From contig OY727102.1 of the NCBI GenBank assembly GCA_963402885.1, positions 11,222,001 through 11,286,000 of the forward strand: DNA of 64,000 nucleotides. Direction: 5' to 3'. This document shows positions 1-64,000 of the stretch, in pieces; positions within the stretch are counted from its first letter, which is position 1, and each line of letters starts with the position of its first letter. Below the pieces are notes generated by a model, which was not told where the DNA came from, did not search any database, and saw nothing but the letters and a program-made list of their open reading frames with translations. The DNA comes from Antedon bifida. Its lineage: Eukaryota; Echinodermata; Crinoidea; Comatulida; Antedonidae. Made by a program: the position numbers and the translations under genes.

Positions 1-810
1 ATAATAAACATCATACAAAATAATAATATAACTAACGAATCCGTATAATATAATAATGTTGTATGTTATAAAGTAAGGTAAATGCGTTTAATATAATACA
101 ATTATATTATAATATAATGTATTTTATTAATAATATAATAGTAAATGTTCATAATATAATGCCAAAACCGAATAATATAATACAAAAAGTCAATAATTTG
201 TTACATTTTTCACATAATATATTAGAAATAGATATAATATAATGCTAAAACCAAGTAATATAATGCAAAACGTATAATTCATTACAATACAATATATAAT
301 ATAATAAAAAAATGATATAATAATATAATATTTTGAATACTTCAGACAGCTGAGGCTTGCCATAATTTAGTCTCTGTTGAACCTGATTATATTGTAAAAA
401 GAGGCTGTATAACTTTTAAAAAATAAAAAAATATTATTTATTTTATTATGGCAAGCCTCAGCTGTCTGAAGTATTCAAAATATTATATTATTATATCATT
501 TTTTTATTATATTATATATTGTATTGTAATGAAATATACGTTTTGCATTTTATTACTTAGTTTTAGCATTATATTATATCTATTTCTAATATATTATGTG
601 AAAAATGTAACAAATTATTGACTATTTGTATTATATTATTCGGTTTTGGCATTATATTATGAACATTTACTATTATATTATTAATAAAATACATTATATT
701 ATAATATAATTGTATTATATTAAACGCATTTACCTTAATTTATAACATACAACATTATTATATTATACGGATTCGTGAGTTATATTATTATTTTGTATGA
801 TGTTTATTAT
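1..810. repeat. Large inverted repeat (foldback element), arms 1-365 and 446-810
   Basis: Positions 1-365 are the reverse complement of 446-810: paired coordinates sum to 811 at both the outer end and the inner end. The outermost 60 bp of the two arms differ at one base. The spacer 366-445 is 80 bp. The arms are built of short repeats based on TATAATATAAT. The left arm starts exactly at the window edge, so the element may extend outside the window and no target duplication can be tested. It has no coding potential. It could be a foldback MITE or a recent palindromic duplication. Confidence 0.9.
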
Positions 811-924
811 ACGTCACGACTTATTTCAGTTCTTCTAACTCTTTCTCTCCCTCCCCCTGTTCACTAGCAATCAGCGGCAGAATCTGAATTGTGTGACTGT
901 TGAAGAATAACTAATTATCTTTAC

Positions 925-1370
925 TACGTACTAGGCCTAGGCCTAGGCATGGAGCTACTAGGGGATCTAGCCTAGACGTAGCTAGTTAGACAAGTGACCA
1001 AGGACCACCGGACAGCTACAACTAATACTACAATACAATAATACTACTACAATAACTACTACTGCTACTACCTAGGCCTAGCTAGTAGAGTACTAGGTAG
1101 CTACTACTAGGCTCTAGGGCGTATGTATGATGTTAACTACTAGGCCTAGGCCTACTAGTACTAGGCTAGGCCTAGACTTAAGTTGTAGTAGGCTAGGGCC
1201 GGGCCTGCTGCCTTAGGCTAGGCTACTACTACTACTAGGCAGTCAGCCCATGATAGGTACGAGTAAGCCAAAATTTTGGATAAGTAAACCAAAATTTGGG
1301 TACGAGCGAGTTGGCATGGGTACGGGTTGACCTGTATCCTTCTAGCTAATCGTACTAGGCCTAGGCCTCA
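925..1370. repeat. CCTAGG-rich low-complexity DNA
   Basis: The stretch is dense in overlapping CTAGGCCTAGGC, CTACTACTA and similar short motifs, unlike the AT-rich DNA on both sides. Similar patches occur at about 27551-27600 and 41101-41225. No gene was seen in it. Confidence 0.6.
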
Positions 1371-3710
1371 AGTAAGTCTACGCTACCCAGTCCGGCTACA
1401 ATATGGTTTATTTTGTTTTATAGCTTTATTGATAGCTGGGTTCAAATTTGGGTTGGGATGGCTTTTCTCATTCTAAAACAGATTTCCTTATCATAATAAA
1501 ATAATACTGTATATGAATTTATTTGTAATATTGTAATGTATACATAATATAAGTAATTGCCATTGCATTTATTATTATTAATTATATATTATACGGTTAC
1601 CCCTTAATTATACTATAGTATAATTTTCTTGTTATATTTTACAATATTTTCTTCATAATTCTACAATTTTGTCTTTCACAGCACAAATTTATCATACTGA
1701 ATCATCACACACCAAGTCTCATAAATTTCTACTGTATTTGTCCAAGCTACTCCAGCTACATGGTATTGCCTTGAGGCTAAACTACACGGTATACTGGCAC
1801 TACCATCATTCCTGGCTCGTCAACCTGGACCACATAAGCACAGTTTCAGTTTATTTACCATTTCAATTTCTGAACATAAGAGATGAACAACTTATATGGA
1901 TGGATAACCGTAAGAGAGAAGCTCGTTTACCGGTCACCCGTTAGTGCAGTGACATTACAGACAACATAAAGACAGGACAAAGGTGCAATACATAACAAGA
2001 CATATGAACACTTGTGTTTGCAACCCCTTGGATAAAATAATATATTTATATAAAGGGGAAAGTTAGATATTATAATATTTTTTTTCGATCATACAATGAT
2101 AATTTTAAAATTACTTCCTAAGAAGTCATACTACTGATTCAAAATAGTGACTTACACCCTGTGGTCAAGGCTTTATTTTCTCTTATGCTTATTTCCTCCA
2201 ACATACAGAGTACATAGGACTTTTTTATTCATAACTGTTGAATTGCATCCCAATACATAGTACCTATTGGTATTATATCTAAAAATACAAAGGCGGCTAA
2301 CACAGATAGTTCCATATACAGTACTCTCTTATAAATAGATGTATCTTTCCAATCTACTCCCAACTACCTAATCTAATAATAGTACTATTAGCATACTACT
2401 ATACACTTTGTAGACAAGAAGTAAGTTGTATACACCTAGATGGTAGTACAGTCGAACGCCCTCTCACTGGCCCGGTCAACATAATCTATACCTAGATTAT
2501 TACAGTAATTAAAGTACATTATTACAGAGATTTTTTTTTTTTTTGCAGAAATCAAAGTTATGTGTATAGAAAGCAGTACTCGTATTAAAAACTAAGCAGG
2601 TTGTACTCTTGAACGCAAACTGGCAGGATATTTTGAATATTTTTTATTGTTGAAATGAATAGAATCCTAACTTCATTTTCTACGAACTGGAGACGAGACA
2701 TATTATGACCCTTTTATTTAAATTTATTTGAATAGACCTCCATGTAAATTCATTAAAGGCTACATGATTGTTTTATATTTTAATATGTGATACTAATAGT
2801 AGAAAATTATTGTGTATAATGAGGACTAAGAATCTGATGTTTACTTGCATTCTCATCTTTTTAAAATTTTATTTATAATGCTGGTGGTAACGAGTTTAAA
2901 ATTTAATTATATTGACTAGTTTTGATAATCATTATGTCCATATAAATTCATTTATATGTCTTGTGGAATATAGTTCATATATTATGTATTAAATAAATTG
3001 GTAAGGCCCTATACTGTTATTATTTAAGAAAAGTTTATATACACTTATTTTATACCTACCAATATTAGTATAATTGTTTATATAAATATTTTGTCTAATT
3101 GCCTTGATTTTTTGTATAGGCCAATGGCATCAATGTTTTTCTCAAAGCAAATTAGCCTAATAATGCCACATTTAGAAACATGATTCATTGATTTCTGATA
3201 TTCTGTACTTGTGTATGCAATACTAAAATAACCTAGTAGTTAATATATTTCATTTGTAATGTATGTATAAACATTCAGTTTTTTTTTCACATTTTTAAAT
3301 TTAAACATTATTACAATACCTACCTTTCTGATATTGTTACTATTGTATAATATTTTTTGAGGCAGATTGTTTTCAATAAAAAAAAATTTTAAACAATTAT
3401 TTTGACTTATACTGTACTATGTTAGTTCAGGAGATGAAGTGTGTGTGGGCAGAATCTGGTGCGAGGTGTATATTTGTCACTTTAAGACATAAATTAGATG
3501 TTTCTGAAGAAAAGAAGTAAAAGGATACGCTTTCAAACAACTTCAAGAAGATTCACACAAAAATAATTACTTTCCAATAAAATAGTATAACAGTGTATAT
3601 TACAGTACATTGAATAAACTCGAGCGGAATAAAAACGCACATAAAAAAATATTCATTTTCTTTTCGAAAAGTGCCCTCTCTAGTTTTCTATTAATTTATT
3701 AATAATTATT
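1371..3710. other. Host-like intergenic or intronic DNA without a supported gene
   Basis: No repeat family from the rest of the window appears here. There are two splice-acceptor-like sites: a pyrimidine run ending in CACAG near 1680 and a long T run ending in GCAG at about 2529-2547. An open frame of 91 codons at 1669-1944 overlaps the first site, but its product is not recognised and no matching donor or second exon could be assigned. The stretch could hold non-coding exons. The transposon array begins at its right edge. Confidence 0.4.
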
Positions 3711-3820
3711 AGGTGATCATTTAGAATAAAATGATCACCTATTGTTATTGTATAAAATCTTTATTAGGTGATCATTTAGAATAAAATGATCACCTATTGT
3801 TATTGTATGAAATCTTTATT
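3711..3820 (+). repeat. Two tandem A-family 5' heads (55 bp each)
   Basis: Units 3711-3765 and 3766-3820 each begin with arm AGGTGATCATTT, a short loop and arm AAATGATCACCT, then a TTGTTATTGTA box and CTTTATT. The outer unit reads TATAAAATC after the box and the inner one TATGAAATC, so they are different head types rather than a simple duplication. Only the inner one is next to a body; in the nesting model the outer one belongs to an older, interrupted element. Confidence 0.9.
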
Positions 3821-6225
3821 TTTTTTTTTTTTTTTTTTATTCTTTCTGTACACTTTTTGTGTAACAAATATCTCAAAAAGTTGAATGGCAATGATCACAA
3901 AAATTACACAATGTCTTTCAAATACTTTAACTTAGACATAATAAGCTTTTCAGCGTGATCACTCATCCGTGACGTCATTTATACGCCATTTTGTGAAATC
4001 ACAATATCAATCATATCTTTACTATTCATTATCACATATTAATGAAATTCACTACAAGTAAACTTCATGTCAAGGTAAAAATATTAGAAAATAAAAACTT
4101 GCGCGTTTCAAGGTCATGCGCGTGAAATCGCGCGTTAAAAATTAAAAAAGCCCAAAATTAAGTTTTGATCAATTTAGAGCATGAATCAGGCCATTTGCGT
4201 GTTTCAAAAAATTACTGCGCAAAAAAAATATTTTGCGTGCGCAATACTTAAAAAGCGTAAAAAATGCGAATTTTTTTTACAAATCGCATTCTACTCACCA
4301 TCCTTAGTACATTCACCAAATTTGAGTTAGTTCCGACTTAAAATAACGCTATACGAGCAGGATAAAAATGACAAAATGCGTAAATTAATTGCATCAAAGT
4401 GCTGAAAATGGTGAAAAATAATGCATTTTTAAAATGAAAATAATTCTTTAGAATGCAAGATGACCCCCAATTTTTTTAACTTATTCTGGAAGCCATTAAG
4501 TTGTAGATATGAATTCATGTACACATTTTACGTACAAAATGTTTTGACGTCATCAAATGGCCACTTGAATTTAAAAATTAGGATTTTTTATCTTTTTGTG
4601 TAGAATATCACATTCAACAGAGCGCATCTTGTTTATGTGTGCTCGAATTTCACACAAATTTCAGTATGTGCTTGCTTAATTAATTATCTTTATCATGAGT
4701 TGACACTATTTTCTTTTTGATGACGTCATCATGCGTAAAAACTTGAATAACGTAGGCCGTGTAATTTCACCTTCGCAGTAAATTTGAATATCTTACAGCT
4801 CTTCAGAATTGAAGGTTACCTTGATGATTATAATTTGTTATGAAAGCTGATGAAATGTAGATATGAATTCATATAAAAATCAAGCCTATCGGATGTTGTG
4901 ACGTTAACATATGGCCAGTTGAAGTGAAAAAGTAGTTTTTTCATATTTTTCGTCAAGGTAAAAATATTAGAAAATAAAAACTTGCGCGTTTCAAGGTCAT
5001 GCGCGTGAAATCGCGCGTTAAAAATTAAAAAAGCCCAAAATTAAGTTTTGATCAATTTAGAGCATGAATCAGGCCATTTGCGTGTTTCAAAAAATTACTG
5101 CGCAAAAAAAATATTTTGCGTGCGCAATACTTAAAAAGCGTAAAAAATGCGAATTTTTTTTACAAATCGCATTCTACTCACCATCCTTAGTACATTCACC
5201 AAATTTGAGTTAGTTCCGACTTAAAATAACGCTATACGAGCAGGATAAAAATGACAAAATGCGTAAATTAATTGCATCAAAGTGCTGAAAATGGTGAAAA
5301 ATAATGCATTTTTAAAATGAAAATAATTCTTTAGAATGCAAGATGACCCCCAATTTTTTTAACTTATTCTGGAAGCCATTAAGTTGTAGATATGAATTCA
5401 TGTACACATTTTACGTACAAAATGTTTTGACGTCATCAAATGGCCACTTGAATTTAAAAATTAGGATTTTTTATCTTTTTGTGTAGAATATCACATTCAA
5501 CAGAGCGCATCTTGTTTATGTGTGCTCGAATTTCACACAAATTTCAGTATGTGCTTGCTTAATTAATTATCTTTATCATGAGTTGACACTATTTTCTTTT
5601 TGATGACGTCATCATGCGTAAAAACTTGAATAACGTAGGCCGTGTAATTTCACCTTCGCAGTAAATTTGAATATCTTACAGCTCTTCAGAATTGAAGGTT
5701 ACCTTGATGATTATAATTTGTTATGAAAGCTGATGAAATGTAGATATGAATTCATATAAAAATCAAGCCTATCGGATGTTGTGACGTTAACATATGGCCA
5801 GTTGAAGTGAAAAAGTAGTTTTTTCATATTTTTCGTCAAAGTAATACACATTTCAAAGAGCGCGCACAGCACTTCTACGTGCCAAATTTTTTTCCAAATC
5901 TTATATTTTTTTGCTCAATTAATTATCTTTCGAAATTGTCATCTTAAAGTTTTGTTTGATAACGCCATCATTCGAAAAAATTAGAACATGATGTGTGTCC
6001 CGTAATTTCACCTATGCTACACTGTATATAGATATACAGTATATACTGTACATATTGTATATGGCATATAGGCACAACTCAGCACTATAAGCGTATAATA
6101 GGATGGCATACATCAACATTTTCCGATCGTATGTTAACGTACGTGCATGTTTAAAAAAAATTAATTTCAGTAAAATGATAAAAATGATCACCTATAATTC
6201 GTCAAAGTGACGAATTAAATTCTAG
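3766..6225 (+). mobile_element. Non-autonomous Helentron copy A1 (A family, alpha subfamily)
   Basis: The copy runs from its head through a T tract (3821-3838) and body to CTAG at 6222-6225. The 3' end has the ATIR AATGATCACCT, then a hairpin with arms AATTCGTCA and TGACGAATT around AAG. An internal 883-bp tandem duplication (4069-4951 and 4952-5834) makes it longer than its relatives; without it the length is about 1577 bp, as for A2. The body matches A3 and A17 most closely. It has no coding capacity and would need enzymes in trans. Confidence 0.9.
4069..5834 (+). repeat. 883-bp tandem duplication inside A1
   Basis: 4069-4951 and 4952-5834 look identical over every stretch compared. The join lies where GTCAAGGTA at the start of the unit meets the related GTCAAAGTA at its natural end, so the event used a few bases of microhomology. 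The high identity means it is recent, or an assembly error. Confidence 0.88.
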
Positions 6226-6245
6226 TTATTATTTTTTTTATTTTT

Positions 6246-6415
6246 GGTTATCCGCAACGAAGTTGCAGGATAACCTCTTGTGATTCTACGAAATCATCTT
6301 TTTATTAGTTATCCGCATTCAGCGGATAACTCCTTGTAACTGTCCTGTTTCATCATCTTTTTTTTAGTTATCCGCTTAGTAGCGGATAACTCCTTGTTAT
6401 TGTAGTGGATCAATA
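6246..6415 (+). repeat. Three tandem B-family 5' heads
   Basis: Hairpins lie at 6246-6275, 6307-6331 and 6366-6391, about 60 bp apart, each followed by a TTGTNAYTGT-like box. The first has arms GGTTATCC/GGATAACC. The second and third have AGTTATCCGC/GCGGATAACT, with the outer base pair changed on both sides. The loops all differ. Only the third adjoins body B1; the first two are surplus and pair by type with headless bodies B6 and B3 downstream. Confidence 0.88.
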
Positions 6416-7956
6416 TTTTTTTTTTTCTGTATTATTCTTATTTCTTTCCCGTTTTTTTGTGGCTCACGTATCTCTAAAATGTGTAAACATAACATTTCAT
6501 AACTTTTACAACATGTGGGCATTTACGTGAAGTTGTGCACCTCCTATTTTGAGTGACGTCAGAGTTGCGCAACGTGACTTACGCGCGATTTTATGATTTT
6601 TAATGATTGATCATAGCTTAAAAACCAAGCGTAATTTTTTTTTTACCCTTTATGAAAATTTAAGTCATATCAAGGGCAAACTTTTAGTTAACTAAAAATG
6701 GCGTGTTTTACAAGAAGTTACGCGCGCACGCGCATTTAAAATTTTAAAATGCGTAAAATTAATTTCTAATCAACTTTTTACGCCATTCATGACATTTTGC
6801 GCATGTCAAAATTTCCCACGCGCGCGAACAATTTTACGCGTGCAGTGCGCACGCAGCATGAAAATCATGTTTTTTTCTATTAAATTGTGATTTTCCAGCC
6901 TTTCCTAGTCATTTTTAAAAAGATTGACATCATTTCAAATTAAAATGACGTCATACGTACACGTTGATTTAGACCATTTGCATGCGTTTTAGTTGCAAAA
7001 GTTACAAAATATTGTCAAAATTATGCCTATTTTGAATCTATTATAGCTCCTCAGGATCAACCGTTACCCCCGAGTTTTTTAACTTAATATGTAAGCAGAT
7101 ATGTTGTAGATATGAATTCATGCAGAATTTTTTCCTTACGGATGTTGTGACGTCATCGTATGGCCACACAAATGTAAAAAATAGGATTTTTGTCTCTTTC
7201 GTTATTGCTCATCACATTCAATGGAGCACATCACGCTTATCCGTCTTCCATTTTCTCCGAGATTTTAATATTATCTAGGTCAATCAACTATCTTTCGCAT
7301 GAGTTAAAAATATTTTAATTTTTATAACGTCATCATGCCTAAAAATTTAAATTACGTGGGTCATTAATTTTATCTTTACAGTAAATTTTAATCTGTTATA
7401 GCTCGTAAGAATAAAATGTGATAATCACGATTAAAACGTTTTCTGGAAGCTATTGGATTGTAGATACGAATTCATGTGAACATTTTGTCAATCAGATGTA
7501 GTGACGTCATCATATGGCCAGTTGAATAAAAAAAGTCGTATTTTAATATTTTGCGTCATAGTTCATCACATTTAAAAGAGCGCGCATCTATATTTTACGT
7601 ATCCAAATTTCTTCTACACGCTAATATGTTGTTGCTGAGATAATATCCTTCCGAAATTGGTATTTTAGTGTTTCATTTTGATACCGTCGCCATGTTAAAA
7701 AATGGAATAAATGGCGGGTCCCGTAATTTCACCTATTCTACACTGTATGTAATATGTATACAGATTATACTGTTTATACTGTATATACTATATGACACAA
7801 AATTGACAGAATTCAGCACTAACAACATATCATATTCTTCAGATCAGGTCATAATGCCATAATCTTTTTCTGGGTGCAAAATTTTAACGTATGACGTGCA
7901 CGTGGCGTTTGTCGTGCGGATAACTAACTCGTCAAAGTGACGAGTTTCATGTCTAG
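6366..7956 (+). mobile_element. Non-autonomous Helentron copy B1 (B family)
   Basis: The 3' end carries GCGGATAACT, matching the altered outer pair of its own head, then the hairpin 7926-7946 (AACTCGTCA/TGACGAGTT) and CTAG at 7953-7956. The body has the dimer of internal units. Its first half resembles B5, while its last 300 bp resemble B3, so it may be mosaic. A 64-codon open frame inside it is not considered a gene. Confidence 0.88.
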
Positions 7957-7958
7957 TT

Positions 7959-9172
7959 GGTTATCCGCACTTGGCGGATAACCCCTTGTTATTGTCAGGA
8001 TCTTTTTTTTTTTTTTTTTTTTTCTATGTTATTCTTCTTTCTTTCCCAGAATTTTGTGTCACGTGTATCTCAAATTCTGATCAACATTACATCGTATAAC
8101 TTTGTCAGAAGATTTACCTCTATCTGTAGAAGTGGAGGACAGTTCGTTTTTTTACTTTAGAGTCGCGCAGCGTAAGCTACGCGCGATTTTATGAATTTTG
8201 CGTATTTAACATAGACTAAAAACCAAAAGTCATTTTGTAATGACATTTGGTGAACATTTAAGTCATATCAAGGGCAAACTTTCTATGGATTAAAAATGGC
8301 ATGTTTCACAGAAAGTTACGCGCGCACGCGCGTTTAAAATTTCAAAATGCGAAAAATCAACTTCTAATCAACTTTCTACGCGTTTCATGTCATTTTGAGC
8401 ATTTCAAAAATTCCCACGCACGCGCAATAAATTTACGCGCGCGTGCGCATGTAGCGCAAAAATATAATTTTTTCGCGTGATTTATGTTTTTTCAGCCTTT
8501 TCTAGTAATTTTACCAACTTTTAAACAATTTCGACTTAAAATTATGTCATACGAGCATGTGGAATTGGATAATTTGCGTGCGTTTTTGATGAAAAAGTTC
8601 AAAAATTCGTCAAAATTATGCCTTTTTTTAAACAGTCATAGATTCTAAACTACATGATGAAGTTTATTTTGTATTACATATTATGGAAGTTGATGAGTTG
8701 TAGATATAGAATCATGCATCGATATGGCTAACTGGACATAGTGACGTCATCGTATGGCCACTCGAATATAAAATGGCGGATTTTTGTCTCTTTCGTCATA
8801 GCTCATCACATTTAATAGAGCGCATCTCCACTTATCCGTATTCCATTTTACCCCATTTTTTTATATTGTCTAGGCCAATCAATTATCTTTCGCATGATAT
8901 ACCATTTTTTAAATTGTGATGACGTCATCATGTCCAAAAGCGTCAATAACTTGGGCCACTTATTTTCACCAATTCTTCACCGTATGTAGAACGTATACAA
9001 TATATAGTGTAAACTGATTATACTTAGACGTGACACAAAATAGAGAGCACACTAACATTTTTTCAATGGCATAATCGTTTTTCTCTCTGCGCAATATTCT
9101 AACGTATGACGTGCACGTGGCGTTTGCTCTGCGGATAACCTAACTCGTCCGTAGTGACGAGTTCAAATCTAG
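7959..9172 (+). mobile_element. Short non-autonomous Helentron copy B2 (B family, one internal unit)
   Basis: The head hairpin is 7959-7983 and starts two bases after the CTAG of B1. The 3' end has GCGGATAACC, a hairpin with a variant loop (9142-9163) and CTAG at 9169-9172. At 1214 bp it is more than 300 bp shorter than the other B copies and has only one of the two internal units, as expected after recombination between the units. B4 has the same structure. Confidence 0.88.
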
Positions 9173-10708
9173 TTTTTTTTTCTGTATTCTTCTTTCTTTC
9201 TGTCATTTTTGTGTCACACGTAACTCAAAAACGTGTAAACATAACATTTTATAACTTTGTCAACATGTGGGCATTCACGTGAAGTTGTGCACCTGCTATT
9301 GTGAATGACGTCAGAGTTGCGCAACGTGACTTACGCGCGTTTTTATGAATTTCGCGTATTTACCATAGATCGAAAACCATATAACATTTTTATTTGAAAC
9401 TTAGAAAAAGTTTAAGTTATATCTTGCGCTAACTGACTGTGGGAAAAAAATGACATGTTTTACACAAAGTTACGCGTGCACGCGCGTTTGAAATTTCAAA
9501 ATGCGAAAAATCAATTTCTAATCAACTTTCTACGTGTTTCATGTCATTTTGAGCATGTAAAAAATTCCCACGCGCGCGCATTTTTTTACGCGCGCGGTGC
9601 GCATGTAGCGTTGAAAACAATTTTTTCCCCGTGATTTATGTTTTTCCAGCCTTTTCTAGTAATTTTACCAACTTTTGAACAATTTCGATATAAAATTACG
9701 TCATACGGGCACGTCGAATTGGATAATTTACGTGCATTTTTTATTAAAAAGTTCAAAAAATCGTCAAAATTTGTCAAAATTATGCCCTTTTTTAAACAGT
9801 CGTAGTTCCTAAACTAAACGGTGAAAGTTATTTTTTTTGCATATTCTGGAAGTTGATGAGTTGTAGATTTTGGATCATGCGTTAATATGGCTAACCGGAC
9901 ATTGTGACGTCACCGTATGGCCACGCGAATATAAAATATAGGATTTTTGTATCTTTCATCATAGCGCATGACATTTAATAGAGCGCATCTCCAATTATCT
10001 GTTTTCCATTTTTACCCAAATTTTTATATTATCTAGGTCAATCAACTATCTTTCGCATGAGTTAAAAATATTTTAATTTTTATGACGTCATCATGTCTAA
10101 AAATGTAAATAATGTGGGTCACTTATTTTCATCTTTACAGTAAATTTCAATCTGTTATAGCTCGTCAGAATAAAACGTGATAATCATGATTAAAACGTTT
10201 TCTGGAAGCTATTGGATTGTAGATACGAATTCATGTGAACATTTTGCCAATCGGATGTTGTGACGTCATCATATGGCCAGTTGAATAAAAAAAGTCGTAT
10301 TTTCATATTTTGCGTAATAGTTCATCACATTTAAAAGGGCGCGCATCTATATTTTACGTATTCAAATTTCTTCTACACGGTAATATGTGGTTGCTGAGAT
10401 AATGTCCTTCCGAAATTGCTGTCTTAGTTTTTCATTTTGATACCGTCGCCATGTTAAAAATAGGAATAACCGGGGGTCCCGTAATTTCACCTATTCTACA
10501 CTGTATGTAATATGTATACAGATTATACTGTTTATACTGTATATACTATATGACACAAAATTGACAGAATTCAGCACTAACAACATATCATATTCTTCAG
10601 ATCAGGTCATAATGCCTTTTTCTGTGTGCAAAAGTCTAACGTATGACGTGCACGTGGCGTTTGTCGTGCGGATAACTAACTCGTCAAAGTGACGAGTTAC
10701 ATGTCTAG
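9173..10708 (+). mobile_element. Headless non-autonomous Helentron copy B3 (B family)
   Basis: The body starts directly after the CTAG of B2 with a T run and has no 5' hairpin. The 3' ATIR is GCGGATAACT and CTAG lies at 10705-10708. The ATIR type agrees with the surplus head at 6307, which also ends in a T run, so this body may be the continuation of that interrupted element. Two internal units are present. Confidence 0.85.
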
Positions 10709-10710
10709 TT

Positions 10711-11928
10711 GGTTATCCGCACTTGGCGGATAACCCCTTGTTATTGTCAGGATCTTTTTTTTTTTTTTTTTTTTTCTTTTTTTTTTTTTTTTTCTATATT
10801 CTTCTTTCTTTCCACGAATTTTGTTGCACGCATATCTCTAATTCTGGCCAACATTAGATTGTATAACTTTGTCATAAGATTGACCTGTAGCTGTAAATGT
10901 GCAAGAAACTTTGTTTTATGAATTTCGAGTCGCGCAGCGCAAGTTACGCGCGATTTTATGAATTTCAATGATTGATCATAGATTAAAAACCAAAAGTCAT
11001 TTTGTATTGAAACTTTATGAAAATTTAAGTCATACCATGCGCAAACTTTCTATGGATTAAAAATGGCATGTTTCACAGAAAGTTACGCGCGCACGCGCGT
11101 TTAAAATTTCAAAATGAGAAAAATCAATTTCTAATCAACTTTCTACGCGTTTCATGTCATTTTGAGCATTTCAAAAATTCAGACGCGTGCGCAATTTTTT
11201 ACGCGCGCGTGCGCACGTAGCGCAACATCATTTTTTTTTTGCTTGATTTTTGTTTTTTCAACCTTTTCTAGTAATTTTACCAACTTTCAAACAATTTTGA
11301 CTTAAAATCACGTCATACAAGCACGTTAAATTGAACAATTTGCGCGCGTTTTTGATGAAAAAGTTCAAAAATTTGTCAAATTATGCCTTTTTTTAAAATG
11401 TTATAGATTTCAAACTACGTGGTGACATTTTTTAAAATTACAGATTCTGGAAGTTGATGAGTTGTAGATATCAAATCATGAATCAATATGGCTAACCGGA
11501 CATTGTGACGTCATCGTGTGGCCACTTGAATATAAAATATATGATTTTTGTATCTTTCGTCATAGCTTATCACATTTAATAGAGCGCATCTCCACTTATC
11601 CGTATTCCATTTCCCCATTTTTTTAAATATTGTCTAGGTCAATCAATTACCATTCGCATGATTCACCATTTTTAAAATTGTGATGACGTCATCATGTTCA
11701 AAAGCGTAAATAACTTTGATCACTTATTTTTACCTATATGGCACTGTATGTAGTATGTATACAGTATATAGTGTATACTGTATATACTTAGACGTGACAC
11801 AAAATAGAGAGCACACTGAAATTGTTTTAATGGCATAATCGTTTTTCTGTTTGCAATATTCTAACGTATGACGTGGCCTTTGCGCTGCGGATAACCTAAC
11901 TCGTCCGTAGTGACGAGTTCAAATCTAG
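10711..11928 (+). mobile_element. Short non-autonomous Helentron copy B4 (B family, one internal unit)
   Basis: The head 10711-10735 has the same hairpin sequence as B2 and lies exactly 2752 bp further on. The ATIR is GCGGATAACC and CTAG lies at 11925-11928. The length of 1218 bp is close to B2, but the 5' parts differ at many bases, so any B1-B2 to B3-B4 segment duplication is not recent. The head is followed by a T-rich tract of about 40 bases with a single C. Confidence 0.88.
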
Positions 11929-13452
11929 TTCATCTTTATTCTTCTTTCTTTCCCGGATTTTTGTTGCAGCTATATCTCAAATTTTTGTAGACATAACTTT
12001 GTATAACTTTGTCATAAGATTGACCTGTAGCTGTAGATGTGCAGGAAACTTCGTTATATGACGTTAGAGTCGCGCAGCGTAAGTTACGCGCGATTTTACG
12101 AATTTCAATGATTGATCATAGATTATAAACCAAAAGTCATTTTTTATTGACACTTACTGAAAATTTAAGTCATATCAAGCGCAAACTTTCTATGGATTAA
12201 AAATGGCATGTTTCACAAGAAGTTACGCGCGCACGCGCATTTAAAATTTCAAAATGCGCAAAATTAATTTCTAATCAACTTTCTACGCTGATCATGACAT
12301 TTTGAGCATGTCAAAAATTCCCATGCGCGCGAAAAAAATTACGCGTAAGGTGCGCACGGAGCATGAAAATCATGTGTTTTTCTCTTGAATTATGATTTTA
12401 CAGCCTTTCCTAGTCATTTTAAAAAAGATTGACATAATTTCCAATTAAAATGATGTCATACGAACACGTTGATTTAGACCATTTGCGCGCGCTTTAGTTG
12501 CAAAAGTGACAAAATGTTGTCAAAATTATGCCTATTTTGAATCTATTATAGCTCCTCAGGATCAACCGTTACCCCCAATTTTTTTAATTTAATATAGAAG
12601 CAGATATGTTGTAGATATGAATTCATGCAGAATCTTTACCCCTCGGATGTTATGACGTCATCGTATGGCCACACGAATGTAAAATATTGGATTTTTGACT
12701 GTTTCGTTATTGCTCATTACATTAAATAGAGCGCATCTCGCTTATACGTATTCCATTTCCTCATATATTTTAATACTGTCTAGGTCAATCAACTATCTTT
12801 CGCATGAGTTAAAAATATTTTAATTTTTATGACGTCATCATGTCTAAAAATGTAAATAACGCGAGTCACCTATTTTCATCTTTACAGTAAATTTCAATCT
12901 GTTATAACTCGTCAGAATAAAAAGTGATAATCATGATTAAAACGTTTTCTGGAAGCTATTGGATTGTAGATACAAATTCATGTGAATATTTTGCCAAACA
13001 GATGTTGTGACGTCATCATATGGCCAGTTGAATTCAAAAAGTCATATTTTCATCTCTTGCGTAAAAGTTCATTGCATTTAAACGAGAGCGCATCTCACTT
13101 TTACGTGCTCAAAATTCTTCAAATTTGTATTAATGTAATTATTTAGATAATTATCTTCAAAAATTGTTATCTTTATATGTCAATTTGATGACGTCATCTT
13201 GTTAATAATTGGATTTAAAAGATGGGTCTCGAAATTTCGTCTATGCTGCACTGTATATAACATACAGTGTATTCTGTAAATACTGTAATATGCTGTATGC
13301 TACAAAATAGGTACAATTCAGCACTGTAAAAATATTTAATTCATGTCATAAGATGGTATAATAATTGTCGAAGTTCATATATTTTAAACGTATGTGCATA
13401 TTGCGTTTGCGCGGATAACCCGAACTCGTCAAAGTGACGAGTTCAAATCTAG
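11929..13452 (+). mobile_element. Headless non-autonomous Helentron copy B5 (B family)
   Basis: It starts at the CTAG of B4 without a hairpin. The 3' end reads GCGGATAACC, then CGAACTCGTCA and its partner arm, with CTAG at 13449-13452. It is one of only two headless bodies, with C2, for which no surplus head of the right type is left over upstream. The first internal unit is close to that of B1. Confidence 0.85.
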
Positions 13453-14964
13453 TTTGGCTTCTTTCTTTCTGTATGATTTTTGTGGAACGCTTTTCTCTAA
13501 AACTTGCAAACATAACATTTTGTAACTTTCTCAACATATCGTCATGCACATGAAGATGTGCTGCGAAGCTTTTCATGACGTTTACAATTGCGCAACGTGA
13601 CTTACGCGTGATTTAACGATTTCCTCGTATTCAACATAGGTCGAAAACCAAATAACATTTCAAATTGAAACTTTCCAAAAGTTTAATTTATATCATGCGC
13701 TAACTTTCTGTTGAAACAAAATTGCGTGTTTTACACAAAGTTACGCGTGCACGCGCATTTAAAATTTCAAAATGCGCAAAATTAATTTCTAATCAACTTT
13801 ATACGCGTTTCATGTCGTTTTAAGCATGAAAAAAATTCCCACGCGTGCGCAAATTTTTACGTGTGCGGTGCGCACGTAGCATTGAAAACATTTTTTTTTT
13901 GCGTGATTTATGTTTTTCCAGCCTTTTCTAGTAATTTTACTAAATTTTAAACAATTTCGACTTAAAGTTACGTCATACAAGCACGTCGAATTGGACAATT
14001 TGCGCGCATTTTTGATGAAAAAGTTCAAAAATTCGTTAAAAATATGCCTTTTTTTAAACAGTCGTAATTTCTAAACTACACGGTCAACTTTTTGTGGATG
14101 ACATATTCTGGAAGTTGATGAGTTGTAGATATCGGATCAGGTATTAATATGGCTAACCGGACATTGTGACGTCATCGTATGGCCACACGAATATAAAATT
14201 TAGGATTGTTGTATCTTTCGTCATAGCTCATCACATTGAATAGAGCGCATCTCCACTTATTCGTTTTCCATTTTCACCCCGATTTTGATATTGTCTAGGT
14301 CAATCAACTATCTTTCGCATGAGTTAAAAATATTTTATTTTTTATGACGTCATCATGCCTAAAAATTTAAATTACGTGTGGCATTAATTTCATCTTTACA
14401 GTAAATTTTAATCTGTTATAGCTCGTAAGAATAAAATGTGATAATCACGATTAAAACGTTTTCTGGAAGCTATTGGATTGTAGATACGAAATCATGTAAA
14501 CATTTTGCCAATCGGATGTTGTGACGTCATCATATGGCCAGTTAAATAAAAAAGGTCGTATTTTCATCATTTGCGTCATAATTCATTACATTTAAAAGAG
14601 CGCGCATCAATATTTCACGTATTCAAATTTCTTCTACACGTTAATATGCTGTTGCTGAGATAATTTTCTTCCGAAATTGCTACCTTCGCGTTTCATTTTA
14701 AAACCGTCAACATGTTAAAAATTGCAAAAAATAGCGGGTCCCGTAATTTCACCTATTCTACACTGTATGTGATATGGATACAGATTATACTGTGTATACT
14801 ATATATGAATCTAAATAATAAAATTCAGCAATAACAACATATCATATTCTTCAGGTCATACGTGAACACTTCCTTTTGTCCTCAACCTATCCCCTTAATG
14901 TTGATGTTGCACCACTTGCGCGGCGGATAACCAAACTCGTCAAAGTGACGAGTTACATGTCTAG
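13453..14964 (+). mobile_element. Headless non-autonomous Helentron copy B6 (B family, B7/B8-like)
   Basis: The body begins after the CTAG of B5 and is of the same subfamily as B7 and B8 (shared GTATGATTTTTGTG near its start and ACTTCCTTTTGTCCTCAACC near its end). The ATIR is GCGGATAACC and CTAG lies at 14961-14964. The surplus head at 6246 has the B7/B8 type of sequence after its hairpin (ACGAAATCATC), so it is the best candidate for the missing 5' end of this copy. Confidence 0.85.
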
Positions 14965-14966
14965 TT

Positions 14967-16543
14967 AGGTGATCATTTAGAATAAAATGATCACCTATTG
15001 TTATTGTATAAAATCTTTATTATTTTTTTCTTTCTTTTTATTGTTTCTGTACACTATTTTGTGTAACAATTATCTCAAAAAGTTTAATGTAAATGATTAC
15101 AAAAATTTCAGAATATCTTTCAAATAATATAACTTAATCCTAATAAGCTTTCCAGCGTGATCACTCATCCGTGACGACATTTATACGCCATTTTGCGAAA
15201 TCACATTATCAATCATATCTCCATAATTCATTATCACATATTAATGAAATTCACTACACGTAAACTTCAGATCAAGGGTAAAAATATTAGCAAATAAAAA
15301 CGCACGCGCACGTAGGTTCATGCGCGTGATATCGCGCGTTAAAAATTTAAAACGCTCAAAATTAAGTTTTGATCAATTTAGAGCATGAATTAGGCCATTT
15401 GCGTGTTTAAAAAAATTACTGCGCAAAAATGCGTTTTTGCGCGCGCGATACTTAAAAAGCGTAAAAAATATGAATTTTTTTTACAAATCTCATTCTACTC
15501 ACCATCCTTAGTACATTCACCAAATTTGAGTCAGTTCCGACTTAAAATAACGCTATACGAGCACGTTAAAAATGACAAAATGCGCACATTAATTTTACAA
15601 AAGTTCTGAAAATAGTGAAAAATAGGTCTTTTTTAAAATGAAAATAATTCTTCAGAATGCAAGATGACCCCCGATTTTTTTAACTTATTCTGGAAGCCAT
15701 TGAGTTGTAGATATGAATTCATGTACACATTTTACGTACAAAATGTTTTGACGTCATCAAATGGCCACTTGAATTTAAAAATTAGGATTTGTTATCTTTT
15801 TCTGTAGATTATCACATTCAACAGAGCGCATCTTGGTTATGTGTGCTCGAATTTCGCACAACTTTCAGTATGTGCTTGCTTAATTAATTATCTTTATCAT
15901 GAGTTGACACTATCTTCATTTTAATGACGTCATCACGCGTAAAAACTTGAATAACGTAGGCCGTGTAATTTCACCTTCGCAGTAAATTTGAATATCTTAC
16001 AGCTCTTCAGAATTGAAGGTTACCTTGATGATTATAATTTATTATGAAAGCTGATGAAATGTAGATATTAATTCATATAAAAATTAAGCCTATCGGATGT
16101 TGTGACGTTAACATATGGCCAGTTGAAGTGAAAAAGTAGTTTTTTCATATTTTTTGTCAAAGTTATACACAATTCAAAGAGCGCGCACAGCGCTTCTACG
16201 TGCCAAATTTTTTTCCAAATCTTATATTTTTTTGCTCAATTAATTATCTTTCGAAATTGTCATCTTAAAGTTTAGTTTGATAACGTCATCATGCCAAAAA
16301 ATTAGAACATGTGTGTCCCGTAATTTCACCTATGCTACACTGTATATAGATATACAGTATATACTGTACATATTGTATATGGCATATAGGCACAACTCAG
16401 CACTATAAGCATATGATAGGATGGCATACATCAACATTTTCCGATCGTATGTTAACGTACGTGCATGTTTAAAAAAAATTAATTTCAGTAAAATGATAAA
16501 AATGATCACCTATAATTCGTCAAAGTGACGAATTAAATTCTAG
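14967..16543 (+). mobile_element. Non-autonomous Helentron copy A2 (A family, beta subfamily), reference structure
   Basis: The copy is complete at 1577 bp: head hairpin 14967-14996, TTGTTATTGTA box, microsatellite-like T-rich tract, body and CTAG at 16540-16543. The two internal units are 15653-15975 and 16008-16330. Both begin with CAGAAT and end with TAATTTCACC, exactly 355 bp apart at each end. TGACGTCA-type motifs recur in the body. A 68-codon open frame (15403-15609) recurs in relatives but is not considered coding. Confidence 0.92.
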
Positions 16544-16549
16544 TTTTTT

Positions 16550-18164
16550 GGTTTTCCGCAACGAAGTTGCAGGAAAACCTCTTGTGATTGTACGAAATCA
16601 TCATCATCATCATCTTTTTTGTCATCTTCTTTCTTTCTGTATGATTTTTGTGTAACGCTTTTCTCTAAAACTTGCAAACATAACATTTTTTTAACTATGT
16701 TGACATTTTGACATTTATGTAACGTCGTCAAGCGAAGCTTTTCATGATGCTTACAATTGCGCAACGTGACGTACGCGCGATTTAACGATTTTCTCGTATT
16801 TAACATAGCTCGACAACCAAATAACATTTCAACTTGAAACTTTGCAAAAGTTTAATTTATATCATGCGCTAACTTTCTGTGGAAAAAAAATTGCGTGTTT
16901 TACACAAAGTTACGCGCGCACGCGCATTTAAAATTTCAAAATGCGCAAAATTAATTTATAATCAATTTTCTACGCGTTTCATGTCGTTTTAAGCATGTCA
17001 AAAATTCCCACGCGTGCGCACATTTTTACGTGTGCGGTGCGCACGTAGCATTGAAAACGTATTTTTTTCGCGTGATTTATGTTTTTCCAGCCTTTTCTAG
17101 TAATTTTACCAAATTTTAAACAATTTCGACTTAAAGATACGTCATACGAGCACGTCGAATTGGACAATTTGCGCGCGTTTTTTATGAAAAGGTTAAAAAA
17201 TTCGTTTAAAATATGCATTTTTTTAAACAATCGTAATTTCTAAACTAGACGGTCAACTTTTTGTGGATGACATTTTCTGGAAGTTAATGAGTTGTAGATA
17301 TCGGATCATGTATTAATATGGCTAACCGGACATTGTGACGTCATCGTATGGCCACGCTAATATAAAATTTAGGATTTTTGTATCTTTCGTCATAGCTCAT
17401 CACATTTAATAGAGCGCATCTCCACTTATCCGTTTTCCATTTTCACCCAAATTTTGATATTGTCTATGTCAATCAACTGTCTTTCGCATGAATTAGAAAT
17501 ATTTTAATTTTTTTGACGTCATCATTCCTAAAAATTTAAATTACGTGTGGCATTAATTTCATCTTTACAGTAAATTTTAATCTGTTATAGCTCGTAAGAA
17601 TAAAATTTGATAATCACGATTAAAACGTTTTATGGAAGCTATTGGATTGTAGATACGAAATCATGTGAAAATTTTGCCAATCGGATGTTGTGACGTCATC
17701 ATATGGCCAGTTAAATGAAAAAAGTCGTATTTTCATCTTTTGCGTCATAATTCATTACATTTAAAAGAGCGCGCATCAATATTTCACGTATTCAAATTTC
17801 TTCTAGACGTTAATATGTTGTTGCTGAGATAATTTCCTTCCGAAATAGCTACCTTTGCATTTCATTTTAAAACCGTCAACATGTTAAAATTTGCAATAAA
17901 TAGCGGGTCCCGTAATTTCACCTATTCTACACTGTGTGATATGGATACAGATTATACTGTGTATACTATATATGAATCGAAATAATAGAATTTAGCAATA
18001 ACAACATGTCATATTCTTCAGTTCAGGTCATAATGCCAACGTGAACACTTCCTTTTGTCCTCAACCTATCCCTTAATGTTAAAAGGTACGTCGTTACACG
18101 TTCATGTTGCACCACTTGCGCGGCGGAAAACCAAACTCGTCAAAGTGACGAGTTACATGTCTAG
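16550..18164 (+). mobile_element. Non-autonomous Helentron copy B7 with compensated termini
   Basis: The head hairpin 16550-16579 has arms GGTTTTCCGC and GGAAAACC where other B heads have GGTTATCC/GGATAACC. The 3' ATIR at 18123-18132 is GCGGAAAACC, changed in the same way. The 3' hairpin is 18134-18154 and CTAG is 18161-18164. The body is close to B6 and B8, which keep the usual bases. The coordinated change at three separate places is the clearest covariation in the window. Confidence 0.92.
18123..18164 (+). promoter_or_regulatory. 3' terminus of B7: ATIR, hairpin and CTAG
   Basis: In order this holds the ATIR GCGGAAAACC (18123-18132), the hairpin 18134-18154 with arms AACTCGTCA and TGACGAGTT around AAG, a 6-base linker and CTAG. 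In Helitrons and Helentrons the 3' hairpin is taken as the signal that ends rolling-circle transfer. The layout is the same at the 3' end of every copy here, with AATTCGTCA/TGACGAATT in family A. Confidence 0.88.
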
Positions 18165-18166
18165 TT

Positions 18167-18276
18167 AGGTGATCATTTAGAATAAAATGATCACCTATTG
18201 TTATTGTACAAAATCTTTATTAGGTGATCATTTAGAATAAAATGATCACCTATTGTTATTGTACAAAATCTTTATT
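18167..18276 (+). repeat. Two solo A-family heads
   Basis: Units 18167-18221 and 18222-18276 are both of the TACAAAATC type. They are followed not by an A body but by a T-rich spacer and the head of B8. They are therefore heads whose bodies must lie elsewhere. In the bracket matching, 18222 pairs with the headless A5 body at 25924, and 18167 stays unmatched within the window. Confidence 0.88.
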
Positions 18277-18291
18277 GTTGTTTTTGTTATT

Positions 18292-19877
18292 GGTTATCCG
18301 CAACGAAGTTGCAGGATAACCTCTTGTGATTGTACGAAATCAACATCTTTTTCTTGATCTTCTTTCTTTCTGTATGATTTTTGTGGAACGCTTTTCTCTA
18401 AAACTTGCAAACATAACATTTTGTAACTTTCTCAACATATCGTCATGCACATGAAGATGTGCTGCGAAGCTTTTCATGACGTTTACAATTGCGCAACGTG
18501 ACTTACGCGTGATTTAACGATTTCCTCGTATTTAACATAGGTCGAAAACCAAATAACATTTCAAATTGAAACTTTCCAAAAGTTTAATTTATATCATGCG
18601 CTAACTTTCTGTTGAAAAAAAATTACGTGTTTTACATAAAGTTACGCGCGCACGCGCATTTAAAATTTCAAAATGCGCAAAATTATTTTCTAATCAACTT
18701 TCTACGCGTTTCATGTCATTTTAAGCATGTCAAAAATTCCCACGCGTGCGCAAATTTTTACGTGTGCGGTGCGCACGTAGCATTAAAAACATATATTTTT
18801 CGCGTGATTTATGTTTTTCCAGCCTCTTCTAGTAATTTTACCAACTTTTAAACAATTTGGATTTAAGGTTACGTCATACGAGCACGTCGAATTGGTCAAT
18901 TTGCGCGCGTTTTTGATGAAAAAGTTCAGAAATTTGTCAAAATTATGCCTTTTTTTAAACAGTCGTAGTTTCTAAACTGCACGGTCAACTTTTTGTGGAT
19001 GACATATTCTAGAAGTTGATGAGTTGTAGATATAGGATCATGTATCAATATGGCTAACCGGACATTGTGACGTCATCGTATGGCCACGCGAATATAAAAT
19101 TTAGGATTTTTGTAGCTTTCGTCATAGCTTACCACATTGAATAGAGCGCATCTCCACTTATCCGTTTTCCATTTTCACCCCGATTTTGATATTGTCTAGG
19201 TCAATCAACTATCTTTCGCAGGAGTTAAAAATATTTTAATTTTTTTGACGTCATCATGCCTAAAAATTTAAATCACGTGTGGCATTAATTTCATCTTTAC
19301 AGTAAATTTTAATCTGTTATAGCTCGTAAGAATAAAATGTGATAATCACGATTAAAACTTTTTCTGGAAGCTATTGGATTGTAGATACGAAACTATGTAA
19401 AAATTTTGCCAATCGAATGTTGTGACGTCATCATATGGCCAGTTAAATAAAAAAGGTCGTATTTTTATCTTTTGCGTCATAATTCATTACATTTAAAAGA
19501 GCGCGCATCAATATTTCACGTATTCAAATTTCTTCTACACGCTAATACGTTGTTGCTGAGTTAATTTCCTTTCGGAAATGCTACCTTCGCGTTTCATTTT
19601 AAAACCGGCAACATGTTAAAAATTGCAATAAATATCGGGTCCCGTAATTTCACCTATTCTACACTGTATGTGATATGGATACAGATTATACTGTGTATAC
19701 TATATATGAATTTAAATAATAAAATTCAGCAATAACAACACATCATATTCTTCAGTTCAGGTCATAATGCCAACGTGAACACTTCCTTTTGTCCTCAACC
19801 TATCCCCTTAATGTTAATGTTGCACCACTTGCGCGGCGGATAACCAAACTCGTCAAAGTGACGAGTTACATGTCTAG
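18292..19877 (+). mobile_element. Non-autonomous Helentron copy B8 (B family)
   Basis: The head hairpin is 18292-18321 (GGTTATCCGC first arm, GGATAACC second arm), followed by TGATTGTACGAAATC. The ATIR is GCGGATAACC and CTAG is 19874-19877. The body has two internal units and is near-identical over long stretches to B6 and B7, apart from the terminal changes in B7. Confidence 0.9.
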
Positions 19878-19885
19878 TTGTTATT

Positions 19886-19940
19886 AGGTGATCATTTAGA
19901 ATAAAATGATCACCTATTGTTATTGTATGAAATCTTTATT
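19886..19940 (+). repeat. Solo A-family head upstream of C1
   Basis: The hairpin is 19886-19915, of TATGAAATC type, ending in CTTTATT and a T run that passes directly into the C1 head at 19951. The headless A3 body at 22824 starts with a T run and is of the subfamily that carries TATGAAATC heads in A1. It is the likely continuation after removal of C1 and C2. Confidence 0.87.
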
Positions 19941-19950
19941 TTTTTTTTTT

Positions 19951-21566
19951 GGTTATCCGCCACAAGCGGATAACCTTTGTTATTGTACGTGTTTCTTTTT
20001 TTTTTTATTATTCTTCTTTCTTTCTCAGATTTTGTGCACGCGTTTTCTCTTCAACGTGTTAACATAACATGTTGTAACTTGGTCAACATTTAGACATTTA
20101 ACTGAAGATGTTCAGCCAAGCTTTTGGACGCTGTCAGATCCGCGTAGCGTAAGTCACGCGCGATTTTCTGAAAATCTTAAATCGGTCATAACTTCGAAAC
20201 CGATAAATATTTTTTAACGAATTTTTCAGCCACGTTTTCTTCACATCAATGGCTAACTTTTGGAATGTTTACCAAATTTTTGGAGACTAGAAAGTTTTCG
20301 CGTAAATTGCGTTTGAAATATTTTACTCTTCTTATTTTGTGCACGCTGTTTCTCTTCAACGTGTAAACATAATATGTTGTAACTTGTTCAGCATTTAGAC
20401 ATTTTACTGAAGTTGTCCAGCCAAGCTTTTTGACGATGTCAGAGCCGCGTAGCGTAAGTTACGCGTGATTTTCTGAAAATCTTAAATTGGTTATAACTTC
20501 GAAACAAACGAATATTTTTTAACGTCATTTTCAGCCACGTTTGCTTCACATCAATAGTTAACTTTTTTAACGCTACCGCAATTTGTAACGTTAGAAAGTG
20601 CGCGTGTAAATGGCGTTTGAAATTTTAAAATGCTTCAAATCAATTTCTGATTAAATTAGAGCACGATTCAGGTCATTTTAAGCGTTTAAAAAATTGCCAC
20701 TGTTGCGCACATTTTTACGCGCGCACGGCGCAGGGAACACGTATGAGCATTTCTTTTACACGATTTGTGTTTTTAAATCTTCGGTTAACAATTTTACGTT
20801 ATTTTATTCACTTTTCAACTTGAAATGGCGTTCTACGAGCACGTTAAACATGACAGGTTGCGCACGAAAACGTCAACAAATTGTGAAAATGTTCCAAAAT
20901 ATGTCTACTTTTAAAAATGAAACAGTTCACCAGAATGCAAGGTTACCCCATTTTTTTATTTTATTTTCTTGCAGAGTATGAATCATAGGTCTAATTTATA
21001 ATAGTCTTGAATGTTAAAAAGTGTTTGATGGCTACATTATTTGCATATTAAATGTAATTTTTGAAATATTTATCATCAAACAAACATAAACATATTCAAA
21101 GAGTAAAACAATAAACATAACGTTTATCTTTTTTCTTTACATGTTAATATATTAAACTTGAAAGTATGCACTTTCATAATATGTCACTGTTTAAAATGTG
21201 TGAAGATTTCATCATAGTAAACATTATGATTTAAGTTCGATATGTAATAATCAACTTGCATCGAGGGGGTTCACGACATACCGAATGAACGAGGATTCTT
21301 TCTTCGGATTTTCTTCACCAGGTGCTCATATGGCTCGATGTGTAATGCAACCGACTTTGGTATCAGAGGTACCGGGTTCGAATCCCATCACGGGAAAACA
21401 ATTAAATAAAAGGATTTGTTTGGTTATTACACTGAAAGGGCAGTTTTAATTTTGAATAGGCTACTTTTTGAAAAAGTCACAACTGAAAAGTACTTGAATG
21501 CGCAAGATACGTTTTGTTGCAGGCGGATAACCAAACTCGTCCTCAAGTGACGAGTTTAAGATCTAG
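19951..21566 (+). mobile_element. Non-autonomous Helentron copy C1 (C family)
   Basis: The head hairpin is 19951-19975 (GGTTATCCGC, loop CACAA, GCGGATAACC) with a TTTGTTATTGTACGTG box. The 3' end has GCGGATAACC, a hairpin with loop CTCAA and CTAG at 21563-21566. The 5' part is related to B copies and is partly duplicated about 310 bp further on (near 20021 and 20331). The 3' part is unrelated to A and B and holds a tRNA-like module. C3 is almost identical. Confidence 0.88.
21321..21396 (+). repeat. tRNA-like module in C1
   Basis: The 76-nt stretch has an A-box-like TGGCTCGATG and a B-box GGTTCGAATCC (21375-21385) at tRNA spacing. The acceptor arms do not pair and the T stem is broken, so it is not a functional tRNA. 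It is best read as a tRNA-derived or SINE-head fragment captured by the element. The same module is in C2 and C3. Confidence 0.7.
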
Positions 21567-22574
21567 TTATTCTTCTTTCTTTCTCAGATTTTGTGCACGC
21601 TGTTTCTCTGCAACGTGTTAACATAACATGTTGTAACTTTGTAAACATTTAGACATTTAACTGAAGTTGTACTGCGAAGCTTTTGGACGCTGTCAGAGCC
21701 ACGTAGCGTAAGTTACGCGCGAATTTCTGAAATTCTTAAATTGATCATAACTTTGAAACAAATAAATATTTTTTAACGAAATTTTCAGCCATGGTTGCTT
21801 CACATCAATTGTAAACTGTTTTATCGCTACCGAATTTTGTAACATTAGAAAGTGCGCGCGTAAACGGCGTTTGAAATTTTAAAATGCTTCAAATCATTTT
21901 CTGATTAAATTAGCGCACGTTTCAGGTCATTTTAAGCGTTTAAAAAATTCCCACCAGATGCGCACATTTTCACGCGCGCACGGCGCAGGGAACGCGTATG
22001 AGCCTTTATTTTGCATAGACTGTGTTTTTCAAACTTCAGTTAACAATTTTGCGTTATTTTATTCACTATTCAACTGGAAATGGCGTTACACGAGCACGTT
22101 AAACATGACTGGTTGCGCACGTAAAATGTCTAATAATTGTGAAAATGTTGCAAAATATGTCTACTTTTAAAAACGATACAGTTCATCAGAATGCAAGGTT
22201 ACCCCCATTTTTTATTTTATTTTCTTGCAGTGTATGAATCATAGGTCTGATTTATTATAGTCTTGAATGCTAAAACGTGTTTGATGGCTACATTATGTGC
22301 ATATTAAATATAATTTTTGAAATTTTGATCATCAAACAAACACTAACATTTTCAAAGAGCAAAACAATAAACATAACGTTTATCTTTTTTCTTCACATTT
22401 TAATATATAAAACTTGAAAGTATGAACTTTCATAATATGTTACTGTTTCAAATGTGTGAAGATTTCATCATAGTAAAAATTATGATTTAGTTTGATAGGT
22501 AATAATCAACTTGCATCGAGGGGTTCACGACATACCGAATGAACGAGTAATTGTTCTTCGGATTTTCTTCAGCA

Positions 22575-22650
22575 GGTGCTCATATGGCTCGATGTGTAGT
22601 GCAACCGACTTTGGTATCAGAGGTACCGGGATCGAATCCCGTCACGGGAA
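22575..22650 (+). repeat. tRNA-like module in C2
   Basis: It has the same 76-nt length as in C1. The B box reads GGATCGAATCC, and the right T arm CCCGT pairs slightly better than in C1. There are no compatible acceptor arms. Confidence 0.68.
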
Positions 22651-22687
22651 AATAATTAAATAAAAGGATTTATTTGCTTATTACACT

Positions 22688-22723
22688 GAAAGGGAGTTTT
22701 ATTTTCGAATAAAACTCCCTTTC
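22688..22723 (+). repeat. Perfect 16-bp-stem hairpin in C2
   Basis: Arms of 16 bases match perfectly around a TTCG loop. The homologous sites in C1 and C3 begin with nearly the same left arm but have an unrelated right arm, so the symmetry arose or was lost only in this lineage. Confidence 0.85.
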
Positions 22724-22823
22724 TTTTTGGAAAAGTCATGATTGAAAAGTACTTGAATGCGCAAGATACGTTTGTTGCGGGCGGATAACCAAACTCGTCC
22801 TCAAGTGACGAGTTAAGATCTAG

Positions 22824-24336
22824 TTTTTTTTTATTCTTTCTGTACACTTTTTGTGTAACAAATATCTCAAAAAGTTGAATGGCAATGATCACAAAAATTA
22901 CACAATGTCTTTCAAATACTTTAACTTAGACATAATAAGCTTTTCAGCGTGATCACTCATCCGTGACGTCATTTATACGCCATTTTGTGAAATCACAATA
23001 TCAATCATATCTTTACTATTCATTATCACATATTAATGAAATTCACTACAAGTAAACTTCAGGTCAAGGTAAAAATATTAGAAAATAAAAACTTGCGCGT
23101 TTCAAGGTCATGCGCGTGAAATCGCGCGTTAAAAATTTAAAAAGCCCAAAATTAAGTTTTGATCAATTTAGAGCATGAATCAGGCCATTTGCGTGTTTCA
23201 AAAAATTACTGCGCAAAAAAAATATTTTGCGCGCGCAATACTTAAAAAGCGTAAAAAATGCGAATTTTTTTTACAAATCGCATTCTACTCACCATCCTTA
23301 GTACATTCACCAAATTTGAGTGAGTTCCGACTTAAAATAACGCTATACGAGCAGGATAAAAATGACAAAATGCGCAAATTAATTGCATCAAAGTGCTGAA
23401 AATGGTGAAAAATAATGCATTTTTAAAATGAAAATAATTCTTTAGAATGCAAGATGACCCCCAATTTTTTTAACTTATTCTGGAAGCCATTAAGTTGTAG
23501 ATATGAATTCATGTACACATTTTACGTACAAAATGTTTTGACGTCATCAAATGGCCACTTGAATTTAAAAATTAGGATTTTTTATCTTTTTGTGTAGAAT
23601 ATCACATTCAACAGAGCGCATCTTGTTTATGTGTGCTCGAATTTCGCACAAATTTCAGTATGTGCTTGCTTAATTAATTATCTTTATCATGAGTTGACAC
23701 TATTTTCTTTTTGATGACGTCATCATGCGTAAAAACTTGAATAACGTAGGCCGTGTAATTTCACCTTCGCAGTAAATTTGAATATCTTACAGCTCTTCAG
23801 AATTGAAGGTTACCTTGATGATTATAATTTGTTATGAAAGCTGATGAAATGTAGATATGAATTCATATAAAAATCAAGCCTATCGGATGTTGTGACGTTA
23901 ACATATGGCCAGTTGAAGTGAAAAAGTAGTTTTTTCATATTTTTCGTCAAAGTAATACACATTTCAAAGAGCGCGCACAGCGCTTCTACGTGCCAAATTT
24001 TTTTCCAAATCTTATATTTTTTTGCTCAATTAATTATCTTTCGAAATTGTCATCTTAAAGTTTTGTTTGATAACGCCATCATTCGAAAAAATTAGAACAT
24101 GATGTGTGTCCCGTAATTTCACCTATGCTACACTGTATATAGATATACAGTATATACTGTACATATTGTATATGGCATATAGGCACAACTCAGCACTATA
24201 AGCGTATAATAGGATGGCATACATCAACATTTTCCGATCGTATGTTAACGTACGTGCATGTTTAAAAAAAATTTATTTCAGTAAAATTATAAAAATGATC
24301 ACCTATAATTCGTCAAAGTGACGAATTAAATTCTAG
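22824..24336 (+). mobile_element. Headless non-autonomous Helentron copy A3 (A family, alpha subfamily)
   Basis: The body starts with a T run after the CTAG of C2 and ends at CTAG 24333-24336. It is very close to A17 and to A1 outside the A1 duplication. The solo head at 19886 fits as its lost 5' end. Confidence 0.88.
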
Positions 24337-24338
24337 TT

Positions 24339-25923
24339 AGGTGATCATTTAGAATGCTAAATGATCACCTATTGTTATTGTATGAAATCTTTATTATTAT
24401 TTTTTTTTTTTTTCTTTTTATTGTTTCTGTACACTATTTTGTGTAACAATTATCTCAAAAAGTTTAATGTCAATGATTACCAAAATTTCAGAATATCTTT
24501 CAAATAATATAACTTAATCCTAATAAGCTTTCCAGCATGATCACTCATCCGTGACGACATTTATACGCCATTTTGCGAAATCACATTATCAATCATATCT
24601 CCATAATTCATTATCGCATATTAATGAAATTCACTACACGTAAACTTCAGGTCAAGGGTAAAAATATTAGCAAATAAAAACGCACGCGCACGTAGGTTCA
24701 TGCGCGTGATATCGCGCGTTAAAAATTTAAAACGCTCAAAATTAAGTTTTGATCAATTTAGAGCATGAATTAGGCCATTTGCGTGTTTCAAAAAATTACT
24801 GCGCAAAAATGCGTTTTTGCGCGCGCGATACTTAAAAAGCGTAAAAAATATGAATTTTTTTTACAAATCTCATTCTACTCACCATCCTTAGTACATTCAC
24901 CAAATTTGAGTCAGTTCCGACTTAAAATAACGCTATACGAGCACGTTAAAAATGACAAAATGCGCACATTAATTTTACAAAAGTTCTGAAAATGGTGAAA
25001 AATAGGTCTTTTTTAAAATGAAAATAATTCTTCAGAATGCAAGATGACCCCCGATTTTTTTAACTTATTCTGGAAGCCATTGAGTTGTAGATATGAATTC
25101 ATGTACACATTTTACGTACAAAATGTTTTGACGTCATCAAATGGCCACTTGAATTTAAAAATTAGGATTTGTTATCTTTTTGTGTAGATTATCACATTCA
25201 ACAGAGCGCATCTTGGTTATGTGTGCTCGAATTTCGCACAACTTTCAGTATGTGCTTGCTTAATTAATTATCTTTATCATGAGTTGACACTATCTTCATT
25301 TTAATGACGTCATCACGCGTAAAAACTTGAATAACGTAGGCCGTGTAATTTCACCTTCGCAGTAAATTTGAATATCGTACAGCTCTTCAGAATTGAAGGT
25401 TACCTTGATGATTATAATTTATTATGAAAGCTGATGAAATGTAGATATTAATTCATATAAAAATTAAGCCTATCGGATGTTGTAACGTTAACATATGGCC
25501 AGTTGAAGTGAAAAAGTAGTTTTTTCATATTTTTCGTCAAAGTTATACACAATTCAAAGAGCGCGCACAGCGCTTCTACGTGCCAATTTTTTTTCCAAAT
25601 CTTATATTTTTTTGCTCAATTAATTATCTTTCGAAATTGTCATCTTAAAGTTTAGTTTGATAACGTCATCATGCCAAAAAATTAGAACATGTGTGTCTCG
25701 TAATTTCACCTATGCTACACTGTATATAGATATACAGTATATACTGTACATATTGTATATGGCATATAGGCACAACTCAGCACTATAAGCATATAATAGG
25801 ATGGCATACATCAACATTTTCCGATCGTATGTTAACGTACGTGCATGTTTAAAAAAAATTAATTTCAGTAAAATGATAAAAATGATCACCTATAATTCGT
25901 CAAAGTGACGAATTAAATTCTAG
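24339..25923 (+). mobile_element. Non-autonomous Helentron copy A4 (A family, beta subfamily)
   Basis: The head 24339-24370 is a variant with a longer stem: the loop side reads TTTAGAATGCTAAAT, so the pairing extends to 13 bp. CTAG lies at 25920-25923. The body closely matches A2 and A6. Confidence 0.9.
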
Positions 25924-27210
25924 TTATTCTTCTTTCTGTACACTTTTTGTGTAACAATTATCTCAAAAAGTTGAATAGCAATGATCACAAAAATTGTACA
26001 ATGTCTTTCAAATACTTTAACTTAACCATAATAAGCTTTCCAGTGTGATCACTCAACTGTGACGTCAATAATACGCGATTTTGTGAAATCACACTATTAA
26101 TCATATCTCCATAATTCATTATCACATATCAATGAAATTCACTACATGTAAACTTCAGGTCAAGGGTAAAAATATAAGCAAATAAAAACTTGCGTGTTTC
26201 AAGGTCATGCGCGTGAAATCGCGCATTAAAAATTTAAAAAGCTCAAAATTAAGTTTTGATCAATTTAGAGCATGAATTAGGCCATTTGCATGTTTCAAAA
26301 AATTACTGCGCAAAAACACATTTTTGCGCACGCGAATTTTAAAAAGCGTAAAAAATAAAATTTGATGTATAAATCACATTCTAATCACAATCCTTAGTAC
26401 ATTCACCGATTTTGAGTCCATTCCGACTTAAAATAACGCTATACGAGCACGTTAAAATTGACAAAATGCGCACATTAATTTCACAAAAGTTCTGAAAATG
26501 GTGAAAAATAGGTCTTTTTTAAAATGAAAATAACTCTTCAGAATGCAAGATGACCCCCAATTTTTTTATCTTATTCAGGAAGCCATTGAGTTGTAGATAT
26601 GTATTAATGTACACATTTGACGTACAAAATGTTGTGACGTCATCAAATGGCCACTTGAATTTAAAAATTAGGATTTTTTTACTTTTTGTATAGTTTATCA
26701 CATTCAACAGAGCGCATCTCGGTTGTTTGTGCTCGAATATCTCACAAATTTCAGTATGTGCTTGTTTAATTATTCATATTTCTCATGAGTTGTCAGAGTT
26801 GTCATTATGATGACGTCATCACGCGTAAAAACTTGAATAACGTGGGTCGATTAATTTCACCTTCAGCGTATATTTGAATATCTCGCAACTCTTCAGAATT
26901 AAAGGTGACCGTGATGATTTTAATTCATTGTCACAGCTGATGAAATGTAGATATGAATTCACATAAAAATTAAGCCAATCGGATTTTGTGACGTTATGAT
27001 ATGGCCAGTTGAATTTAAAAAGTATTTTTTTCATCTTTTTCGTCACATTTATTACAATTTTAAAGAGCGCGCACTGCGCATCTACATGACAAATTTTCTT
27101 TAAAACCTTATATTTTTTTGCTCAATTCATTATCTTTCGAAATTGTCATCTTCAAGTGTTTTTTTATAACGTCATCATACCGAAAAATTACAACATGACG
27201 TGAGTCTCGT
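25924..27210 (+). mobile_element. A5 left part: headless 5' portion of an A-family element, interrupted at about 27210
   Basis: It follows the CTAG of A4 and aligns with A copies through the first internal unit and most of the second, then leaves the family at GTCTCGTA (27204-27211), just before the TAATTTCACC that ends the second unit. The matching 3' remainder is found at 41512-41747. It is the most diverged A body seen, for example around 26300-26400. The same-strand Helentron protein lies between the two parts. Confidence 0.85.
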
Positions 27211-27994
27211 ATATAGATTGATCATGTGTAACTCTGAACAGAGCCATTATACAGTACTGTATATAAATATATATGGCTCTGACTCTGAAAAGGTGATGAC
27301 GCCCTCATTGTCGTGGTCCTTCACAAAAACAACAAACTGCTGAATGGATAAAACCAAAGATCTTATAACATTATAAGTTCTTTGATAAAACTCTCTGATC
27401 AAGAAATCAACGATTCAGATTCGACAATTTTGATTCCAAGTGCCACAATATTTGTTTTGGTTGCAGTCATAACAAAGAACATCGTTACTGTTGACAGTCA
27501 ATTAGTCATTTTGTGGTGAGTTTGCACAATATTTTTTAATATAATTTAATTCTAGGCTAGGTTATCATACTTAATACTGTAGCTATCTACCTAGGCCTAC
27601 ATGTTTCATTTGAACCTCAAAATTATGTATGATAGTCCTCCTCCTTGAGAAGTCGAGTCGAGTTAGCCAGGTCATGGAGGTATAAAAATAGATTACAGTA
27701 CCTCCATGACAAAGTGAAATTCAGAATGAGTAACATTAAATTATTATTAACACGATAGATTGTTTGATTCTTTATAAAAAGAATGTGCTTGACTTCAGTC
27801 GGTATGGTTTTATGGCTCCATTTTTTATACTTTGTTTTGTATGTGTTACTGTTAAAATACATTAAAAACAATGTAGGCCTATTTGAATATATAAATAAAT
27901 AAAATGTTCTAATAATACAATCAGGTAACTTTCAACCCAGTATTAAAAATACTTGGTTTTGATCGTGCAGAAATATATCACTGTTATAAGCTTT
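27211..27994 (+). other. 5' interior of the candidate autonomous element; possible first exon
   Basis: It has no similarity to the A bodies. An inverted pair AGAGCCAT/ATGGCTCT lies at about 27239-27281. A strong splice-donor-like site GTGAGT begins at 27516, so the DNA just before it could be a 5' non-coding exon of the large gene. A short CCTAGG patch follows at about 27551-27600. No protein is recognised. Confidence 0.35.
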
Positions 27995-29028
27995 AAATGC
28001 TCATAACACATTGCTGAAAATGACACTCCTCTATATCCTATTACATCTGTAATCATTTATTTCCATGGTAACTAGTCTGAAGGCCATAAGCAAGAAACTA
28101 CATGTAAGCAAATACTGTACTCTAAGGGTAAAAGAATAGGACTATAAGAAATTATTGTTAGAATAATACAATCAACTTGGGTTATATAATAATTATAAAA
28201 TAATATCAATTGCTATTATATTTATACAGAAACTACATGTAAGAAAATACTGTACTGTAAGGGTAATGAATAGGACTATTATAGTATAAGAAATTAATGT
28301 TAGAATAATACAATCAACTTGGGTTATATAATAATTATAAAATAATACCAATTGCTATTAAGTATTATATTTATAATTAATATAGAATGACGATGTGCTT
28401 TGTTTTTTTATGCTCTAATATTTCAACAATAAACAGCATTAAAATGCATGATTTTATATTTTCACATTAAACACCATAGGTTAATGTTTTTTTTTTTAAA
28501 TCACCTCCCTCCTTCTCTATTTTTTTAATGATATGATGTTTAAGATGTTTTTGTTATTGTCCCTACTAGCTTTAAAAAACTTAGTTTCTTCTTTTAATGT
28601 TTATAACACACTGCTGAAAATGACACTCCTCTATAGATATCCTATTACATTTGTAATCATTAATTTCCATGGTAACTAGTCTGAAGGACACAAGAAGCTA
28701 CATGTAAATAAATACTGTACTGTAAGGGTAAAGAATAGGACTATAAACAATTAATGTTAGAATAATACAGTGAACTTGGACTATAATATTATTTATTAAT
28801 TATAAAATAATATCAATTGCTATTATATTTATAATTACTATAGAATGAGGATGTGCTTTGTTTTTTTATGCTCCATTAACAGCATTAAATCTCATGTTTT
28901 TAAAATGATTTATATTTACACATTAAAAGCCATAGGTTATACTAGTTATGCATGACAGCAATTTTTGATAAACAAAAAATAATATTTCATTTGATGATAT
29001 ACTGTATGTTATCTTTATTTTTCTCTAG

Positions 29029-29099
29029 AAAATCTACAACATTTAGCGAAGTTTTACTACAGTATAAACCCACAAGCTACATTGTCCAGTTATCTTCTG
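29029..29099 (+). other. 71-nt exon-like segment, copy 1
   Basis: It is preceded by a pyrimidine-rich run ending CTCTAG and followed by GTAAGTAT, a near-ideal acceptor and donor. Copy 2 has the same length and the same splice-like borders. It may be a 5' non-coding exon of the Helentron transcript, since an acceptor ending at 30405 lies downstream on the same strand. Confidence 0.45.
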
Positions 29100-29578
29100 G
29101 TAAGTATCTGGAAGAACAATAAACTTAAATAGACCTCTTTTATTGTTAGTCTATTCATCACTCTGCAATCATTGGGTGTGGTTTAATAGCTTTCTTCTTA
29201 ATGCTCATAACACACTGCTGAAAATGACACTCCTCTATATCCTATTACATTTGTAATCATTAACCATGGTAACTAGTCTGAAGGCCATAAGAAACTACAT
29301 GTAAGCAAATACTGTACTATAAGGTTAAAGAATAGGACTATAACAAATTAATGTTAGAATAATACAGTCAACTTGGACTATATATTATTTATTAATTATA
29401 AAATAATATCAATTGCTATTATATTTTTAATTACTATAGAACGAGGATGTGCTTTGTTTTTTATACTCCAAAATTTCAACAATAAATAGGTTGTAGTTAT
29501 GCATGACAGCAATTTTGGTGAACAAAAAATGATATTTCATTTGATGATATACTGTATGTTATCTTTATTTTTCTCTAG

Positions 29579-29649
29579 AAAATCTACAACATTTAGCAAA
29601 GTTTTACTACAGTATAAACCCACAAGCTACATTGTCCAGTTATCTTCTG
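29579..29649 (+). other. 71-nt exon-like segment, copy 2
   Basis: It differs from copy 1 by about one base (GCAAAG for GCGAAG) and keeps both splice-like borders. Similarity to copy 1 extends well beyond the exon on both sides (from about 29495 to 29690). A weaker start of the same kind, TATAG then AAAATCTA, follows a C/T run near 30130. Confidence 0.45.
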
Positions 29650-29908
29650 GTAAGTATCTGGAAGAACAATAAACTTAAATAGACCTCTTTTATTTTCCAA
29701 TCATTGGTTATGGTTTTGCATGACACAACTATTATGGAATTATATATTTTCAAAAGCAATTTGGCTTAATACTATAGTTAGCGCCCTTGTTGGCAATCAG
29801 TCTAATAACCATTGCTACACAAGCCACAACTTAAACATCTCAAATTCTGTTATTTACAACATCTGAAAATTTTAATCTAAACTTTACAATGCCATTTATA
29901 ATAATAGG

Positions 29909-29957
29909 ATTAGCTTTTATAGCAACATGCTATATAGCATGTTGCTATAATGCTAAT
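29909..29957. repeat. 32-bp perfect palindrome within a 49-bp near-palindrome
   Basis: 29918-29949 is its own reverse complement with no spacer (core TGCTATATAGCA). ATTAGC at 29909-29914 and GCTAAT at 29952-29957 extend the symmetry. It could form a cruciform. Its role is unknown. Confidence 0.88.
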
Positions 29958-30405
29958 TCTACTGTACATAAGGCAGCCCACTGTCCATATCTATGTTCTA
30001 TACTGCCCTCTGCAATTAGAAACGCAATATTTAATATTGTTTTTTTTAATGTATTTGATGAAAAAAATGTATTTGATTGCTTTGATATTTTACTGTATGT
30101 GGCCCCCCCCCCCTCCTTTTTTTTTTTTATAGAAAATCTATTGTTAACAATGGTTTTAGAATTAAGATTGGTTGTTGCAAAAAAAAACTTGATGATTCAA
30201 ATTGTTAGGTTTTATGTATTATCATGCATATAATTATAACCTTATTGATTTTGTCAGAATCTTTATTTATTTAATTTATTCTTTCTTTACCACTATTTTG
30301 TCCGTCAATTATCTAGAGATTATTTTCATCTAGCTATGTAAATTTTTAATAAATATCTCATCTTATTTATTGTGAATGTAATTTTTATATTCCTTCTCTT
30401 TGCAG

Positions 30406-31397
30406 ATTATAACAGTGATTCTGGATAAAAAGATATTCTGGATAAAAGTCTGTTTGTTGGCAACTCAACGACAATCCTCTAGCTGTAGCACTAGTAGCAA
30501 GTCAAAGCGGAGTTGTGACGGCAGCAGGGTTGAAAAAGTCTGTTTGTTGACAACTCAACGACAATATCCTCTAGCTGTAGCACTAGTTGGTGAGTCAAAG
30601 CGGAGTTGTGACGGCAGCAGGGTTGAAAAAGTCTGTTTGTTGACAACTCAACGACAATATCCTCTAGCTGTAGCACTAGTTGGTGAGTCAAAGCGGAGTT
30701 GTGACGGCAGCAGGGTTGAAAAAGTCTATTTATGAACAACTCACGACAATAGCCTTCAGCATTTTAGTTAGTTGGTGAGTCAAAGAGGAGTTGACATAGG
30801 TAGCAAAGAACTCAGACAACAGCCTCTAGCATTTCAGTTAGTTGGTTGATAAAAAGATATTCTGGATAAAAGTCTGTTTGTTGGCAACTCAACGACAATA
30901 TCCTCTAGCTGTAGCACTAGTTGGTGAGTCAAAGCGGAGTTGTGACTGCAGCAGGGTTGAAAAAGTCTATTTATGAACAACTCACGACAATAGCCTTCAG
31001 CATTTTAGTTAGTTGGTGAGTCAAAGAGGAGTTGACATAGGTAGCAAAGAAGAAGTCTGTTTATTGGCAATTCAGACAACAGCCTCTAGCATTTTAGTTA
31101 GTTGGTGAGTCAAGTAGAGTTGTAATAGATAGCAAGAGAAAGTCTGTTGATTGGCAAACTCAGACAATAGCCTCTAACATTTTAGTTAGTTGGTGAGTCA
31201 AGTAGAGTTGTGGTTGGCAGCAAGAAGGAATTTTGAACCATTGTGAACATTTGTGACAATTTATGAGAATTTATGAGAATTTTTGAGAATATATAAATTG
31301 AAGAAAGCAACTTATTTATACTTGAATAATATTATATGATAAATTATTTATGTAAATACATATATATTAAATAAATTGTTACTACTGTATTACCAAC
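30406..31397 (+). promoter_or_regulatory. Predicted 5' leader of the Helentron gene
   Basis: A good acceptor (pyrimidine run then GCAG) ends at 30405. The following 992 bases run to the start codon with no obvious donor that must be used. An in-frame TAA at 31368-31370 makes the ATG at 31398 the first possible start in its frame. Most of the leader consists of the tandem repeat listed separately. Whether transcription starts here or further upstream cannot be seen. Confidence 0.4.
30448..31210 (+). repeat. Tandem repeats of about 90 bp with TGAGTCA in most units
   Basis: Units starting GTCTGTTTGTTG or a variant occur at 30448, 30538, 30631 and 30724, and in more degenerate form to about 31210. 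The spacing is 90 to 93 bp in the first four. TGAGTCA is present at 30591, 30684, 30776, 30925, 31017, 31106 and 31194. The 93-bp period is a multiple of three, which explains the open frames on both strands here. Confidence 0.85.
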
Positions 31398-34300
31398 ATG
31401 ACGGACAAGATAATGAAGCTGCACGGTGGTGGTGGTGAAAATAAACCTAGAAAGAAAGGTCGTTTTATAAAAAGTAAAACAAAAACAAATTGTGCTAAAA
31501 GCCAAACTACACACTTGCATAGCATTAATGAACAAACTGAAGCAAAAAAAATGAACATCACAAATGAGAAGACAAATGTAGTTACAGATGAAAACACTGA
31601 TAATCAAATAAATAGTGTTTCTGCAAATCAATATACAAACGGTCAAAAATATAATACAACTAATAAAGGTATTTCAAAAAATGAATTGTGTGAGTTTGAA
31701 ATAGAAATGGAAATAAATGATGGTATAATAGCACGAGGCAGTTATCATCAAGGTGATTTCAGATTTAGAGAACTTGCAGGTAAACAATGTGTATCTAATG
31801 CTCTTTTAGCTATACTTTACTGCAAAATAAAAAATGGAAATGAATTCCAAACTTGTGATCTTGATGAAATATTATTACTTGGCAGTGAATTGTATTACTT
31901 TATACAAAAAGATTCATTAATGAATGAAGAATTGTTAATGGTGTCAGAACTACCAAAAGAACTTCATATTCTAAATAACTCATTTGAAATGATTTACAGT
32001 GACGGACTTTATGGCACATTAGAAGGAAGTGATGAAGATGCATTGTTGTATGGAGCAAAGTCATTACGACAAGCCTTAGAATATGATTTATGCAAATATG
32101 ATGCATGTTTTATGACTTTTTATGGTAGTACTTTTGCTATAATTAAACGTCCTACTGGGTACTTTATATTTGACTCGCATTCAAGAAATAATGAAGGATT
32201 GCTTACAGAAAATGGACGTAGTGTGTTGCTGTACTTTTCATCTTGGCAAGGTATTCATAAACACTGTTTAACTTTAGCAAAATCAATGAATTGCCCCTTA
32301 CATTCCACTCAGTTTGAATTAACAGGAATGACTTTATCTACAAACAGCAACAAAGATGAAAATAATGAAAATGATGTACATGCGTCACAAGCAACAAACA
32401 ACCCTCAACAAAACACAGGTGTTGATAATTTATTTGATGATATTGTCATTGAGATTGAAAGCCATAATGACAAAAATGAATCATGTGAGGCTAACAAAAG
32501 TTCAAATGCTCCTACATTAGATGAGACTGAAATTATATGTGATAATATTAGTGATATTGAAAGCCATATTAATGAAAGTGAATCATTTGAAGCTAACAAC
32601 GGTTCAAATGCTCCTACATTAGATGAGACTGAAATTATATGTGATGATATTAGTGATATTGAAAGCCATATTGATGAAAGTGAATCATTTGAAGCTAACA
32701 ACGGTTCAAATGCTCCTACATTAGATGAGAATGAAATTATATACGTTTCAACTGAAGTAATAACAGAGAGAACTGATAAGCATTTTAAATACCTACCATT
32801 ACAAGTTAATTCTAAAGAATTGTTGTGTCATAAATTAGGTATTGATTATAAAGGTTCAAATTATGATACACCATTTGAATATAACAATATTATAAAACCT
32901 ACTGCTACTAAGAAAATAACTGGTGATGGAAATTGTTTCTACAGGACAATTGCATATTTAATTAGTGGGACTGAAAGAAATCATTCCATGTTCAGAAAAG
33001 CAAATGTAAAACACATGTTGGAAACTGATGATCGGTTCAAATGTACATTGGACACAGAGAGATATACAAATGTAAAACAGTATGTAGTTACGAATAAAAT
33101 AATGAATTCTGGTACATGGGCTTGTGACACTGATATAGTTTCAATGGCAAACATGTTGGACCTTGACATATATGCATACAATGACCAAACAAAACAATGG
33201 CAAATTTTTTCTGCAAGAAAGCCAGGCTACTATAACAAAATTACTACGGAAAGAGGTATATATATACTGTATACTGGAGGTAATCATTTTGAGGCAATAA
33301 CAGCAGTATCCACAATTAGTGAATCAAATGATGTTAAACAACCAGAGGTATTATCTGTGAACAACCATTTCAAATCCAAAGTATCAATAAATGAAATTCC
33401 TTATATAAAAACAAAAAAAAGAAAATCAACAACTTATGAAGAAACTGATAAAAATTCACATTGTTTTGCCGAGGAATTTGAATCCAATTGCAAAAAAATT
33501 AAAACCACATGGGTTGATGATATTGATAAAACAAATCATGGGAAAAAACTGATAAAAAGAAAAAGAAAACAAAGTGATGCTGTAAAACGACAACTAAATA
33601 AAGAGAAAATGAAAGCAAAACGTATCAAAAAACATGATCAAAATGAACACCATATAAAGACATCGCGTAAAGAGAAAAATGCAAATGCAATGAAAAAGAA
33701 ATATCAAACTGATATTAACTATAAAATAAAAACACAATGTAAAGAAAAAGGAGCACAAAGAGACAAATATCAGAACCATCCAGATTTCAAAGAAAAAAAG
33801 AAAAAAAGGCAAAGAGACAAATATGAAACCAATCCAGATATCAAAGAGAAAAAGAAAACAAATCAAAGAGAAAAATATCAAACCAATCCAGATTTCAAAG
33901 AAAAAAGCAAAGCTGATCAAAGACACAAATACCAAACCAATCCAGATTTCAAAGAAAAAACCAAAGCAGATAAAAGACACAAATACCAAACCAATCCAGA
34001 TTTCAAAGAAAAAAGCAAAGTAGACCAAAGACACAAATACCAAAACAATCCAGATTTCAAAGAAAAAAAAAAAGCTGATAAAAGACACAAATACCAAAAC
34101 AATCCAGATTTCAAAGAAAAAAGCAAAGCAGATCAAAGACACAAATACCAAAACAATCCAGATTTCAAAGAAAAAAGAAAAGCTGATAAAAGACACAAAT
34201 ACCAAAACAATCCAAATTTCAAAGAAAAAATCAAAGCTGATAAAAGACACAAATACCGAACCAATATAGAATTCAAAAACAAAACCAAAGATGACCAAAG

Positions 34301-37300
34301 ACACAAATACCAAAATAATCCAGATTTCAGAGAGAAATTCAAACAAAACATGACAAGCATATCAAAACAAAAATATCAAAATAATCCACAATACAAGCAG
34401 AAAGTACTAGACAAAAATTTGAAAAGAAGACAATGTAAAAAATCAAACAAGCCTACAATTGAATGTGTAATAAAGAACTTCAGAAAATCAATATCTCATG
34501 GACCTGAATATGTCTGCAGTGTGTGTTTGAAACTTCTGTTTGAAAATCAAGTTATGAAATGCATAAAGGCAAAGTATAAAATTCAATCATGCATCAACGA
34601 AAGCTATTTACATACTTGCAACAGTGAATGCAATGATGAATGTGAAATTGCTATGTCTTCTAGACACTGTCTATGGATATGTTACACATGTCATAGAAAA
34701 TTGATAAAAGCACAGATTCCATCAGAAGCTTATACAAACAATTTGAAATTGCAAAACATTCCACATGAACTTGAAACATTGAACAATTTAGAACAACATT
34801 TGATTGCAATAAATATCCCTTTCATGAAAATCATGCATTTGCCCAAAGGTGGTCAACAAGGAATACATGGTCCAGTTGTTTGCGTGCCATCCAACACGGT
34901 TGAAACTGTTAACGTTCTACCTAGACCCGAAACTGAAGATCAATTGATAAGAGTAAAATTGAAAAGGAAGTTGTCCTACAAAGGTCATTATGAATACAAA
35001 TACGTAAATAAAACAAAGGTCATACAAGCTCTACAATATTTAAATCAAAATAATAAATGGTACTCTGACGTGGTTGTAAATGAGGAATGGAATAATGTTC
35101 TACCAGAAACAAGTACAGACTTGGACAACAAATCTTTGTCAGAAAATGAGGACGAAGAAGACGATTTTGATTCACGACTGTCTGGAATTCAATTAGATAC
35201 ATGCCTACAACCAACTGATATGAGACAAGAAATACTAGATCATTATTTCGATGATATTTTCTGCTGTGCACCATGTGAAGGAAATAGCCCTGTTGCACTT
35301 TTAAATAATAAATCACTGGAAGGAAAATGCTTTCCAACATTGTTTCCTACTGGACATTCCACATTTCATGATGCTAGAAATATTAAATTAACACTAGGTC
35401 GTTATTTCCATAATAAATTGTGTCACGTTGACAACAGATTTGCTAAAAATACAGAGTACATTTTTTTTGCACAATGTCTTTATGAAATTCAACAAGTATT
35501 GTCAAGTGTTTCTATTGCACTCAGAAAAGGATCAGGTAAAAAAGATGATTTCTCTTTAGTAAAAGCATCAGATTTCAAAAGCGCATCTAAAGTTCAAGAA
35601 ATTTTAAAATGTGATAGGGGTTATAAATTTCTAAAACAAATCAGAGGAACATGTCCATACTGGCAATCTACACAAAAAGATGTACTAGCAATGGTGAGAC
35701 AGCTTGGTAAACCAACATGGTTCGCATCATTTTCATCAGCAGATATGAGATGGCCAGAAGTAATGAAAACATTGTTGCTTGAAACAGGTGACAAAAGAAA
35801 TATCAATGAATTGGAATGGGCAGACAAATGCACTCTTTTGAAATCAAATCCTGTTACAGTTGCACGAATGTTTGATAAAAGGTTTCATAACTTTTTGAGA
35901 AAAGTAATTCTATCCGATGCTCATCCTATTGGTAAAGTCATCGATTATTTTTACCGTGTTGAATATCAAGCCAGAGGCTCACCACATATTCATATGATTT
36001 TATGGGTTGAAAATGCACCTCAATTAGGAATTGACGAAAATGAAAAGGTAACAGAGTTCATTGACCAATACGTTTCTTGTAGAATTCCATCATTAGATGA
36101 AGATAAGGAACTTCATGAAATTGTTTCTGGTGTTCAAACACATTGTAAACGACATTCAAAGTCATGTCAAAAAAAAGGTACAACATGTAGATTTAATTTT
36201 CCCAAACCACCATCTGAACGAACATTTGTTATACAACGTAAAATCCCTGATGATGATAACAATGATACTGATATAAATGATACCGATGAAAATGAAAATG
36301 CTGAGAATGATGCTATAAAATCAGCCAAAGATTTATTAAACAGTGTAAAAAGTGCACTTATTGGAGAGACAACCTATGATGATACGAAACAATTATTTGA
36401 ATATTTGAATATTACACAAAAAGATTTCGAAGATGCTAATAATCTGATAGCCACAAAAGATGACTTTCTGTTACAAAGAAATCCTCAAGATGCTTGGGTT
36501 AATCAATATAATCCTTCATTGCTAAGAGCCTGGAATGCTAATATGGACTTACAGTTTGTATCAAATGAGTATGCATGTGTCGCCTATGTTGTTTCATACA
36601 TGTCAAAAGCTGAAAGAGAAATGGGACTACTTTTGTCACAAGCAGAGACTGAAATTAAAGATGGAAACGAAGACGCTAAACAAAGTCTTAGAAAACTTGG
36701 TAATGTGTACATGCAAAATCGTGAGGTATCTGCACAAGAAAGTGTTTATCGCGTTTGTAATCTCAGATTAAAAGAAGGCTCTAGAAAAGTAGAATTTATT
36801 CCTGTTGGACCTAATCCAGTAAGATTGAGTTTGCCAATTAATGTCATTCAAAACAAAGATGACGATGATGAAATCACCTGGTTGCCAAGTAAACTTGACA
36901 AGTATAAATCTCGACCTGACGGGCCAGACTTTGAAAAGATGTGCCTTGCAACATTTTGTTCCGAGTATAGAATACTGTCATCAACAGAAATTAACGGAAA
37001 TAAAAAGAAACAAAATATATTTAAGTTAAAGGATAAATTGGGATATATCCAAAAACGAACACGAAGCAGTAATGCCGTCATCAGATATCCTCGATTTAAA
37101 CAGAATATAGCACCAGAAAAATACTTCATGAGTATAATGCAACTTTTTCTTCCATTTCGTACTGATCAGCAATTAAAACCACCTTCCTTCTTAACATATG
37201 AAGACTTTTTTGAAAAAGGGTCTGTTAAAATATTTGGGGATGATCTACAAACAGTAAGTTCTATTGTAACAGAAAACATGCAACAATATGAGCGTAATGC

Positions 37301-39575
37301 TGATGCTATTGAAGAAGCACAAAAGTATATAGATACATATGGACCACCAGAAGATGCATGGGGATTGTTGTGTCCTGAAAATGAAATTAACAGGTTAGAA
37401 AACCCAAAACCAAGCATTGCAAATGATGATGAACAGGATGAAGCCATTATTCCGGATTTAGGACCTAAGAAAAAAGAATTGTATAGATTAGAACATACAG
37501 AAAGTAGAATTTCAAAGCAGGAGAGCAATAATATGATAAGGAGCTTAAATGACAAACAACAGCAAGTGTTTTATCAAATGAGACAGTGGTGTTTAAATAA
37601 AGTGAACGGAAAACAGCCTGAACCAATTCATGTTTTTATCACTGGAGGTGCTGGTGTTGGCAAAAGTCACTTGGTTAAATGTATTTACAACGAAGGTACA
37701 AGAATACTTGGAAAAATGATGCACAATCCAGATGATGTTTCAATTTTAAAAGTTGCTCCTACCGGAATTGCAGCATACAATATAAATGGTAAAACAATCC
37801 ACAGTGCTCTATCTATCCCTATTAATGTATCACTTCCATATCAACCTCTTGGAGAAGAAAAAATAACCCAACTTCGTAACCAGCTTGGTCAATTACAAAT
37901 ATTAATCATTGACGAAATATCCATGGTAGATCAAAAGATGTTATGGTACATACATGGTCGATTAAGACAGATCAAACAAGTACGAGACGATTCACCTTTT
38001 GGTAATGTTTCAGTATTAGCAGTTGGAGATTTCTTTCAATTACCCCCTGTAAAAGGCAGTGCATTATATAAAGAATCACTTCAAAATGTATTATGGATAG
38101 ATAATTTCAAGCAAGTACAGCTCAATGAAATAATGAGGCAAAAGGAAGATGCAAAATTCGCTACTCTGTTAAACAGATTACGAACAAAGGAAAAGGAACA
38201 TGTTTTGTCTAATGAAGACTTACAAACCTTGAAATCATGTGAAACTGGTGAAGATTGTGAAGAAGCTATTCATATTTATTCCTATAACAAAGATGTTTTT
38301 GCATGGAATAAACAAATGTTGCACAAACAATGCACAGATATAATATGTATTGAAGCAGAAGATACAGAAATGAATTCCAGAAAGAAAAACACAATTCGTG
38401 ACAAACCAATAAAGAAGTCTAATCAATGTTCACTTCCAAGTTACTTATGGGTTGCACCTAATGCCAGAGTAATGTTAATTAAAAATGTTGATGTAAGTAA
38501 GGGAATGACAAATGGATGTATGGGAAATGTTACAGAAATAACTCAACCTGATGAACATTCTAAACCAACATCAATCAAAATTAAATTTGATAACCAAGTT
38601 GATATACAGTCTATTGAAAGGTACCAAGAATCTATGGGAAAAAAATACAATCGCAAACAATTTCCACTGAAATTGGCTTATGCATGTACCGTCCACAAAG
38701 TACAGGGAATGACAATGAATAAAGCTGTTGTCAATCTTAAAAATACATTTTTGTCTGGACAAGCTTATGTAGGTTTAAGTCGTGTTACTTCTTTAACAGG
38801 TCTCTATATTGAAAACTTTGATCCCAAACATATACGTTGTGACCCAACAATCAAAACTTGCTTAAGCAATATGAAACCATTTTTACAACCGAATGAACAT
38901 AGAAGTACTGTTACAAACTTTCAATATTGTATCACTTTGCATAACATACAAGGCTTGAGACAACATTTAGATGACATGAAATGTAATACATCTTTTGCCA
39001 ATTCAGATTTTATTTGTCTTACAGAAACCTGGATTAATGACAACAATATCAATAATATTTGTATGGAAAATTTCAAATTGTATCACCAGCCAAGGTGTCA
39101 ATCATATTCTAATGACAACACAATCACTTCAGAATTAAAAAATAAGGAACACGGTGGTGTTGCAGTGTATACAAAAAATAAATCTTATAGTAGACTAAAC
39201 ATCAATTTTAAAGATATTGAATTCATTTCCTTTATGGTAACATCTCCAATGTCTGTTATTATTACAGTTATATATAGACCCCCTATATATGATATCAAGA
39301 AATTCTGTAACGTTCTTGAAAACCTATTGGCAGCAATACATAAATTGGGTACAAGAAGCATTATAATGGGTGATTTCAATGAAGATTTGTTGAAAGGCAC
39401 ATCCCATGTCAATAACCTACTGGCTAAACACAATTACCAACAGTTAATACAATCCAGTACAACAGAAGGTGGAACTCTTTTGGATCATGTCTACGTTAGA
39501 AACCTTGATACAGTGCATACAGAAGTCATTCCAATCTATTATAGCTACCACGAAATTATTAAAATTAAACTATAA
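31398..39575 (+). CDS. Helentron replication protein: C76-like and OTU proteases, HUH Rep, Pif1-type helicase, EEP endonuclease
   Basis: The 2725-residue protein lies in one uninterrupted frame. The start is chosen because A is at -3 and an in-frame stop lies 30 bases upstream. Residues about 110-310 look like a C76-type cysteine protease (Cys131 in GKQC, Asp259 and His261 in FDSH). About 355-455 hold three acidic 34-aa repeats. About 495-640 form an OTU protease (Cys513 in GDGNC, His630 in GGNHFE). About 780-1000 are basic 18-aa repeats of KYQNNPDFKEK type. About 1025-1180 form a Cys-rich, DUF6570-like region. The Rep nuclease has HIH at 1530-1532 and YxxxY at Tyr1730/Tyr1734. The helicase has Walker A GGAGVGKS at 2083-2090, Walker B DE at 2172-2173 and a late VHKVQGMT motif near 2433. 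The EEP domain is about 2509-2725, with Glu2543 and GDFN around Asp2659. In the last EEP motif SDH is SYH (Tyr2717, His2718). Known members of the family nick, unwind and copy one DNA strand. The proteases' role is not known to me. Confidence 0.95.
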   Translation: MTDKIMKLHGGGGENKPRKKGRFIKSKTKTNCAKSQTTHLHSINEQTEAKKMNITNEKTNVVTDENTDNQINSVSANQYTNGQKYNTTNKGISKNELCEFEIEMEINDGIIARGSYHQGDFRFRELAGKQCVSNALLAILYCKIKNGNEFQTCDLDEILLLGSELYYFIQKDSLMNEELLMVSELPKELHILNNSFEMIYSDGLYGTLEGSDEDALLYGAKSLRQALEYDLCKYDACFMTFYGSTFAIIKRPTGYFIFDSHSRNNEGLLTENGRSVLLYFSSWQGIHKHCLTLAKSMNCPLHSTQFELTGMTLSTNSNKDENNENDVHASQATNNPQQNTGVDNLFDDIVIEIESHNDKNESCEANKSSNAPTLDETEIICDNISDIESHINESESFEANNGSNAPTLDETEIICDDISDIESHIDESESFEANNGSNAPTLDENEIIYVSTEVITERTDKHFKYLPLQVNSKELLCHKLGIDYKGSNYDTPFEYNNIIKPTATKKITGDGNCFYRTIAYLISGTERNHSMFRKANVKHMLETDDRFKCTLDTERYTNVKQYVVTNKIMNSGTWACDTDIVSMANMLDLDIYAYNDQTKQWQIFSARKPGYYNKITTERGIYILYTGGNHFEAITAVSTISESNDVKQPEVLSVNNHFKSKVSINEIPYIKTKKRKSTTYEETDKNSHCFAEEFESNCKKIKTTWVDDIDKTNHGKKLIKRKRKQSDAVKRQLNKEKMKAKRIKKHDQNEHHIKTSRKEKNANAMKKKYQTDINYKIKTQCKEKGAQRDKYQNHPDFKEKKKKRQRDKYETNPDIKEKKKTNQREKYQTNPDFKEKSKADQRHKYQTNPDFKEKTKADKRHKYQTNPDFKEKSKVDQRHKYQNNPDFKEKKKADKRHKYQNNPDFKEKSKADQRHKYQNNPDFKEKRKADKRHKYQNNPNFKEKIKADKRHKYRTNIEFKNKTKDDQRHKYQNNPDFREKFKQNMTSISKQKYQNNPQYKQKVLDKNLKRRQCKKSNKPTIECVIKNFRKSISHGPEYVCSVCLKLLFENQVMKCIKAKYKIQSCINESYLHTCNSECNDECEIAMSSRHCLWICYTCHRKLIKAQIPSEAYTNNLKLQNIPHELETLNNLEQHLIAINIPFMKIMHLPKGGQQGIHGPVVCVPSNTVETVNVLPRPETEDQLIRVKLKRKLSYKGHYEYKYVNKTKVIQALQYLNQNNKWYSDVVVNEEWNNVLPETSTDLDNKSLSENEDEEDDFDSRLSGIQLDTCLQPTDMRQEILDHYFDDIFCCAPCEGNSPVALLNNKSLEGKCFPTLFPTGHSTFHDARNIKLTLGRYFHNKLCHVDNRFAKNTEYIFFAQCLYEIQQVLSSVSIALRKGSGKKDDFSLVKASDFKSASKVQEILKCDRGYKFLKQIRGTCPYWQSTQKDVLAMVRQLGKPTWFASFSSADMRWPEVMKTLLLETGDKRNINELEWADKCTLLKSNPVTVARMFDKRFHNFLRKVILSDAHPIGKVIDYFYRVEYQARGSPHIHMILWVENAPQLGIDENEKVTEFIDQYVSCRIPSLDEDKELHEIVSGVQTHCKRHSKSCQKKGTTCRFNFPKPPSERTFVIQRKIPDDDNNDTDINDTDENENAENDAIKSAKDLLNSVKSALIGETTYDDTKQLFEYLNITQKDFEDANNLIATKDDFLLQRNPQDAWVNQYNPSLLRAWNANMDLQFVSNEYACVAYVVSYMSKAEREMGLLLSQAETEIKDGNEDAKQSLRKLGNVYMQNREVSAQESVYRVCNLRLKEGSRKVEFIPVGPNPVRLSLPINVIQNKDDDDEITWLPSKLDKYKSRPDGPDFEKMCLATFCSEYRILSSTEINGNKKKQNIFKLKDKLGYIQKRTRSSNAVIRYPRFKQNIAPEKYFMSIMQLFLPFRTDQQLKPPSFLTYEDFFEKGSVKIFGDDLQTVSSIVTENMQQYERNADAIEEAQKYIDTYGPPEDAWGLLCPENEINRLENPKPSIANDDEQDEAIIPDLGPKKKELYRLEHTESRISKQESNNMIRSLNDKQQQVFYQMRQWCLNKVNGKQPEPIHVFITGGAGVGKSHLVKCIYNEGTRILGKMMHNPDDVSILKVAPTGIAAYNINGKTIHSALSIPINVSLPYQPLGEEKITQLRNQLGQLQILIIDEISMVDQKMLWYIHGRLRQIKQVRDDSPFGNVSVLAVGDFFQLPPVKGSALYKESLQNVLWIDNFKQVQLNEIMRQKEDAKFATLLNRLRTKEKEHVLSNEDLQTLKSCETGEDCEEAIHIYSYNKDVFAWNKQMLHKQCTDIICIEAEDTEMNSRKKNTIRDKPIKKSNQCSLPSYLWVAPNARVMLIKNVDVSKGMTNGCMGNVTEITQPDEHSKPTSIKIKFDNQVDIQSIERYQESMGKKYNRKQFPLKLAYACTVHKVQGMTMNKAVVNLKNTFLSGQAYVGLSRVTSLTGLYIENFDPKHIRCDPTIKTCLSNMKPFLQPNEHRSTVTNFQYCITLHNIQGLRQHLDDMKCNTSFANSDFICLTETWINDNNINNICMENFKLYHQPRCQSYSNDNTITSELKNKEHGGVAVYTKNKSYSRLNINFKDIEFISFMVTSPMSVIITVIYRPPIYDIKKFCNVLENLLAAIHKLGTRSIIMGDFNEDLLKGTSHVNNLLAKHNYQQLIQSSTTEGGTLLDHVYVRNLDTVHTEVIPIYYSYHEIIKIKL
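33740..34420 (+). repeat. 54-bp coding tandem repeat (18-aa basic units)
   Basis: At least eleven units of the KYQNNPDFKEK type follow one another within the large gene, with a 54-bp period. Reading frame is kept throughout. Positions 2-5 after PDFKEK vary (SKADQ, TKADK, RKADK). The repeats are rich in Lys and predicted charged helix, and may bind nucleic acid or act as a linker. They generate long open frames on the other strand that are not genes. Confidence 0.92.
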
Positions 39576-39770
39576 TTATTTAAATCTAATAGCTAATTAA
39601 ACCTATTGTTGCTTAATAAAATTGCAAATTATCTTTTACTTCATTACTTCACATTATAGGCTATCTTGTGCAATATTGAGTTTGAATTTGTTAAATATTT
39701 CTATTTTGAAATGTATATGATATATTTCTGTATATAATAATGATAATGTAATTATCTTTTTCATATTTTG
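39576..39770 (+). terminator. 3' untranslated region with AATAAA
   Basis: A canonical polyadenylation hexamer lies at 39615-39620, 40 bases after the stop codon. That is close but acceptable for a compact 3' UTR. No downstream GU-rich element could be assigned with confidence. Confidence 0.6.
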
Positions 39771-40860
39771 TATGGTGCAATATATAAATTCAATTTGTAA
39801 CTTTTACATAGTAAAAATTGTAATAAAAAAAATAATATTTTCATATTTTGCGCTATTAATCAATTTTATATTATATATAGTTTCAACTTTCAGGCAATTT
39901 ATTTTTATATTTTGTATGGTGCAATATTTAACTTTAATTTGTAATTTTTACATAGTAAAAATTGTAATAATTAATTATTATTTTCATATTTTGCGCTATT
40001 AATCAATTTTATTGTAATATAGTTTCTGGAAATTTATAAATATATTTTGTATGGTGCAATATTTAACTTCAATTTGTAATTTTTACATAGTAAAAATTGT
40101 AATAATTAATATTTTCATATTTTGCGCTATTAATCAATTTCATTTTATATATAGTTTCAGGCAATTTATTTTTATATTTTGTATGGTGCAATTTTATTAT
40201 TTTTTTATATTATTTATTTTACATAGTCAATTTTATTTCAGTAAACAAGTCGACAACTTTTCACTTTCTGACTTTCTGATAGTATAGTGCTTTCTTGTTT
40301 ATCAAAATAAATAAATATTTCACTAATTTTATAGGCAATAACTTTATAATTATAAAACATATCGCCAATGTTACAAAATGTACAAACAATGTAAATAAAA
40401 CAATATTAGGAGTCACAATGGATTAGGATGTAGGGGGTATTAATTGGAGAATTGAGCAACTCCAATTCCATTGAAATACCCCCTGCAAAGCGTCTCACTA
40501 AAGCCTCTCCTAATCAAGTCCTACTGTCTGGCTTCACATGCCGACCCTGTTTCTTACTAAATGACAGAGGATATCAACAAATACTGGTGCATAACCAAAT
40601 AATGATCTTTTTCATATTTTGCGTCATTGATCAATTTTATTGTATAGATCATTTCTGGCAATTTATTATTATTTTGTATGGTTCAATATTTAACTTATAA
40701 TATATCCTTTTTACATACAAAAATGTGTAATCATTATTTATTATTTTCATATTCTGCACTATTAACCTATTTTATTTTATATACAGTTTCAGACAATTTA
40801 TTTTTGTTTTTTGTATGGTGCAATAACATTATTTTATTATCTTTACATAGTCAGAATTAT
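39771..40860 (+). repeat. AT-rich tandem repeats downstream of the Helentron gene
   Basis: The block GTATGGTGCAATATTTAAC with a following TTTTTACATAG recurs near 39771, 39915, 40050, 40182, 40677 and 40816, so the basic period is about 135-145 bp. The series is split by about 500 bp that contain the stem-loop at 40432. There is no coding potential. Confidence 0.8.
40432..40483 (+). repeat. Long stem-loop downstream of the Helentron gene
   Basis: GGGGGTATT followed by AATTGGAG pairs with CTCCAATT and, after a 7-base bulge, AATACCCCC. The loop is 10 bases. Further out, GATTAGGA (about 40421) has a partner TCCTAATC near 40507. It could be a structure at a transcript 3' end or a relic of another element. 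Confidence 0.7.
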
Positions 40861-41511
40861 AACAATTAATGAAAAATGTTATGCAATATTTTATATATTT
40901 TTAGTCAAAATTGTTTCTATTTGTAATATCAAAATAAATTAATATTCAAATTTTAAGACATGTTGGTTTTATTTATTAATGGAAATCATTTTTAAACAAC
41001 AGAGGACATGAAATGTTGTAATCTATGCATTTACCTGCCTGAAAAAAAAATGCTGTTCACCTTAGCTTACTCTTACAACAAAAATAATCTTGATGATTAA
41101 ACTAGGCCTAGGCTAGGCCAGGCTATAATGGCATGGACTAGCTAGGGGCCTAGGCCTAGCCAAGCTAGGTTCTAGGCCTAGCTAGGACTAGTAGTACAGT
41201 AGTACAGCCTCCTAGCCTAGGCCAATAATAGAATAAAGACATTACTTCAAAGTACTCGTGACAGTGTCAAGCTAGTTATTATTTATTCACATTTAGAATA
41301 TTGTTATTTGTTTATGTTAGTAGTACCTTTTTTTTAAAATTTTCTTTCAAAATTACATAGGCCTCTAGCCCCCCTATTCGTTTAGTTCATAATTTCCGAA
41401 GCTATTTCATCGCTGCATGCCATGCCATCAAAACAATAAATGACCTCTTGACCACATATGAAGAAATGGGTACCCTTCACTTCAATGTAGGTAAGTCACA
41501 TAGCGACGTAT
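40861..41511 (+). other. 3' interior of the candidate autonomous element; CCTAGG patch and possible retroelement relic
   Basis: A CCTAGG-rich patch spans 41101-41225. In one + frame around 41260-41310 the translation contains YSHLEYC, which resembles the C-terminal part of non-LTR reverse transcriptases, but the frame is short and soon stops. The remainder holds nothing recognised. Confidence 0.35.
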
Positions 41512-41747
41512 ATATATGGGTCCCGCAATTTCACCTATACTGCACTGTATACAGACACACAGTATACTATTCCATATGATAAAATAGTACAACTTAGCAC
41601 TATAAACATAATATACGCATCATGTCATAGGATGGCGTACATCAACTGTTTACATTCATATTTTAAAGTATTTCCATCAAATAATATATCAGTAACATGA
41701 TAATAATGATCACCTATAATTCGTCAAAGTGACGAATTAAATTCTAG
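41512..41747 (+). mobile_element. A5 right part: A-family 3' end
   Basis: It rejoins the A family at GGGTCCCGCAATTTCACC and continues through the diverged TATA-rich stretch to ATIR AATGATCACCT, hairpin AATTCGTCA/TGACGAATT and CTAG 41744-41747. The middle is closest to the matching part of A16 (shared CATCATGTCATAGGATGGCG). It is the only A 3' end not directly attached to its own 5' body. Confidence 0.85.
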
Positions 41748-41749
41748 TT

Positions 41750-43336
41750 AGGTGATCATTTAGAATAAAATGATCACCTATTGTTATTGTATAAAATCTT
41801 TATTATTATTTTTCTTTTTTTTTTTCTTTTTATTGTTTCTGTACACTATTTTGTGTAACAATTATCTCAAAAAGTTTAATGTCAATGATTACAAAAATTT
41901 CAGAATATCTTTCAAATAATATAACTTAATCCTAATAAGCTTTCCAGCGTGATCACTCATCCGTGACGACATTTATACGCCATTTTGCGAAATCACATTA
42001 TCAATCATATCTCCATAATTCATTATCACATATTAATGAAATTCACTACACGTAAACTTCAGATCAAGGGTAAAAATATTAGCAAATAAAAACGCACGCG
42101 CACGTAGGTTCATTCGCGTGATATCGCGCTTTAAAAATTTAAAACGCTCAAAATAAAGTTTTGATCAATTTAGAGCATGAATTAGGCCATTTGCGTGTTT
42201 CAAAAAATTACTGCGCATAAATGCGTTTTTGCGCGCGCGATACTTAAAAAGCGTAAAAAATATGATTTTTTTTTACAAATCTCATTCTACTCACCATCCT
42301 TAGTACATTCACCAAATTTGAGTCAGTTCCGACTTAAAATAACGCTATACGAGCACGTTAAAAATGACAAAATGCGCACATTAATTTTACAAAAGTTCTG
42401 AAAATGGTGAAAAATAGGTCTTTTTTAAAATGAAAATAATTCTTCAGAATGCAAGATGACCCCCGATTTTTTTTAATTATTCTGGAAGCCATTGAGTTGT
42501 AGATATGAATTCATGTACACATTTTACGTACAAAATGTCTTGACGTCATCAAATGGCCACTTGAATTTAAAAATTAGGATTTGTTATCTTTTTGTGTAGA
42601 TTATCACATTCAACAGAGCGCATCTTGGTTATGTGTGCTCGAATTTCGCACAACTTTCACTATGTGCTTGCTTAATTAATTATCTTTATCATGAGTTGAC
42701 ACTATCTTCATTTTAATGACGTCATCACGCGTAAAAACTTGAATAACGTAGGCCGTGTAATTTCACCTTCGCAGTAAATTTGAATATCTTACAGCTCTTC
42801 AGAATTGAAGGTTACCTTGATGATTATAATTTATTATGAAAGCTGATGAAATGTAGATATTAATTCATATAAAAATTAAGCCTATCGGATGTTGTGACGT
42901 TAACATATGGCCAGTTGAAGTGAAAAAGTAGTTTTTTCATATTTTTCGTCAAAGTTATACACAATTCAAAGAGCGCGCACAGCGCTTCTACCTGCCAAAT
43001 TTTTTTCCAAATCTTATATTTTTTTGCTCAATTAATTATCTTTCGAAATTGTCATCTGAAAGTTTAGTTTGATAACGTCATCATGCCAAAAAATTAGAAC
43101 ATGTGTGTCCCGTAATTTCACCTATGCTACACTGTATATAGATATACAGTATATACTGTACATATTGTATATGGCATATAGGCACAACTCAGCACTATAA
43201 GCATATAATAGGATGGCATACATCAATATTTTCCGATCGTATGTTAACGTACGTGCATGTTTAAAAAAAAATTAATTTCAGTAAAATGATAAAAATGATC
43301 ACCTATAATTCGTCAAAGTGACGAATTAAATTCTAG
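41750..43336 (+). mobile_element. Non-autonomous Helentron copy A6 (A family, beta subfamily)
   Basis: The head is 41750-41779, of TATAAAATC type as in A2. CTAG lies at 43333-43336. It is complete and close to A2 and A4 throughout. It starts two bases after the CTAG of the candidate autonomous element. Confidence 0.9.
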
Positions 43337-43338
43337 TT

Positions 43339-44920
43339 AGGTGATCATTTAGAATAAAATGATCACCTATTGTTATTGTATGAAATCTTTATTTATTTAT
43401 TTTTTTATTATTTTTTTTTTTATTCTTTCTGTACACTTTTTGTGTAACAATTATCTCAAAAAGTTGAATTGCAATGATCACAAAAATTACACAATGTCTT
43501 TCAAATACTTTAACTTAGACATAATAAGCTTTCCAGCGTGATCACTCATCCGTGACGTCATTTATACGCCATTTTGTGAAATCACATTATCAATCATATC
43601 TCCATAATTCATTATCACATATTAATGAAATTCACTACACGTAAATTTCAGGTAAAGGTAAAAATATTAGCAAATAAAAACTCGTGCGTTTCAAGGTCAT
43701 GCGCGTGAAATCGCGCGTTAAAATTTTAAAAAGCTCAAAATTAAGTTTTGATCAATTTAGAGCATGAATTAGGCCATTTGCGTGTTTCAAAAAATTACTG
43801 CGCAAAAATGCGTTTTTGCGCACGCGAATCTTAGAAAGCGTAAAAAGTAAAATTTGATGAATAAATCATATTCTACTCACAATCCTTAGTACATTTACCC
43901 ATTTTGAGTCCATTCAGACTTAAAATGACGCTATACGAGCATGTTAAAAATGACAAAATGCGCACATTAATTTCACAAAAGTTCTGAAAATGGTGAAAAA
44001 TAGGCCTTTTTAAAATGAAAATAACTCTTCAGAATGCAAGATGACCCCCAATTTTTTTAACTTATTCTGGAAGCCATTGAGTTGTAGATATGAATTCATG
44101 TACACATTTTACATACAAAATGTTTTGACGTCATCAAATGGCCACTTGAATTTAAAAATTAGGATTTGTTATCTTTTTGTGTAGATTATCACATTTAACA
44201 GAGCGCATCTTGGTTATGTGTGCTCGAATTTCGCACAACTTTCAGTATGTGCTTGCTTAATTAATTATCTTTATCATGAGTTGACACTATCTTCATTTTA
44301 ATGACGTCATCACGCGTAAAAACTTGAATAACGTAGGCCGTGTAATTTCACCTTCGCAGTAAATTTGAATATCTTACAGCTCTTCAGAATTGAAGGTTAC
44401 CTTGATGATTATAATTTATTATGAAAGCTGATGAAATGTAGATATTAATTCATATAAAAATTAAGCCTATCGGATGTTGTGACGTTAACATATGGCCAGT
44501 TGAAGTGAAAAAGTAGTTTTTTCATATTTTTCGTCAAAGTTATACACAATTCAAAGAGCGCGCACAGCGCTTCTACGTGCCAAATTTTTTTCCAAATCTT
44601 ATATTTTTTTGCTCAATTAATTATCTTTCGAAATTGTCATCTTAAAGTTTAGTTTGATAACGTCATCATGCCAAAAAATTAGAACATGTGTGTCCCGTAA
44701 TTTCACCTATGCTACACTGTATATAGATATACAGTATATACTGTACATATTGTATATGGCATATAGGCACAACTCAGCACTATAAGCATATAATAGGATG
44801 GCATACATCAACATTTTCCGATCGTATGTTAACGTACGTGCATGTTTAAAAAAAATTTATTTCAGTAAAATGATAAAAATGATCACCTATAATTCGTCAA
44901 AGTGACGAATTAAATTCTAG
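43339..44920 (+). mobile_element. Non-autonomous Helentron copy A7 (A family, mosaic)
   Basis: The head is 43339-43368 and CTAG 44917-44920. The first third resembles A5 and A10 (for example AAATTTGATG near 43850), whereas from about 44040 onward it is nearly identical to A2, A4 and A6. Recombination or gene conversion between subfamilies explains this. Confidence 0.88.
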
Positions 44921-44921
44921 T

Positions 44922-46471
44922 GTAAAATTGTTTTTATACAAAAACAATTTTACTTCCCAATTTCTTTCTGTACAGATTTTGTGTAACAAATATCTCAAAA
45001 AGTTTATAGCCAATGATTACCAAAATTTCACTATGTCTTTCAAATACTTTAACTTAGTCCTAATAAGCTTTCCAGTGTGATCACTCATCCGTGACGTCAT
45101 TTATACGCCATTTTGTGAAATCACATTATCAATCATATCTCCATAATTAATCATCACATAATAATGAAATTCACTACACGTAAACTTCAGGTCAAGGGGA
45201 AAAATATTAGCAAAGAAAAACGCATGCACACGTAGGGTCATGCGCGTGAAATCGCGCGTTTAAAATTTAAAAAGCTCAAAATTAAGTTTTGATCAATTAA
45301 GAGCATAAATTAGGCCATTTGCGTGTTTCAAAAAATTACTGCGCAAAAACACGTTTTTGCGCGTGCGTACAAAAAAAGCGTACAAAATCGCAATTTTTTG
45401 TACAAATTGCATTCTACCCATCTTCCTTAGTACATTCACCAAATTTGAATCCATTTCGACTTAAAATAGTGCTATACGAGGACGTTAAAAATGACAAAAT
45501 GCGCACATTAATTGTACAAAAGTGCTAAAAAGGGTAAAAAATAAGGCCTTTTTAAAATGAATAGAACTCTTCAGAATGGAAGATGACCCCCAATTTTTTT
45601 AACTTATTATGGAAGCCAATGAGTTGTAGATATAAATGTATATACACATTAGACGTACAAAATGGTATGACGTCATCGTTTGGCCACATGAATTTTTAAA
45701 ATAGGGTTTTTTCCCCTTTTGTCATATACCACCATATTCAACAGAGCGCAACTCGCTTATCTGTGATCGATTTTTTTTAAATTTTTAATATATTCTACAT
45801 CAACCAATTATGTTACTTATGAGTTGCCAATATTTTCATTTTGATGGCGTCATCATGTCTTAAAATTTGAATAACGGTGGTTACGTAATTTCACCTACAA
45901 CGTATAGTTGAATACCTTACAGCTCTTCTGAATTAAAGTTGACCTTGATGTTTATAACTTATTGTGAGAGCTGGTGAAATGTAGATATGAATTCATATAC
46001 AAATTAAGCCTATCAAATGTTGTGACGTTATCATATGGCCAGTTGAAGTTAAAGAGTAGTTTTTTCATCTCTTTCGTCAAAGTTATACAAATTTTGAAGA
46101 GCGCGCACCGCACTTCTACGTGCCAAATGTTCTTCCAATTGTTATATTTTATTGCTCAATTCATTATCTTTCGATATTGTTATCCACAAGTTTATTTTGA
46201 TAATGTCATCAGTGCCAAAAAATTAGAACATGATGTGTGTCTGTAATTTCACCAATTCTACACTGTATATAGATATACAGTATATACTGTACATAATGTA
46301 TATGGCATATAAATAGGCACAACTCAGCACCATAAGCGTATAATGGGATGGCCTACATCAACATTTTCCGATCGTATGTTGACATACATGCATGTTTAAA
46401 AAAATATTAATGTCAATAAAATTATAAAAATGATCACCTATAATTCGTCAAAGTGACGAATTAAATTCTAG
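44922..46471 (+). mobile_element. Non-autonomous Helentron copy A8 with a different 5' hairpin
   Basis: It starts with a perfect hairpin at 44922-44953 (arms of 14 bp, GTAAAATTGTTTTT and its complement, loop ATAC) that is unrelated to the standard head and lacks the TTGTTATTGTA box. The 3' end is the ordinary A terminus, CTAG 46468-46471. A11 and A15 begin in a related way. Confidence 0.86.
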
Positions 46472-46476
46472 TTATT

Positions 46477-48057
46477 AGGTGATCATTTAGAATAAAATGA
46501 TCACCTATTGTTATTGTATGAAATCTTTATTTTTTTTTTTTTTTTTTTTATTCTTTCTGTACACTTTTTGTGTAACAAATATCTCAAAAAGTTAAATGTC
46601 AATGATTACCAAAATTTCACAATGTCTTTCAAATACTGTAACTTAGTCATAATAAGCTTTTCAGCGTGATCACTCAACCATGACGTCATTTATACGCCAT
46701 TTTGTGAAATCACATTATGAATCATATCTCCATAATTCATTATCACATATTAATGAAATTTACTACACGTAAACTTCAGGTAAAGGTAAAAATATTAGCA
46801 AATAAAAACTTGCGCGTTTCAAGGTCATTCGCGTGAAATCGCGCGTTAAAAATTTAAAAAGCTCAAAATTACGTTTTGATCAGTTTAGAGCATAAATTAG
46901 GCCATTTGCGTGTTTTAAAAAATTACTGCGCAAAAACGTGTTTTTGCGCGTGCGTACATACAAAGCTTAAAAAATACCAATTTTTTGTACAAATTGCATC
47001 CTAGTCATCTTACTTAGTACATTCACTAAATTTGAGTCCATTCCGACTTAAAATAACGCTATACGAGCACGTTAAAAATGACAAAATGCGCACATTAATT
47101 GTACAAAAGTGCTAAAAATGGTAAAAAATAAGGCCTTTTTAAAATGAATATAACTTTTCAGAATGGAAGATGACCCCCATTTTTTTAAACTTATTATGGA
47201 AGTTAATGAGTTGTAGATATAAATGTATATACCCATTAGACATACAAAATGGTATGACGTCATCATTTGGCCACATGAATTTTTAAAATAGGGTTTTTTC
47301 CCATTTTGTCATAGACCACCATATTCAACAGAGCGTAACTCGCTTATCTGTGCTCGATTTTCTTTTTTATTTTAAATATATTCTACCTCAACCAATTATG
47401 TTACTCATGAGTTGCCAATATTTTCATTTCGATGACGTCATCACGTCTTAAAATTTGAATAACGGTGGTTACATAATTTCACCTACAACGTATAGTTGAA
47501 TTCCTTACAGCTCTTCTGAATTAAAGTTGACCTTGATGTTTATAACTTATTATGAGAGCTGGTGAAATGTAGATATGAATGCATATACAAATTAAGCCTA
47601 TCGAATGTTATGAAGTTATCATATGGCCAGTTGAAGCAAAAAAGTATTTTTTTCATCTCTTTCGTCAAAGTTATACAAATTTCAAAGGGCGCTCACCGCG
47701 CTTCTACGTGCCAAATTTTCTTCCAATTGTTATATTTTATTGCTCAATTCATTATCTTTCGATATTGGTATCCACAAGTTTATTTTCATAATGTCATCAG
47801 TACCAAAAAGTTAGATCATGATGTGTGTCCGTAATTTCACCAATGCTACACTGTATATAGATGTACAGTATATACTGTACATAATGTATATGGCATATAA
47901 ATAGGCAAAACTCAGCACTATAAGCGTATAATAGGATGGCATACATCAACATTTTCCGATTGTATGTTAACATACGTGCATGTTTATTAATATTAATGTC
48001 AATAAAATTATAAAAATGATCACCTATAATTCGTCAAAGTGACGAATTAAATTCTAG
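46477..48057 (+). mobile_element. Non-autonomous Helentron copy A9 (A family)
   Basis: The head is 46477-46506 (TATGAAATC type), followed by a long T run. CTAG lies at 48054-48057. It is complete with two internal units. The body is close to A8 in its 3' half. Confidence 0.9.
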
Positions 48058-48062
48058 TTATT

Positions 48063-48177
48063 AGGTGATCATTTAGAATAAAATGATCACCTATTGTTAT
48101 TGTACAAAATCTTTATTGTTATTAGGTGATCATTTAGAATAAAATGATCACCTATTGTTATTGTACAAAATATTATT
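48063..48177 (+). repeat. Two tandem A-family heads
   Basis: Hairpins are at 48063-48092 (TACAAAATC type) and 48124-48153 (TACAAAATA type). The inner one serves A10. The outer ends CTTTATTGTTATT, and the headless A12 body at 51249 begins TTATTCTTC, so joining the two would restore a normal head-body junction. Confidence 0.88.
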
Positions 48178-49691
48178 ATTATTCTTCTTTCTGTACACTT
48201 TTTGTTTAACAATTATCTCAAAAAGTTGAATAACAATGATCACAAAAATTTCACAATGTCTTTCAAATACTTTAACTTAGCCATAATAAGCTTTTCAGCG
48301 TGATCACTCATCCGTGACGTCACGTATACGCCATTTTGTGAAATCACATTATCAATCATATGTCCATAATTCATTATCACATATTTATGAAATCCACTAC
48401 ACGTAAATTTCAGGTTAAGGTAAAAAATATTAACAAATAAAAACTTGCGCATCTCAAGGTCATGCACGTGAAATCGCGCGCAAAGATTTTAAAAAGCTTA
48501 AAATTAAGTTTTGATCAATTTAGAGCATGAATTAGGCCATTTGCGTGTTTCAAAAAATTACTGCGCAAAAACACGTTTTTGCGTACGCGATTCTTAGAAG
48601 GCGTAAAAAATGAAATTTGATGTATAAATCACATTCTACTCACAATTCTTAGTACATTCACCGATCTTGAGTCCATTCCGACTTAAAATAACGGTATACG
48701 AGCACGTTAAAAAAGACAAAATGCGCACATTAATTTCACAAAAGTGCTAAAAATGGTAAAAAATATGTCTTTTTTAAAATGAAAATAACTCTTCAGAATG
48801 CACGATGACCCCCAATTTGTTTAACTTATTCTGGAAGCCAATGAGTTGTAGATATAAATGTATATACACATTAGACGTACAAAATGGTATGACGTCATCA
48901 TTTGGCCACATTAATTTTTAAAATAACGTTTTTTCCCCTTTTGTAATGGACCACCATATTCAACAGAGCGCAACTCGCTTATCTGTGATCGATTTTCTTT
49001 AAATTTTTAATATATTCTACCTCAACCAATTATGTTACTTAGGAGTTGCCAATATTTTCATTTGGATGATGTCATCACGTCTTAAAATTTAAATAACGGT
49101 GGTTACGTAATTTCACCTACAAGGTATACTTGAATACCTTACAGCTCTTCTGAATTAAAGTTGACCTTGATGTTTATAACTTATTATGAGAGCTGGTGAA
49201 ATTTAGATATGAATTATTATAAAAATTAAGCCTATCGGATGTTGTGACGTTATCATATGGCCAGTTGAAGTTAAAAAGTAGTTTTTTCATCTCTTTCGTC
49301 AAAGTTATACAATTTTTAAAGAGCGCGCACAGCGCTTCTACGTGCCAAATTCTCTTCCAATTCTTATATTTATTTGCTCAATTCATGTTCTTTCGAAATT
49401 GCCATCTTCGAATTTATTTTGATAATTCCATCATACCAAAAAATTAGAACATGATATGTGTCCCGTGATTTCACCAATGCTACACAGTATATAGATATAC
49501 AGTATATACTGTACATAATGTATATGGCATATAATAGGCACAGCACTATAGTATAACCGTATAATAGGATGGCATACATCAACATTTTCTGATTGTATTT
49601 TAAAATACGTGCATGTTTAAAAAATATTAATGTCAATAAAATTATAAAAATGATCACCTATAATTCGTCAAAGTGACGAATTAAATTCTAG
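48124..49691 (+). mobile_element. Non-autonomous Helentron copy A10 (A family)
   Basis: The body follows the inner head directly through an ATT microsatellite, and CTAG is at 49688-49691. The first third shares the AAATTTGATG type sequence with A5 and A7. Confidence 0.9.
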
Positions 49692-49692
49692 T

Positions 49693-51248
49693 GTGAAATT
49701 GTTTTTATATATAAAAAAAATTTTTCTTCACAATTTCTTTCTGTACAGATTTTGTTTAACAAATATCTCAAAAAGTTGAATAGCAATGATAACAAAAATT
49801 TCACAATGTCTTTGAAATACTCTAACTTAGTTCTAAGAAGCTTTTGAGCGTGATCACTCATCCGTGACGTCATTTATACGCCATTTTGTGAAATCGCATT
49901 ATCAATCATGTCTCCATAATTCATTATCACATATTAATGAAATTCACTACACGTAAACTTTAGGCCAAGGGTAAAAATATTAGCAAATAAAAACGCACGC
50001 GCTCGTAGGATCATGCGCGTGAAATCGCGCGTTAAAAATTAAAAAAGCTCAAAATTACGTTTTGATCAATTTAGAGCATGAATTAGGCCATTTGCGTGTT
50101 TAAAAAAATTACTGCGCAAAAACACGTTTTTGCGCGTGCGTACATAGAAAGCGTAACAAATACAATTTTTTTGTACAAACTGCATTCTACTCATCTTCCT
50201 TGGTACATCCACCAAATTTGAGTCCATTTCGACTTAAAATAGTGCTATACGAGCACGTTAAAAATGACAAAATGCGCACATTAATTGTACAAAAGTGCTA
50301 AAAATGGTAAAAAATAAGGAATTTTTAAAATAAAAATAATTCTTCAGAATGCACGGTGACCCCCAATTTTGTTAACTTATTATGGAAGCCAATGAGTTGT
50401 AGATATAAATGTATATACACATTAGACGTACAAAATGGTATGACGTCATCATTTGGCCACATGAATTTTTAAAATAGGAGATTTTCCCCTTTTGTCATAG
50501 ACCACCATATTCAACAGAGCGCAACTCGCTTATCTGTGATCGATTTTCCTTTAATTTTTAATATATTCTACCTCAACCAATTATGTTACTCATGAGTTGC
50601 CAATATTTTCATTTTGATGACGTCATCATGTCTTAAAATTTGATTAACTGTGGTTACATAATTTCACCTACAACGTATATTTGGATACCTTACAGCTCTT
50701 CTGAATTAAAGTTGACCTTGATGTTTATAACTTATTATGAGAGCTGGTTAAATGTAGATATGAATTAATATAAAAATTAGGCCTATCGGATCTTGTGACG
50801 TTATCATATGGCCAGTTTAAATTAAAAAGCAATTTTTTCATCTCTTTCGTCAAAGTTATACAAATTTTAAAGAGCGCGCACCGCGCTTCTACGTGCCAAA
50901 TTTTCTTCCAATTGTTATATTTCATTGCTCAATTCTTTATCTTTCGATATTGTTATCCACAAGTTTATTTTGATAATGTCATCATCAGTGCCAAAAAATT
51001 AGAACATGATGTGTGTTCGTAGTTTCACTAATGCTACACTGTATATAGATATACAGTATATACTGTACATAATGTATATATATGGCATATAATAGGCACA
51101 ACTCAGTACTATAGCGTATAATAGGATGGCATACATCAACATTTTCCGATTGTATGTTAACATACGTGCATGTTTAAAAAATATTAATGTCAATAAAATG
51201 ATAAAAATGATCACCTATAATTCGTCAAAGTGACGAATTAAATTCTAG
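49693..51248 (+). mobile_element. Non-autonomous Helentron copy A11 with a different 5' hairpin
   Basis: The start 49693-49731 is an imperfect hairpin (GTGAAATT, A/T-rich middle, TTCTTCAC), related to A8 and A15. CTAG lies at 51245-51248. The body start reads TTTCTTTCTGTACAGATTTT, as in A8 and A15. Confidence 0.85.
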
Positions 51249-52760
51249 TTATTCTTCTTTCTGTACACTTTTGTTTAACAAATATCTCAAAAAGTTGAAT
51301 GGCAATGATCACAAAAATTTCACAATGTCTTTTAAATACTTTAACTTAGTCATAATAAGCTTTTCAGCGTGATCACTCAACCGTGACGTCATTAATACGC
51401 GATTTTGTGAAATCACACTATCAATCATATCTCCATAACTCTTTATCACATATCAATAAAATTCACTATACGTAAACTTCAGGTGAAGGATAAAAATATT
51501 AACAAATAAAAACTTACATTTTTCAAGGTCATGCACGTGAAATTGCGCGTTAAAAATTTAAAAAGCTCCAAATTAAGTTTTGATCAATTTAGAGCATGAG
51601 TTAGGCCATTTGCGTGTTTCAAAAAATTACTGCGCAAAAATGCGTTTTTGCGTGCGCAATTCTTAAAATGCGTAAAAAATATGAATTTTTTTTACAAATC
51701 GTATTCTACTCACCATCCTTAGTACATTCACCAAATTTGAATCTGTTCCGACTTAAAATAACGCTATACGAGCAGGTTAAAAATGACAAAATGTGCACAT
51801 TAATTGTACAAAAGTGCTCAAAATAGTAAAAAATAAGGCCTTTTTAAAATTAATATAACTCTTCAGAATGCACGATGACCCCCAATTTTTTAACTTATTC
51901 TGGAAGCCAATGAGTTGTAGATATAAATGTATATACACATTAGACGTACAAAATGGTATGACGTCATCATTTGGCCACATGAATTTTTAAAATAGGGTTT
52001 TTTCCCCTTTTGTAATGGACCACCATATTCAACAGAGCGCAACTCGCTTATCTGTGATCGATTTTCTTTAAATTTTTAATATATTCTACCTCAACCAATT
52101 ATGTTACTTATGAGTTGCCAATATTTTTATTTGGATGATGTCATCACGTCTTAAAATTTAAATAACGGTGGTTACGTAATTTCACCTACAAGGTATACTT
52201 GAATACCTTACAGCTCTTCTGAATTAAAGTTGACCTTGATGTTTATAACTTATTATGAGAGCTGGTGAAATGTAGATATGAATTATTATAAAAATTAAGC
52301 CTATCGGATGTTGTGACGTTATCATATGGCCAGTTGAAGTTAAAAAGTAGTTTTTTCATCTCTTTCGTCAAAGTTATACAATTTTTAAAGAGCGCGCACC
52401 GCCCTTCTACGTGCCAAATTTTCTTCCAATTGTTATATTTTATTGCTCAATTCATTATCTTTCGATATTGTTATCCACAAGTTTATTTTGATAATGTCAT
52501 CAGTGCCGAAAAATTAGAACATGATGTGTGTCCGTAATTTCACCAATGCTACACTGTATATAGATATACAGTATATACTGTACATAATGTATATGGCATA
52601 TAATAGGAACAGCACTATAGTATAACCGTATAATAGGATGGCATACATCAACATTTTATGATTGTATTTTAACATACGTGCATGTTTAAAAAATATTAAT
52701 GTCAATAAAATTATAAAAATGATCACCTATAATTCGTCAAAGTGACGAATTAAATTCTAG
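51249..52760 (+). mobile_element. Headless non-autonomous Helentron copy A12 (A family, gamma subfamily)
   Basis: It starts TTATTCTTCTTTCTG after the CTAG of A11 and ends at CTAG 52757-52760. It is nearly identical to A13, A14 and A18, whose heads, where present, are of the TACAAAAT type. The surplus head at 48063 is of that type. Confidence 0.9.
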
Positions 52761-52762
52761 TT

Positions 52763-52933
52763 AGGTGATCATTTAGAATAAAATGATCACCTATTGTTAT
52801 TGTACAAAATCTTTATTATTAGGTGATCATTTAGAATAAAATGATCACCTATTGTTATTGTACAAAATCTTTATTATTAGGTGATCATTTAGAATAAAAT
52901 GATCACCTATTGTTATTGTACAAAATCTTTATT
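52763..52933 (+). repeat. Three tandem A-family heads
   Basis: Hairpins start at 52763, 52821 and 52879, exactly 58 bp apart, all of TACAAAATC type. Only the third is next to a body (A13). Two headless gamma bodies, A18 and A19, lie further right, with no other unused heads of this type between. Confidence 0.9.
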
Positions 52934-54459
52934 ATTGTTATTATTATTATTCTTCTTTCTGTACACTTTTGTTTAACAAATATCTCAAAAAGTTGAATGG
53001 CAATGATCACAAAAATTTCACAATGTCTTTTAAATACTTTAACTTAGCCATAATAAGCTTTTCAGCGTATTCACTCAACCGTGACGTCATTAATACGCGA
53101 TTTTGTGAAATCACACTATCAATCATATCTCCATAACTCTTTATCACATATCAATAAAATTCACTATACGTAAACTTCAGGTTAAGGATAAAAATATTAA
53201 CAAATAAAAACTTACATTTTTCAAGGTCATGCACGTGAAATTGCGCGTTAAAAATTTAAAAAGCTCCAAATTAAGTTTTGATCAATTTAGAGCATGAGTT
53301 AGGCCATTTGCGTGTTTCAAAAAATTACTGCGCAAAAATGCGTTTTTGCGTGCGCAATTCTTAAAATGCGTAAAAAATATGAATTTTTTTTACAAATCGT
53401 ATTCTACTCACCATCCTTAGTACATTCACCAAATTTGAATCTGTTCCGACTTAAAATAACGCTATACGAGCAGGTTAAAAATGACAAAATGCGCACATTA
53501 ATTGTACAAAAGTGCTAAAAATAGTAAAAAATAAGGCCTTTTTAAAATTAATATAACTCTTCAGAATGCACGATGACCCCCAATTTTTTTAACTTATTCT
53601 GGAAGCCAATGAGTTGTAGATATAAATGTATATACACATTAGACGTACAAAATGGTATGACGTCATCATTTGGCCACATGAATTTTTAAAATAGGGTTTT
53701 TTCCCCTTTTGTAATGGACCACCATATTCAACAGAGCGCAACTCGCTTATCTGCGATCGATTTTCTTTAAATTTTTAATATATTCTACCTCAACCAATTA
53801 TGTTACTTATGAGTTGCCAATATTTTTATTTGGATGATGTCATCACGTCTTAAAATTTAAATAACGGTGGTTACGTAATTTCACCTACAAGGTATACTTG
53901 ATTACCTTACAGCTCTTCTGAATTAAAGTTGACCTTGATGTTTATAACTTATTATGAGAGCTGGTGAAATGTAGATATGAATTATTATAAAAATTAAGCC
54001 TATCGGATGTTTTGACGTTATCATATGGCCAGTTGAAGTTAAAAAGTAGTTTTTTCATCTCTTTCGTCAAAGTTATACAATTTTTAAAGAGCGCGCACCG
54101 CCCTTCTACGTGCCAAATTTTCTTCCAATTGTTATATTTTATTGCTCAATTCATTATCTTTCGATATTGTCATCCACAAGTTTATTTTGATAATTTCATC
54201 AGTGCCGAAAAATTAGAACATGATGTGTGTCCGTAATTTCACCAATGCTACACTGTATATAGATATACAGTATATACTGTACATAATGTATATGGCATAT
54301 AATAGGCACAGCACTATAGTATAACCGTATAATAGGATGGCATACATCAACATTTTATGATTGTATTTTAACATACGTGCATGTTTAAAAAATATTAATG
54401 TCAATAAAATTATAAAAATGATCACCTATAATTCGTCAAAGTGACGAATTAAATTCTAG
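52879..54459 (+). mobile_element. Non-autonomous Helentron copy A13 (A family, gamma subfamily)
   Basis: Complete from the third head of the triplet to CTAG 54456-54459. The tract between head and body reads CTTTATTATTGTTATT and more ATT, which is the uninterrupted form of the junction split in A19. Confidence 0.9.
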
Positions 54460-54476
54460 TTATTGTTATTATTATT

Positions 54477-56044
54477 AGGTGATCATTTAGAATAAAATGA
54501 TCACCTATTGTTATTGTACAAAATATTATTATTATTCTTCTTTCTGTACACTTTTGTTTAGCAATTATCTCAAAAAGTTGAATAACAATGATCACAAAAA
54601 TTTCACAATGTCTTTCAAATACTTTAACTTAGCCATAATAAGCTTTTCAGCGTGATCACTCAACCGTGACGTCATTAATACGCGATTTTGTGAAATCACA
54701 CTATCAATCATATCTCCATAACTCTTTATCACATATCAATAAAATTCACTATACGTAAACTTCAGGTGAAGGATAAAAATATTAACAAATAAAAACTTAC
54801 ATTTTTCAAGGTCATGCACGTGAAATTGCGCGTTAAAAATTTAAAAAGCTCCAAATTAAGTTTTGATCAATTTAGAGCATGAGTTAGGCCATTTGCGTGT
54901 TTCAAAAAATTACTGCGCAAAAATGCGTTTTTGCGTGCGCAATTCTTAAAATGCGTAAAAAATATGAATTTTTTTTACAAATCGTATTCTACTCACCATC
55001 CTTAGTACATTCACCAAATTTGAGTCTGTTCCGACTTAAAATAACGCTATACGAGCAAGTTAAAAATGACAAAATGCGCACATTAATTGTACAAAAGTGC
55101 TAAAAATGGTAAAAAATAAGGCCTTTTTAAAATTAATATAACTCTTCAGAATGCACGATGACCCCCAATTTTTTTAACCTATTCTGGAAGCCAATGAGTT
55201 GTAGATATAAATGTATATACACATTAGACGTACAAAATGGTATGACGTCATCATTTGGCCACATTAATTTTTAAAATAGGGTTTTTTCCCATTTTGTAAT
55301 GGACCACCATATTCAACAGAGCGCAACTCGCTTATCTGTGATCGATTTTCTTTAAATTTTTAATATATTCTACCTCAACCAATTATGTTACTTATGAGTT
55401 GCCAATATTTTCATTTGGATGATGTCATCACGTCTTAAAATTTAAATAACGGTGGTTACGTAATTTCACCTACAAGGTATACTTGAATACCTTACAGCTC
55501 TTCTGAATTAAAGTTGACCTTGATGTTTATAACTTATTATGAGAGCTGGTGAAATGTAGATATGAATTATTATAAAAATTAAGCCTATCGGATGTTGTGA
55601 CGTTATCATATGGCCAGTTGAAGTTAAAAAGTATTTTTTTCATCTCTTTCGTCAAAGTTATACAATTTTTAAAGAGCGCGCACCGCCCTTCTACGTGCCA
55701 AATTTTCTTCCAATTGTTATATTTTATTGCTCAATTCATTATCTTTCGATATTGTAATCCACAAGTTTATTTTGATAATGTCATCAGTGCCGAAAAATTA
55801 GAACATGATGTGTGTCCGTAATTTCACCAATGCTACACTGTATATAGATATACAGTATATACTGTACATAATGTATATGGCATATAATAGGCACAGCACT
55901 ATAGTATAACCGTATAATAGGATGGCATACATCAACATTTTCTGATTGTATTTTAAAATACGTGCATGTTTAAAAAATATTAATGTCAATAAAATAATAA
56001 AAATGATCACCTATAATTCGTCAAAGTGACGAATTAAATTCTAG
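54477..56044 (+). mobile_element. Non-autonomous Helentron copy A14 (A family, gamma subfamily)
   Basis: The head is 54477-54506 (TACAAAATA type) and CTAG 56041-56044. It is preceded by a short TTATTGTTATTATTATT spacer after the CTAG of A13. The body is nearly identical to A13 and A18. Confidence 0.9.
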
Positions 56045-56045
56045 T

Positions 56046-57228
56046 GAGAAATTGTTTTTGTACAAAAAAAATGTTTCTTCGCAATTTCTTTCTGTACAGA
56101 TTTTGTGTAACAAATATCTCAAAAAGTTTAATGTCAATGATTACCAAAATTTCAGAATTTCTTTCAAATACTTTAACTAAGTCCTAATAAGCTTTTCAGC
56201 GTGATCACTCATCCGTGACGTCATTTATACGCCATTTTGTGAAATCACATTATCAATCATATCTCCATAATTAATTATCAGATATTAATGAAATTCACTA
56301 CACGTAAACTTCAGGTCAAGGGTAAAATTATTAGCAAATAAAAACGCACGCGCACGTAGGGTCATGCGCGTGAAATCGCGCATTAAAAATTTAAAAAGGT
56401 CAAAATTACGTTTTGATCAATTTAGAGCATGAATTAGGCCATTTGCGTGTTTTAAAAAATTACTGCGCAAAAACACGTTTCTGCACGTGCGTACTTAGAA
56501 AGCGTAAAAAATAAATGTTTTTTTGTACAAATTGCATTCTACTCATCTTCCTTGGTAGATTCACCAAATGTGAGTCCATTTCGATTTAAAATAGTGCTAT
56601 ACGAGCACGTTAAAAATGACAAAATGCGCACATTAATTGTACAAAAGTGCTAAAAATGGTAAAAATTAAGGCCTTTTTAAAAATAATATAACTCTTCAGA
56701 ATGGCAGGTGACCCCCAATTTTTTTAACTTATTATGGAAGCCAATAAGTTGTAGATACAAATGTATATACACATTAGACGTACAAAATGGTATGACGTCA
56801 TCAAATGGCCACTTGAATTTAAAAATTAGGAATTTTTTTCTTTTTGTGTAGGTTATCGCATTCAATAGTGCGTATCTCCGTTATTTTAGCCCGATTTTCG
56901 CTAAAATTTTAGTATGTACTTGTTAAATTATTATCTTTATCATGAGTTGCCACCTTTTCATTATGATGACGTTATCATGCGTAAAAATTTGAATAACATG
57001 GTGCGATTAATTTCAACTTCAGCGTATATTTGAATATCTCGCAACTCTTCAGAATTGAAGGTTACCTTGATGATTATAAATTATTATGAAAGCTGTTGAA
57101 ATGTAGATATGAATTCATATAAAAACCAAGTCTATCGGATGTTGTGACGTTATCATATGGCCAGTTGAAGTTAAAAAGTAGTTTTTTCATCTTTTGCGTC
57201 AAAATTATACAAATTTCAAAAAGCACGC
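56046..57228 (+). mobile_element. 3'-truncated Helentron copy A15 with a different 5' hairpin
   Basis: The start 56046-56080 is an imperfect hairpin (GAGAAATTGTTTTT and partner). The body ends inside the second internal unit, at AAAAGCACGCAT, and runs straight into the second half of an A head. The 3' hairpin and CTAG are missing, so this copy could not move by itself. Confidence 0.85.
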
Positions 57229-57330
57229 ATTTAGAATAAAATGATCACCTATTGTTATTGTATGAAATCTTTATTAGGTGATCATTTAGAATAAAATGAT
57301 CACCTATTGTTATTGTACAAAATCTTTATT
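57229..57330 (+). repeat. One partial and one complete A-family head
   Basis: 57229-57275 lacks the first arm of its hairpin and is of TATGAAATC type. 57276-57330 is complete and of TACAAAATC type. A C-family head follows at 57334. In the nesting model the complete head belongs to A16 and the partial one to A17; the subfamily of A17 agrees. Confidence 0.87.
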
Positions 57331-57333
57331 ATT

Positions 57334-58948
57334 GGTTATCCGCCACAAGCGGATAACCTTTGTTATTGTACGTGTTTCTTTTTTTTTTTATTATTCTTCT
57401 TTCTTTCTCAGATTTTGTGCACGCGTTTTCTCTTCAACGTGTTAACATAACATGTTGTAACTTGGTCAACATTTAGACATTTAACTGAAGATGTTCAGCC
57501 AAGCTTTTGGACGCTGTCAGATCCGCGTAGCGTAAGTCACGCGCGATTTTCTGAAAATCTTAAATCGGTCATAACTTCGAAACCGATAAATATTTTTTAA
57601 CGAAATTTTCAGCCACGTTTTCTTCACATCAATGGCTAACTTTTGGAATGTTTAACAAATTTTTGGAGACTAGAAAGTTTTCGCGTAAATTGCGTTTGAA
57701 ATATTTTACTCTTCTTATTTTGTGCACGCTGTTTCTCTTCAACGTGTAAACATAATATGTTGTAACTTGTTCAGCATTTAGACATTTTACTGAAGTTGTC
57801 CAGCCAAGCTTTTTGACGATGTCAGAGCCGCGTAGCGTAAGTTACGCGTGATTTTCTGAAAATCTTAAATCGGTTATAACTTCGAAACAAACGAATATTT
57901 TTTAACGTCATTTTCAGCCACGTTTGCTTCACATCAATAGTTAACTTTTTTAACGCTACCGCAATTTGTAACGTTAGAAAGTGCGCGCGTAAATGGCGTT
58001 TGAAATTTTAAAATGCTCCAAATCAATTTCTGATTAAATTAGAGCACGATTCAGGTCATTTTAAGCGTTTAAAAAATTGCCACTGTTGCGCACATTTTTA
58101 CGCGCGCACGGCGCAGGGAACACGTATGAGCATTTCTTTTACACGATTTGTGTTTTTAAATCTTCGGTTAACAATTTTACGTTATTTTATTCACTTTTCA
58201 ACTTGAAATGGCGTTCTACGAGCACGTTAAACATGACAGGTTGCGCACGAAAACGTCAACAAATTGTGAAAATGTTCCAAAATATGTCTACTTTTAAAAA
58301 TGAAACAGTTCATCAGAATGCAAGGTTACCCCATTTTTTTATTTTATTTTCTTGCAGAGTATGAATCACAGGTCTAATTTATAATAGTCTTGAATGTTAA
58401 AAAGTGTTTGATGGCTACATTATTTGCATATTAAATGTAATTTTTGAAATATTTATCATCAAACAAACATAAACATATTCAAAGAGTAAAACAATAAACA
58501 TAACGTTTATCTTTTTTCTTTACATGTTAATATATTAAACTTGAAAGTATGCACTTTCATAATATGTCACTGTTTAAAATGTGTGAAGATTTCATCATAG
58601 TAAACATTATGATTTAAGTTCGATATGTAATAATCAACTTGCATCGAGGGGGTTCACGACATACCGAATGAACGAGGATTCTTTCTTCGGATTTTCTTCA
58701 CCAGGTGCTGATATGGCTCGATGTGTAGTGCAACCGACTTTGGTATCACAGGTACCGGGTTCGAATCCCATCACGGGAAAACAATCAAAAAAGGATTTAT
58801 TTGGTTATTACACTTAAAGGGCAGTTTTAATTTTGAATAGGCTACTTTTTTGGAAAAGTCATAATTGAGAAGTACTTTAATACGCAAGATACGTTTTGTT
58901 GCGGGCGGATAACCAAACTCGTCCTCAAGTGACGAGTTTAAGATCTAG
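57334..58948 (+). mobile_element. Non-autonomous Helentron copy C3 (C family)
   Basis: The head hairpin is 57334-57358 and CTAG 58945-58948. It differs from C1, 37 kb away, at only a few positions per hundred or fewer, and like C1 sits directly after an A head. It is complete, with the tRNA-like module. An open frame of 95 codons is identical in C1 and C3 but lacks any recognisable product. Confidence 0.9.
58704..58779 (+). repeat. tRNA-like module in C3
   Basis: 76 nt with the B box GGTTCGAATCC, as in C1. The A-box region has the TAGTGC form shared with C2. It is not a functional tRNA for the same structural reasons. Confidence 0.68.
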
Positions 58949-60474
58949 TTGTTATTCTTCTTTCTGTACACTTTTTGTGTAACAAATATCTCAAAAAGTT
59001 GAATAGCAATGATCACAAAAATTACACAATGTCTTTCAAATACTTTAACTTAGACATAATAAGCTTTTCAGCGTGATCACTCATCCGTGACGTCACGTAT
59101 ACGCCATTTTGTGAAATCACATTATCAATCATATCTCCTTAATTCATTATCACATATTATTGAAATTCACTACACGTAAACTTCAGGTCAAGGGTAAAAA
59201 TATTAGCAAATAAAAACTCGCACGTTTCAAGGTCATGCGCTTGGAATCGCGCGTTAAAATTTTAAAAAGCTCAAAATTACGTTTTGATCAATTTAGAGCA
59301 TGAATTAGGCCATTTGCGTGTTTTAAAAAATTACTGCGCAAAAACACGTTTTTGCGCGTGCGTACATAGAAAGCGTAAAAAATACCAATTTTTTGTACAA
59401 ATTGCATTCTACTCATCTTCCTTAGTACATTCACCAAATTTGAGTCCATTTCGACTTAAAATAGTGCTATACGAGCACGTTAAAAATGACAAAATGCGCA
59501 CATTAATTGTACAAAAGTGCCAAAAATGGTAAAAAATAAGGCCTTTTTAAAATGAATATAACTCTTCAGAATGGAAGATGACCCCCAATTTTTTTAACTT
59601 AATATGGAAGCAAATAAGTTGTAGATATAAATGTATATACAAATTAGACGTACAAAATGGTATGACGTCATCAAATGGCCACTTGAATTAAAAAATTAGT
59701 AATTTTTATCTTTTTGTGTGGGTTATCACATTCAATAGAGCGCATCTCCGTTATTTGAACCCAATTTTCGCACAAATTTTAGTATGTGCTTGCTCAATTA
59801 ATTATCTTTCTCATGAGTTGTCAACATTTTTATTTTGATGACGTCATCACGCGTAAAAACTTGAAAAACCAAGGTCGTGTATTTTCAGCTACACCATACA
59901 TTTGAATATCTTACAGCTCTTCAGAATTAAAGGTGACCTTGAAGATTATAATTTATTATTAAAGCTGATGAAATGTAGATATGAATTCATATAAAAATTA
60001 GGCCTATCGGATGTTGTGACATTATGAAATGGTCAGTTGAAGTTAAAAAGTAGTTTTTTTCTCTCTTTCGTCAAATGTATACAAATTTCAAAGAGCCCGC
60101 ATTGCGCTTCTACGTGTCAAATGCTCTTCCAATTCTTATATTTATTTGCTCAATTCATTATCTTTCGAAATTGTCATCTTCGAGTTTATTATGATAATTC
60201 CATCATACCAAAAAATTAGAACATGATGTGGGTCCCGTAATTTCACCTATGCTACACTGTATATAGATATACAGTATATACTGTACATATTGTATATGAC
60301 ACATAATAGGTACAACTCAGCACTATAAGTGTATATGCATCATGTCATAGGATGGCGTACATCAACTTTTTACGATCGCATGTTAACGTACATGCATGTT
60401 TAAAAAATGTTAATTTCATTAAAATGATAAAAATGATCACCTATAATTCGTCAAAGTGACGAATTAAATTCGAG
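58949..60474 (+). mobile_element. Headless Helentron copy A16 with an altered 3' end
   Basis: The body starts TTGTTATTCTTC after the CTAG of C3. ATIR and 3' hairpin are normal, but the last four bases are CGAG (60471-60474) in place of CTAG. The next copy begins right after them, so the change probably came after that junction formed. Confidence 0.88.
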
Positions 60475-61997
60475 TTTTTTTTATTTTTTTTTTTATTCTT
60501 TCTGTACACTTTTTGTGTAACAAATATCTCAAAAAGTTGAATGGCAATGATCACAAAAATTACACAATGTCTTTCAAATACTTTAACTTAGACATAATAA
60601 GCTTTTCAGCGTGATCACTCATCCGTGACGTCATTTATACGCCATTTTGTGAAATCACAATATCAATCATATCTTTACTATTCATTATCACATATTAATG
60701 AAATTCACTACAAGTAAACTTCAGGTCAAGGTAAAAATATTAGAAAATAAAAACTTGCGCGTTTCAAGGTCATGCGCGTGAAATCGCGCGTTAAAAATTT
60801 AAAAAGCCCAAAATTAAGTTTTGATCAATTTAGAGCATGAATCAGGCCATTTGCGTGTTTCAAAAAATTACTGCGCAAAAAAAATATTTTGCGCGTGCAA
60901 TACTTAAAAAGCGTAAAAAATGCGATTTTTTTTACAAATCGCATTCTACTCACCATCCTTAGTACATTCACCAAATTTGAGTGAGTTCCGACTTAAAATA
61001 ACGCTATACGAGCAGGATAAAAATGACAAAATGCGCAAATTAATTGCATCAAAGTGCTGAAAATGGTGAAAAATATTGCATTTTTAAAATGAAAATAATT
61101 CTTTAGAATGCAAGATGACCCCCAATTTTTTTAACTTATTCTGGAAGCCATTAAGTTGTAGATATGAATTCATGTACACATTTTACGTACAAAATGTTTT
61201 GACGTCATCAAATGGCCACTTGAAATTAAAAATTAGGATTTTTTATCTTTTTGTGTAGAATATCACATTCAACAGAGCGCATCTTGTTTATGTGTGCTCG
61301 AATTTCGCACAAATTTCAGTATGTGCTTGCTTAATTAATTATCTTTATCATGAGTTGACACTATTTTCTTTTTGATGACGTCATCATGCGTAAAAACTTG
61401 AATAACGTAGGCCGTGTAATTTCACCTTCGCAGTAAATTTGAATATCTTACAGCTCTTCAGAATTGAAGGTTACCTTGATGATTATAATTTGTTATGAAA
61501 GCTGATGAAATGTAGATATGAATTCATATAAAAATCAAGCCTATCGGATGTTGTGACGTTAACATATGGCCAGTTGAAGTGAAAAAGTAGTTTTTTCATA
61601 TTTTTCGTCAAAGTAATACACATTTCAAAGAGCGCGCACAGCGCTTCTACGTGCCAAATTTTTTTCCAAATCTTATATTTTTTTGCTCAATTAATTATCT
61701 TTCGAAATTGTCATCTTAAAGTTTTGTTTGATAACGCCATCATTCGAAAAAATTAGAACATGATGTGTGTCCCGTAATTTCACCTATGCTACACTGTATA
61801 TAGATATACAGTATATACTGTACATATTGTATATGGCATATAGGCACAACTCAGCACTATAAGCGTATAATAGGATGGCGTACATCAACATTTTCCGATC
61901 GTATGTTAACGTACGTGCATGTTTAAAAAAAATTTATTTCAGTAAAATTATAAAAATGATCACCTATAATTCGTCAAAGTGACGAATTAAATTCTAG
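60475..61997 (+). mobile_element. Headless Helentron copy A17 (A family, alpha subfamily)
   Basis: It starts with T runs and ends at CTAG 61994-61997. It is nearly identical to A3 and A1, the subfamily that carries TATGAAATC heads. Confidence 0.9.
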
Positions 61998-63510
61998 TTC
62001 TTCTTCTTTCTGTACACTTTTGTTTAGCAATTATCTCAAAAAGTTGAATAACAATGATCACAAAAATTTCACAATGTCTTTCAAATACTTTAACTTAGCC
62101 ATAATAAGCTTTTCAGCGTGATCACTCAACCGTGACGTCATTAATACGCGATTTTGTGAAATCACACTATCAATCATATCTCCATAACTCTTTATCACAT
62201 ATCAATAAAATTCACTATACGTAAACTTCAGGTGAAGGATAAAAATATTAACAAATAAAAACTTACATTTTTCAAGGTCATGCACGTGAAATTGCGCGTT
62301 ACAAATTTAAAAAGCTCCAAATTAAGTTTTGATCAATTTAGAGCATGAGTTAGGCCATTTGCGTGTTTCAAAAAATTACTGCGCAAAAATGCGTTTTTGC
62401 GTGCGCAATTCCTAAAATGCGTAAAAAATATGAATTTTTTTTACAAATCGTATTCTACTCACCATCCTTAGTACATTCACCAAATTTGAGTCTGTTCCGA
62501 CTTAAAATAACGCTATACGAGCAGGTTAAAAATGACAAAATGCGCACATTAATTGTACAAAAGTGCTAAAAATGGTAAAAAATAAGGCCTTTTTAAAATT
62601 AATATAACTCTTCAGAATGCACGATGACCCCCAATTTTTTTAACTTATTCTGGAAGCCAATGAGTTGTAGATATAAATGTATATACACATTAGACGTACA
62701 AAATGGTATGACGTCATCATTTGGCCACATTAATTTTTAAAATAGGGTTTTTTCCCCTTTTGTAATGGACCACCATATTCAACAGAGCGCAACTCGCTTA
62801 TCTGTGATCGATTTTCTTTAAATTTTTAATATATTCTACCTCAACCAATTATGTTACTTATGAGTTGCCAATATTTTCATTTGGATGATGTCATCACGTC
62901 TTAAAATTTAAATAACGGTGGTTACGTAATTTCACCTACAAGGTATACTTGAATACCTTACAGCTCTTCTGAATTAAAGTTGACCTTGATGTTTATAACT
63001 TATTATGAGAGCTGGTGAAATGTAGATATGAATTATTATAGAAATTAAGCCTATCGGATGTTGTGACGTTATCATATGGCCAGTTGAAGTTAAAAAGTAG
63101 TTTTTTCATCTCTTTCGTCAAAGTTATACAATTTTTAAAGAGCGCGCACCGCCCTTCTACGTGCCAAATTTTCTTCCAATTGTTATATTTTATTGCTCAA
63201 TTCATTATCTTTCGATATTGTTATCCACAAGTTTATTTTGATAATGTCATCAGTGCCGAAAAATTAGAACATGATGTGTGTCCGTAATTTCACCAATGCT
63301 ACACTGTATATAGATATACAGTATATACTGTACATAATGTATATGGCATATAATAGGCACAGCACTATAGTATAACCGTATAATAGGATGGCATACATCA
63401 ACATTTTCTGATTGTATTTTAACATACGTGCATGTTTAAAAAATATTAATGTCAATAAAATTATAAAAATGATCACCTATAATTCGTCAAAGTGACGAAT
63501 TAAATTCTAG
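61998..63510 (+). mobile_element. Headless Helentron copy A18 (A family, gamma subfamily)
   Basis: It starts TTCTTCTTCTTTCTG after the CTAG of A17 and ends at CTAG 63507-63510. It is nearly identical to A12-A14. It pairs with the surplus head at 52821 in the bracket model. Confidence 0.9.
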
Positions 63511-64000
63511 TTGTTATTATTATTATTCTTCTTCTTCTTCTTTCTGTACACTTTTGTTTAGCAATTATCTCAAAAAGTTGAATAACAATGATCACAAAAA
63601 TTTCACAATGTCTTTCAAATACTTTAACTTAGCCATAATAAGCTTTTCAGCGTGATCACTCAACCGTGACGTCATTAATACGCGATTTTGTGAAATCACA
63701 CTATCAATCATATCTCCATAACTCTTTATCACATATCAATAAAATTCACTATACGTAAACTTCAGGTGAAGGATAAAAATATTAACAAATAAAAACTTAC
63801 ATTTTTCAAGGTCATGCACGTGAAATTGCGCGTTAAAAATTTAAAAAGCTCCAAATTAAGTTTTGATCAATTTAGAGCATGAGTTAGGCCATTTGCGTGT
63901 TTCAAAAAATTACTGCGCAAAAATGCGTTTTTGCGTGCGCAATTCTTAAAATGCGTAAAAAATATGAATTTTTTTTACAAATCGTATTCTACTCACCATC
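63511..64000 (+). mobile_element. Headless Helentron copy A19, cut by the window end
   Basis: It starts TTGTTATTATTATTATTC and matches A13, A14 and A18 as far as it goes. The array continues beyond the window. Its start joins the end of head 52763 to give the same tract as intact A13. Confidence 0.88.

What the first reader, a model, noticed from the sequence alone, without database searches (positions are those of the whole stretch)
3711..64000. Heads and headless bodies balance like nested brackets: elements inserted inside one another just behind the 5' head
There are surplus heads (3711, 6246, 6307, 18167, 18222, 19886, 48063, 52763, 52821, 57229, 57276) and headless bodies (B3, B5, B6, C2, A3, A5, A12, A16-A19). 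Reading left to right and closing the latest open head of the right family pairs most of them without crossing: 6307-B3, 6246-B6, 19886-A3, 18222-A5, 48063-A12, 57276-A16, 57229-A17, 52821-A18, 52763-A19. Head type agrees with body subfamily in these pairs: TATGAAATC with A3 and A17, TACAAAATC with A12, A18 and A19, the ACGAAATC head with B6, and an AGTTATCC head with a GGATAACT body in B3. Only B5 and C2 lack a head; 3711 and 18167 are left open. The target is the T-rich tract behind the head, and its strand bias would also explain why all copies face the same way. Element families inserting serially into their own 5' junction is, to my knowledge, not a described arrangement.
Basis: partly seen in the sequence, partly recalled or inferred. 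Interest (0 to 1): 0.9.

Follow-up and report, generated by a model that had tools for sequence, protein, structure and literature searches.

The report
Rolling-circle transposons nested like brackets
In this animal genome, a family of rolling-circle transposons keeps inserting into a T-rich spot just behind the front end of its own earlier copies, so that copies stack inside one another like nested brackets, and the order of insertion can still be read from the DNA.

Summary
Confirmed and extended. The window holds Helentron-type rolling-circle transposons: an ORF of 2725 aa with Rep, PIF1 helicase, OTU and endonuclease domains, and short non-autonomous copies of the HINE kind. Heads are 5' palindromes; tails are palindromes ending in CTAG. 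The window has 11 surplus heads and 11 headless bodies.

I predicted in writing that heads 3711 and 18167 close right of the window. They can: a TACA-type headless body, one extra, then a TATA-type body ending at 72751, followed by host DNA. The 69-kb array reads as one outermost element, seven levels deep.

In six loci free of further elements on both fetched sides all 24 surplus heads can be closed (27 headless). Stack order matches head class in 30 of 41 cases; permutation means are 8-20. One joined junction, absent from all fetched loci, occurs uninterrupted 28 times in the genome.

T-richness alone looks insufficient. Self-insertion at a Helitron 5' end was already proposed in fungi (PMC5148889): new variant, not new kind. 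Misses: orphan headless bodies, one wrong subtype, one inconclusive age test, no single-head control.

The parts
3711..3759 (+). Outermost surplus head, family A (TATAAAATC); read as closing at A24, which lies right of the window (71258-72751 in continued coordinates)
3766..6225 (+). Complete element A1 (head TATGAAATC) with an internal duplication
6246..6306 (+). Surplus head, family B (GGTTATCC, ACGAAATC); best partner by body type B6 13462-14964
6307..6365 (+). Surplus head, family B (AGTTATCC); partner B3 9193-10708 (tail GGATAACT)
6366..7956 (+). Complete element B1, inserted behind head 6307
7959..9172 (+). Complete element B2
9193..10708 (+). Headless body B3 (closes 6307)
11945..13452 (+). 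Headless body B5, orphan (no free head of its type)
13462..14964 (+). Headless body B6 (closes 6246 by body type)
16549..18164 (+). Complete element B7: head GGTTTTCC matched by tail GGAAAACC, a paired change of the two ends
18167..18221 (+). Surplus head A (TACAAAATC); closes right of the window at A22 (68206-69706) or A23
18222..18290 (+). Surplus head A (TACAAAATC), by stack order that of the autonomous Helentron A5
19886..19950 (+). Surplus head A (TATGAAATC); partner A3 22837-24336
21576..22824 (+). Headless body C2, orphan
22837..24336 (+). Headless body A3 (closes 19886)
25933..41747 (+). Headless autonomous Helentron A5; first 1.27 kb and last ~0.2 kb match short A copies
31398..39575 (+). 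RepHel-OTU-endonuclease ORF, 2725 aa (Helitron_like_N, PIF1, OTU, Exo_endo_phos)
48063..48123 (+). Surplus head A (TACAAAATC); partner A12 51258-52760
51258..52760 (+). Headless body A12
52763..52820 (+). Surplus head A (TACAAAATC); partner A19 (63541 onward, tail at 65044 outside the window)
52821..52878 (+). Surplus head A (TACAAAATC); partner A18 62007-63510
57221..57275 (+). Truncated surplus head A (TATGAAATC); partner A17 60499-61997
57276..57333 (+). Surplus head A (TACAAAATC); partner A16 58961-60474; joined junction equals an intact copy elsewhere
57334..58948 (+). Complete element C3, innermost of the deepest chain
58961..60474 (+). Headless body A16
60499..61997 (+). Headless body A17
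62007..63510 (+). Headless body A18
63541..64000 (+). Headless body A19 (continues to 65044)
44921..46471 (+). D-junction unit A8, follows A7 tail with CTAGTG; second half of an apparent composite (others: 49692-51248, 56045-57220)

Best explanation
The array is a nest of Helentrons and their non-autonomous HINE relatives. Each copy carries a 5' palindrome (head) followed by a T-rich tract of roughly 10-60 bp, then the body, then a 3' palindrome ending in CTAG. New copies insert at TT sites in the tract behind the head of a resident copy, in the same orientation. This parts the resident's head from its body and brings in a fresh head and tract that serve as the next target. Repeated, this builds a stack: heads pile up on the left in order of insertion, and bodies close on the right in reverse order. 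Shown here: position, orientation, bracket order, clean joining. Inferred: that RepHel bound to, or unwinding at, a resident head exposes or tethers the neighbouring tract, so that an incoming intermediate joins there. Some nests and read-through dimers then appear to move as units.
For: Written prediction on unseen DNA right of the window met, with one extra headless body. Six closed loci (no further A, B or C unit in what was fetched on either side, left flanks from 285 bp up): surplus/headless 1/1 (L030), 1/1 (C7-), 3/3 (L032), 3/3 (C10b), 5/5 (six-head locus), 11/14 (window array); all 24 surplus heads can be closed at family level. Stack-order class match 30 of 41 versus permutation means 8.2-19.9, none of 5000 reaching 30; FIFO 14 of 42. 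Subterminal repeat agrees in 15 of 16 strict LIFO pairs with a B head on top and a readable B tail; in intact copies 30 of 31. Joined junctions: 18 A pairs, summed edit distance to the nearest of 16 intact copies 97 versus 135.5 for random re-pairing, P=0.0002; two exact matches; two loci with different insertion points give one identical 89-letter string, of which a 42-base piece occurs uninterrupted 28 times genome-wide, backwards control 0. Fifty pairs of heads within 110 bp were found; all are 50-75 bp apart. Inner copies are more alike than outer copies in 10 of 10 pairs among five loci. Of the first 100 listed A heads (of 1506), 19 lie 55-75 bp from another same-strand head and 0 within 110 bp of an opposite-strand one.
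Against: Three of 14 headless bodies of the window array have no head (B5, C2, one of A22/A23). C7+ has one more AGTTATCC-type headless body than expected (25314 or 31618), and its parse needs the assumption that unit 11453 is two elements fused by a deletion. L031 and L033 do not parse cleanly. The third prediction failed on subtype: a TATA-type body closes a TATC head. Family agreement within loci is not significant (P=0.06). The worst joined junctions are 15, 15, 11 and 10 edits from any intact copy in the set; the first two are the TATC pairs, for which the set held no intact copy. The singleton-mutation age test was inconclusive, 9 versus 6 with 1 tie in 16 same-group pairs. Nearest-neighbour assignment of exact head type is right in only 32 of 49 intact copies (family with subTIR 44 of 49). 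At least one element sits inside a body in inverse orientation (L036). Some loci share a composite and are not independent. Head tethering itself was not tested.
Confidence: 0.92

Rival explanations
1. Heads were multiplied by tandem duplication or slippage, and headless bodies are separate 5'-truncated insertions.
For: Several head arrays are identical repeats (52761-52936, 58 bp, 3.0 copies at 100%).
Against: Predicts no link between surplus heads and headless bodies; instead counts match in five of six closed loci, types follow stack order, and joined halves give sequences that occur uninterrupted elsewhere.
Confidence: 0.03
2. Insertion prefers any T-rich site; the tract behind the head is hit only because it is T-rich, with no role for the head.
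For: HINEs are known to prefer T-rich sites and TT (PMC4067079, passages; PMC7492417, passages); host DNA beside the outermost elements is also T-rich.
Against: 63 T-rich runs in 66 kb of bodies of the window array took no A, B or C element, while 11 of 11 parted heads were hit in the short tract; if all T-rich runs were equal the chance would be about 2e-7, or 3e-5 for T8 runs (both use tracts as they are after insertion). About 606,000 T-rich runs are estimated genome-wide from 125 kb of host DNA, against 1506 A heads (exact 24-mer), yet 19 of 100 heads sit behind another: roughly 77-fold. Local hopping could account for part of this.
Confidence: 0.25
3. Rolling-circle read-through or concatemer insertion made the tandem units, and nests spread as composites.
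For: A10-A11 and A20-A21 are 96.6% identical over 3078 bp across the D junction; the B1-in-B3 nest recurs at eight loci and inner and outer divergence are close among C7, C13 and C10a.
Against: As a sole cause it does not make surplus heads with matching headless bodies; in W and C10b the outer copies are much more diverged than the inner ones, which fits separate insertion.
Confidence: 0.05
4. Short-range (local) hopping explains the clustering.
For: Close relatives lie within the window array, e.g. A14 and A19 99.7%, but few other loci were sampled for A copies.
Against: Does not explain why the same short tract is hit; the genome-wide nearest-relative search did not complete.
Confidence: 0.2

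Closest known systems
Helentron / HINE (DINE-1-like) rolling-circle transposons (PMC4067079, passages read)
   Same: RepHel with endonuclease; subterminal inverted repeats, palindromes at both ends, TT/T-rich insertion without clear target change, microsatellites in some copies, tandem clusters
   Different: No serial self-nesting readable as a stack is described in the passages read
FoHeli Helitrons of Fusarium (PMC5148889, passages read)
   Same: Self-insertion proposed to create multiple 5' termini; [quoted passage not shown]
   Different: There multi-headed elements with a single 3' terminus are explained as transposed chimeras; here each surplus head in six closed loci can be matched to a body left in place, and nests reach seven levels in an animal
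Nested maize Helitrons (PMC3288121, passages read)
   Same: Nested copies give elements with several termini
   Different: A hypothesised path for one family of plant Helitrons rather than a site-specific series
[quoted passage not shown]
   Same: Back-to-back copies, in maize read as consecutive insertions
   Different: Side by side, not inside the resident's 5' junction

Membership tests
Helentron (autonomous) | Single ORF with Rep (HUH) and PIF1-like helicase | tested here: met
   Helitron_like_N 7e-33, PIF1 5e-27; HIH and Walker A motifs; Helraiser 7lcc among matches, best stretch in the helicase part
Helentron (autonomous) | Endonuclease domain; OTU common (OTU as a feature: recalled) | tested here: met
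   Exo_endo_phos 2516-2706 and OTU 509-631
Helentron (autonomous) | Helentron-type Rep motifs including the catalytic tyrosines | tested here: inconclusive
   HUH found; my tyrosine patterns gave no clear match
HINE (non-autonomous) | Subterminal inverted repeats and palindromes at both ends | tested here: met
   Head and tail hairpins; head/tail subTIR agree in 30 of 31 B copies
HINE (non-autonomous) | Insertion at TT in T-rich DNA, no clear target duplication | tested here: met
   TT left of the heads; T after each of 34 tails, TT after 28; whether one TT belongs to the element or is a duplication is undecided
HINE (non-autonomous) | Ends shared with an autonomous Helentron | tested here: met
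   A5 shares 1.27 kb at the 5' side and the 3' end with A copies
Canonical Helitron | 5' TC and insertion between A and T (3' CTRR is shared: CTAG) | tested here: not met
   Insertion T|T, 5' palindrome starts AGG or GGTTATCC/AGTTATCC

The most novel reading that the evidence does not exclude
The family uses its own 5' junction as its preferred landing site: transposase bound at a resident head directs new insertions into the adjoining tract, so each insertion supplies the next target and arrays grow from the inside, leaving a readable stack of insertion history.
Probability: 0.4. Interest if true: 0.8.

Novelty: new variant of a known kind. Interest (0 to 1): 0.66.

Why it matters
How Helitron-like transposons choose targets is poorly known (my knowledge). 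A family that targets its own 5' junction gives a natural record of many insertion events in fixed order, lets insertion sites be read almost to the base, and separates a transposase gene from its own 5' end (head 18222 lies 7.7 kb from the body of A5). It also explains surplus 5' termini and headless copies that annotation would otherwise call truncated.

Tried and rejected
Tandem head duplication plus truncation: rejected on counts, order and joined junctions. Open heads 3711 and 18167 as a failure of the bracket reading: settled by fetching the flank. Age by singleton mutations: inconclusive, perhaps because copies in one array share parental changes; the inner/outer comparison was made later. 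Head type by nearest neighbour is weak (32 of 49) and is reported as such. D junctions as ordinary heads: rejected, in the five cases seen they directly follow a complete A tail. Genome-wide counts of nested and tail-adjacent heads, more joined junctions and the local-hopping search were asked for but did not complete. Single-head control loci were not obtained.
Full report
What it is. The window lies in an animal genome of 315.6 Mb (C15:11222001-11286000). Its only ORF over 300 aa (31398-39575) has Helitron_like_N, PIF1, DUF6570, OTU and Exo_endo_phos domains. The closest protein found is from the feather star Antedon mediterranea (91% over residues 1300-2260), so the host is probably a related crinoid (inference). 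The repeats are Helentron/HINE copies: a 5' palindrome, a T-rich tract, a body of about 1.5 kb (1.1-1.55 kb in the B and C families), and a 3' palindrome ending CTAG (CGAG in one), with T after each of 34 tails. The autonomous copy A5 spans 25933-41747 and shares its first 1.27 kb and its 3' end with the short A copies; its head, at 18222 by stack order, lies 7.7 kb away.

Observation. The 11 surplus heads and 11 headless bodies exist as described. Read with a stack, the deepest chain is 3711 > 18167 > 52763 > 52821 > 57229 > 57276 > C3, seven levels.

First prediction. Before looking right of 64000 I wrote that a TACA-type and then a TATA-type headless body must follow, then host DNA. Found: complete A20, D unit A21, then headless A22 and A23 (both TACA type) and A24 with the tract usual behind TATA heads, tail at 72751, then host DNA; the motif scan found no further A, B or C head or tail in 70 kb to the right or 20 kb to the left, and the BLAST parse only one short D-like match at 109800. 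One headless body is in excess. By nearest headed neighbour A24 resembles A4, a copy with the same tract but an atypical TATG head, so the automatic class calls it TATG.

Other loci. L030 is the minimal case: two heads, a body, a headless body, host. A locus with six heads (TATA, TATC, four TATA) is followed by one headed body with its D unit and five headless bodies; the unusual body stands fourth, where the TATC head requires it, and the locus ends in host DNA. C10b has three of each, all agreeing in subterminal repeat; C10a has five pairs, all agreeing, plus two headless bodies at the cut left edge whose heads would lie outside the fetched stretch. Second prediction, C7: the first two closers right of 13447000 were of the predicted repeat type. 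Third, L032: number right (3/3), subtype wrong. Fourth, C7 right of 13457000: two of three predicted closers appeared in order with the predicted tract remainder, the third would lie beyond the fetched end, and one extra headless body is unexplained. L031 and L033 contain unusual heads and short, fused or over-long bodies and were not resolved.

Statistics. Of 44 headless bodies given a class, 41 met an open head, 37 agreed in family and 30 in class; permutation means for class 8.2, 19.0 and 19.9 for three kinds of shuffle, none of 5000 reaching 30; first-in-first-out 14 of 42. Family agreement is beyond 5000 global shuffles but not significant within loci (P=0.06). Class counts by locus: W 9 of 13, six-head 4 of 5, L030 1 of 1, L031 0 of 1, L032 0 of 3, L033 0 of 1, C7+ 5 of 6, C7- 1 of 1, C10a 5 of 5, C10b 3 of 3, L004 1 of 1, L005 1 of 1. 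TATC bodies cannot score, since the pool held no intact TATC copy. L003 and L006 were left out because they lay in the other orientation; L036-L038 came later. The shuffles do not allow for relatedness between loci.

Joining. Eighteen A-family head/body pairs were joined at the TT. Summed edit distance to the nearest of 16 intact copies is 97 against 135.5 for random re-pairing (P=0.0002); single distances run from 0 to 15. A16 and one six-head pair equal intact copies exactly. The TATC pairs from two loci were cut at different points yet give the same 89-letter string. A 42-base piece of it, absent from the window and all 38 fetched loci, occurs 28 times in the genome, with 0 for the backwards control. 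I did not read those 28 places.

Site choice. Of head pairs within 110 bp, 50 were found, all 50-75 bp apart. In the window array, bodies hold 63 T-rich runs and none is interrupted by another A, B or C element, while heads plus tracts hold 21 such runs. Of 91 units with both ends in the loci, 88 have lengths of 1.1-1.7 kb; the exceptions are A1 (internal duplication), A5 (autonomous) and one over-long body in L033. L036, not in that count, shows one body interrupted by an inverted B7-type copy. Of the first 100 listed A heads (C1, exact 24-mer, 1506 in all), 19 follow another same-strand A head, in 12 arrays (8 of two, 3 of three, 1 of six), and none lies within 110 bp of an opposite one. From T-richness alone about 0.25% would be expected (rough, since it rests on 125 kb of host DNA and one definition of T-rich). 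I infer that the head itself, through bound RepHel or local unwinding, helps to choose the site; this is untested.

Age. Inner B1 copies are 98.1-99.3% alike between loci and their outer B3 copies 91.0-97.7%, inner above outer in 10 of 10 pairs of five loci (of eight where this nest was seen), as expected if the inner came later. These pairs are not independent, and close values among C7, C13 and C10a suggest that part of the recurrence is one nest moving as a unit. The singleton test was inconclusive (9 to 6, 1 tie).

Prior work. Passages of PMC5148889 propose self-insertion as the source of multiple 5' termini in fungal Helitrons; PMC3288121 proposes nested maize Helitrons as the source of multiple termini; PMC12477314 quotes preferential insertion near other Helitrons; PMC4067079 and PMC7492417 give the T-rich preference of HINEs. 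PMC2374699 (passages) and PMC2267711 (passages) describe DINE-1 structure and adjacent Helitrons. Searches listed nothing that by title or abstract start describes stack-like serial nesting; two searches listed only part of their hits, and most subscription papers are not held. Hence a new variant of a known kind.

Noticed in passing
window 3843-6225: A1 holds a near-perfect internal tandem duplication of about 0.88 kb.
   Followed up: partly
window 44921, 49692, 56045; 66641 in continued coordinates; six-head locus 2318: D junctions (CTAGTG then a weak palindrome) follow a complete A tail in all five cases seen; A10-A11 and A20-A21 are 96.6% identical over 3078 bp, so a two-tailed composite seems to move as a unit.
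   Followed up: partly
window 16549-18164; C10a 5288-11722 and 11724-18120: A base change in the 5' subterminal repeat (GGTTTTCC) is matched by the complementary change at the 3' end (GGAAAACC); head and tail agree in 30 of 31 B copies, which suggests that the two ends must match.
   Followed up: partly
window, L003-L006, L036, C7, C10a, C10b: The same nest, B1 inside a B3-type element, recurs at eight loci; some nests may travel as composites.
   Followed up: partly
window 57200-57269: A15 lacks its 3' part and head 57229 its first bases: one deletion may have joined them.
   Followed up: no
L036 3505-5130: An inverted B7-type copy interrupts a B3-type body, an exception to tract-only insertion.
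   Followed up: partly
L031 470, L033 340: A further A-like head type with TACTTGCATT in place of the usual ending, followed by B-type sequence.
   Followed up: no
window 1-800: A large AT-rich inverted repeat (arms of about 350 bp, read by eye), perhaps another transposon.
   Followed up: no
window 33741-34337 and 30444-31211: A 54-bp repeat inside the RepHel ORF and a minisatellite of about 90 bp before it.
   Followed up: no
window 31398-39575: The ORF also matches Pfam Herpes_teg_N (PF04843) near its N-terminus, as do many relatives listed.
   Followed up: no
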